In this document: piece by piece, positions 1-64,000 of the stretch | Layout of the letters: each line of letters begins with the position of its first letter | Numbering within the stretch: the stretch's first letter is position 1 | Source of the DNA: Stentor roeselii | Taxonomy: Eukaryota > Ciliophora > Heterotrichea > Heterotrichida > Stentoridae | Reading direction: 5' to 3' | Assembly: GCA_006503475.1 (NCBI GenBank) | Contig: RSEH01000100.1 | Coordinates: 1-64,000, forward strand | Length of the DNA stretch: 64,000 nt | Made by a program: the position numbers and the translations under genes | The notes under the pieces: generated by a model | What the model saw: only the letters and a program-made list of their open reading frames with translations | Databases searched by the model: none | What the model was told of the DNA's origin: nothing

Positions 1-330
1 AGTTTGAATATTGTCTTTAAAGTTGTTTTATCATAGTTTTTCTTTGAATTTCTTATAGTATACCTGCTTTTGACTATATTTAAAATATATCAAGTGTTCT
101 TTTAATTAAATCTTCAAACTTTTGATAAGAGTTTGAATAGGTTGTTAATAGTAAGACATCAATTAGCCTAATACTTTCAGATATCATTCTAAAATTAATA
201 AAAACTCGAACTATCAAACTAAAGAATCGCTTAAAGTCAGTAAATAATTTTATCTTTGAAAATGATGTGTTTTCATAAGTTTTAAATTAAATGTACAATT
301 ATATTCTTCAGCGCGATTTTAAGTATTTTA
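1..330. repeat. Direct repeat copy 1 (gene 3' flank)
   Basis: This stretch is a diverged duplicate of 2967-3265, which lies just downstream of the stop codon of the 1187-2950 gene. Positions 22-85 match 2987-3050 without a difference (64 nt). The rest aligns with substitutions and small gaps and shares landmarks such as acatcaattagcc and aactatcaaactaaa. Copy 2 begins about 15 nt after a stop codon, so copy 1 is probably the 3' flank of a paralog that ends just left of the window. I see no gene inside it. Confidence 0.85.
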
Positions 331-374
331 AGATTATTCCCTAAATAGGAGATCGGAATTTTTTTAATTAAGTA

Positions 375-640
375 TTATCTAATAAGAGTCAGAGACAAGA
401 AAAGGTCTTTCTCTCGAGTATCAGAGATATACTCGAGCAGAATAAGAAAGATCTTACCGAAAGCCTTATACTCACTAGCATAAAGCTTCACATTTACTTC
501 AAAGCATTTTCTAACCAAGATGAGCTCAAAAAAAGTAAATCCATAATGAAGAACCACTTCTAAATCCTTATCCGAACTGAAATTACTCAGAAAATCAGGA
601 CAAATTAACTCATGATAAAGTCAAGTCCTCCGAAGTGCGC
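375..640 (-). pseudogene. Possible decayed coding remnant
   Basis: On the minus strand an open frame without an ATG at its left end reads from about 610 down to 375. It includes residues such as DKDLEVVLHYGFTFFELI and RKCFEVNVKLYASEYKAFGK. Local G+C is about 38 percent at 421-480, well above the surrounding spacer, and a TGA lies in frame just upstream. I do not recognise the product. It could be the 3' end of a dead gene, a short real gene, or chance. It sits directly after repeat copy 1, as the 3319 gene sits directly after copy 2. Confidence 0.25.
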
Positions 641-1186
641 GTAAAGACAACCATAAAAGTTTAGATATGAAATATTACAGAATTAATTATAATCACATAT
701 GAACTCTCACTGATGATTAGAAAAAGCTGAGTTAAAAATTAGAAAAATTTAGTAAAGTCTTGAAGAAGGTATAAAGACTCAGAAAAGTCAGATTACAACC
801 TTACAAGCTTTTTTTCTTCATTAATAAAGTTAGTCTACTGTTAAAACATTAATTAAGAACGAATATATTGAAAAATTTATTTCCTTCAGTTTCTTTAGTA
901 CTTGATTAAAAAACACATGGAACAAAGCAAATAAATCAGATATTGACCCGATTCATAAAACATCAAAAAAACAAAAAAATTTTTTTTGAGGCTTTTTGAA
1001 TAAAATGTAGAATAAATTATTAAAAGTACTTAAAGTCCTCAAAACTGTGTAAATTAACATAAACGCATATTAAAACCTTTTCCAGGACTCAAGGCCTTTA
1101 TTTATTCAATCTACTCAATAAAATTCTGGTCTTCTTCAAAAAATAAAACCAAATTTGTTGAAAAAAAAATTCCTCATAATAAAATA
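641..1186. other. AT-rich spacer without a recognisable gene
   Basis: Many short stops occur in all frames, and poly-A and poly-T runs lie near 960-990. The stretch holds the 5' flank of the gene starting at 1187. No RNA gene or repeat was seen. Confidence 0.6.
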
Positions 1187-2950
1187 ATGGAGGAAAAGAA
1201 AAGTGCTGATGTCACGATTGAGATGAATGGGCTTAACTCAGTGACTCCTGAAGAGAAACTCGAAGAAAATACAGGCACCAAGTTCAAATGTCAAATAACA
1301 AGAAAAAAGATGATTCTTTCCATTGTCGTTGCAGTGGCTATCACTATTGGATTGACCATCTTCCTTGCAATCTTTTTGACCCGAAAAGACTCGACTAAAG
1401 TCGACGAATACGAAGAAACTCAGTATGTGCTCAAAGTAAAAACAACAATTACATCAAAAGCTGGATCAAAACTATCAACAACTCATGACGAGCTCCAAAT
1501 GACCATCTTTGCTTTGGACATGAAAGGGGATAAATATGAATTGATGATTGTTAATGGTGTTTATGATGATGACTCAGAAAACACTTCGCTTGGGTCTGCA
1601 CCTTCAGAAATTTTCATGTCTTTTGAAGTTGAAAAAAATGGGAAAATTATGGACTCTAAGTACTTTGAAGAAAAATTCACAGAAGAAACTGTTACTTTAC
1701 TTTCTGGAATTATTCAAGCCTTTGTCGTTGACCAGGACTCTCAGTTCGATGTCGAATCTGAATGCAAAAAAACAAGAAAAGGGTCAACTGAATGCACCAA
1801 AAACTCGAAAAATAAAGATGGAAAAAAAACTGTATTCAAAAAATATGCTGAAAATCAAGAAAATCTTCCAGATTCTGAAGAAACTTTTGAACATACAACC
1901 AAAACATGGATCAATCAAGAAGGAAAAATAGAAAAATCTCAAATTCAAGGAAAATTCTCGAAAAAGTATAAAAGTGAAGAAGGAGAAGAGACGATGGAAT
2001 TCGATGTTAAAGCTGATGTTATTGTTGTGTCTGCTGAAAAGTTAACAGCAGATCAAATTCAAGAACTTAATAAAATTAATAAACTGCTTCCTCAAGTAAA
2101 ATCAGAGCATGAATGCAAAAAGAAAACAGAAATTAACGAGCTAGATGAAGAAAAATACAATTCTACAGAAACAGATCTTCCAGAATCTCTTTCGAGTCCT
2201 TCTCAGCTTGGAAGAATGCTGACAGAGGATCATGAAGGTCGTTCATTATTTGACAATACAATCACGTATAAATACTTCTCTCTTTATGAAATTCCTTTCA
2301 ACCTTAATAGCCGAATGTACTCAGGCTATGATAACAACTATAAGTACTGGGTATGCGGAATCCACCGATTCGCTTTTTCAAGTATTGAAATGAAAATTTT
2401 GAATACTGACTTCTGCATTTCTTCACATGGAGTAAAGAAATCATCAAGATCCAAAGTTTCAAAATGGGCTCAAAAGGGAAAATTAAAGGCTTATATCATT
2501 ACAGTCAAATTCAGTATTTTCACTGTAGGACTTTATGGGGAAGTAGCTGTTGATAATACACCTTATATTGAGAGCTATTATAATACCTATGGAAATACTG
2601 TGACTAAGATGAATATTGTTGCTAGTATTTCAGTTTCGGTGACTGGTGAAGCGAGTGTCGGAGTTGCTAAAGGAGGAATCACGTTTACTACGAAGATGGC
2701 ATCAAATATCAATGATTATATGGTTGGGTATACTTCACCGTTCGCTGCTTATTTATACCTTGATAAGTCTATAGAAGGACAGTTTCAGGTGTGGGTTAAG
2801 TATTTGACAGTATCAAAGACATGTTACAAGATATTTGGTATAAAAATATGTCTTCCTGATATCAAGTATTCCGATAAGGTGAGCCTTTATAAGGAAACTT
2901 ATGCATATCAGTATTATCCGGAGGTTCAACTATTTACTTCGAGTTTTTAA
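1187..2950 (+). CDS. Single-pass membrane protein, unknown family
   Basis: A 587-residue protein that I do not recognise. The first 42 residues are hydrophilic and end in a basic stretch (TRKKM). One membrane segment follows at about 43-66, and the charge pattern suggests a type II protein with the C-terminus outside or in a lumen. Residues 70-320 are rich in Glu, Lys, Ser and Thr and probably extended. Residues 350-587 are rich in Tyr, Phe, Ser and short alternating stretches that suggest a beta-sheet domain, with a few Cys that could pair. The start is the first ATG of the open frame, preceded by the usual A/T-only context. The duplicated 3' flank at the left window edge suggests a tandem paralog upstream. 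A 15-nt GT..AG string at 2514-2528 lacks the A at position 10 and is read as coding. Confidence 0.8.
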   Translation: MEEKKSADVTIEMNGLNSVTPEEKLEENTGTKFKCQITRKKMILSIVVAVAITIGLTIFLAIFLTRKDSTKVDEYEETQYVLKVKTTITSKAGSKLSTTHDELQMTIFALDMKGDKYELMIVNGVYDDDSENTSLGSAPSEIFMSFEVEKNGKIMDSKYFEEKFTEETVTLLSGIIQAFVVDQDSQFDVESECKKTRKGSTECTKNSKNKDGKKTVFKKYAENQENLPDSEETFEHTTKTWINQEGKIEKSQIQGKFSKKYKSEEGEETMEFDVKADVIVVSAEKLTADQIQELNKINKLLPQVKSEHECKKKTEINELDEEKYNSTETDLPESLSSPSQLGRMLTEDHEGRSLFDNTITYKYFSLYEIPFNLNSRMYSGYDNNYKYWVCGIHRFAFSSIEMKILNTDFCISSHGVKKSSRSKVSKWAQKGKLKAYIITVKFSIFTVGLYGEVAVDNTPYIESYYNTYGNTVTKMNIVASISVSVTGEASVGVAKGGITFTTKMASNINDYMVGYTSPFAAYLYLDKSIEGQFQVWVKYLTVSKTCYKIFGIKICLPDIKYSDKVSLYKETYAYQYYPEVQLFTSSF

Positions 2951-2966
2951 TTAGATAAAAAAACTA

Positions 2967-3265
2967 GTTTGATTATTGTCTTTAAGGTTGTTTTATCATA
3001 GTTTTTCTTTGAATTTCTTATAGTATACCTGCTTTTGACTATATTTAAAAATAGACTAAGTTTGCTTCGAATCTTCGAAATTTTACTAAAATGTTGAATA
3101 AGTTTACTAATAACAAGACATCAATTAGCCAAATACTCTCAGTGATCATTTCTAATTAACAAAAACCAAACTATCAAACTAAAAAATCGCTTTAAGTCAA
3201 TTAAGAGTTAATTATTTCAAAGGATATGTTGTATAAGTTTTAAAATAAATATACGATTATAATCC
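2967..3265. repeat. Direct repeat copy 2 (3' flank of the 1187 gene)
   Basis: Partner of the repeat at 1-330. It starts about 16 nt after the stop codon at 2950 and contains the 64-nt identical core at 2987-3050. It ends close to the 3' end of the next, convergent gene. The pair is best explained by tandem duplication of a gene with its 3' flank. Confidence 0.85.
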
Positions 3266-3318
3266 TAAGAATTCATCAACCTACCTAATCCTAAACCAAA
3301 CCCCAATCATTTCATTAA

Positions 3319-6300
3319 TTACTCTAAATTCACCACCTTCATAACAGATTTCGCCTTATTCCCAATTTTCGCAGCTCCATTCTTCCCACTCGTTCTTCCA
3401 GAACTTGTACTTCCACTATTCCTCTGAGTTTTCGCAATAGGCTTTTTAAACCCAGCTGAATTATTCTCAAAGCTCTTATTCATAAGTTGAATTCCAGGTG
3501 ATTTAATAGTAGTATCATTCAAATTTTTCACTTCTTCAGGTAAAACCGTAGTTTCACTTTTCGAGAAGCACCTGACAAGAACTCTCCAAGTCGACAAAAA
3601 GCATTTTCTTTGAGCATAAGCTGAATAAACAGAAATAGTAACAATAAGAATAATGAATCCATCATACTGCACGACTTTATTATAAATAAGTAAAGCCCAG
3701 ATATAAATCCAAACAACAATCAAATATTCTTTAATATCCTCCCTGAACTTCTGGGTGTTGCCTCCAGTCCTAATCCTATAAAACGAGTAAACAACTAAAG
3801 TGATCCCAAGACACAAGCACAGTACAAGTTTAAACCCGAGCAACTCTTTACTGATACAACTTGCAATAGCAGAGTAAATCACTTTACAATGAACTTCAAT
3901 GTTAAAGTAACTTTCAACTCTTGTACTCAGTTTATAAAAACTAGGAAAAAACACCTGGACTAAGAAAAAATAAACCACGAATAAAATAATTGAAAGAGAA
4001 AATAAACCGATGTGAACTGAACCCATGCACTCGATATCTTCATTGTTCAAGATGTGAAGTTTTCCATTACTCGACTCGCACATCAAGTTAGACAGTAAAA
4101 AAATGAGATTTTCCACTAAAAGTCCAGAAGCTATCACAATCATCATTGACTTTCCCCATTGCGTAACTCGAACTGAGTTCTTTTTGTACTTAATAAGCAA
4201 AAAAAGTGTCAAAGTCAGAACTAAAAACAAGAAAATCAATGAAAAGCTTAAAATAACTGAAACTATCCAGCTACTTTCCGCTGGAATCACTCCTGAAGAC
4301 AGTGAAAGTTTATTTTGAAGCCAGTCAATTTCACTGTTTAATGCAACTGATGTCAAAGAGTACATGTTGAACACAGAAGCGAAAAAAAGAAGCTGAATTG
4401 AAACGTTTAAAGAATCAATCGACTCGCCTTGCATCTCGTCTGGTTCTTTATTAAGTTCTTCAAGAAAAAGTTTGATACTCGTGAAACGTTGCTCTTCTGC
4501 TGTTTCTGTCAAGTTAATCAAAGAATAAGGAACCAAATAATCCACTATATTTTTCGTAGTCACGTTTATTGAAAGATAAGCTTTTGAAGCTTTCGCTGAA
4601 AGGGACTTTTTCGGAACGATTTTCAAAAATTGCTCATTTTTTATCACTGGAGCTGGAGGGATTATCGGCTTGGTTAGCAAGTCTTTTTCAACACGGATCA
4701 TTGAAGCTTCGTCTATTTTTCCATAAATCAACCGAGCTAGTCCTCTCAGAACTTTTTTAATGAAAACAGCGTCGAACTTAAGTAAAACTTGTTTAGACAC
4801 ATCATGAGTGACTCCAAGAAAAACTATAAAAAAATCATCTCGAGTTATTTTTTTTCTCGCGATTTCTTCTCTGTAGACTTCAGCAAGATTATTAACAAAA
4901 TTGAACTTTTTTACTACTTCTTCTCCTCTCTGCATTCCGAAGAACTCTCGAAAAGCAAGTAACTTTGTGTTGGTTATTTCTAGTTTTTCAGGAGGTTTTT
5001 CAATAGGCACTTCTTGAACCTCTGGTTCTGGTTCAAAGACCTTGTCAAGGAGTGGTTGCAACATTAAAATTCTTTGAAGTTCGTAATTATTCGACTCATA
5101 ATAAAGTCCAGGAACATCATGATCGACTCCAAGTCTACATTTTCTACAAATAAATGAAAAATGATTAGAAACATAATCTTGATAAGAATTATTTCCTTTT
5201 TCAATGATATCAAAATTCTTGATGGTGTTATTTTTAAAGTCTTCAATGATGAGGTTCCTGTAGTTTATAGAAAATCCTTTTTGTTTTAACATCAGGTTCA
5301 TTTTCACGTATTTGAAAGAACTTATTTTATCGTAAATTTCGCCGGAGAACAGACCTAATTGAATACAAAAGGAAATAATGATGAAAAAAATGATTAAAGA
5401 TGAAGTTGCGTCGATATTTCCTGCTATTGACGTGGTTGAGATCACTGAAGACCCACAGACACAAGGGATGTAAATGCAGGTCCAAATGAAAACTAAAAAT
5501 TCTGCAGCGATTTTATTTCCATTGTTCCAAGTCTTTAACTTCGTTTCAAGCGCAACGATGAATAAAGCTGCGGTCACGGCGTTGAAGATGACCATGAAGT
5601 ACATTGATTTTGAAGCTGCGATGCAGGATAGGCTGATGATTTCTACTAATATGAATATTATCAGGATTATCAACTGCCATGTCTTTTTCAATGGCTCGAA
5701 ACTCTCACGGAGGAGTGATGGAACTACTTGGTCTACTAAAGATACTTTTCGGACTGATGGGTATTCGTGCTCGATCTCTTGAACGAAAAAGTTTACGTTT
5801 TCTAAAATTGAACTGTGACCCATTGCGCTTAAGATGATTATTACTCCTTGACTAACAACCCAAAAGTCCGTCTCCAGTTTCCCAAACTCAAAAAAGTACA
5901 ATTTCCTACTCATAAAACAAATCGACAACAAATACAGCAATTTCCACAAAATAGAAAACATCAAAATCAAAATATCCTCATACCACAAAACCGATTCACT
6001 ACTTTTCGCCGAGACCCTAGCAGCGAAGCTAGTTAAAATTTTGACAGGCCATAAAAAAACGAATCCAAGAAAAACAACACCCAAGCTAATTCCAATAAAA
6101 GTTCCAAGTAACCCGACAGGAAGTTTATCAAAAGTAAAGAAAGCGGCAGCGATTCCCAAAGGAAGAACAACAAAACACAAAATAAGAACATTTTTATCTT
6201 CCCTGTCTTCAACCTGTTCAAACCTTGCAATAGTTTCAAGCAAAAGACAGTAAAACCCAAAAGCCAAGAAGCTAAAATTAACAACATTGCAAAAAAAAGT

Positions 6301-7176
6301 ATGACCTTGTGAAAGGTAATCATCTGAAAGTAAAGACATGCTGGGAATAAAGAGAAGGGTCCATAAACAAAGGAAAAAAGAATTTTTTAATTCAGAGCTG
6401 ATGTCGTAACGGAAGTAAATACTTGTTGAAAGTAAGGAAATTGGAATAGCTGCTGCGAAAAAAAGGCAAATTTTCATTATTTCTTCATCGCCGAATTCAC
6501 TTCCTCTTACTAGAGCTACTGCAAGGACCACGTAAAGAGTAAAAGTTGTTAAGAGCGAAAGGTACCTTGAGAACTTTGAGGAAAGTACCAGGAAGTAAAG
6601 ATCTCCGCATAGGATTGTACCGAATGTCACTAAAACTCCAGCAAGTTTCTTTATTTCTGAGGTGTCTGTTAAATTTACTTCGGAGAGGATTAGTAAACAG
6701 GTACCGTTTATTATTAATAGAGAGTAGAGAAAAGGCATTCTGAGGTAGTCTGATGGCTTTGTTTCGCAGATTGGGTTGTGGGTGAAGTCTAGAAGGTGAA
6801 GCAGGTAGACTATTGGAACCATTGAGAAGAAATAAGAGGCTGTCCAAGCTTTACTTGAAAATGAGATCATGGAACTTGAGATAACCGCCGAGGCTAAAAT
6901 GAGGATTTGGGCTGAAGTCCTCAGTACAAAAACACTATGACCTCTGACCTGTTGAGATTCAAGCAAGAACAGAATAATTTTTAAGCATCGGCTTTTATGT
7001 ACTCTTTCTCGATTAACTGAGTATATTAATGAGAAAATCAGCAGGAAGTTGATAATAAGCACCATGAACAGGGTGTGAAGAGACTTTTCTGATTTAGCTA
7101 TTGAGTAATAAACCACTGTCCCTATGAAACAAATGATTATGTTTAGGACTTTTGGTAACTGCCGATACTTAAGCAT
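3319..7176 (-). CDS. Large multi-pass membrane protein, tandem paralog 1
   Basis: A 1285-residue protein, first of three tandem minus-strand paralogs (next at 7611 and 12810). By eye the first ~620 residues hold about eighteen hydrophobic segments. A soluble central part (~640-900) contains a Cys-x2-Cys-Arg-x-Gly-x-Asp-His motif (CRKCRLGVDHDVP). The C-terminal ~350 residues hold six or seven more membrane segments, with family motifs LVENLIFLLSNL and FNIEVHCKVIY. The tail is basic and Ser/Gly-rich. I do not recognise the family. The C-terminal block loosely recalls ciliate TmcB-like membrane proteins, but that is a weak impression. A receptor, channel or transporter role would be a guess. The start fits the paralogs (all begin Met, a few residues, then LPK or LLK-A/V-L) and is preceded by atataaATG. 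Its 3' end is convergent with the 1187 gene. Confidence 0.85.
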   Translation of the reverse strand: MLKYRQLPKVLNIIICFIGTVVYYSIAKSEKSLHTLFMVLIINFLLIFSLIYSVNRERVHKSRCLKIILFLLESQQVRGHSVFVLRTSAQILILASAVISSSMISFSSKAWTASYFFSMVPIVYLLHLLDFTHNPICETKPSDYLRMPFLYSLLIINGTCLLILSEVNLTDTSEIKKLAGVLVTFGTILCGDLYFLVLSSKFSRYLSLLTTFTLYVVLAVALVRGSEFGDEEIMKICLFFAAAIPISLLSTSIYFRYDISSELKNSFFLCLWTLLFIPSMSLLSDDYLSQGHTFFCNVVNFSFLAFGFYCLLLETIARFEQVEDREDKNVLILCFVVLPLGIAAAFFTFDKLPVGLLGTFIGISLGVVFLGFVFLWPVKILTSFAARVSAKSSESVLWYEDILILMFSILWKLLYLLSICFMSRKLYFFEFGKLETDFWVVSQGVIIILSAMGHSSILENVNFFVQEIEHEYPSVRKVSLVDQVVPSLLRESFEPLKKTWQLIILIIFILVEIISLSCIAASKSMYFMVIFNAVTAALFIVALETKLKTWNNGNKIAAEFLVFIWTCIYIPCVCGSSVISTTSIAGNIDATSSLIIFFIIISFCIQLGLFSGEIYDKISSFKYVKMNLMLKQKGFSINYRNLIIEDFKNNTIKNFDIIEKGNNSYQDYVSNHFSFICRKCRLGVDHDVPGLYYESNNYELQRILMLQPLLDKVFEPEPEVQEVPIEKPPEKLEITNTKLLAFREFFGMQRGEEVVKKFNFVNNLAEVYREEIARKKITRDDFFIVFLGVTHDVSKQVLLKFDAVFIKKVLRGLARLIYGKIDEASMIRVEKDLLTKPIIPPAPVIKNEQFLKIVPKKSLSAKASKAYLSINVTTKNIVDYLVPYSLINLTETAEEQRFTSIKLFLEELNKEPDEMQGESIDSLNVSIQLLFFASVFNMYSLTSVALNSEIDWLQNKLSLSSGVIPAESSWIVSVILSFSLIFLFLVLTLTLFLLIKYKKNSVRVTQWGKSMMIVIASGLLVENLIFLLSNLMCESSNGKLHILNNEDIECMGSVHIGLFSLSIILFVVYFFLVQVFFPSFYKLSTRVESYFNIEVHCKVIYSAIASCISKELLGFKLVLCLCLGITLVVYSFYRIRTGGNTQKFREDIKEYLIVVWIYIWALLIYNKVVQYDGFIILIVTISVYSAYAQRKCFLSTWRVLVRCFSKSETTVLPEEVKNLNDTTIKSPGIQLMNKSFENNSAGFKKPIAKTQRNSGSTSSGRTSGKNGAAKIGNKAKSVMKVVNLE

Positions 7177-7354
7177 TTATATTCTACATCTATGAAGAAA
7201 AGACCTTTTTTGGATTCAGGGAATAAAGAGTTCTTAAAGGTGCTGTTTCTAAATGAGAGGTTTAGAGGGAAGGGTTGAGTTTTGAGTTTTTGTGATTAGG
7301 GATGAGTGGTGTTTGTTGATTTTTTTCTTTGTAATAAGGGTTGAAATAATTATT
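7177..7354. other. Spacer with a C-poor upstream tract
   Basis: This is the 5' flank of the minus-strand gene ending its frame at 7176. On the plus strand 7255-7354 is almost free of C (G/T/A only), so the sense strand of the gene is almost free of G. The same bias is seen upstream of other genes in the window. No gene is visible. Confidence 0.6.
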
Positions 7355-7623
7355 ATAAGGCCTCAGGGATGATTTTTTTTTTATTATAAGATAAACTAAA
7401 GAATTACTTATGAAGTTGAAAATTTTATAAGGCCTCAGGAATGATTATTTATTATAAGATAAACTAAAGAATTACTTATAAAGTTGAAAATTCTTATAAG
7501 GCCTCAGGAATGATTATTTTTATTATAAGATAAACTAAAGAATTACTTATGAAGTTGAAAATTCTTATAAGACCTCAGGTATGATTTTGTTTATTAGATA
7601 AACTAAAGAATTACTTATTAAGT
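7355..7623. repeat. Four-copy tandem repeat of about 70 bp at a gene end
   Basis: Units start at 7355, 7427, 7496 and 7567 (periods 72, 69 and 71). Each begins ataagRcctcagg, continues with an AT-rich stretch and ends in aaactaaagaattactta. The last unit runs into the stop codon (7611-7613) and last codons of the neighbouring minus-strand gene, so the repeat grew out of that gene's 3' end. Copies differ by a few substitutions and small indels. Confidence 0.9.
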
Positions 7624-10600
7624 TTTTCTTTATTGCTCTTCGCTTTATAGTACTTATTCTTCTTTTGATATTCTTTTTTTTCTTTAATTTCGCCTATATT
7701 ATCTCTAGATATTTCTTGACTAACACTTAAAACCTTCCCTTGAGGTTCAACAGCAAATCGAGTTTTTTCCAAATCCGCAAAATCCTCTTTCTCATCTCTA
7801 CTCACCTCATTCCTACCTTCACTTTTCTCATTTTCTCCTTCACAAGGTTCTAAAAGTCCTTTAAAGCTATTTCCCTCAACAACTTCCGGTTCCTTATTTT
7901 CCGGGGCAACAATTTCCTTTTTTTTATTACAGGCCTTCTTAAAAACTTTAAAAATCCAGAAAAAAAAGGTCCTCTGTCCATAAGCCGAGTAAAAAACGAC
8001 AGTAACAACTAAAACAATGAATCCATAAGTCTTCGCCGCATCATGATAAAGTACCAAGGCCCAAATATAAATCCAAACAACAACCAAATATTCCTTCATA
8101 TCACTTCGAAACTTCTCCACATTGCCCTTACCAGTCCTAATCCTAACAAATGCATAAAAAACCAAAGCAATTGCAAGAACTAAGCATAAAACCAGCTTAA
8201 GTCCTAACAATTTATTGCTGATACAACTGGCAATAGCTGAATATATCACTTTGCAATGAACTTCAATGTTGAAATAATTTTCAACTCTTGTGCTTAATTT
8301 GTGAAAACTTGGGTAAAAAACTTGAACTAAGAAAAAATAAGCGATGAAGGAAAGTATTGAGATTGATAATAAAATCACGTGATTTTTACTTAGACATTCA
8401 ATGTCTTCGTTGTTTTGGATGTGAAGTTTGCCGTTTGTTGACTCGCAGATTAGGTTTGAAAGTAAAAATATTAAATTTTCTACTAACATGCCTGATGCGA
8501 TTATGATCATGAATGACTTTCCGAATTGAATCAGTTTTGAATTCACTTTTTTGTATTTGATTAGACATATCATGGTCAAGGTTAGAAAGAAGAGGAGGAA
8601 TATCAGAGAAAAACTGAAAATTACTGAAACTAGCCAACTACTCTCGCTTGGTATTATTCCTGTTGATAAGGAAAGCTTTGATTGCAGCCAGTTGATCTCA
8701 CCGGAGAGAGCTACTGAGGTTAAGGAGTACATGTTAAATATAGAAGCAAAAAAAAGAAGCTGAATAGACGTGTTGATAGATTCTATTGAATCACCAGTAA
8801 AATCATCTGGATCTTTACTCAGTTCATCAAGAAAGTCTCGAATACTGGAGTTTTCATTGTTATTCACAGGAACTTGAAGACTAAGCAACGAATAAGGAAT
8901 AAGTTCATCCAAAATATTTTTTACATTCACATTGATGTTGAGATACATCTTCGAGGCTTTTTCTGTCAGGGAACCTAAAGTATTACCTTCTTTTTCCTTT
9001 TTTCTCTCTGTTTCATGGTTAAAATCTCGCGTTAGGATTTCTTTTTCTACTAAAAGCAATGTTTTTTTAGTTACTTCACCATGAATCAACTCCGCGATTC
9101 CTTTTAACACTTTTAAAATAAAGTCTTCGTCGAACTTCTGAACAACTTGCATTGAAACATTGTGAGTTACTTTTAGAAAAATCATGAAAAAGTCATCTCT
9201 TTTTATTTCTTGTTTATCAATTTTGTGACGATATACTCCTGATAGTGCATTCACGAAATTGAACTTTTTTACTGTGTCGTCTTCAGGACGCAATCGGAAA
9301 AGTTCTCGATAAGATAGTAATTTGTCGTTTGTTATGGAAAACTTGTGGTGGTGGATAACCTCATCATTTAGATTCCCTTCTTGATTCTCCTGAACCTGAG
9401 ATTTTTTCACAATTTTCTTTCCACGATGAAATTCTTCAGGTTGCAGTAAAATTTTTCTAAAAAAAACAAAATGTTTAAACTCATAAAAAAGTCTCGGCAA
9501 ATCATGATCCTCTCCAACCCGACACTTTTCACAAACAACAATAAAATGTTCCTTCAAATACTGTTCAAACCCTCCATTCCCTTTTTCAATAATTTCAAAA
9601 TTTTCAAAATTTCCATTTCTATAATCCTCAATAACCAAATTCCTATAATTCAAAGAAAATCCTTTACTTTTCAACAACAAGTTCATATAAACAAATCTCT
9701 TCGAGCTAATTTTCTCATAAAGTTCAGCAGAAGACAAACCCATCTGAACACAAACAGAGACCACAATAAAAAACACCATCAAAGAAGAAGTCTCATCAAT
9801 TTCGCCATCGCCATTCGCCTTATAAATAACAGAACTTCCACAAACAAAAGGCACATAAATACAAGTCCAAACAAAAACTAAAAATTCTGCTGAAATCTTT
9901 GATCCCCTGTCCCAAGTCTTCAATTTTGTCTCAAAAGCAACAATAAATAAAAAAGCAGTAACCAAATTAAACACTGTTAAAAAATAAACAGTCTTCGAAA
10001 CTGCAAAGCAAGAAAGGGTAACACTTTCAACGACAATAAAGAAAAAAAAAATCCTTTTCTGCCATCGACGCTTAACAGGTACAAAAGTTTCTCTTAGAAG
10101 TGAAGGGATTATTTGTGAAACAAGAGAAATTTTCCTGATTGAAGGGTACTTGTGTCCTGCTTCGACTACAAAAAAGTTGATGTTTTCGAGAAGGACACTG
10201 TGAATCATCGCGCTTATCAGCGCGAGTAAGGCTTGACTGTTGATCCAAGAATTTGAAGTTTCTTGAGAAGTAGAAAAATATAAACGTCTTGTTAAAAAGC
10301 AGAGAGAAAAAATGTAAACCAACTTCCAAAGACTAGAAAATAATAGAACTAGTCGTGATTCAAACCATTGGACTTCTTCTGAAGACTTTGCTGATATTTT
10401 CAAGGAAAGTTGAAATAGAAATCGCCCTGGAAGGTAAAAAATTGCAAGAAAAATACTGAAAGTTATGGAAAAAAATAGCAAAAATAATAAAGGTCCTGTT
10501 GAAGCTCCTGCCAAGGAAAGGCAAGTTAAAGATCCTAGAGGAATAACCCAAAAGCAGAGAATGAAAATATTTTTCAAATCACGTGCTGTTGTCTGCTGCA

Positions 10601-11552
10601 GTCTGGAAATCGTTTCGAATATCAAAAAATAACACCCTACTCCTCCAAAGCTAAAATTTACCAGATTTCTCAAGACCTTCTCAGAATTTTCACTATTTCT
10701 CGAAGCTAAACTCATGCTAGGAACATATAAAAGTGTCCAAATCGCTAAAAAAATCGAATTTTTCAACTCACTGCTGATTTCCACCCTGACGTAAATACTA
10801 GAAGAGGTCAACATCACAGGAATCAAAGCTGCTAAAAAAAAGCAAATTTTTAAAAGTTCTTCATTTTTCTTTGTTTTTGCATCAACGGCTACAACGGCAA
10901 GGATAATAAAAAGCGAGGCAGTGGTCAACGTCGCGAAGATCTTTGAAAGTCGTGAATTCATTACAAGTTCATAAAGATACCCACAAAGAACAGCTCCAAA
11001 CGTCACAAGGACTGAAATGATTATAACAAAAGCACTTTTTTTAAAGTTTTTTTCCTCAGAAAGCATTAACAAGCAGATACCTTCAATTAAAAGCAAGGAA
11101 TATAAAAAAGGAAGACGAAGATGGTCGAATAAGCTTTTTTCAGTTCCTGTGTTGTGAGAAAAGTCAAGAAGATGAAGGAGGTATATTGAAGGAATCGTTA
11201 AAAAGAAACAGGTCGCTTCCCATGATTTGCTTGAAAAGGAAAGAAGAGAACTACTTATCAAAGCTGAGGATATTATTGAGGCAAAGGTAAGAGGCTTTAA
11301 GTAGAGGGTTTTTTCGTGATTTGTTTTTTGAGAGGTTAAAGGGAATAGAGGGTGTTGGAATGTTTTGGAGTTTAGAAAAGACTTTCGCTTGATTGAGAAG
11401 AGGAAGGAGAGAATCAGTAGGAGGTTTATTAATATTATCATTGGAAGGGATTGGAGAGACCTTTTGGAAGTACTGAGGGAGTAATAAAGAGCGGTTCCCG
11501 AGATGCTGATGAGGATATTGAGGGCTTTGAGTAAATGATATTTCCATGACAT
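7611..11552 (-). CDS. Large multi-pass membrane protein, tandem paralog 2
   Basis: A 1313-residue paralog of the 3319 and 12810 genes with the same layout: many N-terminal membrane segments, a soluble centre with CEKCRVGEDHDLP, and a C-terminal membrane block with FLLSNLICES and FNIEVHCKVIYSAIASC. The open frame extends 22 codons further upstream. I chose the inner ATG at 11552 because it aligns with the starts of both paralogs and has the usual gtataaatATG context. A hydrophilic Glu/Lys-rich tail of about 110 residues is longer than in the paralogs. The tandem repeat at 7355-7623 overlaps its stop codon. Function is unknown. Confidence 0.85.
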   Translation of the reverse strand: MSWKYHLLKALNILISISGTALYYSLSTSKRSLQSLPMIILINLLLILSFLFSIKRKSFLNSKTFQHPLFPLTSQKTNHEKTLYLKPLTFASIISSALISSSLLSFSSKSWEATCFFLTIPSIYLLHLLDFSHNTGTEKSLFDHLRLPFLYSLLLIEGICLLMLSEEKNFKKSAFVIIISVLVTFGAVLCGYLYELVMNSRLSKIFATLTTASLFIILAVVAVDAKTKKNEELLKICFFLAALIPVMLTSSSIYVRVEISSELKNSIFLAIWTLLYVPSMSLASRNSENSEKVLRNLVNFSFGGVGCYFLIFETISRLQQTTARDLKNIFILCFWVIPLGSLTCLSLAGASTGPLLFLLFFSITFSIFLAIFYLPGRFLFQLSLKISAKSSEEVQWFESRLVLLFSSLWKLVYIFSLCFLTRRLYFSTSQETSNSWINSQALLALISAMIHSVLLENINFFVVEAGHKYPSIRKISLVSQIIPSLLRETFVPVKRRWQKRIFFFFIVVESVTLSCFAVSKTVYFLTVFNLVTAFLFIVAFETKLKTWDRGSKISAEFLVFVWTCIYVPFVCGSSVIYKANGDGEIDETSSLMVFFIVVSVCVQMGLSSAELYEKISSKRFVYMNLLLKSKGFSLNYRNLVIEDYRNGNFENFEIIEKGNGGFEQYLKEHFIVVCEKCRVGEDHDLPRLFYEFKHFVFFRKILLQPEEFHRGKKIVKKSQVQENQEGNLNDEVIHHHKFSITNDKLLSYRELFRLRPEDDTVKKFNFVNALSGVYRHKIDKQEIKRDDFFMIFLKVTHNVSMQVVQKFDEDFILKVLKGIAELIHGEVTKKTLLLVEKEILTRDFNHETERKKEKEGNTLGSLTEKASKMYLNINVNVKNILDELIPYSLLSLQVPVNNNENSSIRDFLDELSKDPDDFTGDSIESINTSIQLLFFASIFNMYSLTSVALSGEINWLQSKLSLSTGIIPSESSWLVSVIFSFSLIFLLFFLTLTMICLIKYKKVNSKLIQFGKSFMIIIASGMLVENLIFLLSNLICESTNGKLHIQNNEDIECLSKNHVILLSISILSFIAYFFLVQVFYPSFHKLSTRVENYFNIEVHCKVIYSAIASCISNKLLGLKLVLCLVLAIALVFYAFVRIRTGKGNVEKFRSDMKEYLVVVWIYIWALVLYHDAAKTYGFIVLVVTVVFYSAYGQRTFFFWIFKVFKKACNKKKEIVAPENKEPEVVEGNSFKGLLEPCEGENEKSEGRNEVSRDEKEDFADLEKTRFAVEPQGKVLSVSQEISRDNIGEIKEKKEYQKKNKYYKAKSNKEKLNK

Positions 11553-12809
11553 ATTTATACGATTTAGTTTTGTCAATATATTTAATTTTTTTTTAGTGAT
11601 TTTAGATCCAAGTTCCAATCAAATTTGACTAATCTTCAAGTTCTAGTATTAATTATTGTTCTTGTATAAGCTAAATAATTTTTTAGGTTTGTTGTGCTGT
11701 AATTAGAAGTTTATGCTAGTGATTAAATAATTCAGATCTATCTTAAGATTTAATTTAATTTGGTTATTGAATTCATTTTTATGGGTTTTCTTTCAAGATT
11801 TGAAAAAAAAACCCTCTCTGTTTAAATTTTTGAAAAACATTATTTTTCCCTTCAGATTCGATTATAAGAGTAAATTATGTATTATATCAATCAAGACGTT
11901 ATCTAAATCAAGTAACAATAAATTCGGCAATTGAATAATCAGTAAGGACCAGATATAAATCCAAGTAATTCTTTTTGCTTATATTCGGGTAAAAAAGCAA
12001 AGAAATGAATGTTTTAATTAAAATATTCAGCCAATTCAAGAAGATCATTATATATATTAATATAAATTTATGTTTTTATAATTACTTGACACCTAGCAGA
12101 AAAATCTATGTAAAAACTCGAAATTTATTAGCATTAGCTATTCGAATATCTAAAGAATTGTTTAACTATATCATATTACAGAAAAATATTCCCTATTTAA
12201 ACATAAGGTTCTTAAGTAATTATCACACAGCTTTTATCAAGAGTGTAAATTATCCCAACAATAAATTTAAATTTAATATTTTTTAATCAATCAAGAAAAA
12301 ACTCAAATTATAAAATCACAGCATAGAATAATTTAAACTTATCATCGTGGTTTTACTGATAATGTTAAACTAATTAAAGCGATTTACTTAAATCATTTTA
12401 TATTCAATATTATTAAGTATTCATTCATTTATATCTTAGATATTTTTAATATAGATAATTTTATATCTTCATCAAATTAGAAATGTGTGTCTCTTTGAGT
12501 ATTAACATAAAACTAAAAACATATTTATTGAAGAAGAATTCAAATAATTTTTAGTTATTTTCAACTTTTGATTAAAGCCACAGTAGTAGTTCTTCAAGTC
12601 AGTAAAAATAAGAAAAGAAAAAAGAATACCATCTTCAATATGAAATATTTTTATCAACTAGAAATAAAATGATTCTAAATACGAAAATATCAAATAAGTT
12701 GATAAATTCAACACAATATTAACCTAAATCTATTCATGACTACTTTTTAAAATTTTCTTGAGAATTTCATCAGAAAGTTGAGTCATGAACTTATTGAATC
12801 TCCCATCGC
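11553..12809. other. AT-rich spacer with a relic of the membrane-protein family
   Basis: No intact gene is visible in 1.26 kb. At 11941-11964 a 24-nt string matches 3690-3713 in the 3319 gene at 22 positions. On the minus strand it would encode WIYIWSLL, aligned with WIYIWALL of the paralogs. No longer alignment around it was found by eye. The rest is random-looking AT-rich sequence with short ORFs. Confidence 0.5.
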
Positions 12810-15800
12810 TCAATTTTTCACAGCCCGGTAGTGAATAATCGGAGACTCACCAGTAGGCGAGTTTGGTAAATGACTATCTTGCAGTGAGTTATTGACTATT
12901 TCATCCTGATCAATAGAAGGTGTAATCTCAGACCCTTTTCTACAACAAATAACTGAAAAGCACCTTCTAAGTCTATCAAAAACCTTAAAAAGTCCATAAA
13001 TCGAGTACACAAAAATAACAACAACTAAAATAACGAACCCATATCGAATACCAACGTCATAATAAATCATCAAAGCAAGGCAATACACAAAGACAACCAT
13101 CAAATATTCCTTAATATCCTCCATAAACTTCTTCTCACACTTTCCAGCTTTAATCTTAAAAAATGAGTAAAAACTCAAAAAAATCCCTAAAACCAAGCAC
13201 AAAGCAAGTTTAAAACCCAAAAAATCATTACTCACACAACTTGCAATAGCTGCATATATCACTTTGCAATGAATTTCAATGTTAAAGTAATGTTCTTGCC
13301 TTGTACTTATTTTATGAAAACTCGGGTAAAATAACTGTGCCAAGAAAAAGTAAAAAATAAACAAAACAACAGAAAAAATCAAAAGAATCAGATGACTTCC
13401 ACTTAAACACTCGATATTTTCATTGTTTTGAATGTGAAATTTTCCGTTATTTGACTCGCAGATAAGATTTGACAATAAAAATATGAAGTTTTCAACAAGC
13501 ATTCCTGAAGCAACAACGATCATGAAAGACTTTCCTAAATTTATAATGATTTTAGGAGACCTTGCCTTGATCTTTATCAGGAAAAAGAGGAGAAGAGTGA
13601 TGAAAAAGAAAAGACCTATCAATGAAAAACTGATAATTAGTGAAAATGACCAATTTTTTTCTGATGGGACAACACCTGTTGATAAAGGAGTTTTTGATTC
13701 AAGCCAAGCGATTTGACCTGTTAAGGCCACTGAGGTTAAAGAGTACATGTTGAAGATTGATGCGAAAAAAATCAGAGAAATCGAAGAAGTCGTTGAGTTT
13801 ATAAAATCTTTTGAGAATTTTTCAGGCTCTTTTCCAAGATCGTCTAGAAAATCTTGAAGACTTGAGTTTTGGGTGGATTTTTCTGGGGTTATTATACTCA
13901 GAAGGGAGTATGGAATAAATGATTCTAGAGTGTTTTGGAATGTGATGTTGGTTTTTAAGTAAACTCTTGATGCACTTTTTGATAGTGAGTTTAGGAAATT
14001 TGATTGATTTTCTTGTTGTTCTGATATCTCAGCTCCTTGCCGCGATCGAAGTAAATCTTCTTTGACTTTTTGAATATTTTCTTTATTTACTTTTTTGTAT
14101 ATTAACCTGGCAGTGTCTTCTAAGACCTTTAAGATAAAAATCTTATCAAACTTCTGTTGGACCTGGTAAGAAACATCATGAGTTACTTTAAGAAAAATCA
14201 TGAAAAAATCATCTCTTGTAACGATTTTTTTGTTGATTTTTTCTCGATAAGCTACAACAAGAGCATTAATAAAGTTGATTTTTTTTACAACTTGATCGTT
14301 AGGACCCATTTTAAAGAGTTGCCGAAAAGTGATGAACTGATCATTTGTAACAATTAAGCGATTTGGAACCATTTCAGAATTTTCATTGTTTTCTCCATCT
14401 TTCAGCTCCTTGAAGTAATAATCGTATGCAGAAGGTTTAAGTAATAAAGTTCTAATAAGTTTGTAATGCTTATACTCATAAAATCCTCTGGGAACTTCAT
14501 GATCTTCTCCATTTCTGCACTGAGTACAAACTCTTTGAGAATGAGTCGATAAATACTCTTCAAAGCTCATCTCTCCTTTAAAAATAGCTTCAAAATTTTC
14601 CAAATTCTGATGATTAAAGTCTTCAATAATAAAATTTCTATAATTCATCGAAAATCCCTTACTTTTCAATAAATAATTCAAATAAACATGTTTATATGAA
14701 GTATTTTTTTCATAAAGTTCGCCAGTCAACAGTCCCAAGTAAATACAAAAAAAAACAACAATAAAGCTAATCATCAATGAAGAAGTCCAATCCCCACCTC
14801 CTTTAATTGAATCCCCTGAAATGACTGAAGCTCCACAAACACAAGGAATATAAAAACAAGTCCAAATAAAAACCAAAAACTCTCCAGTTATTTTTTTCCC
14901 CTCTTTCCAGGTTTTCAACTTGACTTCGAAGGCGACGATGAAAAAAAGAGCAGTGATGAGATTGAAAATGATGATAAAGTACATCAATTTTGAATAAGAG
15001 ATACAGGAAAGACTAATGACTTCAGCGATTACAAAGAAGACAAGAATGATCAGCTGGTAAAATCTTTTCGTTCTTTCAAAGGACTGTCGAAGCACTGAAG
15101 GGACTAGATTGTCTATAAGGGTTATTTTTCGTGTTGAAGGGTATTTGTGACCTGATTCAAACACGAAAAAGTTGACGTTTTCAAGAAGAAGACTGTGACA
15201 AAGTCCACTGAGAAGTGTTAATAGCCCTTGAGTTGTAATTAGGCGATTTGGGTTTAGGTCCTCGTTGCCCAGGAAGATTTTTCTAGTTAAAAAAAAAACT
15301 GTTAACATGTAACCGAATTTCCAAGTGTTTGAAAAGGTAAAAATCAAATTTTCTTCAACATATAAAATTTTTGAACAGTTTTTACTCCATGGAATCGAAG
15401 GATCTTTCTTCAGGACTTTCATTATCAGGTAGTAAGATAATGTGAAAGTACTGCTGGAAACTGGAAATATGATTAAAATGAGTAAAATCACCTTTGAAAC
15501 TCCACCTGGGACTAGTAAACAGATAAAAGTTCCAACAGGGATCAATAAAACACTTAAAATCATTGAATTCTTTTCTTCTCTTTTCGTCATCTGAGTGATC
15601 CTTGAAATCATCTCAAATGTCATGAAATAACACCCAAGTCCCAAAAAACTGAAATTAAAGACCTCACCAAGATTTTTTTCGTCCTTTGAAGCCAAACTCA
15701 TTCCAGGAACATAAAAAATTGTCCAAATTGCTAAAAAAATCGAATTTTTCACCTCTGAGCTGATTTCAAACCTGACATAAACACTCGACGAGATCAACAC

Positions 15801-16538
15801 TAAAGGTATCAAACCAGCTAAAAACAAACAAATTTCAATCATCTCTTTTTTTTCATCCTGACTTGCTTGAACTGCCGCAGCTGCCAAAATAAAAAAAACC
15901 AGAAAAGTCACAACTGTAGCTAAAACCTTAGAAAACCGAGAAACCATTACAAATTCGTAAAGAAAAACGCAAAGTGCAAGTCCAAAAACGACTAAAACCA
16001 CGACAATCCTTAAAAAAGCTTCAGAGTCAAACCAGTCCACTTCAGAAAATATCATCAAACAAAACCCTTCAATGAGAATTAAAGAATACACTAAAGGCAT
16101 CTTCAAATAATCAGAAATTGTTTTCTCGATTCCATGGTTTAGTGAAAAACCAAGTAAGTGAAGAAGGTAAACTACGGAAATTGAGAGAAAAATGTAGCAT
16201 ATTTGCCAGAGTTCACTTGAAAATGAAATCAGGAAACTGGAAAGTATTGCTGAGGAATAAATGAAGATCAGGGTCAAAGGGCGCAATGTCAGGACTTTTC
16301 CGTCTTGGACTTTGTGGGATTCTAGGAAAAAGAGAAGGGTTGAGAATGTCTTTGAATGAATGATTGGAGTTTTGAAGAGGGAGTAGAGAAGGGAGAGGAA
16401 TAGTAGAAGGTCAATAAAAATTATCATCAGGATCAGATGCATTGAAAGTTTTGATTTGTTTTGGGAGAAGTATATTGCTGTCCCTGAAAACCCTATCAGA
16501 ACAGTTAGGGCTTTAGGTAAATGGCAATACCACAGCAT
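12810..16538 (-). CDS. Large multi-pass membrane protein, tandem paralog 3
   Basis: A 1242-residue third paralog of the 3319 and 7611 genes. It begins MLWYCHLPKALTVLIGF, followed by a long run of membrane segments (about 6-25, 36-56, 87-107, 112-132, 146-167, 178-198, 206-225 and onward). The soluble centre carries CTQCRNGEDHEVP. The C-terminal membrane block has FLLSNLICESNNGK and FNIEIHCKVIYAAIASC. The tail is short and polar. The family shares Asn-Asn-Glu-(Asp/Asn)-Ile-Glu-Cys between two C-terminal segments, a possible extracellular loop. Family and role are unknown. The start has the context caaataaATG and agrees with the paralogs. Confidence 0.85.
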   Translation of the reverse strand: MLWYCHLPKALTVLIGFSGTAIYFSQNKSKLSMHLILMIIFIDLLLFLSLLYSLFKTPIIHSKTFSTLLFFLESHKVQDGKVLTLRPLTLIFIYSSAILSSFLISFSSELWQICYIFLSISVVYLLHLLGFSLNHGIEKTISDYLKMPLVYSLILIEGFCLMIFSEVDWFDSEAFLRIVVVLVVFGLALCVFLYEFVMVSRFSKVLATVVTFLVFFILAAAAVQASQDEKKEMIEICLFLAGLIPLVLISSSVYVRFEISSEVKNSIFLAIWTIFYVPGMSLASKDEKNLGEVFNFSFLGLGCYFMTFEMISRITQMTKREEKNSMILSVLLIPVGTFICLLVPGGVSKVILLILIIFPVSSSTFTLSYYLIMKVLKKDPSIPWSKNCSKILYVEENLIFTFSNTWKFGYMLTVFFLTRKIFLGNEDLNPNRLITTQGLLTLLSGLCHSLLLENVNFFVFESGHKYPSTRKITLIDNLVPSVLRQSFERTKRFYQLIILVFFVIAEVISLSCISYSKLMYFIIIFNLITALFFIVAFEVKLKTWKEGKKITGEFLVFIWTCFYIPCVCGASVISGDSIKGGGDWTSSLMISFIVVFFCIYLGLLTGELYEKNTSYKHVYLNYLLKSKGFSMNYRNFIIEDFNHQNLENFEAIFKGEMSFEEYLSTHSQRVCTQCRNGEDHEVPRGFYEYKHYKLIRTLLLKPSAYDYYFKELKDGENNENSEMVPNRLIVTNDQFITFRQLFKMGPNDQVVKKINFINALVVAYREKINKKIVTRDDFFMIFLKVTHDVSYQVQQKFDKIFILKVLEDTARLIYKKVNKENIQKVKEDLLRSRQGAEISEQQENQSNFLNSLSKSASRVYLKTNITFQNTLESFIPYSLLSIITPEKSTQNSSLQDFLDDLGKEPEKFSKDFINSTTSSISLIFFASIFNMYSLTSVALTGQIAWLESKTPLSTGVVPSEKNWSFSLIISFSLIGLFFFITLLLFFLIKIKARSPKIIINLGKSFMIVVASGMLVENFIFLLSNLICESNNGKFHIQNNENIECLSGSHLILLIFSVVLFIFYFFLAQLFYPSFHKISTRQEHYFNIEIHCKVIYAAIASCVSNDFLGFKLALCLVLGIFLSFYSFFKIKAGKCEKKFMEDIKEYLMVVFVYCLALMIYYDVGIRYGFVILVVVIFVYSIYGLFKVFDRLRRCFSVICCRKGSEITPSIDQDEIVNNSLQDSHLPNSPTGESPIIHYRAVKN

Positions 16539-18161
16539 TTATTTGCAGGATATCCTGCTTATTTTTAAATCTTATCACGAAAATTCTTCAATAATATCAA
16601 ACAAATAATTTAAGCTGAATACTTTCTTAGAATTGAAGTAGTCTTGGCACTTGGCTTAATAAATTCAAATTTTTTAATTTTCGTCAGAAAGAAGTATATA
16701 AAGGTTCTAAGATTACATAATCAATCTAATTCAATATCTTTTCTTGATATTCAAGATTTAACATTCATTTCTTTCTATAACGAAAGAATTATGCTTTAAT
16801 CAGAGAACGAAATTCTTTTCAAGATTTATTAATTTTGAATCAATACCTAAATGATGGAAAGTCTTTAGAACTAATTAATTTCAATAAATAATGATAATAA
16901 TTCGATTTAATATTATTACTATTCAGAATCGATATAAAGTTTATTTACTTTGCATTGATAGTATTTTAGAGGATCTTGATATAGGGTAATATTTATTAAT
17001 TTATATTGTACCTTGAATGGCACCTGTTATTTAATTTGCATTGAAAAATGACCCAAATTTTACCAATCACCCTTTTTCCATCTGTTATCCTTTTGAAATT
17101 TTATTTTGTTTATTTAAAAAACTAGGATCAATACCTACTACTGGATGACCTTCTGCTTATTATGTTGGACAGTGTTTGAATCAGAACAATTTTTTGACTC
17201 AGTATATCACTATGAGAAAAAATTCAAAACAATTGTCACTCTTGTTGGTTCTTGTTAGTGAAAACAAGATTAGTTTACTTAACTCTCATAACTAAAGAAA
17301 TAAAGATAAGAAGAGTACAAAAAACATTTAAGATAGCTTTTAATTTGAAAGTTTTAAGATTTTTATAAAAATCATTTATAATCAATTAAATTGGTTAATT
17401 CATATAAAATCTACATTTAAATGATTAGATTCTTACTAATAATCTAAATTATCATCATAAATTTGAAAATAATTTCCATCTCAATCAATACAAATATAAG
17501 AAATAAATCTAGATTGATCCTGCAACTTTCAAATTAATCCTCAATCTAATCAAATTATTCAGAAAGATAAGCGATTACTTTCCACAAGTCCTAACTTTAG
17601 ATCAAAGAGAGTAGAACTGCTAATCATGGTGCAGGCGATAAAACTTAAGCTCTAATAAGAACGCCCATAGTAACAGAAAGAAACTAAAGTGAAATCGTAG
17701 AAATAGAGGAAGTTCGCTATCAGCAAGAACGCTAAAACATCTTTTGCTTTTAAAAAGGCACAGAATAAGGTTCTGATGAATCCTTTCAGACACAAGTCAA
17801 AATTAAAGGTTTTTCAGTTGAGATAATCAATCTTACCTTACAATATTTTTAAGATACTATCAAACTGCGGAATCCTGGAGTCCTTTTTGCAATAATATTA
17901 GGTGCTACTCGCTAGACTTTTAAGTTATGAAGTGTGACATCAGCTACTGAGGTATTCAAAAATATTAAGACAAATAATATTGAAAGAGCTTAAGAATAAA
18001 TATAACCTCTTGGAAAAGAAATTTAAATGATAAAATTTAATATACCATTCCAATCTTAAAAACCTAATCAAAAACGATCTATAATTCAATATTCAATATT
18101 TTTCCTTGAAAATAGTATTCTAAGAACACGTAATTATCATTTATTCATTTTTACCTTTATA
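16539..18161. other. 1.6-kb AT-rich spacer with a higher-GC patch
   Basis: No gene is visible. Most of it is very AT-rich (12 percent G+C at 17341-17400). At about 17570-17950 G+C rises to about 33 percent and the sequence looks less random. Minus-strand frames there read in short protein-like runs broken by stops. It may be a dead gene or a non-coding RNA; I cannot tell which. The spacer separates the minus-strand membrane array from the plus-strand Cys-rich array, so both are transcribed away from it. Confidence 0.45.
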
Positions 18162-21100
18162 ATGTTCTTGATCTTGTTTATAATTCCTTGGCTCTGCTAC
18201 GCAACGAAAGAAATCGAATACAGGCTCTCAAAGAACTACGGACAGTTGATATACGACTTTTCCGGTCACTCTCGTCATCTATCCAATGGCAATTCTCTCG
18301 ATACCACCGACTATGATGGAAAATTCACTGATCGAGGATTCTATTGTTCAATTTTCACATGTGCAGTACCATTATCTTCAAACCCTCCAATGAATGTCCC
18401 TAATCCAGGAACAGTCGTAGTTTGGGTAAAAACTTCTTCTCAAGCAGGGTACTGTTTTCATCAATTTATCAATGATTCAAACCGCATATTGTACACCAAA
18501 TCTTCTTCAAATGTACTTGAAGTTCTCTATAATTTCAATGAAGTAACACTTCATTCAGTAAAAGGCCCAAGTGACTCTTTTCTAAGCAGTAAATTTTAAT
18601 CAGATCAATGGGTGATGATATCGATCATCTTCTCAGGAAGGTTTATAAAAGTTCATCAAAATCTGAAGTTAATGATTACTCTTGATTATATCACTGAATA
18701 TATACAAACTTATAGAATGGTTTTAGGGTCTTGCTTGAGTAATTATGTTACAAATAGTTTTTTTTATTATTTTGCGGTTTTCAGCTCTGATTCTGTGCAT
18801 GATAAATATATTGGCCTTGCTTCTAGTAAGTGCTTTACTGGAGATAATACTTGTGGGACTTGTAGTCTTTCTGTTTATTTGGAGTTTGAGAATGAATATG
18901 GCTGTGTTTCTGAAAGTTCTAATATTCAAACTGATGCATTTGGAAATAGCTGTTTAAATGGATATACTTGCAGGGATGGATTATCCATCCAATGTTTATG
19001 TGAGAGTAAGTCTTGTTATTTCCAGGGAAGTACTAGAATTGAGTGCATTCAGAAATCTAATGGAGAACTTACTCAAGCAGCTGTAGCTTGCAATAGTGTT
19101 GGACAAGGGTGTTGCTTAAATATTTGCTATGAATGCAACTTGAAAAGTTCCTGTTTAAAGTGTGTTGCTGACAATGCTTTTGTTGATCTAGATGGATTGT
19201 GCACATGCATGAATGGCTACTATGGAACCAGGCCATTAACACTAAAATCATCTTGTCATCCATGCAATTCTGAGTGTAAATTATGTACAAATAACCAAAA
19301 ATGCACATCTTGCATTGCAAATAATTCTGATCCTTATCTATCCTCCTGTAAATGCAAAGAAGGTTTCTACCAATCCTCAATAATAACCTTAGTCGATTCA
19401 TGCCAACCTTGTCAAAGTGAATGCAAGACTTGTTCTTCAAATTCATCTTGCGACTCATGCATTTCAGACAATTCTTCACCAAAAAATTCATCCTGTAAAT
19501 GTAAAGAAGGTTTTTACCAATCCTCAAATATGTCCTTAGTCGATTCTTGCAAGCCCTGTCAAATTGACTGTAAGACCTGTTCTTCAATATCATCTTGTGA
19601 CTCATGCATTTCAGAAAACTCATTTCCTTATCTTTCCTCCTGCAAATGCAAAGAAGGTTTCTACCAATCCTCAATCATGACATTAATCGATTCATGTAAA
19701 CCTTGTCAAAGTGAATGCAAGACTTGTTCTTCAAATTCATCTTGCGATTCATGTATTTCAGCCAATTCTTCCCCATATGATTCATCCTGTAAATGTAAAG
19801 AAGGCTTTTACCAATCCTCAAGTATGTCCTTCATTGATTCTTGCAAGGCTTGTCAAAGTGAATGCAAGACTTGTTCTTCAATATCATCTTGTGACTCATG
19901 CATTTCGCAAAATTCTAAATTATCTTCTTCAAGATGTATATGTGAAGACGGATTCTTCTCATCAGGTCCTTTAATCACCCAAAGCTCCTGCCAGAGATGT
20001 GATAGTCAATGTTTAACATGCAGTTCTTATTCAACTTGCCATTCTTGTATCTCAAAAAATGCTTTTCCACAAGTCTCTGGATGTAAATGCTTAGATGGAT
20101 TTTTTTCAATCGGCTCTCCAGTCACTCTTGAATCTTGCATTAAATGTGATACAAGTTGTCGAAAATGCGATAGTCTAACAGAATGTATTGAATGTATTTT
20201 TCCTAATACTCTAGTTGTCAATGGAATATGTAAATGTGTTCAAGGATATTTTTCTGAAGGATTGATTTCTGAAGAAAATTCTTGCATTAAATGTCTTGAG
20301 CATTGTATTCAATGTGATAAAATTACTGAATGCTCTTTATGTGGTTTTGGGTTTAGCTTAGTTGAGAATAAATGCATTTGTCTTGAAGGGTCTTGGATTG
20401 ATAACAGTTTAAATTCGATGATTTTCTGTCGAAAATGTAAAAAAGGTTGCAAATCTTGCTCTTCCTTTGATAAATGTGATATATGCTTTGATCTCTATTC
20501 TAAACCATTTAAAGATGGATGTCGATGTATTGAAAATTATTTCAATAAAACTGAGATTACAAAGGAAAATATTTGTGAAACTTGTAAAGAACCTCACTCA
20601 AAACTAGATTTATTAAGCAATGACTGTGTTTGTGAAAAAATGTTTTTTAATTCGGGTAAAAATAAAAGTTTGGATTGTCAAAAATGTTTGAAATTTTGTG
20701 AAATTTGTGAAAATTCATCAAGTTGTAAAAAATGCTCTTCTGGATTTTTTAATGAATTTGATCGATGTAGATGTCCTGAAGGTTTTTCGTTGATAAACGA
20801 AACTTGTATACAAAATTTTTTCGGATTAAGAATAAAAGTTTCAAAAAGTAACAACTTACTTCTTGAATTTTCAGAAAATTTGAAAAATAATTTGAGTGTT
20901 TCTGATTTAAAGATAAAAATTTCAAATGAACCTTTATTTTCATTTGAAGTTTTCAGTAGGTCTAAATCGAAGAGTCAAATTATTTTAAAATTTAAAGAAT
21001 CGGTAGGTAAAAATAGTGATTTGAAGTTGAATTTCAGTTTAAGACCTGTTTTTAGTTCAAATTACTCTGAACTTGATATATATGAATATCAAGTAAGACT

Positions 21101-22289
21101 ATTTGAACTTGATTATATTGAAAATTCTGCTCAAATAATGACTGAGATTATTTTGGGTTTGGCAAAAGGACTAATTCTCACTTCAATTGTTTTTTCATTT
21201 ACAAACTCTAGAGACTTTTTTAATCTAATGAACACATTGAAAATGATTCAGTTTATTCCACTTGGCTTTGCAAGGATAACGCCTATGATGAAGAAATTGT
21301 GTAAGAATATATTTGAAATTACCTTGGTCCCTAATTTCTTTCTGTACTTTATGAAAAATCAATCTGGCACTAATCTAGTAAATGAAGTTACTGAATCTGG
21401 AATTAGTTCAATTGATTTTTTAATTAATTCAGGTGAAAGTTTATCATTTTTCATATTTGCACTTTTACCTTATCCTATTTTTCTTTGTATTTCAAAGATC
21501 AGAGTAAAGTGGATCGCTAAAAGATTCATAAAATTCTCAAAGAAATACAAATATCGTTATTTTATTCGTTTTTGGATTCAATCATATCTTGAAATAGCAA
21601 TTTTCTCTGCAATTCAAATATTTAACAAAGTTTACTTAATTCATTCTCAAGAAAAAACTTCCGAATATTATGTAAATTACACTTGTTCAATAATTTTTTT
21701 GGTATTCTTTATTTAGATATTAATCAGTTTAACTCCACCTATAATATTATCTATACTTTTGCTGAATGAATCAAAAATAAAAGATTCTAGAAATTTGGAG
21801 TTTGAGGAAAGATTTGGGACTTTATTTGATGAGTTTAAAATTGATAAGGGACTTCCTGACTTGGGGTTTTATGTTTATTTTACATTTAGAAGACTTTTTT
21901 ATGTTTTTGGTCTGGTCTTTCTTAGTGCTTATAATGTTTTTCAGATGAGTCTTCATTGCTGTTTTAGCCTGCTTAATCTGATTTTTATGTTAAAAGTTGC
22001 GAAATTCAAGAAAAATGATAATAAAATTGTTAATGTTTTGAGTGAAATGGCTATTTTTTTGTGCTTTTTTTCAGTTCTTGTTATGAATTTTTTCAATTCT
22101 GGCATTCAAGATAAATATTTAGAGAAAGTGTTTTGCTATAGTATACTTGGTTATCTAATTGTCTTGATTATAGGAATGATATTTAACTCACTGGTTTTTA
22201 TAAGAAAATTATGGAATAAGCAGCTTCAAAAGCGAGCACTTCAATTTGTAAGGCAATTCAATAAAATGAATCATATTGGTATAAAATAA
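18162..22289 (+). CDS. LamG-like/Cys-rich repeat/TRP-like membrane protein, copy 1
   Basis: One gene with two 15-nt introns (18589-18603, 21702-21716) encoding about 1365 residues. Removing them restores one frame that aligns end to end with the 23170 gene, so the TAA and TAG inside the introns are not lesions. Order: signal peptide (~1-15); LamG/concanavalin-like region (~16-190, starting KEIEYRLSKNYGQLIYDFSG); then ~550 residues of furin/EGF-like Cys repeats with C-x2-C spacing. Four 49-residue units here are nearly identical (nt starts 19411, 19558, 19705, 19852). A non-Cys linker follows, then a multi-pass C-terminus. The segment FGTLFDEFK plus FTFRRLFYVFG recalls TRP-like/Flc channel proteins. 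It is likely a surface receptor or channel; ligand and ion are unknown. More Cys repeats than its neighbour. Confidence 0.85.
18589..18603 (+). other. 15-nt intron (phase 1)
   Basis: The sequence is gtaaattttaatcag with A at position 10. It contains an in-frame TAA if retained. Removal joins AGC-A to AT-CAA-TGG, giving Ser-Asn-Gln-Trp, which matches the joined exons of both paralogs. Confidence 0.92.
19264..19998 (+). repeat. 147-nt tandem coding repeats
   Basis: Cys-rich units of exactly 49 codons start at 19411, 19558, 19705 and 19852, flanked by more diverged units on both sides. Within a unit the string ECKTCSS..SSCDSCIS is almost unchanged at the DNA level. The neighbouring gene at 23170 has only one such unit (near 24421), so three extra copies arose here. 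Confidence 0.9.
21702..21716 (+). other. 15-nt intron (phase 0)
   Basis: The sequence is gtattctttatttag with A at position 10. It ends in an in-frame TAG if retained. It lies at the same place and phase as 26266-26280 in the paralog; removal joins FL to ILIS. Confidence 0.92.
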
Positions 22290-23169
22290 AGGATTAATTT
22301 ATATAATAAAAACGTTTAAAGGATCAAATGTAATAATTTATATGAAATCTATAAATGTTTTCAAATATTTATAAAAACTGTTTCTTCATGAACTTTCTTA
22401 TTTTCAGCAGGAACTTAAATATGCATCTTCTGTGATTATATACTAAATTCTAATTACTATCAAAGCCAAATTCATTTTGTACTTTCAACAATAAATATGA
22501 ATATGTTTTTAATATATTTTTGTTTATAAAGTAGGAAATTTAAATAAATTTAACTACATTTCTTCCAAAATTAATAGATATTTCCATATATCTAATTAAA
22601 AAGTTGCAGATAGGAAATTTTCTTTGTTTATTTCAACTTATAGATCACTTAGACTCTATAGTAATTTGTTGCGAGCTTCTAAAATTTATTATTAAGTTCT
22701 TCTTGAGTTAAAAAAGCTGAAATTATATAAGTTTGAATGTATAATAGTGACTATTTAAAATACAAAGGTATAATTAATACTTAAATGGTAAAGTGAACTA
22801 TATGATATTATAAAAATTCATCCTAATAATGAAATATTTCTTACACAATCTTAAGTAAAAATAATTTAGTCTATAGTAAGTTAACATCATTCTAAAAGTT
22901 GTCCAAACAAAATTTTAGATTATATTGTCGAGAATATTATATTAAATTTATATCCTTCTAAAATCTAAACCCAATTTGCCTCAATCATGATATTTTATAA
23001 TAAAATAAGCCCATCGTGTATCTTGATTAATTTTTCAATATTTTCAATCTACTTTGAAATATAAAAAAATCAATAAAACCTCTTGTATCAAGATTCATTC
23101 ATTCATTTCCTAAATCCAAGTACTATTGAAGTTAAAATTCAATTTCATATTTGATTAAATATCCTAATA
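22290..23169. other. AT-rich spacer between the two Cys-rich genes
   Basis: 880 bp of AT-rich sequence without ORFs of note and without clear similarity to the flank of the upstream copy, except in the last bases before the ATG. I see no gene or repeat in it. Confidence 0.6.
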
Positions 23170-26100
23170 ATGCTCCTATTGCTCTATCTTCCTTTGATAT
23201 GCTCACCGACGAAAGAAATCGAATACAGACTATCAAAGAACTACGGTCAACTGATCTACGATTTTTCTGGTAACTTTCGTCATTTATCTAATGGTAAGTC
23301 TTCTAGTACAACCGAATTAGATGGAACTTTCACTGATCGAGGATTTTATGTTTCAGGAAGCGCATGTGCAATGCCTTTATCATCAAATCCATCAATGAAC
23401 ATCCCGAACCCAGGGACAGCTCTGGTCTGGGCAAGGACATCTTCAAAAGCAGGAAGATTTATTCACCAGTTCATCAACGAATCGAATTTTGTTTATTACA
23501 AAAAAGGTCCATTGAATAATATTCTTGTCACTTATCGTTTCAATGGAGGGACTTTAGTGACTTTAAATGGCGCTAGTGATTCATTTTTAAGCAGTAAAAT
23601 TTACTTAGACACTTGGGTGATGATTTCAGTCGTCTTCTCAGGAAGATATATCAAAGTGCATCAAAATCTTAATTTAGTGATGACTCTTGATTATGTTAAC
23701 GATTATGTCCAAACTTATAGAATGGTCTTGGGGTCTGGTTTAGTATCTGACCTGGGAACAAATAGCTTTTTTTATTATTTCGCTGTTTTTAGCTCTGATT
23801 CTGTGCATGATAAATATATTGGCACGGCTTCAAGTAACTGCTTTACTGGAGATGGCACTTGTGGAGTTTGCAGTTATTCAATTTACTTGGAGTTTGATGA
23901 TGAATATGGCTGCGTCTCAGAACTAGGTGATAGTCTAACTGATGCAACTGGAAGTGCCTGTTCAACAGGATATAGTTGTAGGGATGGACTTTCAATCAAT
24001 TGCTTGTGTCCTAGCACTTCTTGTTATTGGAAAGAAAGTAAAGTTGTTCAATGCGTTCAAACTTCCAGTGGGGTTCTTAATAGAGCTTCAATAAATTGTG
24101 ATAGTGTCGGCCAAGGATGCTGTTTTAATATTTGCTTGGAATGTGAGTATAAAGACAAATGTTTAAGTTGTGTGGCTGACTATGCATTTGTTGATGAAGA
24201 TGGATTGTGTACATGTGGGAATGGTTATTACGGATTAAGACCACTCTTACTAAAATCATCATGCTCTCCATGCAAACCTGAGTGTAAAACATGTGAAAAC
24301 GACAAAGAATGTCTCCAATGTCTATCAGAAAACTCCGAAGCCTACCTATCCTCATGTAAATGCAAAGACGGTTATTACCAATCAGAACCGATAACTTCAA
24401 TAAACTCCTGCAAGCCCTGCCAAAGTGAATGCAAGACCTGTTCTTCAATTTCATCTTGTGACTCATGCATATCAGACAACTCTCAACTGTCGTCTTCAGG
24501 TTGCAAATGTGAAAAAGGCTTTTTTTCATCCGGTCCTCTGACAAGTAAGACATCATGCGAGAAGTGCGACGATCAATGTTTGACCTGCATTTTTCATTCA
24601 AATTGTGAAACTTGTGTATCAAAAAATGCTTATCCACAAGAATCAGGCTGCGAATGTGAAGATGGCTTTTTTTCAATGAGTTCTCTTATCACTCCAGACT
24701 CCTGCATGAAATGTGAATTAAGTTGTAAAAAATGCAGAAGTTTTTCTGAATGTTTAGAATGCTCTGATCCTAATGCCCAGATAATGAATGGAAAATGCAG
24801 ATGTCTTCAAGGGTATTATTCATTTGACCCTATGAATACAAATATTTGTATTAAATGCAGTGAACATTGTAATGAATGTGATAACTTTAATCAATGTTTG
24901 TTATGTAGTGATGGTTTTAGTCTAATTGACGGTATCTGTGTATGTCCGGAAAGTTATTGGATTGATAGTAATTCTAATTCAATAGCTCTTTGTAGAAAAT
25001 GTAACAAAAGTTGTAAGTCTTGCACTTCACTTGATAAATGTGATCAATGTGTTGATAGTCATGCAAAACCTTCTAAAGATGGATGTCGTTGTAATGAAAA
25101 CTATTTCAATAAAACAGAGATTTTTAAAGAAAATACTTGTGAAACTTGCAACGAGATTCATTCAAAACTTGATGTTTTAGGTAAAAGTTGTATTTGTAAA
25201 AAAGGATTTTTTAGCTTGCCGATCAATAATAGTTTGAATTGTCAGAATTGCCAAGAATTCTGTGAAATCTGTTTTGATTCATCAAGATGTGAAAAATGTT
25301 TATTTGGTTTCATTTATGAGTCAAATATTTGCAAATGCCAAAAAGGATTTTCACTGTTAAATGATTCCTGCAAGCAGAACTTTTTTAATTTAAGCATCAA
25401 TGTTTCCAATACCAATACCTTAAAACTTCATTTTTCAGAAAATCTTTTGAAAACTTTAACTATTTCTGATCTAAACCTTGAAATTTCAACAAATCCTTTA
25501 TTTTCATTTAAAATTTTCAGAAGATCAAAAAAAGAAATTCAGATTTATCTGAAATTTAAAGAATCTTTACAAAAAAACAGTATTTTAAGCTTAAGCTTTA
25601 CTTCTAGGCCTGTATTTAGTTCAAATTATTCAGAACTTGATTTATATGAATACCAAGTAACTCTGGAGCAGTTTAATTTAATTGAAGATTCTTTTAACTC
25701 GTTTGTTGAGTTAACTTTGGCATTTGCTAAAGGTGTTATAATCAGTTCTGTGGTTTCTTCATTTAGTGACCCAAAAAATTTATGGAATTTATTGAGTTAT
25801 TTGCAACTTATTCAATTTATTCCACTTGGATTTGCAAGGTTGACACCTTCGATTAAAAAATTATGCAAGAATGTTTTAAATGTTAAAATTGGGCCGAATT
25901 TTTTTCAGTTTTTTATGAATAGTGACTTGAAGATCAATACCATAAATGAGATTACTGATTCTGGAATGAGTTCTACTGAATTTTGGGCTAATTCAGGTAA
26001 GAACTTTACTTATTTTATATGTTTATTGATATTTTTTCCTTTTTTTTGGTGTTTTTCGCAAGTTAGAGTAAAGTGGGTCAAAAAGAAATTTGAATCTTTA

Positions 26101-26805
26101 TCAAATAATTATAAATATAGTTTTTTTCTTCGCTTTTGGATTCAAGCATATCTCGAATTAGGTGTCTTTTCTATAGTTCAGTTTCATAGCAAGTTCTACA
26201 TAATAATATCAGAACCAAGAACATTAGGATTTTACACAAATTATGTGAGCTCAATAGTATTTTTGGTAATAATTATTAAGATTTTGATCAGCATGACACC
26301 ATTTATTATTCTGTCAATTTTGTTATTGAATGAGGAAAAGATAAAAGATTCTCTAAATTTTGAATTTAAGAAAAGGTTTGGAACTTTGTTTAATGAGTTT
26401 AAAACTGAAAATGGTTTAGCAGGCTTAGGATTTTACTTTTTTTTCACATTCAGAAGACTTTTGTATATTTTTGGCCAAGTCTATTTAAGGAATTTAACCA
26501 TCGTTCAAATCAGTCTTCAATGTTTTTTAACCTTTGTGAGTTTTGTTTATATCTTGAAAATTGTGACATTTAATGATATGGATAATAAAATCCTTAATTT
26601 ATTGAGCGAGTTAGCTGTTTTTATTTGCTTTGGCTCAGTTCTTGTGATGAACTGCTTTGATCCTGGAATGCAAGATGAATATCTGGAGAAAGCCTTTTCT
26701 TTTACTATTTTTGGATATCTTGTTATCTCTCTTTTGTCAAATTTTTACAAAAAATTGATTATGATCAGAAAACTTATAATTCCCACTGAAAAAAAGAGGA
26801 CATAA
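23170..26805 (+). CDS. LamG-like/Cys-rich repeat/TRP-like membrane protein, copy 2
   Basis: Tandem paralog of the 18162 gene. The frame is open over its whole length, but comparison with the paralogs shows two stop-free 15-nt introns inside it (23594-23608, 26266-26280); the spliced product is about 1201 residues. Order: signal peptide, LamG-like region (~15-210), furin/EGF-like Cys repeats (~220-740), linker, then a multi-pass C-terminal third with KRFGTLFNEFK and FFFTFRRLLYIFG, similar to TRP-like/Flc proteins. Between KPECKTC and the FFSSGPLT unit it has one 49-residue repeat where copy 1 has four. It is probably a surface or secretory-pathway membrane protein; a sensory role is a guess. 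Simple translation of the DNA would wrongly add ten residues. Confidence 0.87.
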   Translation: MLLLLYLPLICSPTKEIEYRLSKNYGQLIYDFSGNFRHLSNGKSSSTTELDGTFTDRGFYVSGSACAMPLSSNPSMNIPNPGTALVWARTSSKAGRFIHQFINESNFVYYKKGPLNNILVTYRFNGGTLVTLNGASDSFLSSKIYLDTWVMISVVFSGRYIKVHQNLNLVMTLDYVNDYVQTYRMVLGSGLVSDLGTNSFFYYFAVFSSDSVHDKYIGTASSNCFTGDGTCGVCSYSIYLEFDDEYGCVSELGDSLTDATGSACSTGYSCRDGLSINCLCPSTSCYWKESKVVQCVQTSSGVLNRASINCDSVGQGCCFNICLECEYKDKCLSCVADYAFVDEDGLCTCGNGYYGLRPLLLKSSCSPCKPECKTCENDKECLQCLSENSEAYLSSCKCKDGYYQSEPITSINSCKPCQSECKTCSSISSCDSCISDNSQLSSSGCKCEKGFFSSGPLTSKTSCEKCDDQCLTCIFHSNCETCVSKNAYPQESGCECEDGFFSMSSLITPDSCMKCELSCKKCRSFSECLECSDPNAQIMNGKCRCLQGYYSFDPMNTNICIKCSEHCNECDNFNQCLLCSDGFSLIDGICVCPESYWIDSNSNSIALCRKCNKSCKSCTSLDKCDQCVDSHAKPSKDGCRCNENYFNKTEIFKENTCETCNEIHSKLDVLGKSCICKKGFFSLPINNSLNCQNCQEFCEICFDSSRCEKCLFGFIYESNICKCQKGFSLLNDSCKQNFFNLSINVSNTNTLKLHFSENLLKTLTISDLNLEISTNPLFSFKIFRRSKKEIQIYLKFKESLQKNSILSLSFTSRPVFSSNYSELDLYEYQVTLEQFNLIEDSFNSFVELTLAFAKGVIISSVVSSFSDPKNLWNLLSYLQLIQFIPLGFARLTPSIKKLCKNVLNVKIGPNFFQFFMNSDLKINTINEITDSGMSSTEFWANSGKNFTYFICLLIFFPFFWCFSQVRVKWVKKKFESLSNNYKYSFFLRFWIQAYLELGVFSIVQFHSKFYIIISEPRTLGFYTNYVSSIVFLVIIIKILISMTPFIILSILLLNEEKIKDSLNFEFKKRFGTLFNEFKTENGLAGLGFYFFFTFRRLLYIFGQVYLRNLTIVQISLQCFLTFVSFVYILKIVTFNDMDNKILNLLSELAVFICFGSVLVMNCFDPGMQDEYLEKAFSFTIFGYLVISLLSNFYKKLIMIRKLIIPTEKKRT
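23594..23608 (+). other. 15-nt stop-free intron (phase 1)
   Basis: The sequence is gtaaaatttacttag with A at position 10. It has no in-frame stop, so the ORF reads through it. It is identified by position and phase identity with the introns of the 18162 and 62756 genes; removal gives Ser-Asn-Thr-Trp. Confidence 0.88.
26266..26280 (+). other. 15-nt stop-free intron (phase 0)
   Basis: The sequence is gtaataattattaag with A at position 10 and no in-frame stop. It is identified by its match in place and phase to the stop-containing intron at 21702-21716. Confidence 0.88.
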
Positions 26806-27295
26806 ATTTGCAAGGGAATTCGAAAAATTCATGATATTTAGATAGAATCTAATGATAAATACATAAACTCATTTAGCTGTTCATTCCTAATTATTTATAT
26901 TGTATAAACTTCTTTATTCTAGCACTTTCTACCCAAAAATGGCTCCAATTAAAGATTCAAGTTTGGTATTTCATGCCACATTAACAACTTGATAGTCAAG
27001 GGAAATATGTGAAATAGATTTAGATTCATCAGCCTTTGGGTCTGCAATATACTTGCTTTTATTCTTGAATAAAAAACATTACCAAAATTTTCCATTTTCT
27101 TAACAATCCATTAGCAAGACCTAACCATAATTCTAAGTAATTAAAAAAATTTAAAACAATCCTTATAAAACCTCAAAAATACATCAAAATCATCCTCTCC
27201 AAACCAAAAAACTCATCCATTAACCAACCCGAAACCCTCCCTAAAAATTCCTCCACCCTAAAAAAACCCTTTTCCAAAATCCATCTCAATCTATT
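26806..27295. other. Spacer with a G-poor tract
   Basis: No gene is visible. From 27138 to 27311 the plus strand has a single G (at 27231) and is rich in A and C. This is the 3' flank of the minus-strand TMCO1 gene, so on that gene's sense strand it is C-poor. Confidence 0.6.
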
Positions 27296-27853
27296 CTAAT
27301 ACTTATAATTAGGAGGTTCCCACATATTAAAAGAAGTCCTCGGACTAAACCCAAAAAACTTCTGAATATTATTCCTCACAATAAACGAAGTGAGTAAATA
27401 AATAAAAATCATCGAGCAGTCAGTCAAATCATCTCCAGGCAAATTGCGATGAGTGATTCCCTGGAGCATAGAAAAGGGTACAAAAGGCAATTTAGCCACA
27501 ACAACTCCATGAAAAGTGCTGCTTAAAGTCGACATAAACGCGATCATGAACAAAGCAATGATCATAGTAGACTTCATTTTCGAGGCATTCAGCTGTTGAC
27601 TTGTAGACTTCAGCAGATTATCCGCCTTCGAGATCTTCTTGTCCTGAGCTTTCTGCTTCGAAGCGGCGACGACTTTTTCCTTTTCCCTTTCGAGCTGCTT
27701 GTTAAGAGTTTCGACGTTCTTTTTGATCTGTTTGTACCCGTCAGTTCTGTAAATCAGAAGCCAGCTGAGGCCTTCTGCAAGGACTGCAGTGAAGCAAGCA
27801 GCGATCATGACGGAGGCTGTGTCAAAAAAGGAGATGTCGCTATCATACCGCAT
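27296..27853 (-). CDS. TMCO1: TMCO1/CLAC ER calcium-load channel
   Basis: A 185-residue ER membrane protein. Human TMCO1 is 188 residues, acts as a calcium-load-activated calcium leak channel and also sits in the ER translocon for multi-pass proteins. The match is clear in three places: LAEGLSWLLIYRTDGYK near the first membrane segment, FHGVVVAKLPFVPFSMLQG after the second, and HRNLPGDDLTDCS before the third, followed by NIQKFFGFSP. Membrane segments lie at about 8-30, 90-115 and 133-155, with a charged coiled-coil (~43-90) between the first two. The start has the context ggtataaatATG. It is divergent from the coiled-coil gene at 27887 with only 33 bp between start codons. Confidence 0.95.
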   Translation of the reverse strand: MRYDSDISFFDTASVMIAACFTAVLAEGLSWLLIYRTDGYKQIKKNVETLNKQLEREKEKVVAASKQKAQDKKISKADNLLKSTSQQLNASKMKSTMIIALFMIAFMSTLSSTFHGVVVAKLPFVPFSMLQGITHRNLPGDDLTDCSMIFIYLLTSFIVRNNIQKFFGFSPRTSFNMWEPPNYKY

Positions 27854-27886
27854 ATTTATACCATTCGTGTATCCTTATTATTCGAC

Positions 27887-28708
27887 ATGAACGCCAAGAG
27901 GTAAGAGCGAAATAGCGAACTGAAAAATATTAAAAAACAAAACAGTTACCTTGCACAAGTACTTGATAAATATGCATCTCGAGCTGGGAAAGTCAGGGTT
28001 TCTAATAGCAATAGTCCTTTAAATGGAAAAAAATTTAGTGCTAGTCCAACAGAAAGTAGTAAAAAGTACTTTAAAGCGAAAAAAGAACTTGATTCACTTA
28101 TTCAGCAGAGGAAAAAACTTCAAGAATGTTATAGTCAGTCTAATTTCAATAAAAGTCGAAGTCAACTTGAAAAAATCAAGGAACAACTGGAGGTTAAGGT
28201 GAAAAATTTGACTGAAGAAAATGAAGGGTTAAAATATGAACAAAATTTACAGAGTGTTTGTTGGAAACCGGCTGAAGTTGATGATGTTGCTAAACTTAAG
28301 GCTAAGCTGAAGGAATTGGAAAGTGAAAGAAATGAACAGTTAAAAATTTTAACGAAAATTCGTGATAAAGAGTTTTTTGAGAAGTGTGTTAGAGATCAGG
28401 AATTCTTTGAAAATGAGGTTTTGGCGAGAAAAAGGAAAAAAATTAGTAAAATGAAGAAGTTTTTGGAAATACTGGAAAAACAAATTAGGAGTAACCAAGT
28501 CAAGTTCGCGCAAGAAGTCAAAGAATTGATGGACTTGCAGGAAAAGTTGGAAAGAGACAAAGTCATGATCCAAATAAAAGTTCTAAAAATGAAACAAAAG
28601 GATCGTCTACTTGATATCTCTCAGAACTCTTTCACCCCAACAGAAAGAAATTCCTACTCAAAAGTAGGTTTTCTGTATAAGCCTTCCATAAATCATCTTT
28701 ACACTTAA
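27887..28708 (+). CDS. Coiled-coil protein with a 14-nt first coding exon
   Basis: A 268-residue coiled-coil protein. The open frame from about 27916 has no ATG near its beginning. Removing a 15-nt intron at 27901-27915 links it to ATG at 27887, giving MNAKSELKNIKKQ and a continuous frame. Residues ~55-240 are Glu/Lys/Leu-rich heptads; the C-terminus is Ser/Thr/Asn-rich. No enzyme domain is seen. It could be a structural or cytoskeletal protein, but I do not recognise it. The first coding exon is only 14 nt. Confidence 0.8.
27901..27915 (+). other. 15-nt intron (phase 2)
   Basis: The sequence is gtaagagcgaaatag with A at position 10. If retained, TAA is read at once. Removal joins AAG-AG to C-GAA-CTG and supplies the only plausible start for the gene. 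Confidence 0.88.
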
Positions 28709-28775
28709 TATTCTGAACATTTCTATTTTTTTCAAAACTTAATTAAAACATCAAGTTGTAAAACAAGCCCTGACG

Positions 28776-28959
28776 CAATAACTCCACCAATCCACTTAAA
28801 AATCCATCATCCCATTAAAAAACCTCAAAAAACCCATAAAACCTTCAAAATACCTCAAAAACTCTAATTTCCAAAAAAAAACTCATAAACCTAAAAAAAA
28901 AATCCTATTCACTAACCCTTCATCATAATCCCATCATTCTTCCACTATTTCCTCAACAT
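28776..28959. other. 184-nt tract without any G
   Basis: The plus strand has no G from 28776 to 28959. It is made of A, C and T with A-runs and repeated cctcaaaaa-like strings. It fills most of the 294-bp gap upstream of the copine gene, whose promoter it probably contains. Confidence 0.9.
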
Positions 28960-29002
28960 GATCAACTAAATCCAGGTCCACCCAAAAATTCACATCAAAT
29001 AA

Positions 29003-30937
29003 ATGGGAATCGCATTATGCAGAGATAAATCTTCAACCGAAGTAGAACCAAGCATCTTCAGTTTTCGAAACTCGACCCTTCCAAACGACTTGCCCGAACA
29101 ATTGATAAACCTTGACGAGCCTAGCAAGTCAGAACCGTCGAACGTGATTGAGATCACATTAAAATGTGTAAATCTCTTGACTGATAACCGTTTTGCTTTA
29201 CTGAACCCTGTGATTCACATTCTGGTTGAAAGCGGCTTCGATTATGTTAAAAAAGCGGAGACTGAGACTGTTTTGAAAACACTTAACCCGATTTTTTCGA
29301 ACAAAATTAAGATTTCTTATGGATTGAAATACTGCCAAAAACTTAAATTTGAGGTTTTTGATTATAAAATTCAGACGAAAAGTAAGGAGTTGGTTGGAGT
29401 TGTTTTTAGTTCTATACATGAAATTGCGGTGAAACATGGACCTCTTGTTAAGGATATACAGAGAAAGGGGAAAAAGGTAGGTTCTCTTTATATATCGATG
29501 TCTGAACTGAACTATATCAATGATTTTATTAAAATGCAGTGGGAGTTTTCGACTACCTGCAAATACGGGCACTCAATTCTCCGTCTATTCCGAGAAGAAG
29601 AGAAGCAAATCCAAACAATCTACCAAACCGAAAGTCAAGACTACCCTTACAGTAATTCCTACTCAGGATGGGAGCAATTCGGTCTAACAATGAACCGTTT
29701 ATGCAAAGGAGACGATTGCAAGCCACTAACATGCGAAATGGTTTCAATTGATGATTCAGAAACTGTGATATTTTCAACAAAATTTTCCCTTCGAGAGTTG
29801 AAAGAACTGGAAAATTATTCAGTTGACTTCAACAATGACTCAGTTCTGCAAAAACTTCAGCTTGTTCAGTTCCAAGTCTCAAAGCAGAGCTCTTTCATTC
29901 AGTATGTCCAGTCGGATGTGAAATTTACTGTCATCTATGGAATTGACTTTTCTAGTTCGATAGGCCATGAGGAAGAAGACAACCCTTATATTAAAACAAT
30001 TAGTTCACTCCAAGAAGTTCTTCAGTTCTATTCAAATGAGCCGAGTTTTCTCGCTTTTGGAACGGGAGGTACTTTTCGTGAAGTTAATGAAACGAGTAAC
30101 TTTTTCTCGATTTCAGGGAATATTTTTCGGCCCAGGATTTGTAACTCGACGATGCTTAATGAATGCTACAAAACCACTTTGTTCAATGTGAGCCCTTCGC
30201 ATGACCCAAAGCTCAGCCCATTTTTCAAAAACCTTCTAAACCAATTTTCATTCGAAAAGGCGACATGCAGCACATACCAAATCGTAATATTCATGAACAG
30301 CCAAGATATAAACGACAAACCAGACCTAAAGACAGTCTTACAACAGCTTGTCAAGTACCCAGTGAGCATAATTTTCATAGGCCTTGCCCAGGAGTTCGAA
30401 TCCTTCAACACTTTAAAGCAGTTAGTAAATGAAATCCGTTTAGAAGCCGAAAGAGAATATATAAGCTTCGGCTACAGCTGGGAAACTTTCGACTTACTCG
30501 AAAACATAAGCAGCCAAGTACTTCAATTTTTTAAAATAAATCCAATTCCAATCGCTGAAAGACTTCCAAGAGTATCTCGAACAATAACTCTAAGCGCAAA
30601 ACTTCTAAACGACAAGATAAAATCAAATTACGACTTTTACTCAAACTGCAAAAACTTAACAATTGAAAAAATGAAGGACTCAGGGTACAACAGTGAAAAG
30701 ATCTTCGAGGTAGAACTGAAAGGAATTCCTTACTTTGTCCATGATTTCAACGTGGAAACTATTCTTCCCAGCATGAATCTCAAGTCAAAGACCATAAGAC
30801 TCACAAGGCAAAAGTCAAACAAAGCAGTTTGCATCAGTTGTGGACGTATTTCAATGAAATTCACTTCTCTTAGATGTGGTTGTGTCAATGTTTGTGAGAA
30901 TTGCGTGAATAGCTATAGTTGTACCAAGCATAATTAG
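29003..30937 (+). CDS. Copine with C-terminal RING-like motif
   Basis: A 644-residue copine-type protein: calcium-dependent membrane binding through C2 domains and a von Willebrand A-like domain. Two C2-like regions occupy ~48-180 and ~185-300 (EITLKCVNLLTDN, TLNPIFSNKIKISY). The vWA-like part begins at ~308 and has a MIDAS-type D315-x-S317-x-S319 (GIDFSSSIG). The last 35 residues hold a Cys cluster: C610, C613, C625, C627, C631, C634, C640 and H643, which reads as a compact RING-like zinc motif, as in plant RGLG ligases. Those ligases lack C2 domains, so this layout combines both types. Gly2 and Cys6 after the initiator Met could be myristoylated and palmitoylated. It stops with TAG, 9 bp before the next ATG. 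The membrane-bound ubiquitin-ligase role is inferred. Confidence 0.9.
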   Translation: MGIALCRDKSSTEVEPSIFSFRNSTLPNDLPEQLINLDEPSKSEPSNVIEITLKCVNLLTDNRFALLNPVIHILVESGFDYVKKAETETVLKTLNPIFSNKIKISYGLKYCQKLKFEVFDYKIQTKSKELVGVVFSSIHEIAVKHGPLVKDIQRKGKKVGSLYISMSELNYINDFIKMQWEFSTTCKYGHSILRLFREEEKQIQTIYQTESQDYPYSNSYSGWEQFGLTMNRLCKGDDCKPLTCEMVSIDDSETVIFSTKFSLRELKELENYSVDFNNDSVLQKLQLVQFQVSKQSSFIQYVQSDVKFTVIYGIDFSSSIGHEEEDNPYIKTISSLQEVLQFYSNEPSFLAFGTGGTFREVNETSNFFSISGNIFRPRICNSTMLNECYKTTLFNVSPSHDPKLSPFFKNLLNQFSFEKATCSTYQIVIFMNSQDINDKPDLKTVLQQLVKYPVSIIFIGLAQEFESFNTLKQLVNEIRLEAEREYISFGYSWETFDLLENISSQVLQFFKINPIPIAERLPRVSRTITLSAKLLNDKIKSNYDFYSNCKNLTIEKMKDSGYNSEKIFEVELKGIPYFVHDFNVETILPSMNLKSKTIRLTRQKSNKAVCISCGRISMKFTSLRCGCVNVCENCVNSYSCTKHN

Positions 30938-30946
30938 TTATTAGAA

Positions 30947-32869
30947 ATGGCTGATGATTACGTGAGTTCAAATGACAGCGTCATTGAAGATGAAACAGGT
31001 GGGGAGGAAGAAAAGTTATTCTTTATTTGGGGAGAATGGTCTCAAAATATAACAACTCCTCTCAAAATGGACTTTACACAACCGTCAATGGTCAAGAAAA
31101 TCGCTTTAGGAAGCAGTTTTGCAATTATTCTTGATAAGGATGGAGCTATTTGGAGCTGGGGATTTAATGAGTATGGATGCATTGGGCAGGGGGATAAGAA
31201 AAAGGTTTCGAAAATACCGGAAAAAGTTCATATGCCTGATGGATCGGATGATGATTTCGTTGATGTTGTAATTGGAAGTAATCATGTACTAGCTGTTTCT
31301 TCCAATGGCATCGTTTTTGCCTGGGGCGACAACTCCTCCAAGCAAGTAGGTATCGGTGCCAAAGAAGGTTCCAAGATCTGGACTCCCCAGCGAGTGACCT
31401 TCCCCCCAACTCAAGAAATCGACAAGATCTACGCATCAAACAACTCCTCCTACGCCATAACCTTCGAAAAAAAAGTCTTCGCGTGGGGAGGAAACTCAGA
31501 CGGCCAATTAGGTCTTTCAAGTTTAGTCGATATCGAAGTTCCAAAAATGATAGAAAATTTACCTGAAATCGGTGGATTAGTAATAAACGGAAAGCAAGTA
31601 ATCGCTCTTCAATATGTAGAACAATTCGACGATGCCAACTTAGAGGTAGACGATTTGCAATACCCTGCTGAAAATTTAGCTCCATTGAAAAAACCTGAAG
31701 ACGGTCTTCTTTCAAGAGGAGCTTCAGTTGTCAGGGACGGGCGGGAAGTTGAAGCTGCTTTTGATCGAAAGCAAACTGATTTAAAATCAGTCGCTTCTCA
31801 GAGAAGTGCTCGAAGTGCTCACAGTCATCGAAGTACTCGAAGTGGAAGAAGCACTTCTAGCTCGAGGATGGGTGGAAGGGCTCAGCCTACTGATAGGTTG
31901 TCGAAGGTGTTGAAGGAGATTATTCCGGTTATCACGGAGATTAACTCGCAGTTTAAAGCGATTGATATGGAAATTGAAAATCAGGCTAATGAACCTTCTG
32001 GAGCTATTAAAAGTCGACCTTTGCATCTTGTTTTTAAAAATATTCAGAATGTTAGAGAAATTATGAAAAATGATTATCAAAATGCACTTTCGCTTGAACC
32101 TTACTTGGATGATAAGGAAAGTATTGAGATTAAGAACTTTTTAACTGTTGTTAGGGAAAGTTTACTTGATTCTTTAGTGCTTAGGTCTTTGCAGGCTGTT
32201 ATTTTAAGGATGAAGGAAATTAAAAGTGCACTTGATGCTTATTCTTTTGTTAATATTGAAAATTTTAATGAGGCTGAAGCGAAGAGAATGATTTCTGAAG
32301 GGAATAAAAGGTATGCTGCGCTTTATCATTGTAAAAAGGTAGCACAGAATATTAAGAGATTTTCTAGTGAGTTTAGAAATATTACTATTGGAATGACAAG
32401 TGCATCATGTTCAGCAGTTCACTTCGCTATAAACTCAGTACTAGAGCAAGCCCAACTATGGTACGGAGTAAACTCTCTAAGTGCAGAACTAAGTAAAACC
32501 CTAAAAGGTGAAATAAAGTACAAAATTTTCAACAACATCATGGAAGGTGTCTGGAAAGCCTACGAAAACATATCAAAATCAAACCTCGACAGAATCTACG
32601 CCGAAAACCAATTCAAAGACACAAGTTTCAAAAACTTCGAGATGTACATAAACCACATCCTAACCCTAAGCCGCAATCTTCGAGACCGTTCAGTGAAAGA
32701 GATGCAAAAAATAAAAGAAGAAAACGAGGCCTTCTTCTCAAAACACATGAAAGCAGTTTACAACATAATAACTGAAAACATCGAATTACGAGAGATGTTA
32801 AGCGAGTGCACCAAAAACCTTATCCTAAAAGACCTGAGTCTTGAAGGTGTTCTAGACATGGATGACTAA
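30947..32869 (+). CDS. RCC1-repeat protein with Ser/Arg linker
   Basis: A 640-residue protein. Residues ~20-210 hold RCC1-type beta-propeller repeats (IWSWGFNEYGCIGQG, VFAWGDNSSKQVGIG, VFAWGGNSDGQLGL). There are three or four visible blades, not seven, so the propeller is partial or completed by another partner. A linker at ~275-310 is rich in Ser, Arg and His (SARSAHSHRSTRSGRS). The rest (~320-640) is largely helical with no known domain. It is not a typical Ran exchange factor, as the repeats are too few. The ATG lies 9 bp after the copine stop codon, and no 15-nt intron joins the two, so they are read as separate genes in tandem. The partner and role are unknown. Confidence 0.85.
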   Translation: MADDYVSSNDSVIEDETGGEEEKLFFIWGEWSQNITTPLKMDFTQPSMVKKIALGSSFAIILDKDGAIWSWGFNEYGCIGQGDKKKVSKIPEKVHMPDGSDDDFVDVVIGSNHVLAVSSNGIVFAWGDNSSKQVGIGAKEGSKIWTPQRVTFPPTQEIDKIYASNNSSYAITFEKKVFAWGGNSDGQLGLSSLVDIEVPKMIENLPEIGGLVINGKQVIALQYVEQFDDANLEVDDLQYPAENLAPLKKPEDGLLSRGASVVRDGREVEAAFDRKQTDLKSVASQRSARSAHSHRSTRSGRSTSSSRMGGRAQPTDRLSKVLKEIIPVITEINSQFKAIDMEIENQANEPSGAIKSRPLHLVFKNIQNVREIMKNDYQNALSLEPYLDDKESIEIKNFLTVVRESLLDSLVLRSLQAVILRMKEIKSALDAYSFVNIENFNEAEAKRMISEGNKRYAALYHCKKVAQNIKRFSSEFRNITIGMTSASCSAVHFAINSVLEQAQLWYGVNSLSAELSKTLKGEIKYKIFNNIMEGVWKAYENISKSNLDRIYAENQFKDTSFKNFEMYINHILTLSRNLRDRSVKEMQKIKEENEAFFSKHMKAVYNIITENIELREMLSECTKNLILKDLSLEGVLDMDD

Positions 32870-33405
32870 TTAGATAAGTCCCATCATACTTAACTCAAAC
32901 TATTTTCGATCTCCTAAACTATTATTTCCTGTTTTTTATTCCAACTTGACAACCTGCGCTACTAAGTCAGTACGTCTCTCAGGTAAAAATTACATCAAAT
33001 CTTCTTCCAGCTCTGAATTTTTATTACCTTTTATGCTGCCTTCTATCTCTCCACCTATCAGTGATTTGTTCAGGTCGAATAGTGAAAGAGCGTATGGAAC
33101 TTTGCAAGAAAGAAGAAGTAAGGATGATTGCTGGGCTGTCCTGATTGGGAAGTACAGATTTAGATTGTATTGAGAAAATGACCTTTTTGGAATGAATGAT
33201 GATAAGGGCTTCAGTTTATGAAAGCTGAATGGGAATCACTTGTTAAACATTCGCATGGAATGACTAAAAGCTCTCATTTTTATTTGAGGAATTTTAGTGA
33301 AATGGAAGTTTAGAAAGGTTTTGGAATGGATTTGGGATTTTGGAGTTTAAGGGATTGAGTTTGGAGGAGATTGGGTTATTAGGAATTATTTTAGGTTTAT
33401 GGTTA
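32870..33405. other. Convergent 3' flanks with a small open frame
   Basis: This 536-bp gap lies between the 3' ends of the RCC1-like and kinesin genes, unusually long for this block. A plus-strand open frame at ~32876-33173 could encode about 75 residues from a non-ATG codon (ends CWAVLIGKYRFRLY, TGA). Its only in-frame ATG (33033) leaves 46 residues. I cannot support it as a gene. Positions 33297-33400 are nearly C-free on the plus strand. Confidence 0.4.
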
Positions 33406-35613
33406 TCAGCAGTGAGAAAAGTTTAGTTTACTTATCTGAAGAGATGAGCCAGACTTTGACTTCTCCCTACAAGAAACAGGCATGAGTTCTTTAATACATT
33501 CAAGAAGACTTGACGACTCAGGTCTATTCCTAAACATCTTAAACCTTGCGACATAATTCTTGATATCCAAGACCTCCATGCGACAGTTCATTAGTTTAAT
33601 CTTCTTCCTATTGAATTTTTCACACAATTTGTTATTTTCCTTAAGGAATTCCTTGAACTGGTTTTCAAGAGCAGCGACTTTTTCGCCTTTATCTTTTAAG
33701 CCGTCAACTAAAACCTGATTGATTTTTTTTAACTCGACGATTTTTTTCTTATCACTTTCATCTTGAGCGCGGTTTTGAAAGTAGAGATTTATGTGATTAA
33801 GAATGCAAAGCATTAAAGGCAAAAGACAGCAAAGTTTATTTTCTGAGAATAATTCAACGATTTTCATCAGTTTGTTTTTGTCAAGTTTTAATTGATATAA
33901 TATCTTCATTGCTTCTTCATTTTCTCTGATATTCTCTTTTTTGCAAGTGGCAAGCTCTTGCTTTAGTCGAGAATTTTCTTTTTTGTATCGGCGGATGTCG
34001 GAAGAGTACTTTTCTTTCAGTCTTTCAATGGAGTCTTCAGTCATTTTATTGGACTCAAGAATACTTGCTAGTTTCGCCTCTTTTTCTTCAATGATCCTGT
34101 TAACTTCATATTTAGTTGAATGAGTACTTGACATGATTGATATATCGTTAAAGTACTCATTGCATATCTCTTTGCTTTTACTCAAGTCATTGATCAAGTC
34201 ATAATTTTGCTTAGAAAGCATGACAGAAAGTTCCTGATACCCAAAAATTTTTACCTTCATTTCCTCGATCTCTTCTTGAAGACTTGAAATAATTTCTAAA
34301 AATTTTTCTTTTTCCTTCATACTTTCAACAAGTTTCTCATTCAAACATTGCAACTCTTTATTCAAAGCCGATATTTTTTCATTAGCAGCAGCTAAAGAAT
34401 TCTCAAGTTCATTTTTTTCTTTATTGAGAATAAAAACCCCTTCATTATCCTCACTATCACTTGACAACAGCCAGTCACTCGTATCAATTTTCCCCATTTC
34501 CAACACCTCCTTCCTCAAAATCGAATTTTCCTCTTCCAAAGTCAAGTTCCTATCAGTGAGTTGCTTATTCCTCTCCTCAAGACCTTCAACAAAATCAAGA
34601 AGATCAATATTCTTTTCATTCAAACATTTAAACTTTTCATTAACCAATTGAAACTCTTGACTTAAATCCAGAAATTTTCCATTCAACTCATGAAAATTTT
34701 CTAATTCTTTTCGAAGACTAAAAATTTCTTGTTTTAAACTTTCAATTAAATCAACAGAATTTTCAATTCCTTTGATTTTTGAGACCCTTGCAGCGAATTT
34801 CAAGGTGTTCAAGTTTTCCCAGTAGGACTTTCTGGCGGGAACTACAAAAGCGAGAAGCGTGATTCGACTGGTTTCAAGAGAATCTTTTAACATCCAGGCC
34901 AGTTTGTTTTCTTTGAAGTTGATGAAAGTGTTGTGACTTATCGCTTTGAAGACATTAGAAAGCGAAGCAAGACTTTTGTTGATAAAAGTGTTTTCTTTGA
35001 TCCTCTCTCCATTGAAGCACCCGCTTGTATTTCTTTCGACTCCAGCTAAATCTGCGAAAACTATCTTTAAACTTCCGATTTTTATTGAAAAAATACTGTG
35101 AGCTTTTCCTCCTGTTCTTCTTTTTGCTTTGGAAATTAAAGATTCCGCCTCTGGCCAGGTAGAAACTTGTGCTTCTGAAACTTCTTCATCGAAATCATGA
35201 CTTTTTTCCTGATAATCCAACAGGTCATAAACAGTTTCCTGAAAAATCTCAAAAAACGAGACTTTTAAAGTCTTTCCTTGTAAATCTTGAAAAATCTTCA
35301 TTAAAATCATCTGAACCAGTCCATAACTTTCGTCTTTTCCAAAGAAACTAGTCGTTTTCCCCGATTGTGACTGTCCATAAGTCAAAATCAAATGTCTAGA
35401 CCCTTTACTGACATCAAATTCCTCAACTTTCACTATTTTTTCAGATAAATCAATACTCAGGTCGTTAGAAACACTGTCAAATTTATAGATTTTGTTATCA
35501 AGACTGACAGAAACCTGATCTAAAACTTGTAAAACCGATGAGGAACTTGGAAGGTTTTCATTGTTAGCCGGTCGAACTCTTAGAATGACCTGAACCCGTT
35601 TATCAAAGTTCAT
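33406..35613 (-). CDS. Divergent kinesin-like protein
   Basis: A 735-residue protein with an N-terminal kinesin motor (~5-285) and a long coiled-coil tail. P-loop GQSQSGKT is at 80-87, matching the usual GQTGSGKT. INKSLASLSNVFKAI (~211-225) matches the conserved NKSLxxLGxVIxAL. Two nucleotide-sensing motifs deviate: switch I reads GGKAH at 168-172 where most kinesins have SSRSH, and switch II reads DLAGVER at 188-194 where most have DLAGSER. The motor may bind nucleotide but hydrolyse it poorly or be regulated differently. The motor-core loops are short compared with the usual ~330-residue domain. The tail suggests dimerisation. Family placement within the kinesins is not possible by eye. It ends with TGA, 35 bp upstream of the stop of the sestrin gene on the same strand. 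Confidence 0.9.
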   Translation of the reverse strand: MNFDKRVQVILRVRPANNENLPSSSSVLQVLDQVSVSLDNKIYKFDSVSNDLSIDLSEKIVKVEEFDVSKGSRHLILTYGQSQSGKTTSFFGKDESYGLVQMILMKIFQDLQGKTLKVSFFEIFQETVYDLLDYQEKSHDFDEEVSEAQVSTWPEAESLISKAKRRTGGKAHSIFSIKIGSLKIVFADLAGVERNTSGCFNGERIKENTFINKSLASLSNVFKAISHNTFINFKENKLAWMLKDSLETSRITLLAFVVPARKSYWENLNTLKFAARVSKIKGIENSVDLIESLKQEIFSLRKELENFHELNGKFLDLSQEFQLVNEKFKCLNEKNIDLLDFVEGLEERNKQLTDRNLTLEEENSILRKEVLEMGKIDTSDWLLSSDSEDNEGVFILNKEKNELENSLAAANEKISALNKELQCLNEKLVESMKEKEKFLEIISSLQEEIEEMKVKIFGYQELSVMLSKQNYDLINDLSKSKEICNEYFNDISIMSSTHSTKYEVNRIIEEKEAKLASILESNKMTEDSIERLKEKYSSDIRRYKKENSRLKQELATCKKENIRENEEAMKILYQLKLDKNKLMKIVELFSENKLCCLLPLMLCILNHINLYFQNRAQDESDKKKIVELKKINQVLVDGLKDKGEKVAALENQFKEFLKENNKLCEKFNRKKIKLMNCRMEVLDIKNYVARFKMFRNRPESSSLLECIKELMPVSCREKSKSGSSLQISKLNFSHC

Positions 35614-35648
35614 ATTGAAGAATTAATAATTTATATGAAGATCTTATT

Positions 35649-37052
35649 TTATTGGAGAGGATGCAACATGTAAACTAACTGTGCCTCAAACCTTGCTTCA
35701 CATATGAGAAGGTTGAGGTGAATCATGTCATCATGGCTCAGGTCATATTCAATTGAAAGGTAATCATTTTTACTGACTGTTTCAGGCATGCAGGCCACTT
35801 TTTTTATATACTTTTTCGTGTTGATACCTAAAAGCCTGTTGACGTCGGTGTAGTTGTAGTCGTCGTATTGAAGTCCATAAACCCTTTGCACGTAATTCCA
35901 AATCGCTCTTCTCAAAGGAGCAGTCTCTACCCCTGAGTCCTGCCCAATCGTATCATAAGTCATCGCGAAGGTCATTCGAATGCGATTCCAAACACTATCT
36001 GAGATCTCAGGTACGATTTTTTCTAAAATGTAAATCGCCTGGTCTGAAAACTTGAAATCAGAAGCGTTAAAAGAACGAGCGATGAAGTCCATTGGGTAGT
36101 TTATGTAAGGCAAGTAACCTCCTGCTAGTCTTGAGAAGTAAATATCTTCGTCTTCACCGTTCAGGTCTTCTGAAGAGTCCGAGATGTAGTCTTCGTATTC
36201 AGTGGACTCGGAATAGCTTTTTAGAATCGAAGTCACACTTGTCTTGCTTTGCTTCAGTGAAGGACTTGCAGGTTCTTTAAAAGTGGAATTCGGGAAATCG
36301 CTGTCTTCTACAATGCCTACACCGAAGACAAACCCTGCAAGGCAATGAAACTGACACATAAGGGTCAAGGCGAGAATTAACTCGTTTAAGTTCCACACGG
36401 TTAGAAGCTCTTTGATGTCCTTTTCTCCGAATTCCCAAGGACGATGAGCGAGTTTCACATTCGCATTTCCTAAAAGACTGATTTTTTCAGGGACTTCACC
36501 AAAAATCCAGGAATTATGAAAAAGTTCTGAATAAAACTTCTCAAGTTTCATTAAATATTCACATTTGTGAGTCGCTGCTGCCATATATGCGATATAATAT
36601 CTCCAAACATAAGGTAGGCTTAAGTCACTCTCGAAGATGATCTTTATGACCTCGAAGTGCTTGTCAAGGTAAAAAGGAAAGTTTCCCATGATTCTTTCGT
36701 GCTTTGGAATTCTTCCAGAAAATAAAAAAAGATCATGCATCAGTTTTGTGAATAAGGCTTTTTCCTCTTGGCTTGGAAAACGGGACTCGAATAGAAGTGA
36801 TTTTATGGAATCTTGGGGAACGAAGTGGGAAATCAAACATTCTTCGTACTTCTAAATGGGGATTACCATGCTTAGTGACGTAAGATGTCTTTCAAGAGCT
36901 GTGTGAAGGTTCATAAATGGAATCAATCCTTTGAGTTTTCGCATTTTTTCTAGGTCTTCTCGACTGCCTGTTGAAAGAATTTCAAGTAACTCGTCTTCAG
37001 ACGCTGATGGATTCGTTTTTAGGCAAGAAAGAATTTTGCTTTCTAGATCCAT
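35649..37052 (-). CDS. SESN: Sestrin
   Basis: A 462-residue sestrin with one 15-nt intron (36853-36867) after codon 62. In animals sestrins bind leucine and GATOR2 and restrain TORC1; they also have an alkylhydroperoxidase-like half. The N-terminal half matches at YYIAYMAAATHKCEYL and KLAHRPWEF, the C-terminal half at TYDTIG, LRRAIWNY, YDDYNY and HLNLLICEARFEAQLVY. From memory of human SESN2: the reactive Cys (here C159) and the Tyr two residues on (Y161) are kept, but the His seven residues on is Glu (E166), so peroxidase activity is doubtful. The leucine-pocket Thr-Tyr-x-Thr and Leu-Arg-Arg are kept, while the Trp and Glu near the end of the pocket look replaced by Glu and Asp. An acidic insert (SSEDLNGEDED) lies before the C-terminal half. 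Confidence 0.93.
36853..36867 (-). other. 15-nt intron (phase 0)
   Basis: On the minus strand it reads gtaatccccatttag with A at position 10. It contains a terminal in-frame TAG if retained. Removal joins SLSM to KYEECLISHF and merges two open frames into one sestrin. Confidence 0.92.
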
Positions 37053-37083
37053 TTATTAAGCCTGGTTATTACTATTCGATTAC

Positions 37084-37725
37084 CTAAACCACTTTCCCCC
37101 TTTTTTTTGGAAAGACTTTCTTCAAAACCGAAGGACAGTTATGCTTAACAAACAAGACAACATCCTTCATGTTCCTAGCTTCCATTTCCAATTCCCACTT
37201 AGCATGTTCATACCTAAAATGTACATTTTCCCTGATTTCATCCTGTTTACTAATAATAAAGTCGCAAGTAAGCAGTTCTAAAAACTTACACTTCAAGTTT
37301 TGAATAAAGTCAAGTCGTGCCCATCCATTGCGTCTCATAGTAAAGATGCTAATAAACTCTTGAGGACGATCAGCACAACTGACAAGTAATCTTTGAAGCA
37401 TTTCAGGGTAATCTGCTAAGTTAACCAGAAGTTTATGGTCTTGCTGAGTACTTCGGAAGTTGTCTGGGTTCAAGACGTGAGAATAGTTGAAGAACAAATC
37501 GGCCTCTGAGGTCAGTTCAAGCCTCACCTCTGAAAGGGACTTGCTGTGGTACTGAACCAATAACTTGCAGTCCACTTCGACCATCTTACCGACTTGGCTT
37601 GGTTGACCTTCTTCTTGCACGCGCAGTTCCATTGGGATCCTTTGGAATAGCACTTGGATGTGACCGAATTTCAGACTTGGGTCAACTGGCTCTTGTAATT
37701 GGATTGAACTCTCACTTTCGGCCAT
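37084..37725 (-). CDS. SAS-6-like protein without coiled-coil tail
   Basis: A 213-residue protein resembling the N-terminal head of SAS-6, the centriole cartwheel protein. Signature matches are the stretch around ADLFFNYSHVLNPDNF, a LLVNLADYPEML segment where SAS-6 has LLVDFxxFPxxF, and a following beta strand and helix pattern. SAS-6 proper has a long coiled-coil after the head. Here the protein ends after a short basic helix (FPKKRGK), so it fits the SAS6L (SAS-6-like) group, which in apicomplexans and trypanosomes sits near the basal body or apical complex. A role near basal bodies is an inference. The start (aattaaATG) is 63 bp from the divergent RING gene. Confidence 0.82.
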   Translation of the reverse strand: MAESESSIQLQEPVDPSLKFGHIQVLFQRIPMELRVQEEGQPSQVGKMVEVDCKLLVQYHSKSLSEVRLELTSEADLFFNYSHVLNPDNFRSTQQDHKLLVNLADYPEMLQRLLVSCADRPQEFISIFTMRRNGWARLDFIQNLKCKFLELLTCDFIISKQDEIRENVHFRYEHAKWELEMEARNMKDVVLFVKHNCPSVLKKVFPKKRGKVV

Positions 37726-37788
37726 TTAATTAGTTTATTAGTTTTCTTGGAATTTTTGGATATAGTGTCAAGATGTAGTCTTTAATAA

Positions 37789-39009
37789 ATGGAGTGTCCA
37801 ATCTGCATCAGTGAATTCGATAACGAAAGCAAAAAACCTCTCCTTTGCACATGCGGTAACTCAATCTGTGAAGACTGTGTAAACTTGATGGTTTTAAAAG
37901 GAGCAAACACTTTTACCTGCCCTCTCTGTAAGTTTACAGTCAAGAGTTATAAAGACCACTCACTTCAAAAGAATAGTCACCTTCAAACTTTAGTCGACCG
38001 TCTGGATATTTTGCGTTTTCCAGTCCGTGAAAAGCAATGCTTAACAGAGCGTTTGATATACAGAGAAGCTGGGAGTCAATACGAAGAGACCTCTAAAAAA
38101 TCCTCCTACAGCGAATTTCTATCAGTCTTCGGAATCTCTCTTTTCGCAGTAGTTTTTTTACCCTGGGTAAGAAAAATGCAGACAATTCTTTACTTGCTAG
38201 GATCCGGGCTATCCGAGGAGACTTGCAAAACAGAAAACAGGTGAGGACCATTCAGGAGTCTATTCGGAAGCAACATAATCCTTTTCTTCCTTTTTTCAGT
38301 GATTTGGACAGTTAACAGCGACAACTTGATCGACAGTAACGTGAGACTAAAGAAGTTCTTCTTGCTCACTTTTTCCTTTTTATCAGGAGCGGCTTTATTT
38401 TTCTATGAGTTAGACTGGACAATAAGAAACTATCTCAAATTTCAGGGTAAAAAATAAAAAGGTTTTTGCTGGGGTCTTACTTTGACTTTTCTTGAATCCG
38501 CTCTTAATGCTTTGCTGCTTTCAGTGTTGCTTACTGAATGTATTGACAGATATATTTTAGAGGGATTTTCAGATTTCAGAAGATATTATTTTAGTGAAAA
38601 TTATTGCAAGTTGTTAGTTTTGCCTTTGACCTTTTTTGCGATTTGCTTTTTTTATTTGGTATGGTTTATGAAGGATTATCTCGTGATTTCTTTTGTTGGG
38701 GAAGGATTTTTGGAACTTGGTTATTTTGAAAGAGTTTGGATTGGATTATTCGTGTTTGCGCAAGTTTTTTTGATTTGGAATACTTTTGTACCGCTTTTTA
38801 CTGAGGTTAAGTTTATTTATACCACTTGTTGTCAGTTGTTTTTGATCTCTTTTGTGAACTTGGTGGTTTTTGGATCGTTGGTCGGGGTTTTTTATTTGAA
38901 TTCGGCAACTAGCAGATTTTCCGTAGAATTATTCTACCCTGGAGTGGCAGTTGGTGGGTTTTCAGTAGTAATTATTCTAGCAGGAACTATTCTAATTAAG
39001 ATTTATTAA
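37789..39009 (+). CDS. RING-finger multi-pass membrane protein
   Basis: A 396-residue protein from three exons; removing 15-nt introns at 38241-38255 and 38447-38461 gives one frame across what look like separate ORFs. Residues 3-50 form a RING-type zinc motif: CPIC, then LCTCGNSICEDC, then CPLC. The position usually held by His (Cys-Gly-His) is Asn. After a polar stretch come about eight hydrophobic segments (from ~residue 110 to the C-terminus). It is likely a membrane-anchored ubiquitin ligase; the substrate is unknown. The protein ends ILIKIY. The start (ttaataaATG) is divergent from the SAS-6-like gene; the end is 76 bp before the next ATG. Confidence 0.87.
38241..38255 (+). other. 15-nt intron (phase 2)
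   Basis: The sequence is gtgaggaccattcag with A at position 10. It is the only one of the ten that starts GTG. If retained, TGA is read at once. Removal joins AAC-AG to G-AGT. Confidence 0.88.
38447..38461 (+). other. 15-nt intron (phase 1)
   Basis: The sequence is gtaaaaaataaaaag with A at position 10 and an in-frame TAA if retained. Removal joins CAG-G to GT-TTT and connects to the membrane-segment frame ending at 39009. Confidence 0.9.
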
Positions 39010-39085
39010 CTCAACACATTCCAATCTCCTAACCTATCAAAAACCCTAAAGCTAAACCCCCAACCCATCCATTATTTCATTCATT

Positions 39086-41266
39086 ATGGACAATGAGCAA
39101 ATCGAGGAAAAGCTCAAAAAAGGTTACCTCGAAGAAAGTTACCACCTTTGGAAATCCCGAAACTTCGAATACCTAAACAGCCTAAGTGCAGGGAGCAACT
39201 TTTACTACCTACGCCAACTTCTTCTTTTCATCGAAAAAAACTCAGACTCTTCAAAAATCCAAGAAAAAGACGAAGAAATAAAAAACCTTGTCGCTTCTTA
39301 CGAAACTCTTCAAAACGCCTTCGAAGGACTAAAACTCGAAAAAAAAGACCATCAAGAAGATTTTTTCATGTCAACGGAAAATTTCGAAGAAAGTGAAATC
39401 GTGAAAATGAATGAAGAACTTTTAGAACAAATCGACTACCTCGAAACTAGCAAGGCCGAGTTAGAAAGTGTCTTAAGAAGCAAGGTAAAAGAGTTTAGTC
39501 TTGAAATTGAGAATTTTGTTCAGATCTCTGAAGAAAAAAGCAGAAAAATATTGGAACTTAGCGATTTGCTTAGTGAAATTGAAGAAAAGTATCAGGGTGA
39601 ACTTGAAAAACTGAGACTTGAAAATACGATGATTGTGAAAAAACTTGAGGATAACTTGGAAAGGGTGGAAAATCAGAAAAATGAACTTGAAGAGGACTGT
39701 AAAGGACTTCAACAACATAAAAAGATTTATGAACAGTCGTTAGAAGAGTTCAAACAACTCATTCAACGCCTGGAAAATACGATTTCTGAAATTTCTGCTG
39801 AAAAATCTAAGCTTCAGGTGCAGGTTAATGATATGAACTTGACTTTAGATGGACTTATGAGGAATGTTAAAACGTTGGAAAATGAAAATTCGGCTTTTCT
39901 TGTTGAAAATCAAACAATTGCTAGGGAAAATCAGCTTTTGATTCAAGAAAATCAGGTTTTAGAAAATGAAAGTCAGGTTTTAATTCAAGAAAATCATAGT
40001 TTAAGTCAAAAAAACGAGTTTTTGACGCAGGAAAACTTTAAATTTCAGGATATTGTTAAAGAACTTAAAAGAGAAGTGGATGAAAAATGTAATCAGGTTT
40101 TTCGTTACCAGGAGGAAAGTAAGGATTTAGGAAAAATTAATGCTGATCAGGCGGAAACTATCATTAATTTGAACAGTGATTTGAATAGATTTAAGAGGCA
40201 GCTTAAGTCGTCGTCGCGGGACTTGGATCAAAAAAATTCTGAGGTTGATACAGTTAGAAAAAGTTTAGAAAGGTTCAGAAATGATTACTCTAAAGAGTCA
40301 TCCAGACTTCTCGAATCATGCAGTTCAAAAATCACCAAAAAAAAACGAGAATTAAGTGTCCAATCGATAAAACTAAGCAAACTTCAATCCACATTTCAAA
40401 CCCTTTCATACGAAAACGAAGTCCTTCTCGAGAAGCTCCAAACATTAGACTCCGAAAATCAATCCCACCTTCAAAAAATCAATTCTCTGCTCGAAAAAAA
40501 CACAAACCTCGAGCAATCCTTAAAAACCATCGAAAGCCTTCTTCATTCAGAATATCTTTCACTGGGATTTTCCGAAGTCCCAATCGCTGATTCAACCCCA
40601 AGTCTCATAAAAGAACTTTTAACAATTCCCGGTATTTTAAATCAAGAAATAACTGAACTCAAGCAGATAAACCATTCTTTAAACCTCGAACTTCAGTCAA
40701 AAAACAACTTGGGCAGGGCAAAAACTGATGAAGTTCTTATGAAATCCGAACAAATTGACTACTTGATGAACCAAATCAACTTTTTAAATGAAATCAACAA
40801 AGACCTTGAAAATCAGAGAATTGCTTGTTCTGACCTTTTAAGCGATTTTTTAAATGAAGACTGCTCCAATGACCTCAAAGGAATTTCTATTGTCATTGAA
40901 AAGTTTAATGTTTTGACAAAAGAAAACAAAGCACTCATTCTCATGAGCGAATATGAAAAAAGAAAGGCTGAAGAAAAGGAACAAGAAAACTTCGAACTTC
41001 TTCAAAATGTTCAGATTTTACAGGAAGAACTGAAAGGACTGCAAAAAGATGTCAGATACAATCGAAATGACTCGGAAGTAAAAAATTTGCAGGTCTTGTT
41101 AAGGGAGTACAGGAAAAATAAACAGGAGTTAGAAAAAAAAATCTTGGTTTTACAGAAAAATTTAAATGATGCTTGCAGGTTAAGAGATGATCTCGCTGAT
41201 GAACTTTCAGAAAAATGCGATATTATTGAAAATCTGACGAAATCGTCTAGTTATAAAAAATTTTAA
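39086..41266 (+). CDS. Long coiled-coil protein
   Basis: A 726-residue protein that is nearly all coiled-coil from ~65 to the end. Heptads rich in Leu, Glu, Lys and Asn are visible throughout, including a tract (~275-320) in which ENQxLxxEN-type heptads repeat (IQENQVLENESQVLIQENHS). The first 60 residues may be a small head. No motor or enzyme domain is present. Such proteins in ciliates are often cortical or basal-body parts, but I do not recognise this one. The strand composition flips sharply near 40300, inside the frame, without changing the protein character. Confidence 0.85.
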   Translation: MDNEQIEEKLKKGYLEESYHLWKSRNFEYLNSLSAGSNFYYLRQLLLFIEKNSDSSKIQEKDEEIKNLVASYETLQNAFEGLKLEKKDHQEDFFMSTENFEESEIVKMNEELLEQIDYLETSKAELESVLRSKVKEFSLEIENFVQISEEKSRKILELSDLLSEIEEKYQGELEKLRLENTMIVKKLEDNLERVENQKNELEEDCKGLQQHKKIYEQSLEEFKQLIQRLENTISEISAEKSKLQVQVNDMNLTLDGLMRNVKTLENENSAFLVENQTIARENQLLIQENQVLENESQVLIQENHSLSQKNEFLTQENFKFQDIVKELKREVDEKCNQVFRYQEESKDLGKINADQAETIINLNSDLNRFKRQLKSSSRDLDQKNSEVDTVRKSLERFRNDYSKESSRLLESCSSKITKKKRELSVQSIKLSKLQSTFQTLSYENEVLLEKLQTLDSENQSHLQKINSLLEKNTNLEQSLKTIESLLHSEYLSLGFSEVPIADSTPSLIKELLTIPGILNQEITELKQINHSLNLELQSKNNLGRAKTDEVLMKSEQIDYLMNQINFLNEINKDLENQRIACSDLLSDFLNEDCSNDLKGISIVIEKFNVLTKENKALILMSEYEKRKAEEKEQENFELLQNVQILQEELKGLQKDVRYNRNDSEVKNLQVLLREYRKNKQELEKKILVLQKNLNDACRLRDDLADELSEKCDIIENLTKSSSYKKF

Positions 41267-41424
41267 TGATTCTTGTAAAGTTTTGAATGGAATTAGAAAA
41301 ATTCATCATTCTTCATATTTTTCCTATAAAAGTTAAAATTTTAAGTTTTTGATTATTTTTTTAGGATTGATAAAGAGTGGGAAAAGACTTTAGGAATTTG
41401 ATATTAGAATGGGTTTATTATAAT

Positions 41425-42360
41425 ATGGTTCACGAAAAGAAAAACAAGCCTAAAGAAGGTTGGAGACAAGTTGACTTCAAGCACTTCATCTGCATTCCGA
41501 ACTTTAGATGCTTTCTTATTGTACTTCCTCTCATTTGTCTGATTTCATTGATCCTCACAATTATAATCCTCTCTTATACCTACCAGATAAAAGAATTCAC
41601 CTCAGATAAATTTTCATTTGAGAATAGTAAAGATAATAATGCAAATATTTCTGTTGAAATAGATGAAGATATGTCAGAACCTGTTTATCTTTACATCTAT
41701 TTTATCAATTTTCACCAAAATCACAGGATTTACCTGAAATCAAAAAGTAAAAGTCAGTTGGCTGATAAAACTGATGATAGTTTATCAGACAGCTGTAGCC
41801 CTCTATATAAAAAAACAGATTTAGACTTAGATAATCCTAAAGGTCTAGACGGGAACGTCTTAGATCCCTGCGGTCTGGCGCCTAGAAGTTTTATGAATAT
41901 CACTATATCAGCAACAAGACCTAATAAAACTGATTCTAATCAAAGTTATGAATATATATCAATGACTACTAAAGACATTTCTTGGAATACCGACGATGAA
42001 GACAAATACAAAAATTCAGACAATGGTTTCGAAGTAGAAGACGAAAGGTTCAAAAACTGGATGCGGACATCAGCAACTAAAAACCTTCGCAAGCTTTACT
42101 ACAAAATAAAAGAAGACCTAGACAAAGGAGACAAGCTGACCTTTACCCTAACTCTCGATACTAGCAGCATCTACTACGACTACCGTCCAGACATGAAGCT
42201 GATCCTTTCAACGACAACTCGCATCGGAGGAAAAAACAAGGTTTTAGGTTTCGTATTCCTGGTGATAACAATCCTTTCCCTTATCTGGTCAATCCTATTC
42301 ACATGTTTAGAGTTCAACCATTCATGCAAAAATCGTTTATCAAAACTTCAAGGTTCCTAA
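41425..42360 (+). CDS. CDC50: CDC50/LEM3 flippase beta subunit
   Basis: A 311-residue subunit that partners P4-ATPases, needed for their ER exit and lipid-flipping activity. Membrane segments are at ~27-54 and ~272-296 with a luminal domain between. Family signatures seen: YFINFHQNHRIYLKS, DPCGLAPRSFMN, NWMRTSATKNLRKLY and LSTTTRIGGKNKVLG. Several N-x-S/T sites and paired Cys fit a glycosylated, disulphide-bonded ectodomain. The frame is open upstream to 41374, but only from a GTG; I chose ATG at 41425 because it gives the usual short N-terminus (MVHEKKNKPKEGWRQVDF) and has tataatATG context. It is convergent with SPCS1, 10 bp between stops. Confidence 0.94.
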   Translation: MVHEKKNKPKEGWRQVDFKHFICIPNFRCFLIVLPLICLISLILTIIILSYTYQIKEFTSDKFSFENSKDNNANISVEIDEDMSEPVYLYIYFINFHQNHRIYLKSKSKSQLADKTDDSLSDSCSPLYKKTDLDLDNPKGLDGNVLDPCGLAPRSFMNITISATRPNKTDSNQSYEYISMTTKDISWNTDDEDKYKNSDNGFEVEDERFKNWMRTSATKNLRKLYYKIKEDLDKGDKLTFTLTLDTSSIYYDYRPDMKLILSTTTRIGGKNKVLGFVFLVITILSLIWSILFTCLEFNHSCKNRLSKLQGS

Positions 42361-42370
42361 TAATAACTAC

Positions 42371-42631
42371 TTAATTCCCTTTAGCCCACTTCAAAGGACT
42401 TTTCTTATAAAACGGCCACGGAAATAAAACCAAAACAATAGCAAAGCAAGTAGAATAAAGAGCCGCGTAGCCCGTATACATGAACTGTCTGGTCCAAATC
42501 GACACCAAAAACCCTAAAAAGCAGGCAAAAGTGATCAAAACCTGATAAATCCTCTCAGCCTTTCGTTGTCCTTCAAAGTCCTGCATAGAAATTACGATTT
42601 CGCCTAAAATGTTCCAAAAGCCTTTTGCCAT
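42371..42631 (-). CDS. SPCS1: Signal peptidase complex subunit 1 (SPC12)
   Basis: An 86-residue ER protein, the small non-catalytic subunit of signal peptidase. Matches to SPCS1 are MQDFEGQRKAERIYQ before the first membrane segment (~28-48) and PWPFYKKSPLKW after the second (~52-72). Length is typical. Its ATG is separated from the ATG of the divergent Rab gene by 9 bp (ttattattt), so the two share whatever promoter exists. Confidence 0.93.
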   Translation of the reverse strand: MAKGFWNILGEIVISMQDFEGQRKAERIYQVLITFACFLGFLVSIWTRQFMYTGYAALYSTCFAIVLVLFPWPFYKKSPLKWAKGN

Positions 42632-42640
42632 TTATTATTT

Positions 42641-43279
42641 ATGGAAAGAAGACCTGGTGATTCGGACTACTCGTTTAAACTAGTCATTGTCGGGGACTCC
42701 GGCGTAGGAAAGACGAATTTGTTGACTCGTTTCACTAGAAATCAATTTTCTCTTAACTCGCGTAATACTGTCGGCTTTAATAATGACCAAAAGACTTTGA
42801 ATATTGATGGAAAAGTCATCAGGGCGGAAATTTGGGATACTGCTGGACAGGAAAGGTATCGGTCGATGTCGCCAAGCTTTTATAGAGGATCTGTTGGAGC
42901 GCTTATTGTTTATGACGTCACGAATAAGGAAAGCTTTGAAAGTATTCCTAAATGGATCAAGGAAATTCATACACATGCTGAAGGAATCATTGCAACGCTT
43001 ATCATTGGGAATAAGTCTGATAGGACTGATCGAGCGGTTTTGAAGGAAAATGCAAATGAATTGGCGTCTAGGAATAAATGTGGATTAATTGAAACTAGTG
43101 CTATGAATGATGTTAATGTTGAACAGGCTTTTGAGGTTATTTTAAGGAATATTGTGCAGACTGTTATTAAGACTCCTGAAAATAATTTTAAGGTTGTTGA
43201 TACTGCAAGGACTAAAAAGATTGAAAGAAGGGACTCTTTACCCCAGCAGAAAAAGTGTACCTGTTGTGGAAGTGGTTAA
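42641..43279 (+). CDS. Rab11-like small GTPase with altered switch I
   Basis: A 212-residue Rab GTPase for vesicle traffic; the sequence around the P-loop (GDSGVGKT, 18-25) and RFTRNQFSLNSRNT is Rab11-like, and Rab11 acts in recycling endosomes. G-motifs: T43 (Mg-binding) kept, WDTAGQERYRSMS at 65-77, NKSD at 124-127, ETSAM at 151-155. The stretch after T43, VGFNNDQKTL, replaces the Rab11 effector sequence (IGVEFATRS), so effector choice probably differs. The C-terminus KKCTCCGSG has a double Cys as in Rab11 (CCxxx) for geranylgeranylation. A Gln in the DTAGQ motif suggests normal hydrolysis. It is head-to-head with SPCS1 and convergent with the 43294 gene at 14 bp. Confidence 0.94.
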   Translation: MERRPGDSDYSFKLVIVGDSGVGKTNLLTRFTRNQFSLNSRNTVGFNNDQKTLNIDGKVIRAEIWDTAGQERYRSMSPSFYRGSVGALIVYDVTNKESFESIPKWIKEIHTHAEGIIATLIIGNKSDRTDRAVLKENANELASRNKCGLIETSAMNDVNVEQAFEVILRNIVQTVIKTPENNFKVVDTARTKKIERRDSLPQQKKCTCCGSG

Positions 43280-43293
43280 TGTTATTATCTAAG

Positions 43294-44175
43294 TCAATTA
43301 TTGCCGAATGACTGCAGTGGCTGATTGTCACACTGTTTATACTCCAAAGAAAAGTCAGGTGCACAGCATCGATTATGCTTGCAAGCAGGAGTTCCGGGTT
43401 CCTGCAGTTTATGATAAACATCTTGAGGTATCTGTTCTCCCTCTTTAATCTTTTTGATATAAGGATGAAGACTCTTGAATTTCTTCACATATGCTCTAAG
43501 TACTCCAACTTTATCGTCTTTGTGTTCTTGGAAGTTAAATCCAAACTTTCTCCCAAACCTCAATTGAAGCAAATAGTCATCAAGGCTTTTTTTGCTGATA
43601 GCGATTTTACTTGCCGCTTCTTCTAAAGTCACTTTTATAGTCTCCCCCTTTGCTGAAGGGACACCATTATATAACTTTCTCCATTTACTCACCTTTTCAA
43701 TGATAAAACCAATTTTTCGCTCTTTTGTTCTACGAGAGGACTTATGAGACGTTATTGCTTCTTCTTCTTCTTGTTTTATTTTTCCTGATGACGGACTGCC
43801 AAGGGTGACAATAGTTCCGAATTCATTTCGAATGGCTCCTCGACATTGAAGAGCTAAAACATTATTTTGCAGTTCAAATATCGGAACTGAAATAGAATAA
43901 GGCAAAGGGTCATTGCCACAGTAAACCTTAAGACGAGCAGTAGGTGAATAATACCAAATCATCGCATTTTCAAGAGGATACCCGATGGATTTGAGGTAAT
44001 TTACAAGTGGAGCTAAGATTATCTCTGAATGCGAGTTGAAAGCGAGATGTGGCTCACAAAGGTTTAAGATAAGTTCTTTTTCTAGTTCTGAGTTGATACT
44101 GAGTTCTAAGGAGATGTCGATTGAAGAGACACATTGACTTGGTGAATCAGGTTTTTCGCTTGAATCAGAATCCAT
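43294..44175 (-). CDS. Ciliate protein with predicted helical domain, unknown role
   Basis: A 293-residue protein of a type I associate with ciliate genomes but cannot name. Residues ~130-150 are basic and acidic (IKQEEEEAITSHKSSRRTK). A helical domain spans ~152-235 (KIGFIIEKVSKWRKLYNG, SLDDYLLQLRFGRKFGFNF). ISKKSLDDYLLQLR looks like the recognition part of a helix-turn-helix, so DNA binding is possible. The C-terminus has a Cys/His cluster (CKHNRCCAPDF). The N-terminal ~125 residues have no clear domain. The start has tttataaATG context. A G-run array (44191-44225) lies 16 bp upstream. Confidence 0.75.
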   Translation of the reverse strand: MDSDSSEKPDSPSQCVSSIDISLELSINSELEKELILNLCEPHLAFNSHSEIILAPLVNYLKSIGYPLENAMIWYYSPTARLKVYCGNDPLPYSISVPIFELQNNVLALQCRGAIRNEFGTIVTLGSPSSGKIKQEEEEAITSHKSSRRTKERKIGFIIEKVSKWRKLYNGVPSAKGETIKVTLEEAASKIAISKKSLDDYLLQLRFGRKFGFNFQEHKDDKVGVLRAYVKKFKSLHPYIKKIKEGEQIPQDVYHKLQEPGTPACKHNRCCAPDFSLEYKQCDNQPLQSFGNN

Positions 44176-44190
44176 TTATAAAGGACTCTT

Positions 44191-44225
44191 GGGTTTTGGG
44201 TTTTGGGTTTTTATCGGGTTTTGGG
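44191..44225 (+). promoter_or_regulatory. Candidate G-quadruplex upstream of the 44175 start
   Basis: Five GGG runs (44191, 44198, 44205, 44216, 44223) are spaced by loops of 4, 4, 8 and 4 bases. Such spacing can fold into a three-layer quadruplex. It lies on the strand opposite to the gene's sense strand, 16 bp upstream of its ATG. Confidence 0.5.
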
Positions 44226-45062
44226 TTTTTTATGGAAAAGATTTCTTGGTTATTAGAGATAGTTTAAAGGATTTTTAAGAAAAATTCAAGGTTTTAAAGG
44301 TCAGGGGTAAAGATATAATATTGGAAGATAGGTATATGCAAAATAAGACAATGAATTTTATATTGATGGATATGGAAAATATCTTCGGAAAAATTAATTG
44401 CAATATTGGTTTGGCTATTTGGTGAATGGATAGTTTGGATATTAACAGGATTGTGGATATTAGGAAGGACAAGATTTTTATTAAATTTCAATTTGGTGAC
44501 TTTTTAAATGATTGAATGGAAATTTATGGTGGTTTCAAAATCTGTGATTTTTTTGAATCGCGTGGGCTTGAAAAATCAGTTGAAAAAGTATCGATTTTGA
44601 ATAGAATTCTCTTTAATGACTTTTATTGGTGATATTCAAAGATTGAGTGAAGCTATTACAAGAAGTTTTCGATGAAAGCTAATATAATAAATTTAGCTTC
44701 GGTTTAAAAAGAATTGACATCAATTTTTTCTAGAAAAATCTTTTAATCAGGCAACCTTAAAATTCAATTTTTAAGATTAATAATTTCTGAAACTAATCAA
44801 ATAGCTAACAAATAAACATCATAAAATTGAAATGAACCTAGTTTCAGTTGCTTTAATTTAATATTCTTTAAAATATTCTTATATGGACCCAAATCGAGTA
44901 GTCCATTTTATTCTCATTAAAAAGTAACAAGTCTCAGAAATTTTACTTTTCTCTTAAGATTAATTAAATTGATATAAAAAATCCAAATTTAAAAACCAAA
45001 AATCCTGTTTCCATTCTAAAAACAATAAAAAATCTACGTCTCTTCATCATTTTATTAAGATT
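44226..45062. other. AT-rich spacer without a recognisable gene
   Basis: About 840 bp with several short frames (44275-44491) that look like chance. It is the 5' flank of the 44175 gene and the 3' flank of the Myb gene. No repeat or RNA gene is seen. Confidence 0.5.
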
Positions 45063-45332
45063 TTAATTAAATCCAGGTATGAACACCCCTTCCCCATATT
45101 GCGTAGCAGAGTCGATTTTAATAACATTTCTCCTCTCAGTATACGAACTGAAGTTCTTACTCCTCAGTTTCAAATCATGCTTCTGGGCATGTGAGCGAAC
45201 CTGGTCAGGACTTCTAGACCCAATCAAAGTCGATATTTTTTTCCAAGCCCTTCCGAATTTCTTTAATCCTTCAACAAACAAAGCCTGTTCTCTGGGAGTC
45301 CACCTTCCAGAATTTTCTTCAATCTTATTCAT
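45063..45332 (-). CDS. Small SHAQKYF-type Myb protein
   Basis: An 89-residue protein that is essentially one Myb repeat: GRWTPREQALFVEGLKKFG, AWKKISTLIGSRSPDQV, RSHAQKHDLKL. The final SHAQKH is a variant of the SHAQKYF signature of single-repeat Myb factors known from plants, amoebae and alveolates. It probably binds DNA. The frame extends 37 codons upstream, but those residues are unlike the family; I chose ATG at 45332, which gives MNKIEENSGRWTPREQ and the aatattATG context. It could instead be a subunit without its own activator domain. It is short for the family. Confidence 0.8.
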   Translation of the reverse strand: MNKIEENSGRWTPREQALFVEGLKKFGRAWKKISTLIGSRSPDQVRSHAQKHDLKLRSKNFSSYTERRNVIKIDSATQYGEGVFIPGFN

Positions 45333-45538
45333 AATATTATATCTAAGAATGATACACCTGAAAGTATCCAAAAGGATACAAAATTCCATTAAAAGCCATT
45401 CTTGAAAACTTCCTAAAAAATCTCTTCTCATCTCTTTACCCAACTAAAAAAAATCTAAAACCCTTGAAATTCGTTCATCTTTTTCTTAATCTTCAGGTGA
45501 GGAAACCCTTTTCTTTAATAATAAATCCCTCATAATCC

Positions 45539-46495
45539 ATGTCGACGAACCTCATAAAGCTTCTGGTAAACATCGAAGAACACGCATCTTCCTCAAAACC
45601 TACCAAGTCCCATCATCCGCTCTTCAAAAAGACCTTCAATTTTTCCAAACCAATTCAAAACTCTCCTCAACTCCATCCAAAACTGAAAGAAAAGCATCAA
45701 AGACGAGCCCTTCGTTCAAAAATCAGTAAAATTCTTCAAAGTCTTCCACATCACTGCGAAAAAGAAGCTCAAAAGAACTTTTCAATTCGATGGTTCAACC
45801 AAAAGAAGAAATTTTACGAAATCAACAAGTCTCGGAAGTTAAAAGGTCAGGACCCGATCACGAAGTTGAACCTTTCCTCAGAAAGTGAAAGTTGTGAAAC
45901 TGGAATCACTGCCAGAGAAGCCTTGATGAACAACTTGAATGAAGATGAACTTGTCTTGGTAAGTGAAGACCCTGGGTACTTCATTCCTGATAAGAAATTG
46001 CTTAAGGTCAACGTTGAGAATGACTGGGATGAACTGTTGAGGAAGGATCAGAATGAAGAAGGAAAAATTCAGGAAAAAAAAGATTTGATTGACTTTTTAG
46101 ATGTTCCCAAGATGAATAAAAGGGAAAAAAAAGAAAGGGTTTTTAAGAAGAAAGTGATAATAACTGTAAATTCTGCCAAAAATCTCGCTTATACCAAGCC
46201 AAGCACGAAAAACCTTAATTTTAGACCGGAAAATAAAAAAGTTTTGATAAAAAACACTGAAAGTTCTTTACCTGTTTTAAAAAAAATCGTGAAAAAAACT
46301 GAAATCAAAACCTCTCCATCAAAAGACAGTTTCAATGAGAAAGAATCAAAAACTATTGAAAATTTTCTGAAAGCTTCAAAAGTTTATGAAAAAAGTTTGA
46401 AAAGTCTGATAATTCAATCAGCTAAAGAAGAAAAATTAATGAAAGTTAAAAGCCTGTTGAATAAGTGGGAACAGAAAAAGCGTGTGTCATTCTAA
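45539..46495 (+). CDS. Basic Lys-rich protein, unknown function
   Basis: A 318-residue protein rich in Lys, Asn, Glu and Ser with no domain I recognise. A short helix-rich basic region lies at ~60-100 (KEKHQRRALRSKISKILQSL and HCEKEAQKNFSIRWFNQ). An acidic segment follows at ~118-165, then a Lys-rich C-terminal half with likely short helices. No signal peptide or membrane segment. It is probably intracellular and mostly disordered. The start (ataatccATG) is one of the few without A/T-only bases at -3 to -1. It is convergent with the IF-3 gene, 9 bp between stops. Confidence 0.65.
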   Translation: MSTNLIKLLVNIEEHASSSKPTKSHHPLFKKTFNFSKPIQNSPQLHPKLKEKHQRRALRSKISKILQSLPHHCEKEAQKNFSIRWFNQKKKFYEINKSRKLKGQDPITKLNLSSESESCETGITAREALMNNLNEDELVLVSEDPGYFIPDKKLLKVNVENDWDELLRKDQNEEGKIQEKKDLIDFLDVPKMNKREKKERVFKKKVIITVNSAKNLAYTKPSTKNLNFRPENKKVLIKNTESSLPVLKKIVKKTEIKTSPSKDSFNEKESKTIENFLKASKVYEKSLKSLIIQSAKEEKLMKVKSLLNKWEQKKRVSF

Positions 46496-46504
46496 GTTAA
46501 ATAA

Positions 46505-47488
46505 TTACTTAAATTTCAGCCTTCCTTTCAAAAACTTACTGGCAAGTGCTTCTCCAACCAAGCTAACAACTCTTTCCCGTAATTCAATCGTTTTGTCGTC
46601 AACTTCGTGGGTACTTTGATTATAAACCTCATCTTCATTATAGTCTTGTCGATTAAATCTTTCTAGGTCTTCCAAAACCTCCATATCTTCTTTCACTGAA
46701 TCAAATTTGTTATGATTTCCAGTCAAAATAGCTTTCATGTACTCTTCTTCCTCATCTCCAAAGTCTCTATTAAATACTTTCTTATTAAAAACTCTTTCAT
46801 CTTTCGGCTCATTCAACTCCATCGAAAGATTTACTGCACTTTTCGAGGATCCAAATTTTTTCACCATGATTTTAAAAGAAAAATCTGAAGATGTGACTTT
46901 CATATCAATCGCTTTTCCAAATAACAATCCACGAAGTAACTTTTGGACTTTTCCTTCAAAAATTTTGAGATTTTTTACTTCTTCAAAGCTATTTTGATTT
47001 TTGATTCTAGAATCAATAATGACACTATCATGTTTTTCAAGTAAATCAGCGATTCTGTTTAACTTAATATCCAAGTCAATATCAGAAATTTTATGAGAAA
47101 TGTTATAAACAGGTGCAGATCGTTTATTTAGATTGATTGATTCGGTTTTACTATCGCGATAAGCCCACCTTAATATCCAGTTTTTATAATTCATGATGCG
47201 AACTGTGGCAGGCTTCTTGCAAACAAGGACCAAGTCGAGTTTTTCAGCTTCAGCTTGGGCTCTGGCTTCTTCTAGTGACCCGGTTCCTTTGTAGTAGTTG
47301 TCCCAGCTAATTATTGCGACTTCTTCATTGATTATGATCTCATCATTGGTGAGGTACCTTTTCCATCCGAAGTACTTCGCAACAGCATCATCTAAGAAGA
47401 CCCTTGAAAGGCGGTGTTTTTCGTGGTCAGAGAATTGAGACATCGGCACCAGCACTTTAGTGAAAAACCGACAGCAGCCAATTATCAT
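46505..47488 (-). CDS. Mitochondrial translation initiation factor IF-3
   Basis: A 327-residue protein with both IF-3 domains, so it most likely helps keep mitochondrial ribosomal subunits apart and proof-reads initiation. The N domain (~35-112) matches at IINEEVAII and GSLEEARAQAEAEKLDLVLVCKKPATVRIMNYKNW. The C domain starts with NISHKISDIDLDIKLNRIADLLEKHDSVIID, the usual helix of IF-3. The first residues MIIGCCRFFTKVL could be part of a mitochondrial targeting sequence. The C-terminal ~115 residues are acidic, charged and not part of the bacterial protein, a common addition in mitochondrial versions. Confidence 0.88.
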   Translation of the reverse strand: MIIGCCRFFTKVLVPMSQFSDHEKHRLSRVFLDDAVAKYFGWKRYLTNDEIIINEEVAIISWDNYYKGTGSLEEARAQAEAEKLDLVLVCKKPATVRIMNYKNWILRWAYRDSKTESINLNKRSAPVYNISHKISDIDLDIKLNRIADLLEKHDSVIIDSRIKNQNSFEEVKNLKIFEGKVQKLLRGLLFGKAIDMKVTSSDFSFKIMVKKFGSSKSAVNLSMELNEPKDERVFNKKVFNRDFGDEEEEYMKAILTGNHNKFDSVKEDMEVLEDLERFNRQDYNEDEVYNQSTHEVDDKTIELRERVVSLVGEALASKFLKGRLKFK

Positions 47489-47513
47489 ATATGATGAATT
47501 ATTAACTATCCTA

Positions 47514-48200
47514 TTACATTATTATGCACACCTTGCAGTTGGCGTCAACAGTTTTTGCTTCAATAATATTTTCCTCAATGATGCTTTCTCTCAGTTTATG
47601 CACAACATCTCTCAACTGTGAGTTTTCATCACTTTTGAGTCTTAATTCATTTTCAGTATAATTCAGCTTGTTATTCATAAAGTCAACTTCCTTCTTCAGT
47701 TCCATAAGCTGAGTGAAGATCGGGTCCTGATTGACTCTATAAGTACTTTGCTCCAAATCTCTAAAGGCTTCTTCATCAATTTTTTCCCTCATTTCTCTGA
47801 GTTCTTCTTTTGTATATTTTGCTTCCTTTAAAATATCAACAAGTGAATCTTTAATAACTTCCAACTCTCCATGACAGTCTTCGACCTGACTAAAGACAAG
47901 ACTTCTTTTTTCCAGATGAGTTTTGTTACAAGCCTTGTATTCCGATATTTTCGACAATAGTTCACGTTCCAAAGCCTGAGTGGTTCTTTTAATATCCTTC
48001 AACTCTTTATCCTGCGGGACTTCCGACCTATCACCTTCACCTCTAAGGTCATTAGGTGGAGGTACTCCAGAAATAGGTGAAATCGAAGAAGTTTTCGACC
48101 TTTCATGAACAGGACGACGATTATTCTGAGGATTTCCTTTATTAGTAAGTTTAGTATCCAGTCTTTTCGTGAGCTGTCTTCTGAAACTAGCAGTGTTCAT
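47514..48200 (-). CDS. Coiled-coil protein with CaaX-type end
   Basis: A 228-residue protein. The first ~65 residues are basic and Ser/Pro/Asn-rich (unstructured). From ~70 to ~212 it is a coiled-coil (ELKDIKRTTQALERELLSK, LMELKKEVDFMNNKL). The last residues are CKVCIIM. The final CIIM fits a CaaX prenylation signal (Met end favours farnesyl), so the protein could be tethered to a membrane by its tail. I do not recognise the family. It lies 19 bp from UTP6 and 25 bp from IF-3, all on the same strand. Confidence 0.8.
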   Translation of the reverse strand: MNTASFRRQLTKRLDTKLTNKGNPQNNRRPVHERSKTSSISPISGVPPPNDLRGEGDRSEVPQDKELKDIKRTTQALERELLSKISEYKACNKTHLEKRSLVFSQVEDCHGELEVIKDSLVDILKEAKYTKEELREMREKIDEEAFRDLEQSTYRVNQDPIFTQLMELKKEVDFMNNKLNYTENELRLKSDENSQLRDVVHKLRESIIEENIIEAKTVDANCKVCIIM

Positions 48201-48219
48201 AATTTATAATTACGTTATT

Positions 48220-48912
48220 CTAAATCTCAAGGCGCTTCATCAGTTCTTCTGAAAGTTTCAACTCTTGTGCAAGGCTTTTGAAACGCTTTTGAATTCCAGG
48301 GACCTGCCGAGTACTATGAGCGATAATCACTTCTAAAGCTTCTAAAGCGTCGGGATTGGCCTGGGCTTCAAATTTAAAGTACTCGGTCCAGAGCCTCTCA
48401 CTTCGCGGGTTCAGTTCAAGCGACCTTTGAAGGACTGCCCTAGCCGACTCACTGTTTTTTCTTAAGTTAAACTCGACAGTCTTGCTGATAATCCAAAGTT
48501 CTTCACATCGCGAGTGAAGTTGAAGACATTTTCCGAAAACATGAGAAAGTTCACGTTTTAGATTGAAACGAATGCAGAAGTTGATATATTCTTTCCAGAC
48601 TGAAACTTGTGATTTAAATGTTTTTGAATATCTGCGGAATAATGACTGAGCTCGCTTTATGAAGGTCTTGTCACTTGAGGCACTTTTAAGGCCTTGCTTT
48701 CTGATTGAAAGGTCTTCGTCGAGGGTAAGTTCGTAAGAGATGGCTGATAAGAAGTGCTTTTGACTTGGCTTACTTCTGATCAGTTTGTATTCGTGGACTG
48801 TCCTTGTTGAGATGATTTCGTTGATTTCAGCTTGAGTGAATAAATCCCGCGAGAGGAGGTCGAGAAGGTCTCCAGTCATTTCTTCGAGGATGCCTTGAAC
48901 GACTTCAGCCAT
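48220..48912 (-). CDS. UTP6: U3 snoRNP protein UTP6, short form
   Basis: A 230-residue protein with the UTP6 N-terminal signature: MAEVVQGILEEM, RDLFTQAEINEIISTRTVHEYKL, then HFLSAISYELTLDED. In yeast and animals Utp6 is part of the UTP-B complex of the small-subunit processome that helps 18S rRNA maturation. HAT-type helical repeats follow (VWKEYINFCIRF, ESARAVLQRSLELNPRSERLWTEYFKFE). The protein is about half the usual 440-600 residues and lacks the C-terminal HAT repeats, yet ends with a clean stop and the usual short gap. The start has Cys bases before ATG (aatcaccATG), unlike most genes here. Confidence 0.88.
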   Translation of the reverse strand: MAEVVQGILEEMTGDLLDLLSRDLFTQAEINEIISTRTVHEYKLIRSKPSQKHFLSAISYELTLDEDLSIRKQGLKSASSDKTFIKRAQSLFRRYSKTFKSQVSVWKEYINFCIRFNLKRELSHVFGKCLQLHSRCEELWIISKTVEFNLRKNSESARAVLQRSLELNPRSERLWTEYFKFEAQANPDALEALEVIIAHSTRQVPGIQKRFKSLAQELKLSEELMKRLEI

Positions 48913-49005
48913 GGTGATTAATAATAATGACTTTTGATATAAGTTTGAGAGAAGACTTCGAACATCAGGAGAAGAAATGATGAAATTTTCACTTTACCTT
49001 AAGAG

Positions 49006-49257
49006 TTAAAAGGAGAAAGAGCTCTCATGCTCTGATATCGGGTCCATCTGGGTGTTAACCCTGCAGTTGCTTGCGCACGTTGTTAAACGTTCTTCTGTTT
49101 TATAGTGAATTGAACCTTCAGACCGTTTTCTTTGAGAAAAATGAAGGTTGACTTCAGTTTCTTCTTCGAAAATCTGCACGAATTTGCCGTCACAAAGTGA
49201 GAAAGATTTAATGTATTGTAATCTAAATAAACGATACAGTGACTGAAGGTAGTTCAT
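49006..49257 (-). CDS. Small protein of unknown function
   Basis: An 83-residue frame from ATG at 49257 (ataaaaATG context) that fills the gap between the VID27 and UTP6 genes, in the same direction and 17 bp after the VID27 stop is reached from the other side. The composition is ordinary (MNYLQSLYRLFRLQYIKSF at the start, Ser/Phe end). I do not recognise it; the position and context make it more likely real than chance. It has a few Cys (CASNC) but no clear motif. Confidence 0.5.
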   Translation of the reverse strand: MNYLQSLYRLFRLQYIKSFSLCDGKFVQIFEEETEVNLHFSQRKRSEGSIHYKTEERLTTCASNCRVNTQMDPISEHESSFSF

Positions 49258-49274
49258 TTTTATTAAAGAAAGTA

Positions 49275-51272
49275 TTAACTTCTACCCTTCCACCTGCTGT
49301 TCTGGATCACTACTGAACTCGGGTATGTGATGACTGCTTTTTCCTCATTGAAAATAAACTCGTTTTTCACCACTTGCTGCTCCAACGGCTGGATAAAGTA
49401 ATCAAAAAGCTTCCCGGCCTTGACACTGAGGAAGTTCCAAAGGACGACAACATTCCCAGTCGCTGTGATGATAACGCTTTCCTCGTCATTTTCACTTATA
49501 TTAAACCTCGCAGGGGCAAAGTCGACTTTGCTGATGTTAAACCGCGCCAGGTCTTCAGGATTCAAAACAAGTCTTCTCGCAGGTTTTTTCTTCTTGGCAA
49601 GAGGTTTGTTGAAAGCGAGTTCTCCGTCATATTCAGCTTTCAAGATCAATAAACAAGAAGAGGAAGTTGCAAGAATCCATTTTCCGTCTTTTGTCGTGTC
49701 GAGACTTTTGATGGACTCGCCCAGGTCGTGAAAAACGGTTTTGGCCTTTTCACCGATTTCTCTGTAAAGCTTCACCTCGCCTGTTTCACTGCCGACGGCG
49801 ATGTGGCCTTGTTCTGTCGTTGCAATGCAAGAAAAAGATCCGGATGAGGAATAAACAAATTCTTGAACCACCTGCTTCGCCTCGCGAGGGTCAATTAAAA
49901 AGATTCCGTTGTAAGAAAGGCCTAAAAAAGAGGTACTGGGTGTTAATGGAGATAGTTTTGAAATGTGACAAAGATGAAGAAATTCTTTGTCTTTTAATGA
50001 AAACTCTTGAATTATTTGACCCTTTTCGATGTCGACGTTGTAGACTATGTTTGGACTGTCGTTTGATAAGCAGATTAGAGAAGTGTCTTGATCCTGGAGA
50101 AGCATTTTTCGCACTTGTCTTGGAAGGGTTATTGTTGATGAGGGCTTCAAACTGCTTTCTGAAAAAATTGATATTTTTCCTTTCCGGCCTGCGAAGACTT
50201 TAGAACTTCGCCAACTCGAGACGGTGTCGAATATTGTCTCTTCGGAATCGTCTTTTAAGGGAAGAGGTGCTTCGAAGTCAACTTGCATTGGATTGAGTTT
50301 TGATTCTTCAGGAATGTTTTTTATCCAGTTTTGGTCTTCTTCGACTAGATCGGAAACTTTTACTTTTTGATCTGATTCGTATCTGCAAACGTTTATTAGA
50401 GATTCGAGCATTCCTACGTCTTCTTTTAGGTCTACTCGCCAGGTACGGCTTTCATTTTCAGAAACTTCTTCAACCCAGCTGAACTTCTGTCCTTCAGTAT
50501 CAACATAGCAATAAAACCTATTGTTAATCAGAATCCTCATAAAAACCATCTGATCCCTAACAAGATCCATCGTAACATTAAAGTCGCTATTCCTTATAAG
50601 CAAAAAGGCGATGCCCGGGTCAGTACAAACAGGACTAGAAAGGTTAGGACCAAGCATAAACAAATCAGCAGCAGACATAAACAAAATCATATCAGGTGAG
50701 TACAAAGGACTCAAATAAGCAATCGCATCACGTTTGAACTGAACTCGACTTTTACAGTCTTCTTCTGAGTCTTCGACTTCAGGTTTGCTTTGAACTTTGT
50801 CTATTTTACTTGGAGCGACAAGACTAGAGGCTTTTAATGTTTCGATTGAGGACTTGGGATTGGATTTGACTGAGTCTTCAGATTGATGACCTTCTTCTTC
50901 TGGTTTAATGCTTGAAGAAACTTGTGAAAGGAAAAGGGGAAGATTTGATGGGTCTTCAAATTCGAAGGCGTAGAATTGACTTGGTTTTGAAAGGTTTGTC
51001 CATTTGATGCATTCTATTCGAGTACCATCATCTTCGATTGAGTAATGAGTCAAACCTGCTTCTTGAGATAATGGAAAAGAAATAAATTCTATTTGATCCT
51101 GATCAGGGTCAAAGTCATTATTTCTTATGAATAATTCTTTCTTCTTTAAAACTAAAGTTGCTGATAAAAACTCAGTCTTTTTAGCATAGTTGTCATTTTC
51201 ATTTGCTAGTCTAACCAAAGCTCCAGAGCATGAAAATTCAACATTCGAGAAAATTCCTCTTATCCAATCCAT
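49275..51272 (-). CDS. VID27: VID27-family protein
   Basis: A 665-residue protein of the VID27 family, whose yeast member is linked to vacuole import and degradation of FBPase and whose molecular role is unclear. The C-terminal WD40-like half (~340-665) matches the family at TTEQGHIAVGSETGEVKLY, GESIKSLDTTKDGKWILATS and DFAPARFN, followed by ATGNVVVLWNF. The N-terminal part has a PH-like region (~1-130) and an acidic linker (SKPEVEDSEEDCKS). The open frame extends to 51296 but only from a TTG; I chose ATG at 51272 (MDWIRGIFSNVEF), which has ttataatATG context. Length is near the usual 780. Confidence 0.9.
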   Translation of the reverse strand: MDWIRGIFSNVEFSCSGALVRLANENDNYAKKTEFLSATLVLKKKELFIRNNDFDPDQDQIEFISFPLSQEAGLTHYSIEDDGTRIECIKWTNLSKPSQFYAFEFEDPSNLPLFLSQVSSSIKPEEEGHQSEDSVKSNPKSSIETLKASSLVAPSKIDKVQSKPEVEDSEEDCKSRVQFKRDAIAYLSPLYSPDMILFMSAADLFMLGPNLSSPVCTDPGIAFLLIRNSDFNVTMDLVRDQMVFMRILINNRFYCYVDTEGQKFSWVEEVSENESRTWRVDLKEDVGMLESLINVCRYESDQKVKVSDLVEEDQNWIKNIPEESKLNPMQVDFEAPLPLKDDSEETIFDTVSSWRSSKVFAGRKGKISIFSESSLKPSSTITLPRQVRKMLLQDQDTSLICLSNDSPNIVYNVDIEKGQIIQEFSLKDKEFLHLCHISKLSPLTPSTSFLGLSYNGIFLIDPREAKQVVQEFVYSSSGSFSCIATTEQGHIAVGSETGEVKLYREIGEKAKTVFHDLGESIKSLDTTKDGKWILATSSSCLLILKAEYDGELAFNKPLAKKKKPARRLVLNPEDLARFNISKVDFAPARFNISENDEESVIITATGNVVVLWNFLSVKAGKLFDYFIQPLEQQVVKNEFIFNEEKAVITYPSSVVIQNSRWKGRS

Positions 51273-51342
51273 ATTATAAGAATCAGAAGCCCTCAAAACA
51301 ATGAAATAAATTATTCTTGATTCCTCAACTTATCATTAAACA

Positions 51343-52551
51343 CTACTTACTACTTAATCCAAAGTACTTCAAAATAAGCCAATTCACAGTTTTAGAGTTC
51401 GCATTATTCGAGTTCTGCAAGTTTTCAACCAAAATAAAATCCGGGTTTTCATCAGTAATCCTTCCGCCAAGCCTTTTAATAACCGCAGTAAAAGTATTAA
51501 CCTTAGCCTCCCTGTCAGGTTGCAAGATCTGAGCAAGACTAAAGCTTTTCCCACCAAGACAAGCCGCACAAATTTTCTGATAAATATTTCCAGTCTGTTC
51601 CTCATAAGCAGTTCCAAACCGTTCCTCATAAACTTCATTGACAACTTTTAAAATAGCTTCAAGTTGTGTCCCTTTATCATCAACAAAAGGAATTTTTTCA
51701 TCCCTATAACTTCTAATTCCCTTTTCATAAACATAAGTAAAAATCTTCTCCGCAAATCCTTTGCTAGTCTGAAACTCGTGATCTTCTTTAAACAAAGGCG
51801 TGAACCTCATTGAGGGAATGACCAGATCTCGAAACTCTGCCTTCCAAACATCGATCTGGTCATCAATGATCAAAACGTTGTCAGGTTCAAGTTTCATAAG
51901 ATTTAAATTTTTTTCAGCATGCGAGTCAGAATTTCTTGAACCCACTGCGAAAAGTCGATTTTCAAACATTCTCTTTGTTGGGTCGATTATGTTTAAAACG
52001 ATTCTCGCGTATTCTTCCTCTGCTGATGTGTAGATGTGAAGAGTACCTACTCGCATTAGCTTTGATAGGAAATCGTGAAGGTTTGGCCGTAAGGCGATTA
52101 TTAGGTAGATCTGGGAACTTGGAATGTAACGTTTTTCTAGCTTTAGGCTGGAATATTTTACTTTTAAACGTTTTAACTCGAGCTCAACTTGAGGCTCGCT
52201 GTATGCCATGCTTGTGCGGAAGGCGTAGATCATTGTCCAGTCTAGGTCGATTACAAGGTTTAGCTTTTGAACGGATAGGATTGGGTTTGAGTAGAGGTCG
52301 AGACCTGATTGCTTTTTCACTCTTAGGATCATTTTACGGAACTCGTAGTCTTCGAATCTTGGGTCAGCTGGATGAACTGATGAGTAACAAGGGTTGTCAT
52401 AAGCATTAGGAATAGTGACTACTTCATTAGGATATTTTTCAAGAGAAAGTGCAACTTTTAAAATATCCTCCAATTCTTTTTCAGTATAACTTCCAGGCGG
52501 CAAGTCAATCCCAAGCGCAGCCAGCTGTGTTTTAACCTCATCATACATCAT
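51343..52551 (-). CDS. FCP1: FCP1-type RNA polymerase II CTD phosphatase with BRCT
   Basis: A 402-residue HAD phosphatase of the FCP1 group. Catalytic DLDWT is at 102-106 (D102 nucleophile, D104 acid), with ALRPNLHDFL then HIYTSAEEEYARIVLNIIDP as in the FCP homology domain, K214 in the motif III position and IIDDQIDVW at 228-236 (D230, D231 binding Mg). The C-terminal ~75 residues (FTAVIKRLGGRITDENPDF, NSKTVNWLILKYFGL) fit a BRCT domain, as in FCP1. FCP1 removes phosphate from the C-terminal heptads of RNA polymerase II after transcription. The enzyme is short because the long linker and C-terminal tail of fungal and animal FCP1 are missing. Two Met codons start the frame. Confidence 0.93.
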   Translation of the reverse strand: MMYDEVKTQLAALGIDLPPGSYTEKELEDILKVALSLEKYPNEVVTIPNAYDNPCYSSVHPADPRFEDYEFRKMILRVKKQSGLDLYSNPILSVQKLNLVIDLDWTMIYAFRTSMAYSEPQVELELKRLKVKYSSLKLEKRYIPSSQIYLIIALRPNLHDFLSKLMRVGTLHIYTSAEEEYARIVLNIIDPTKRMFENRLFAVGSRNSDSHAEKNLNLMKLEPDNVLIIDDQIDVWKAEFRDLVIPSMRFTPLFKEDHEFQTSKGFAEKIFTYVYEKGIRSYRDEKIPFVDDKGTQLEAILKVVNEVYEERFGTAYEEQTGNIYQKICAACLGGKSFSLAQILQPDREAKVNTFTAVIKRLGGRITDENPDFILVENLQNSNNANSKTVNWLILKYFGLSSK

Positions 52552-52575
52552 TATGAAGGGGGTTCAATTAATTAT

Positions 52576-54960
52576 TTAAGCATTTTTGACCTGTTCTACT
52601 AAAAAAGCGTAAAGTTTAACAGCTTTTTCTTGAAATTTCATTGATTTCTCCTTATTTTTCTCAAACCTAAGTAGTTCCAAGTAGTCGCTAACAGCACAAA
52701 GTCCATCCTGCAGACAATGTCCATACCTCATTGCGATTTTTCCAATATTATAAAGAAACTTCGTTTCAGAACAAACACTAAAAAGCATTAAATCACTGCT
52801 ATCACTCGATTTCACTTCTTGAAGCCCTGAAGCCTTCTCATCTTGATGTCTCAAGTCAAAACTGACCTTTTTCGAATAAAAACTTCCATCAAGCTTCTCA
52901 GTCGCAAGACGATTTCCTCTTCTTTGAAGATGTTTTTTTGGACTTATTTCAGCCTCTTCGATTAACTTCTTGGAAAAGACTCGGCAGTCAGTGAAGGTTT
53001 CGATGAAAGAGTTTTTGTAGTTACTGAAACTGTAGGCGTTGTAAGAGTTTAGGACTTTTGAATGGGCTTCTGTTAACTCGTGAATTGAACTTGCTCTTTG
53101 GAGGACTTTTGTGTATTGGATGTTGGCGAAGGGAAAGGGAGGGAGAAGCTTTGCGAGACTTTTTAGAAGAAGGATTGCTTTGCCTGGCTTTCGCTGTTTT
53201 ACTAGGATTTTAGAGTAGATTAGGTTCACTTTCATCCAGATGTAACTGGGGACTTGAGGGTTTCGACATTTGGTTATCATTTCGCTTGCTACTGATTTCA
53301 TCGATTTTAGGTCGTCTTGTTGCTTTAGGAAATCTAGAAGGACGAAGTAAGCAGTCATTTTAACAGTTGAAACCCCAGATACCGAGTAAAGTTTCTTCAA
53401 AGCTTCATCACACCTTCCAATTTTCCACAAGCACTTAGCCTGCAAAATATCAGCCGTTAACTTATGAAACTCCTGTACCTCTTCACAAATCCTAAAAGCC
53501 TTTTCAAAAGCAACAAGCTGAAACTCAGCAGAGATTAAATTTTCAACAAGTACAATTTTATCCATATTCGGTTTGACTTCCTGCACAAAACTAGTCATTT
53601 CAGCAATTTTCTTAACTTTTCTTTTATCCAAGAACTTTCCCGCATTAATAGCATAAAAAAAGGCATCCGAGTGAAGCCTTGCAAGAATAAAAGCTTTTGC
53701 AAGCCAATAATAAATATCTCCAAAGCGAGTTTCATCACAAAGCCTAAGAGATTCAGTTAAAGCACTAAGAGCAGTGCCGTTATACCTGAAGTCTTCTGAT
53801 TTTGTGCAGAATTTTCCGAACAAATAAAGAAAAACTGGGTATGTCGGGTGTTCTACGAACTTTTTCTGTAATAAGGCGAAACATTCTTTGAATTTATTTT
53901 GTTTGAAGTAAACTTTTGCTGAATATATGCAGAATAAGACGTAGTATTGGAAATTTATGTCTGGGTTTATTCGAAGAAGAGCTTCGGATGAGATGTCTCC
54001 TGCTAGTTCTAAGTCTTTTAGTTGGGAAAAGGCAAAGTTGAAGTATTTTATGTAGGCTTCTGGACGACTTCCGAATCTTTTTATTAGTTCTTGGATTAGG
54101 TTGAGGAAATTGTCTGAAGCGTTTTTTCTTAGGTAGACTTCTGACCAGGATAGGTAACCGATGTACTCGTCTTTGATTTTTAGTTGAGATGCGTAGTATT
54201 CTGGCTTTTCTACTTCTTCTAAGGCTTTTAAGGATAACTCGAGAAGACCCCAGAAACTTTCGATTGAATCTAAACGTTCTAGTTGACCAGCTAAACTCTC
54301 AACTCTCCTAACACTCGAGCAGCACCAAATCCTCTGAAAAAAAGAAAGTCTTTCACACTTGACATCTTTTTCCTTTCCAACCTTAACCCTAATCAAGCAA
54401 TTCCACAGCTCATAAAGTCTATCCCTACAAACAGCCTGAGCTTTTTCCAAATATTCCAAAGCCAGATTGAATTTCCCTTCATAAGCCAAAATCCTAGCAA
54501 TTCCAAAATGACTTTCATGACAAGCAGTGGTCCTGAAAACTTCCTTGCAACTCGTCTGTTCAAAGTCAGGAATCAAGTACTTTAAATGCTTGTCAGGCAC
54601 AAAGAACAAGACAAGAGGAGAAGCCAGGTCAGATTTACAGTTTTCATCAATTTTTTGACGAATTTCACTTTCTTTTAGTTTTCTTCGTTCTTCCAGCTGT
54701 TTTTTTGCAAGTTCTTCCAACTGCTCGCTGTTTGAATAGCTTAGAGATTGAGCTTCTGAGTAACCACTGTTTGGAAATTACTTGATTTTAAATTGAAGAG
54801 TCGTGTTACGAGGAGATACTTTTAACTGAGATTTGCAGATTTCGTAAAATTCGGAAGAGTTTGGAGAGAGAAGAGAGCATTGACTGCTGCGGAGGCTCAG
54901 GTCGGTTATTGACTTCTTTTCGATCCTCTCAGAAGGGTTGGCAGGTGGGGCAAGTTCCAT
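52576..54960 (-). CDS. TPR-repeat protein
   Basis: A 789-residue protein from two exons (intron at 54767-54781 in plus-strand coordinates). It consists mostly of TPR-like helical pairs: for example LAYEGKFNLALEYLEKAQAVC, YNGTALSALTESLRLCDETRFGDIYYWLAKAF, and AKCLWKIGRCDEALKKLY. Residues ~590-660 are a polar, Ser-rich insert. It recalls TPR scaffolds such as the APC/C subunits or BBS4/TTC proteins, but I cannot place it. The first exon contributes MELAPPANPSERIEKKS at the start. The ATG is 11 bp from the stop of the CK1 gene. Confidence 0.85.
54767..54781 (-). other. 15-nt intron (phase 2)
   Basis: On the minus strand it reads gtaatttccaaacag with A at position 10. TAA is read at once if retained. 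Removal joins ATC-AA to T-GGT and merges the first 59 codons with the TPR frame. Confidence 0.9.
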
Positions 54961-54971
54961 TATTAACAGCC

Positions 54972-55934
54972 TTAGTACTTTAAGTTATTTCTGCTTCTCT
55001 GGGTTAAAATAAAGACTTTTCTGGTAGATGTTTCTTTATCCTCCGCTTCGATGCTAGTTTCCCTTCGATTTTTCCTTTTTTTTTTGACTTCCAGAAAAGG
55101 TCCAAGTAAATCACTCGAAGTACTGAAATCAAGTAAGCGTGCCAAGTATTTATAATCAGGGCATTCATCATAACTCAAAGACCTTGCGTATTTAATAAGT
55201 TCAATAAAAACTTTCGGGCAATTAGAGCAAAGATCATGAAGGTGAATAGAAGATTTAATTGAAAAAACTCTATCCCACTTCAAACTCGAAGGAATTTTCG
55301 AGCTTTGCCTCCAAGGCAGTCTTCCCTTAAACAGACCTACCGCCATATAAGCCCAACTTTCAACATCATCACGACGTGTCTGCTGAATGCCTTGATGATT
55401 GTTTAAAGATGCATAAGTCGAGTTTCCAGCGCGAAAGCAGTGATTTTGAAAAGGCACATGTTGCCCGTCCACCCTGAACTTACGAGCCAGTCCAAAGTCG
55501 ACAAGAAACAAGATGTCGCGAGGACCGAACAAGAACTGCTGCGGCTTCAAGTCACGATGAACGACGCCTTGACTGTGAATGAACTCGAGTCGTTTCAAGG
55601 CCTGGCTGAGGACTGAGACGACCAAATCAATTGAAAGTCGTCCGCCTTGGTCTTTCTGGAACTTTCCGAGACTTGCTCCTAGAAGAGTCATTAACATATA
55701 AGAGTAGTCTTCAGTTTCACCTACTTCGAAGACCTTTGGAATACCTTCGCCGTTTTGAAGTTCCAGGAGAAGTTCAGCTTCTTGTCTCACGTTGCCTTTG
55801 CGCTTTTTGTCTGTTTTTAAAGCGAATGTTTCAGAGTTGGATAAAGAAATCGCTTTGTAAACGTTGCCGAAACCACCGGAACCGAGAAGCTCTTCGTATG
55901 AGTATCTTTCGGAGAGAGTTGAAGATTTTTGCAT
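54972..55934 (-). CDS. CK1-family kinase with altered catalytic loop
   Basis: A 320-residue kinase of the casein-kinase-1 family. Glycine loop GSGGFGNV is at 18-25, Lys40 in FALK, DFG at 146-148. The catalytic loop reads HRDLKPQQFL (126-135), where CK1 enzymes have HRDIKPDNFL; the Asn that helps hold Mg is Gln133. The FRAGNSTYAS segment and DDVESWAYMAVGLFKGRLPW fit CK1, with activation-segment size and the RDDVES helix typical of the family. A C-terminal basic tail (KKKRKNRRE) follows. If active, it phosphorylates Ser/Thr; the Gln substitution could weaken Mg binding. It is divergent from topoisomerase II with 33 bp between start codons. Confidence 0.92.
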   Translation of the reverse strand: MQKSSTLSERYSYEELLGSGGFGNVYKAISLSNSETFALKTDKKRKGNVRQEAELLLELQNGEGIPKVFEVGETEDYSYMLMTLLGASLGKFQKDQGGRLSIDLVVSVLSQALKRLEFIHSQGVVHRDLKPQQFLFGPRDILFLVDFGLARKFRVDGQHVPFQNHCFRAGNSTYASLNNHQGIQQTRRDDVESWAYMAVGLFKGRLPWRQSSKIPSSLKWDRVFSIKSSIHLHDLCSNCPKVFIELIKYARSLSYDECPDYKYLARLLDFSTSSDLLGPFLEVKKKRKNRRETSIEAEDKETSTRKVFILTQRSRNNLKY

Positions 55935-55967
55935 ATCTTATATAATGAAACAGTCCCCTTCTTATAA

Positions 55968-58900
55968 ATGAAAGGCGCTAAAAATGATAGTGACTCTGGT
56001 GGGTCGACTATTGAGCAGATATATCAGAAGAAAACTCCTTTGGAACATATTTTGTTGAGACCTGATACTTATGTTGGGTCTATTGAGGAACAGGATTGCA
56101 AGATGTGGGTCTGGGATCATGAGAAAAAGAAAATGAAATTTAGACAGGTTAAGTATGTGCCTGGACTTTATAAGATTTTTGATGAGATACTTGTTAATGC
56201 TTCTGATAACTTTCAAAGGGATAAGTCCATGAACCGTATTGAGGTGACAATCGATTCAAAAACCAACATGGTCCGAGTCTGGAATAATGGCAAAGGAATC
56301 CCTGTAGCAATGCACCAAGAATACAAAGTCTTCGTGCCCGAGTTGATCTTCGGTCAACTGCTGACCTCAAGCAACTACGACGATTCAAAGAAAAAAACAA
56401 CAGGAGGACGAAATGGTTATGGCGCGAAGTTAACGAACGTATTCTCAAAGCGTTTTATCGTAGAAACCGCAGATGCCGAAAACCAAAAAAAGCTGACAAT
56501 CGAGTGGAAAAACAACATGTCCTCTCACTCAGATCCAAAAATCGAGAAATATTCCGGAAAGCAGGACTTTACCTGCATTTCCTTCTACCCCGACCTAGAA
56601 AGATTCCACATGGCAGGTCTCGACAAGGACATCGTCGACATCATGACAAAAAGAGTTTACGACCTTGCAGGAGTCACTGACCGTCGAGTGAAGGTCTTTT
56701 TAAACGACGAGGAAATCAAAATCAAGTCATTTTCTGACTACATCGATCTTTACATCGGCGGGTCTAACCTTCCTAAGATCTTTGAAAGCTGTGGCGATCG
56801 CTGGCAAATCGGAATTTCTATCAGCGAAGGCGTTTTCCAGCAGGTCTCCTTCGTGAACGGCATTTGCACCACAAAGGGCGGGACTCACGTGACTCACGTT
56901 TCTGACCAAGTGATCTCTTCTATAAGTGAACTGATTCAAAAGAAATTTAAGAAAATCGAAGTGAAAAACAATCAAATCAAACAACATTTGTGGGTATTCG
57001 TCAATTGTTTAATTGAAAACCCGTGTTTTGACTCGCAGACTAAAGATACCATGACTTTAAAACCTTCAGCTTTTGGGTCTAAATGCGAAATTAGTGAAAA
57101 ACTGTTGAAAGATGTGTTGAATTGCGGGGTTATTGATCATGTCATGGCTTATGCACGAGCTAAGACCGAGGCACAACTGGGAAAAAAGGTCAGGTCTAAG
57201 AAAAATGAGAAGATTTTTGTGAATAAGTTAGAAGATGCAAACGACGCTGGTGGGAAAAACGGGAAAAATTGCACTCTTATCCTTACTGAAGGAGACAGTG
57301 CCAAGTCTTTAGCAATGGCTGGAATTGAAGTAGTCGGAAGAGACACTTTTGGAGTTTTTCCTTTGAAGGGTAAATTGTTGAATGTAAGAGAAGCGACTCA
57401 TAATCAACTTATGAATAACGAGGAAATTCAGAATATCATGAAAATCGTTGGATTAGAGCCGAAAAAAGAATACACTTCTCAGTCTGAGCTTCGATATGGA
57501 AGCATCATGATTATGGCTGATCAGGACCTCGACGGGTCACATATCAAAGGCCTCGTCATCAATTTCATTCATTTCTTCTGGCCCAGCTTGCTGAAGCTTA
57601 AAGGTTTCGTCACTGAGTTCATCACACCCATCGTGAAAGTCACTAAAGGCAGCCAGACTCTTCCTTTTTACACAATCCCTGAATATGAAAACTGGCTCAA
57701 AGCGGCTGATAGGTCCAGTTGGAAGACAAAGTACTACAAAGGACTTGGAACTTCCACCAATAAAGAAGCTCAGGAGTACTTCTCAAATATTGATCGACAT
57801 CGAATTGAATTCGTTTGGAATGACGATGATCGCGATAATGACTCCATCGAGTTAGCCTTTAACAAGAAGCGAGCGGATGACAGAAAAGTCTGGCTGGCAA
57901 ACCTGAACCCCGAGACGTTTCTTGATATGAGCAAGGACAAAATTGATTATTCAGACTTCATACACAAGGAACTCATTCTTTTCTCAAATTACGACAACAT
58001 CCGATCTATTCCTAGTCTTGTCGATGGGTTGAAACCAGGACAACGAAAGATTTTATTTTGCTGCTTTAAACGGAAACTCAAAGCTGAGATTAAAGTCGCT
58101 CAATTGTCTGGATATGTCGCCGAACACTCAGCTTATCATCATGGAGAAATGAGTTTGGCTTCTACAATTGTTGGACTTGCGCAGAATTTTGTTGGGAGTA
58201 ATAATTTGAACTTACTGCTTCCTTTAGGACAGTTTGGAAGTCGTGGTCAGGGAGGGAAGGATATGGCTTCTGCGAGATATATTTTTACTAATTTAAGTCC
58301 CGTCACTCGGATGCTATTTGTCGGGGATGATGACTTTTTGATGGAATATCAGAAGGAAGATGGACAGGGCATTGAACCGGTTTTTTATGTTCCTGTTGTT
58401 CCTATGGTTCTTGTTAATGGATCGGAAGGAATTGGAACTGGCTGGAGCACTAGTGTTCCTCAGTATAATCCACTTGATTTAATTGAAATGTATCGCGAAA
58501 GGATCAAGGGGAAGAAGTTTGTTGAGATGAATTTGAAACCTTGGTATAAAGGCTATTCCGGGAAAATTGAGTGGATTGATCGGTCTGGAGGCGGGTACGA
58601 AGTCACTGGAGTTTTTGAAAGAATTGATGGAGAGTCTTTAAGAATCACTGACCTGCCAATAAAAAAATGGACAGCAGACTACAAAAAATTCCTTGAAGAG
58701 CAAATGAAAGACGATACCCCATTCATAACCGAGCTAAAAGAATACCACACAGAGAACCGAGTAGACTTCATGCTAAAAATTCCAACCCTATCCCAACTAT
58801 CCGACTCCCAGCTGATAAAAAAGCTAAAGCTTCAAACTTCAATATCAATGAACAACCTAGTCCTCTTCAACAAAGACCGAAAAATCCAGAAGTACACAAG

Positions 58901-59768
58901 TGTGAACGAAATAATGGAAGAGCACTACTTGATCCGAGAAGACTTTTACCACAAGCGTAAAGCCTTTCTCATTTCCCGTCTTTCTCGCGAAGTGGAGATC
59001 CTAAACAACAAAGTCCGTTTCATCCTTGCCGTGATAAACGAAGAACTAATCATCAGAAAAAAGAAAAAAGCAGTCCTCATAAAAGAACTTCTTTCAAAAG
59101 GCTTCGCGACCAAGTCCCAACTGAACAAAATCTTCGAAGAGCCGATGATTCACCCGGACATTCAAGAAGTGAAAGAGTCTGAAGTCGAAAGCGACGCTGA
59201 TCAAGGGGAAGTCCCAGCTAAAGAATACGATTATCTCCTTGGAATGCCCATGTGGAGTCTCACTTTTGAAAAAGTTGAAGCTTTGAAAAATGAAGAGAAG
59301 GAAAAAGTTCAACTTTTAGAAAATTTGAAGGCTCTTAGTATTTTTACGATGTGGGAAAAGGACTTGGCAGTACTTGAACAGGGAATTAAAGATGTTTGGC
59401 TTGATGAAGAAAATGATCGACTTTGTAGACCTAAGGTTAAGGCTAAGGGAAAAACTGTTAAAACGAAAAATAATAGGGGAAAAGTTAAGGATGAGAAGAA
59501 AAAAGGGAAAAAAGCGCCTACTATGGCTGCTACGCTTTCTGATGCTGATGATGGACCTTTGAGTATTGAGAAAATTTTAGGGAAAAAGGATGGCAAGAAG
59601 GAGGTTTTTAGTGAGTCTAGTGATGGGTCTATGAAAAATCCTTTTGGTTCTGTTTTTAATAAGGGTGGAAAAGTGGTACAGAAAAAATTACCGGCTGCGA
59701 AACCTAAAGCAAACCCTAAAAGGATGAAAGGGTCTGATGTTGATTCTGACTCGAGCTTTGATCTATAA
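55968..59768 (+). CDS. TOP2: DNA topoisomerase II
   Basis: A 1266-residue type IIA topoisomerase that passes one DNA duplex through a break in another, needed for decatenation and chromosome segregation; in ciliates it must also serve amitotic macronuclei. ATPase motifs: NASDN at 77-81 and GGRNGYGAKL at 146-155. TOPRIM: EGDSA near 441 and DQDLDGSH near 518 for metal binding. The active-site Tyr is Y771 (ASARYIF). The DNA gate, hinge and coiled-coil region follow. The last ~120 residues are Lys/Glu/Asp/Ser-rich, as in the variable tails of eukaryotic enzymes. Start cttataaATG; it is divergent from the CK1 kinase gene. Confidence 0.97.
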   Translation: MKGAKNDSDSGGSTIEQIYQKKTPLEHILLRPDTYVGSIEEQDCKMWVWDHEKKKMKFRQVKYVPGLYKIFDEILVNASDNFQRDKSMNRIEVTIDSKTNMVRVWNNGKGIPVAMHQEYKVFVPELIFGQLLTSSNYDDSKKKTTGGRNGYGAKLTNVFSKRFIVETADAENQKKLTIEWKNNMSSHSDPKIEKYSGKQDFTCISFYPDLERFHMAGLDKDIVDIMTKRVYDLAGVTDRRVKVFLNDEEIKIKSFSDYIDLYIGGSNLPKIFESCGDRWQIGISISEGVFQQVSFVNGICTTKGGTHVTHVSDQVISSISELIQKKFKKIEVKNNQIKQHLWVFVNCLIENPCFDSQTKDTMTLKPSAFGSKCEISEKLLKDVLNCGVIDHVMAYARAKTEAQLGKKVRSKKNEKIFVNKLEDANDAGGKNGKNCTLILTEGDSAKSLAMAGIEVVGRDTFGVFPLKGKLLNVREATHNQLMNNEEIQNIMKIVGLEPKKEYTSQSELRYGSIMIMADQDLDGSHIKGLVINFIHFFWPSLLKLKGFVTEFITPIVKVTKGSQTLPFYTIPEYENWLKAADRSSWKTKYYKGLGTSTNKEAQEYFSNIDRHRIEFVWNDDDRDNDSIELAFNKKRADDRKVWLANLNPETFLDMSKDKIDYSDFIHKELILFSNYDNIRSIPSLVDGLKPGQRKILFCCFKRKLKAEIKVAQLSGYVAEHSAYHHGEMSLASTIVGLAQNFVGSNNLNLLLPLGQFGSRGQGGKDMASARYIFTNLSPVTRMLFVGDDDFLMEYQKEDGQGIEPVFYVPVVPMVLVNGSEGIGTGWSTSVPQYNPLDLIEMYRERIKGKKFVEMNLKPWYKGYSGKIEWIDRSGGGYEVTGVFERIDGESLRITDLPIKKWTADYKKFLEEQMKDDTPFITELKEYHTENRVDFMLKIPTLSQLSDSQLIKKLKLQTSISMNNLVLFNKDRKIQKYTSVNEIMEEHYLIREDFYHKRKAFLISRLSREVEILNNKVRFILAVINEELIIRKKKKAVLIKELLSKGFATKSQLNKIFEEPMIHPDIQEVKESEVESDADQGEVPAKEYDYLLGMPMWSLTFEKVEALKNEEKEKVQLLENLKALSIFTMWEKDLAVLEQGIKDVWLDEENDRLCRPKVKAKGKTVKTKNNRGKVKDEKKKGKKAPTMAATLSDADDGPLSIEKILGKKDGKKEVFSESSDGSMKNPFGSVFNKGGKVVQKKLPAAKPKANPKRMKGSDVDSDSSFDL

Positions 59769-60023
59769 TTAGTTAATGTTTTATTGGAAAGGTTTGTTTA
59801 TTAGGTAATTTAAAGGGGCTTGAGAGTTTTTTATCTTATATTTGATTATCTTTCCCAATATAAAAATTTATTTTGATGCTAAATCACTTTAATCCAATCT
59901 CAAATTTTTAATATCATACCACCTCTATTCCTAAATTTCATAAACTCAAACATTCATCACTTCAAAAACAACAAAAATCCAAAAAACTGATGGCTACTAA
60001 ATTAACCATCTAACATTAATACT
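59769..60023. other. Short spacer with a 110-nt G-free tract
   Basis: No gene. Positions 59879-59988 contain no G on the plus strand, just before the next plus-strand gene, as seen upstream of the copine gene. The topoisomerase side (59769-59878) is C-poor instead. Confidence 0.65.
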
Positions 60024-61004
60024 ATGGAATTTTCAGAAGATTTCGAACTAAAAAGACTTTCGAAATCTAGATGTATAGTAGGTGAGTCAAGCCCTACAAC
60101 CCGTCTCTCAAGAATCCACCACAAAAGCATGACAATATCTAAAGACAACTTCGATTCATCCTGCAACTATTCCTTAGACTCCAAGCATCTTCCATCATCT
60201 GCATCCAAAGAAGACTTAGAACTTGACCTCGTAATCGAAAAAGACACAAGTTACCTCCAAGAAAACAATCAAGCAAAACAATCATCATTAACCCTTCTGC
60301 TCCAACAAAAAGAAGAATTTTTTCACCCATCGCCAATAAAAACCCTGAACCTGACCCTCTATTTCTTCAGAACTCTTAACAAAATCCATCTTTCAGTCCC
60401 TGTCGAAATAATTTCAGGAGATCTGATCGCGAAAGCGCTTTTAAAATATGACAAAACCGACTTCCCAAAACTTCCTCATGGACTTGATTCCCAAGGGTAC
60501 GACTTGTGGATCGCCGATGAAGACTCCTGCTTGCCTGACATGGACTACTCAATTGAACCCGGCACTTTTGTAGCTTCTTTAAGGGTGAAAACTTTTTGCA
60601 TATGTGAAAAACCTGGCTTTCGATCAAGTATTTTTAATTCTAACAACGGTTCACAGAAAGTTATTAAAAATAGCAGGCCTGGCACTGTTCATACGAAGTT
60701 TTTTTTTGAGAACTCGTCAGTTGTTGTTGCGGTGAAACCTGATGATAGTTTGGAGAAGGTTCTTGTTTTACTTTGGAAGAAGTTTTTTGTTTTTGGGGAT
60801 TTGAATAAAGAACTTTGGGAATTTAGGGTTTTTGTTAAGGAGATTGGAAATGAATGTGCGGTTGATATGGGGTTGATGATTAAGGAATTGCCGAGGGTTG
60901 ATATTCGCTTGTATAGGAAGGTCTTGGCTGATATTCCTAGAAGTGCCTTTTATAAAAAGGGGACTAGTAGTCAGTATGTGTTTAAGGAAAGTAGTTTTAT
61001 GTAA
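60024..61004 (+). CDS. Possible SIN1/AVO1-like protein (TORC2)
   Basis: A 326-residue protein. Residues ~106-198 recall the CRIM domain of SIN1/AVO1, the TORC2 subunit that recruits substrates: HLSVPVEIISGDLIAKALLKY, followed by YDLWIADEDSCLPDMDYSI. A second part (~226-326) has a ubiquitin-like or RBD-like pattern (KFFFENSSVVVAVKPDDSLEKVL), as SIN1 also has after the CRIM domain. The N-terminal 100 residues are Ser-rich and look unstructured. No PH domain is visible at the C-terminus, which SIN1 normally has. The similarity is only by eye, so this may be an unrelated protein with ubiquitin-like folds. Confidence 0.4.
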   Translation: MEFSEDFELKRLSKSRCIVGESSPTTRLSRIHHKSMTISKDNFDSSCNYSLDSKHLPSSASKEDLELDLVIEKDTSYLQENNQAKQSSLTLLLQQKEEFFHPSPIKTLNLTLYFFRTLNKIHLSVPVEIISGDLIAKALLKYDKTDFPKLPHGLDSQGYDLWIADEDSCLPDMDYSIEPGTFVASLRVKTFCICEKPGFRSSIFNSNNGSQKVIKNSRPGTVHTKFFFENSSVVVAVKPDDSLEKVLVLLWKKFFVFGDLNKELWEFRVFVKEIGNECAVDMGLMIKELPRVDIRLYRKVLADIPRSAFYKKGTSSQYVFKESSFM

Positions 61005-62755
61005 GATAAGAGGTTTGGGTTTTTATTGGTTTTTGTTTGGTAGTGATTTGAATTAGAATGAATGGAAATTTAGTTGGTTACGATTTATATTATTTAGGAA
61101 TAGAGAAGTTTTGTTATTGTTTTAGTTTTTAATTTTAGAATCTTTGAATTCAAATATTATTTAAAGATTGATCATTAATTTAGCTATCGATTCTGCTATC
61201 TAGTATCTCATAAAGTTATAAAAGTGATATCCACAATAGTAAATTTCTTGAGTTGATATATATTAAATTTTATTTTTATTTGGTACTAAATTTTTTAATT
61301 TCTCTGTAGATGAAAATATTAAGAATTATCACTTGTAATGATGCTATAAATGTTTGTAATCTTGATAACCTTACAATATGTATTCTTTAGAGTGTGATTA
61401 TTAGTAATTATCATGATAATTAAATGATAGAAGATTATTAAGTTAACAATATTATTTAATTTACTATTCTAAAGGGTTTCTTGCTCTATCAGAAATTTGT
61501 CTCAACTATTTTCTTAAACTACCAAGAGCTATAATATCTTCTTGAATTAATTTCTAAATTGCTTTTGATTTTTTATCATATTTTAAGATAGCCCCAATTA
61601 TAATTCCGAATGATTCTACCCTAATGTTATTTGTGGGATTTTAGTATCTGTGGACATCATAATGATTGGGAATTGTGATAATTTTGTCTGTATTATTAGG
61701 AATTATTTTTTGATTAGTACTTTCCTTTTAACTCTTTTAATATCTATTGTAAATTTTTTCAAGAAAATTTTAAAATCTATAAATTTGTCAACCGAACAAA
61801 GAAAGTATTTTGAGATATTATATGAAGTAATTAGAAAATTTTAGGTTGTTTGTATATTAGAGAATTTATTAATTTTTATGTTGTCTGATGGACTAAATTA
61901 TTATATCGATACATATTCTGACGCAATTCAATCACTAGCTTATAAACACTATTGGAAAATCAGATATATAGTAATTATAATTCAATTTTTATAAGAAGAA
62001 TATCTATTCTAATGTCATTTTTTATATAATTCTGTTTTTAATCTCTGGAATAATTATGTACCATAATACTACAAATGTATCATTCACATTAATAGAATAG
62101 TTAAGTACGATCGGATTATAAAACAATAATATTTATTACTTTGATACAGCTAAAAAACTCTATATGCATTTTTTAGAATTTTCATTTAATTTTTAAGAAG
62201 GTAAATATTTTATTCGAGTTTTGAATCTTAACTCAATTTAGATCTTGACAATTTATTTGATCATTAATTGTATTTCAATCCTATATGTGTAAAATCGCTG
62301 CTTGAACACTTCCATTTTTAATCTAGATAGTATGGGATAATATAAATCAGCAGGCAATTACTTAAGAACTATTTCTCATATATTAAGTAAGGATTCTTTT
62401 ACTAAACCTGAAATAAATTTTATGATTGTAATTCAAAACAAAAAATATAAAATTCTTTATGTCATCTTCCTGAAAAATGAAGAGAAATCTAGTCTTGATT
62501 TACGAGACTTACTGAAGAAGATTGGAACATTAGTTTCATCCAAATCACTAAACTACATCATAAGTCTTAATTTTCAGTTGTCTAGAGCCTTTACTGGATA
62601 AAATATTTTTCTGTTGAAAAAAAATTTCCCTTTTCTTTATAATAAATGCCGAAATTCCAATCTCGAGTACTTCAAGAAGTACTCGATTTGTTTAGATATT
62701 CTATATTCAGAAGATTATATAGCTAAACCTCAATAGAATCCAACATAGGTAATAA
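61005..62755. other. 1.75-kb AT-rich spacer
   Basis: No gene is visible; short frames such as 61650-61844 look like chance. The first ~140 bp are C-poor and rich in G and T on the plus strand (3' flank of the 60024 gene). No repeat, telomere sequence or RNA gene was seen. It separates the compact block from the next Cys-rich gene. Confidence 0.6.
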
Positions 62756-64000
62756 ATGGCTCTCTTTGGATTGGTATTAATCCTGTTGTTGTCAACATCC
62801 TTGTCAACTAACGTAGTTTACTACAAATTTGGCTCAAATTTCGGTCAAATTTTTTACGATTATTCAGGGATGGGCAACCATGGACAAAATGGTGAAAGCA
62901 TTACTTCGAATATCAAAGATACTATTCCAACAGATAGAGGGGCTTACTTTGGTTTGTCTACAAACACTTATATTAAGTTACCTCCAAATAATATCAAAAC
63001 CTCATCTTTACAACTAGGCTCTACCTTTTCAATAGTTATGTGGTTTAGGCCCTCATATGTCGCTAGTGATACTGAATACTATCTCACTAAGCGCTTTAAA
63101 GATTCGAATAACTTCTTGTATTGGAAGAGAGACGAGGAAGATAAGGAACTAGAGGTTGAAATTGATATAAATGGTTCTGAATTTGAAAAGGAATTTGAAA
63201 ATGTATCAGCACCAAGTAAAATATAATTAGATATCTGGTCATATTTTGTTATGGTAGTTCAAACAAACAATGCAAAACTTTATACATATAATGAAGAATT
63301 TAGATTAATTTCTCTAGGTTCAACATATAGTGAAACTGGTGATTATGATCATTATATTGGCTATACAGAAGATTCATTTAAAGGATTTGTTTGGAGTTAC
63401 TATATTTATAAATCAGAAGTTCATTACGAAGATTATTATTCAAATTCTCATACTGTTGGAAATTGCTTGGTTACTCCCTGTCCAGCAAGCTGCCAACCTG
63501 CAATAAAGGAAAATGGTAAAAGCTACTGCATTTCAACGTCTTCAAGTTATAGTTGTCCATCATGCTCATATGGGTGCCTTTCAGGCCTATGCTTAGATTG
63601 TGGAAGTTGTTCAAATAAAAGTTGCTCAGTAATCTCAAATGCTGTAAAATGTCTCTGCATAGATCTATTTGGCTCCTCTTGTTCATGTACTTCTGGTACT
63701 TACCTATCAAGCTCTTCTTTTGAATGCGAACCCTGCTATTCCGAATGCTTAACATGCACAACAGCCCTCAAGTGCACAACATGCAAAGACATCAATGCTA
63801 TACCTCATGACATAATAGGTTGTACCTGTAAACTCAATTACCAAAATATGACTGCTTTGATAAATGAAGGGAATTGCATAGCTTGCCATTCCGAGTGTGC
63901 TTCATGTCAAAATGAAACCACTTGTCTAACTTGTAAAGACTTAAACGCATTACCTGATCCAAATATAGGATGCATCTGCAAAACAAAATACTTCAACTCA
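62756..64000 (+). CDS. LamG-like/Cys-rich protein, third family member (partial)
   Basis: The start of a further relative of the 18162 and 23170 genes, cut by the right window edge. It has a signal peptide (~1-20), a LamG-like region (VVYKFGSNFGQIFYDYSG onward) and one 15-nt intron (63216-63230) at the same place as in the relatives. The frame then stays open to position 64000, about 410 residues so far. Cys repeats begin near 63465 (CSYGCLSGLC, CYSECLTCTT, CHSECASCQN, each followed by C-x2-C pairs). The repeats differ clearly from those at 19411-19998. The start has ggtaataaATG context. A multi-pass C-terminus is expected but not visible. Confidence 0.87.
63216..63230 (+). other. 15-nt intron (phase 1)
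   Basis: The sequence is gtaaaatataattag with A at position 10 and an in-frame TAA if retained. Removal gives Pro-Asn-Ile-Trp, matching Asn-x-Trp in both relatives at the same position. Confidence 0.92.

Follow-up and report, generated by a model that had tools for sequence, protein, structure and literature searches.

Ten uniform 15-nt introns with an adenine at position 10 in a ciliate-like genome, and a Prp18-like gene that may lack the conserved loop

The ten 15-nt strings listed in Table 1 are almost certainly U2-type spliceosomal introns, of the same uniform 15-nt class as those of Stentor coeruleus. The window, by which we mean the whole 64,000-nt stretch of DNA analysed here, was read again on both strands and spliced by script. 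As an earlier note on this DNA had claimed, every one of the ten strings is 15 nt long, begins with GT, ends in AG and carries an A at position 10 (A10). Nine of the ten coordinates given in that note were exact; the remaining one, 36853, was off by one, the true intron being 36852-36866 on the minus strand. The weakest of the ten is 27901, whose upstream side is hardly tested because it lies only about five codons downstream of the first ATG of its frame.

Table 1. Position, phase and in-frame stop of the ten 15-nt introns in the window
Sequence	Position	Strand	Phase	In-frame stop (intron positions)	Gene and context
GTAAATTTTAATCAG	18589..18603	+	1	9-11	large Cys-rich, probably membrane protein (by eye)
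GTATTCTTTATTTAG	21702..21716	+	0	13-15	second intron of the gene holding 18589
GTAAAATTTACTTAG	23594..23608	+	1	none	same place as 18589, in the tandem relative; five-residue insert if unspliced
GTAATAATTATTAAG	26266..26280	+	0	none	same place as 21702, in the tandem relative; five-residue insert if unspliced
GTAAGAGCGAAATAG	27901..27915	+	2	2-4	coiled-coil-like protein (by eye); weakest of the ten
GTAATCCCCATTTAG	36852..36866	-	0	13-15	sestrin (PF04636) gene
GTGAGGACCATTCAG	38241..38255	+	2	2-4 (TGA)	RING-finger protein
GTAAAAAATAAAAAG	38447..38461	+	1	9-11	same gene as 38241
GTAATTTCCAAACAG	54767..54781	-	2	2-4	protein of about 790 residues
GTAAAATATAATTAG	63216..63230	+	1	9-11	relative of the genes holding 18589 and 23594; missed by both Markov scans

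An insert of 15 nt does not shift the reading frame, so an intron of this length interrupts it only if it contains an in-frame stop. Eight of the ten do so, where the earlier note had counted seven found through frame breaks; the other two are visible through relatives only. In phase 2 (27901, 38241, 54767) the stop occupies positions 2-4 of all three introns; in three phase-1 introns (18589, 38447, 63216) it occupies 9-11, and in the phase-0 introns 21702 and 36852 it occupies 13-15. We also collected 20 introns, namely the ten of Table 1 and the ten scan candidates with A10 from outside the window (see below; the candidate lacking A10 was dropped). Among these, 13, 9 and 16 would hold a stop in phases 0, 1 and 2, respectively, and three would do so in all three phases; a stop can come from the splice signals whatever the phase. 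In its own phase a stop is present in 18 of the 20, a count that is biased because ten of them were discovered through that very stop.

Is a length of 15 nt more than an accident? We scanned 313,180 bases in 26 stretches (the window and 25 others) for GT-AG strings between 9 and 30 nt long that, once excised, leave two open, coding-like frames joined, position 10 being ignored. There are 17 such frame-repairing strings at 15 nt, compared with a mean of 3.0 (1 to 6) over the 21 other lengths from 9 to 30 nt; the chance expectation is about three strings at any length. The periodic Markov coding model used in the scan was built without regard to intron length or position 10. It had 264,000 of these bases as its training set, so that the scan is partly tested on its own data. 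The scan detects only those 15-nt introns that contain a stop, and it recovered six of the eight stop-bearing introns of Table 1, 27901 and 63216 falling below its thresholds. An earlier Markov scan, which covered lengths up to 45 nt, recovered seven of the eight, including 27901 and missing 63216. Before these, a break scan that relied on a weak codon model and set a high threshold had turned up a single 15-nt GT-AG candidate and six of other lengths, and the periodic Markov model took its place.

One might take the 15-mers for DNA inserts of another sort, for example retained internal eliminated sequences: the genome is very probably that of a ciliate, and ciliates excise short DNA inserts in the soma. 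We consider this very improbable. The strings have GT...AG ends and an inner A, and a pyrimidine precedes the AG in eight of the ten. The count at 15 nt is 17 for GT-AG; for thirteen other dinucleotide pairs it ranges from 0 to 5 (from 1 to 11 at lengths of 14, 16, 17 and 18 nt), and the genome contains U1, U2 and U6 RNAs, described below. We give about as little credence to the idea that A10 stands out only because the introns are AT-rich or because candidates were chosen with the motif in mind. Positions 3-13 of the ten introns are indeed 81.8% A+T, and the Stentor motif was known to the earlier reader. However, the scan that was blind to position 10 still finds A10 in 16 of its 17 candidates at 15 nt (10 of the 11 outside the window), whereas among the 59 candidates of other lengths (11-14 and 16-30 nt) 14 have an A at the equal distance from the end (Fisher p-value 1.8e-7). 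The seventeenth candidate (GTCTTAACTTAATAG, in L019) has neither A10 nor a GTA start and may be a chance match; the GTA start is also missing from two candidates with A10, namely 38241 and one in L023.

The two introns that contain no stop, 23594 and 26266, lie within a single open frame (23155-26805) and are therefore revealed by relatives alone. Genes related to the large Cys-rich, probably membrane protein occupy 18061-26805 of the window (two in tandem) and 62757-64000, and they share intron places. The tandem relatives (approximately 18.1-22.3 kb and 23.2-26.8 kb) were compared over two aligned stretches of about 200 and 170 residues, in which the second gene, translated without splicing, is longer by exactly five residues at 23594 and again at 26266. 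These inserts are strong evidence for both of the predicted introns that break no frame. The third relative, which holds 63216, has diverged further and gives a gappy alignment by machine; judged by eye, its intron falls at the same N-x-W place as 18589 and 23594, all three in phase 1, in agreement with the claim that three relatives have this site in common. Least probable of all is translation of the 15-mers, whether as five added residues or by readthrough of stops. Their length does preserve the frame, which stays open in two of the ten, but eight carry an in-frame stop and, at the two that do not, a relative is shorter by exactly five residues.

Can such introns be recognized by their motif in the genome as a whole? 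In the assembly (44.4 Mb, 522 contigs), the strong pattern GTANNNNNYANNYAG occurs 6577 times on both strands, compared with 4113 for the same pattern read backward, which is a crude control. The excess, about 2460, is similar in order of magnitude to the approximately 2300 obtained by scaling 16 introns per 313 kb to 44.4 Mb, both figures being rough. The looser GT-N7-A-N3-AG followed by GT shows no excess genome-wide (4756, compared with 9880 for the backward form). In the window the strong pattern fits 12 strings, of which six belong to the ten introns; the other four introns deviate from it at one place or more. We used 141 open frames of 200 or more codons to test for selection against stopless introns, although the numbers are small. 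GT-N7-A-N3-AG occurs 198 times in these frames and is thus rarer than in codon shuffles (233), and a looser form of the motif occurs 41 times as against 53.5. Strong-motif strings without a stop number 8 compared with 6.1 (23 of 100 shuffles reach 8), and the narrower GTAA form numbers 5 compared with 2.0 (6 of 100 shuffles), with few strings in either case. Two strong-motif 15-mers without a stop lie in open frames of the window, at 29652-29666 (+) and 10135-10149 (-); judging from their sequence, they could be stopless introns.

The RNAs that would recognize these signals are present, each as one listed match over the Rfam cut-off: U1 (E-value 2.3e-20), which carries ACTTACCT; U2 (6e-30), which carries GTGTAGTA; and U6 (1.2e-24), which carries ACAGAGA. 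We infer that A10 is the branch point. In S. coeruleus the conserved A has been "suggested" to play this role, an idea credited to Slabodnick 2017 (PMC10946202). The remark in the earlier note that almost no room is left for a separate polypyrimidine tract holds: if A10 is the branch, only bases 11-13 separate it from the final AG, which leaves no space for such a tract. In the mechanism we propose, the 5' end of the intron would pair with U1 and then with U6, and U2, through GUAGUA, would present A10 as the branch, giving a lariat loop of 10 nt and a tail of 5 nt that usually ends in YAG. Length and A10 would be fixed together because one spacing would serve three signals. The geometry of branching may be eased by two proteins, as has been proposed for S. 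coeruleus: a Cwc25 that lacks the glycine plug and an Isy1 with a changed N-terminus. Both genes are present here. The Cwc25 N-terminus reads MGLAFLN, without the Gly-Gly-Gly plug of human Cwc25 (PMC9505925), and Isy1 has MGEKKPPPGED ahead of its conserved domain, in agreement with the plugless Cwc25 and divergent Isy1 N-terminus described from S. coeruleus (PMC9505925). The geometry of exon ligation might in turn be eased by a Prp18 without its conserved loop, a hypothesis that is new here.

Among second-step factors, the Slu7 gene is clear (L032:1492-2379, minus strand; PF11708, E-value 1.1e-34), and its product matches the human SLU7 chain 5xjc_Z with an E-value of 2.7e-37. The idea that second-step factors were lost owing to the short distance from branch to intron end is thus refuted for Slu7, which is present. 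A genome-wide search with the Prp18 domain gave three matches at E-values up to 1, and the best Prp18-like gene in the assembly is L033:754-1800 (+). It contains the Prp4-like motif PF08799 (E-value 6e-9), a motif that occurs in both Prp4 and Prp18. Its Prp18 domain covers profile positions 29-85 of 143 with an E-value of 3.9e-5; taken alone, it scores 24.2 bits and misses the cut-off of 32.5, and in the genome search, where in-frame neighbours are included, it scores 35.7 bits and is counted over the cut-off. Its best PDB match is an ice-binding protein (E-value 0.0008, driven by repeats), and its only splicing match there is the Prp18 N-terminal domain 2dk4, a weak one (0.015). The C-terminal 149 residues alone match no Prp18 chain up to an E-value of 10, and against a profile of three Prp18 sequences (one typed by hand) the gene scores only 3.0 bits. 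The weak C-terminal and profile results suggest that the gene is strongly divergent, and they leave real doubt whether it is Prp18. Two further candidates, L034 (E-value 0.002) and L035 (0.06), were rejected by eye since their frames show no Prp18-like layout.

In the Prp18 alignment, L033 has no counterpart of the yeast loop (GNVAWPIGVTSVGIHARS), and the parts matching helix 4 and helix 5 are linked by about 18 residues, compared with about 36 in yeast (a count by eye). Nor does any of three loop-like patterns occur in the six reading frames of this locus. The yeast loop enters the active site. It lies close to the 3' splice site, near its positions -3 and -4, and deleting it changes which site is chosen (PMC10711555). 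Structural studies in yeast had predicted that Prp18 acts as a ruler for the minimum distance from branch to 3' splice site; yeast lacking Prp18 makes greater use of 25 alternative sites at most 10 nt from the branch, the shortest at 7 nt, and a short distance makes both Prp18 and Slu7 dispensable (PMC10711555). With A10 taken as the branch and the count made as in that paper, each of our ten introns has a spacing of 5 nt, which a Prp18 that retained its helices but not its loop would fit.

How exons are joined at a spacing of 5 nt is a puzzle, to which a loop-less Prp18 would be an answer, if true; the answer is concrete and testable because loop deletion in yeast alters 3'-splice-site choice. 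We tentatively propose, with somewhat less than even confidence, that in this lineage Prp18 lost its conserved loop and with it the minimum-distance ruler, so that all introns could shrink to the 5-nt spacing while Slu7 was retained. The idea is drawn from one genome and one divergent gene. Among the open-access papers that our searches matched we found no earlier statement of it; in those that name both Prp18 and Stentor, Prp18 is either listed as not found (PMC9505925) or appears only in a reference.

How do the introns compare with known systems? The published account of S. coeruleus gives 8806 introns, 92.81% of them 15 nt long and 7.19% 16 nt long, with 15-nt introns having A10 making up 90.90% of all (PMC9505925), which bears out the statement in the earlier note that Stentor has 15-nt introns. 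For heterotrichs generally, about 95% of introns are reported to be 15 bp and the rest 16 bp (PMC11441545). The intron finding is therefore already known, and our ten cases bear out, perhaps for one more heterotrich assembly, an extreme of spliceosome geometry that is already in print. The likeness to S. coeruleus extends to the 15-nt length, GT...AG ends, A10, AT-rich sequence, the usual U1, U2 and U6 motifs and the plugless Cwc25 (PMC9505925). The two differ in their second-step factors: Slu7 and Prp18 went undetected by BLAST in S. coeruleus (PMC9505925), whereas Slu7 and a loop-less Prp18-like gene occur here. We regard both as new leads. S. coeruleus also has 16-nt introns, whereas the 313-kb scan shows none above background: there are three candidates of 16 nt, one with A at position 11, and only about one would be expected at the S. 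coeruleus rate. Blepharisma stoltei similarly has mainly 15- and 16-bp introns in a compact heterotrich genome, but it reads UGA as tryptophan (PMC9942806), whereas TGA acts as a stop here. In Paramecium and other ciliates, introns whose length is a multiple of three likewise tend to contain in-frame stops; unlike the introns seen here, whose sole visible class is a multiple of three, theirs are longer and mostly of other lengths (PMC5014332).

TGA terminates 8 of the 78 open frames of 300 or more codons with a stop in view, and opening TGA lengthens frames less than opening TAA or TAG; we therefore conclude that the standard code is in use. Stentor likewise has the standard genetic code, so that a heterotrich of this type is a good fit, and we call the source a Stentor-like heterotrich. 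The one conserved 18S pattern searched for is absent from the assembly. The sestrin gene of the window (35649-37052, minus strand), in a ciliate-like genome, matches PF04636 with an E-value of 1.3e-81. Elsewhere in the assembly, at G000:C5:146718-147183, eight 15-mers followed by GT lie on one strand within 470 bases; this is perhaps a very intron-rich gene, or else a repeat.
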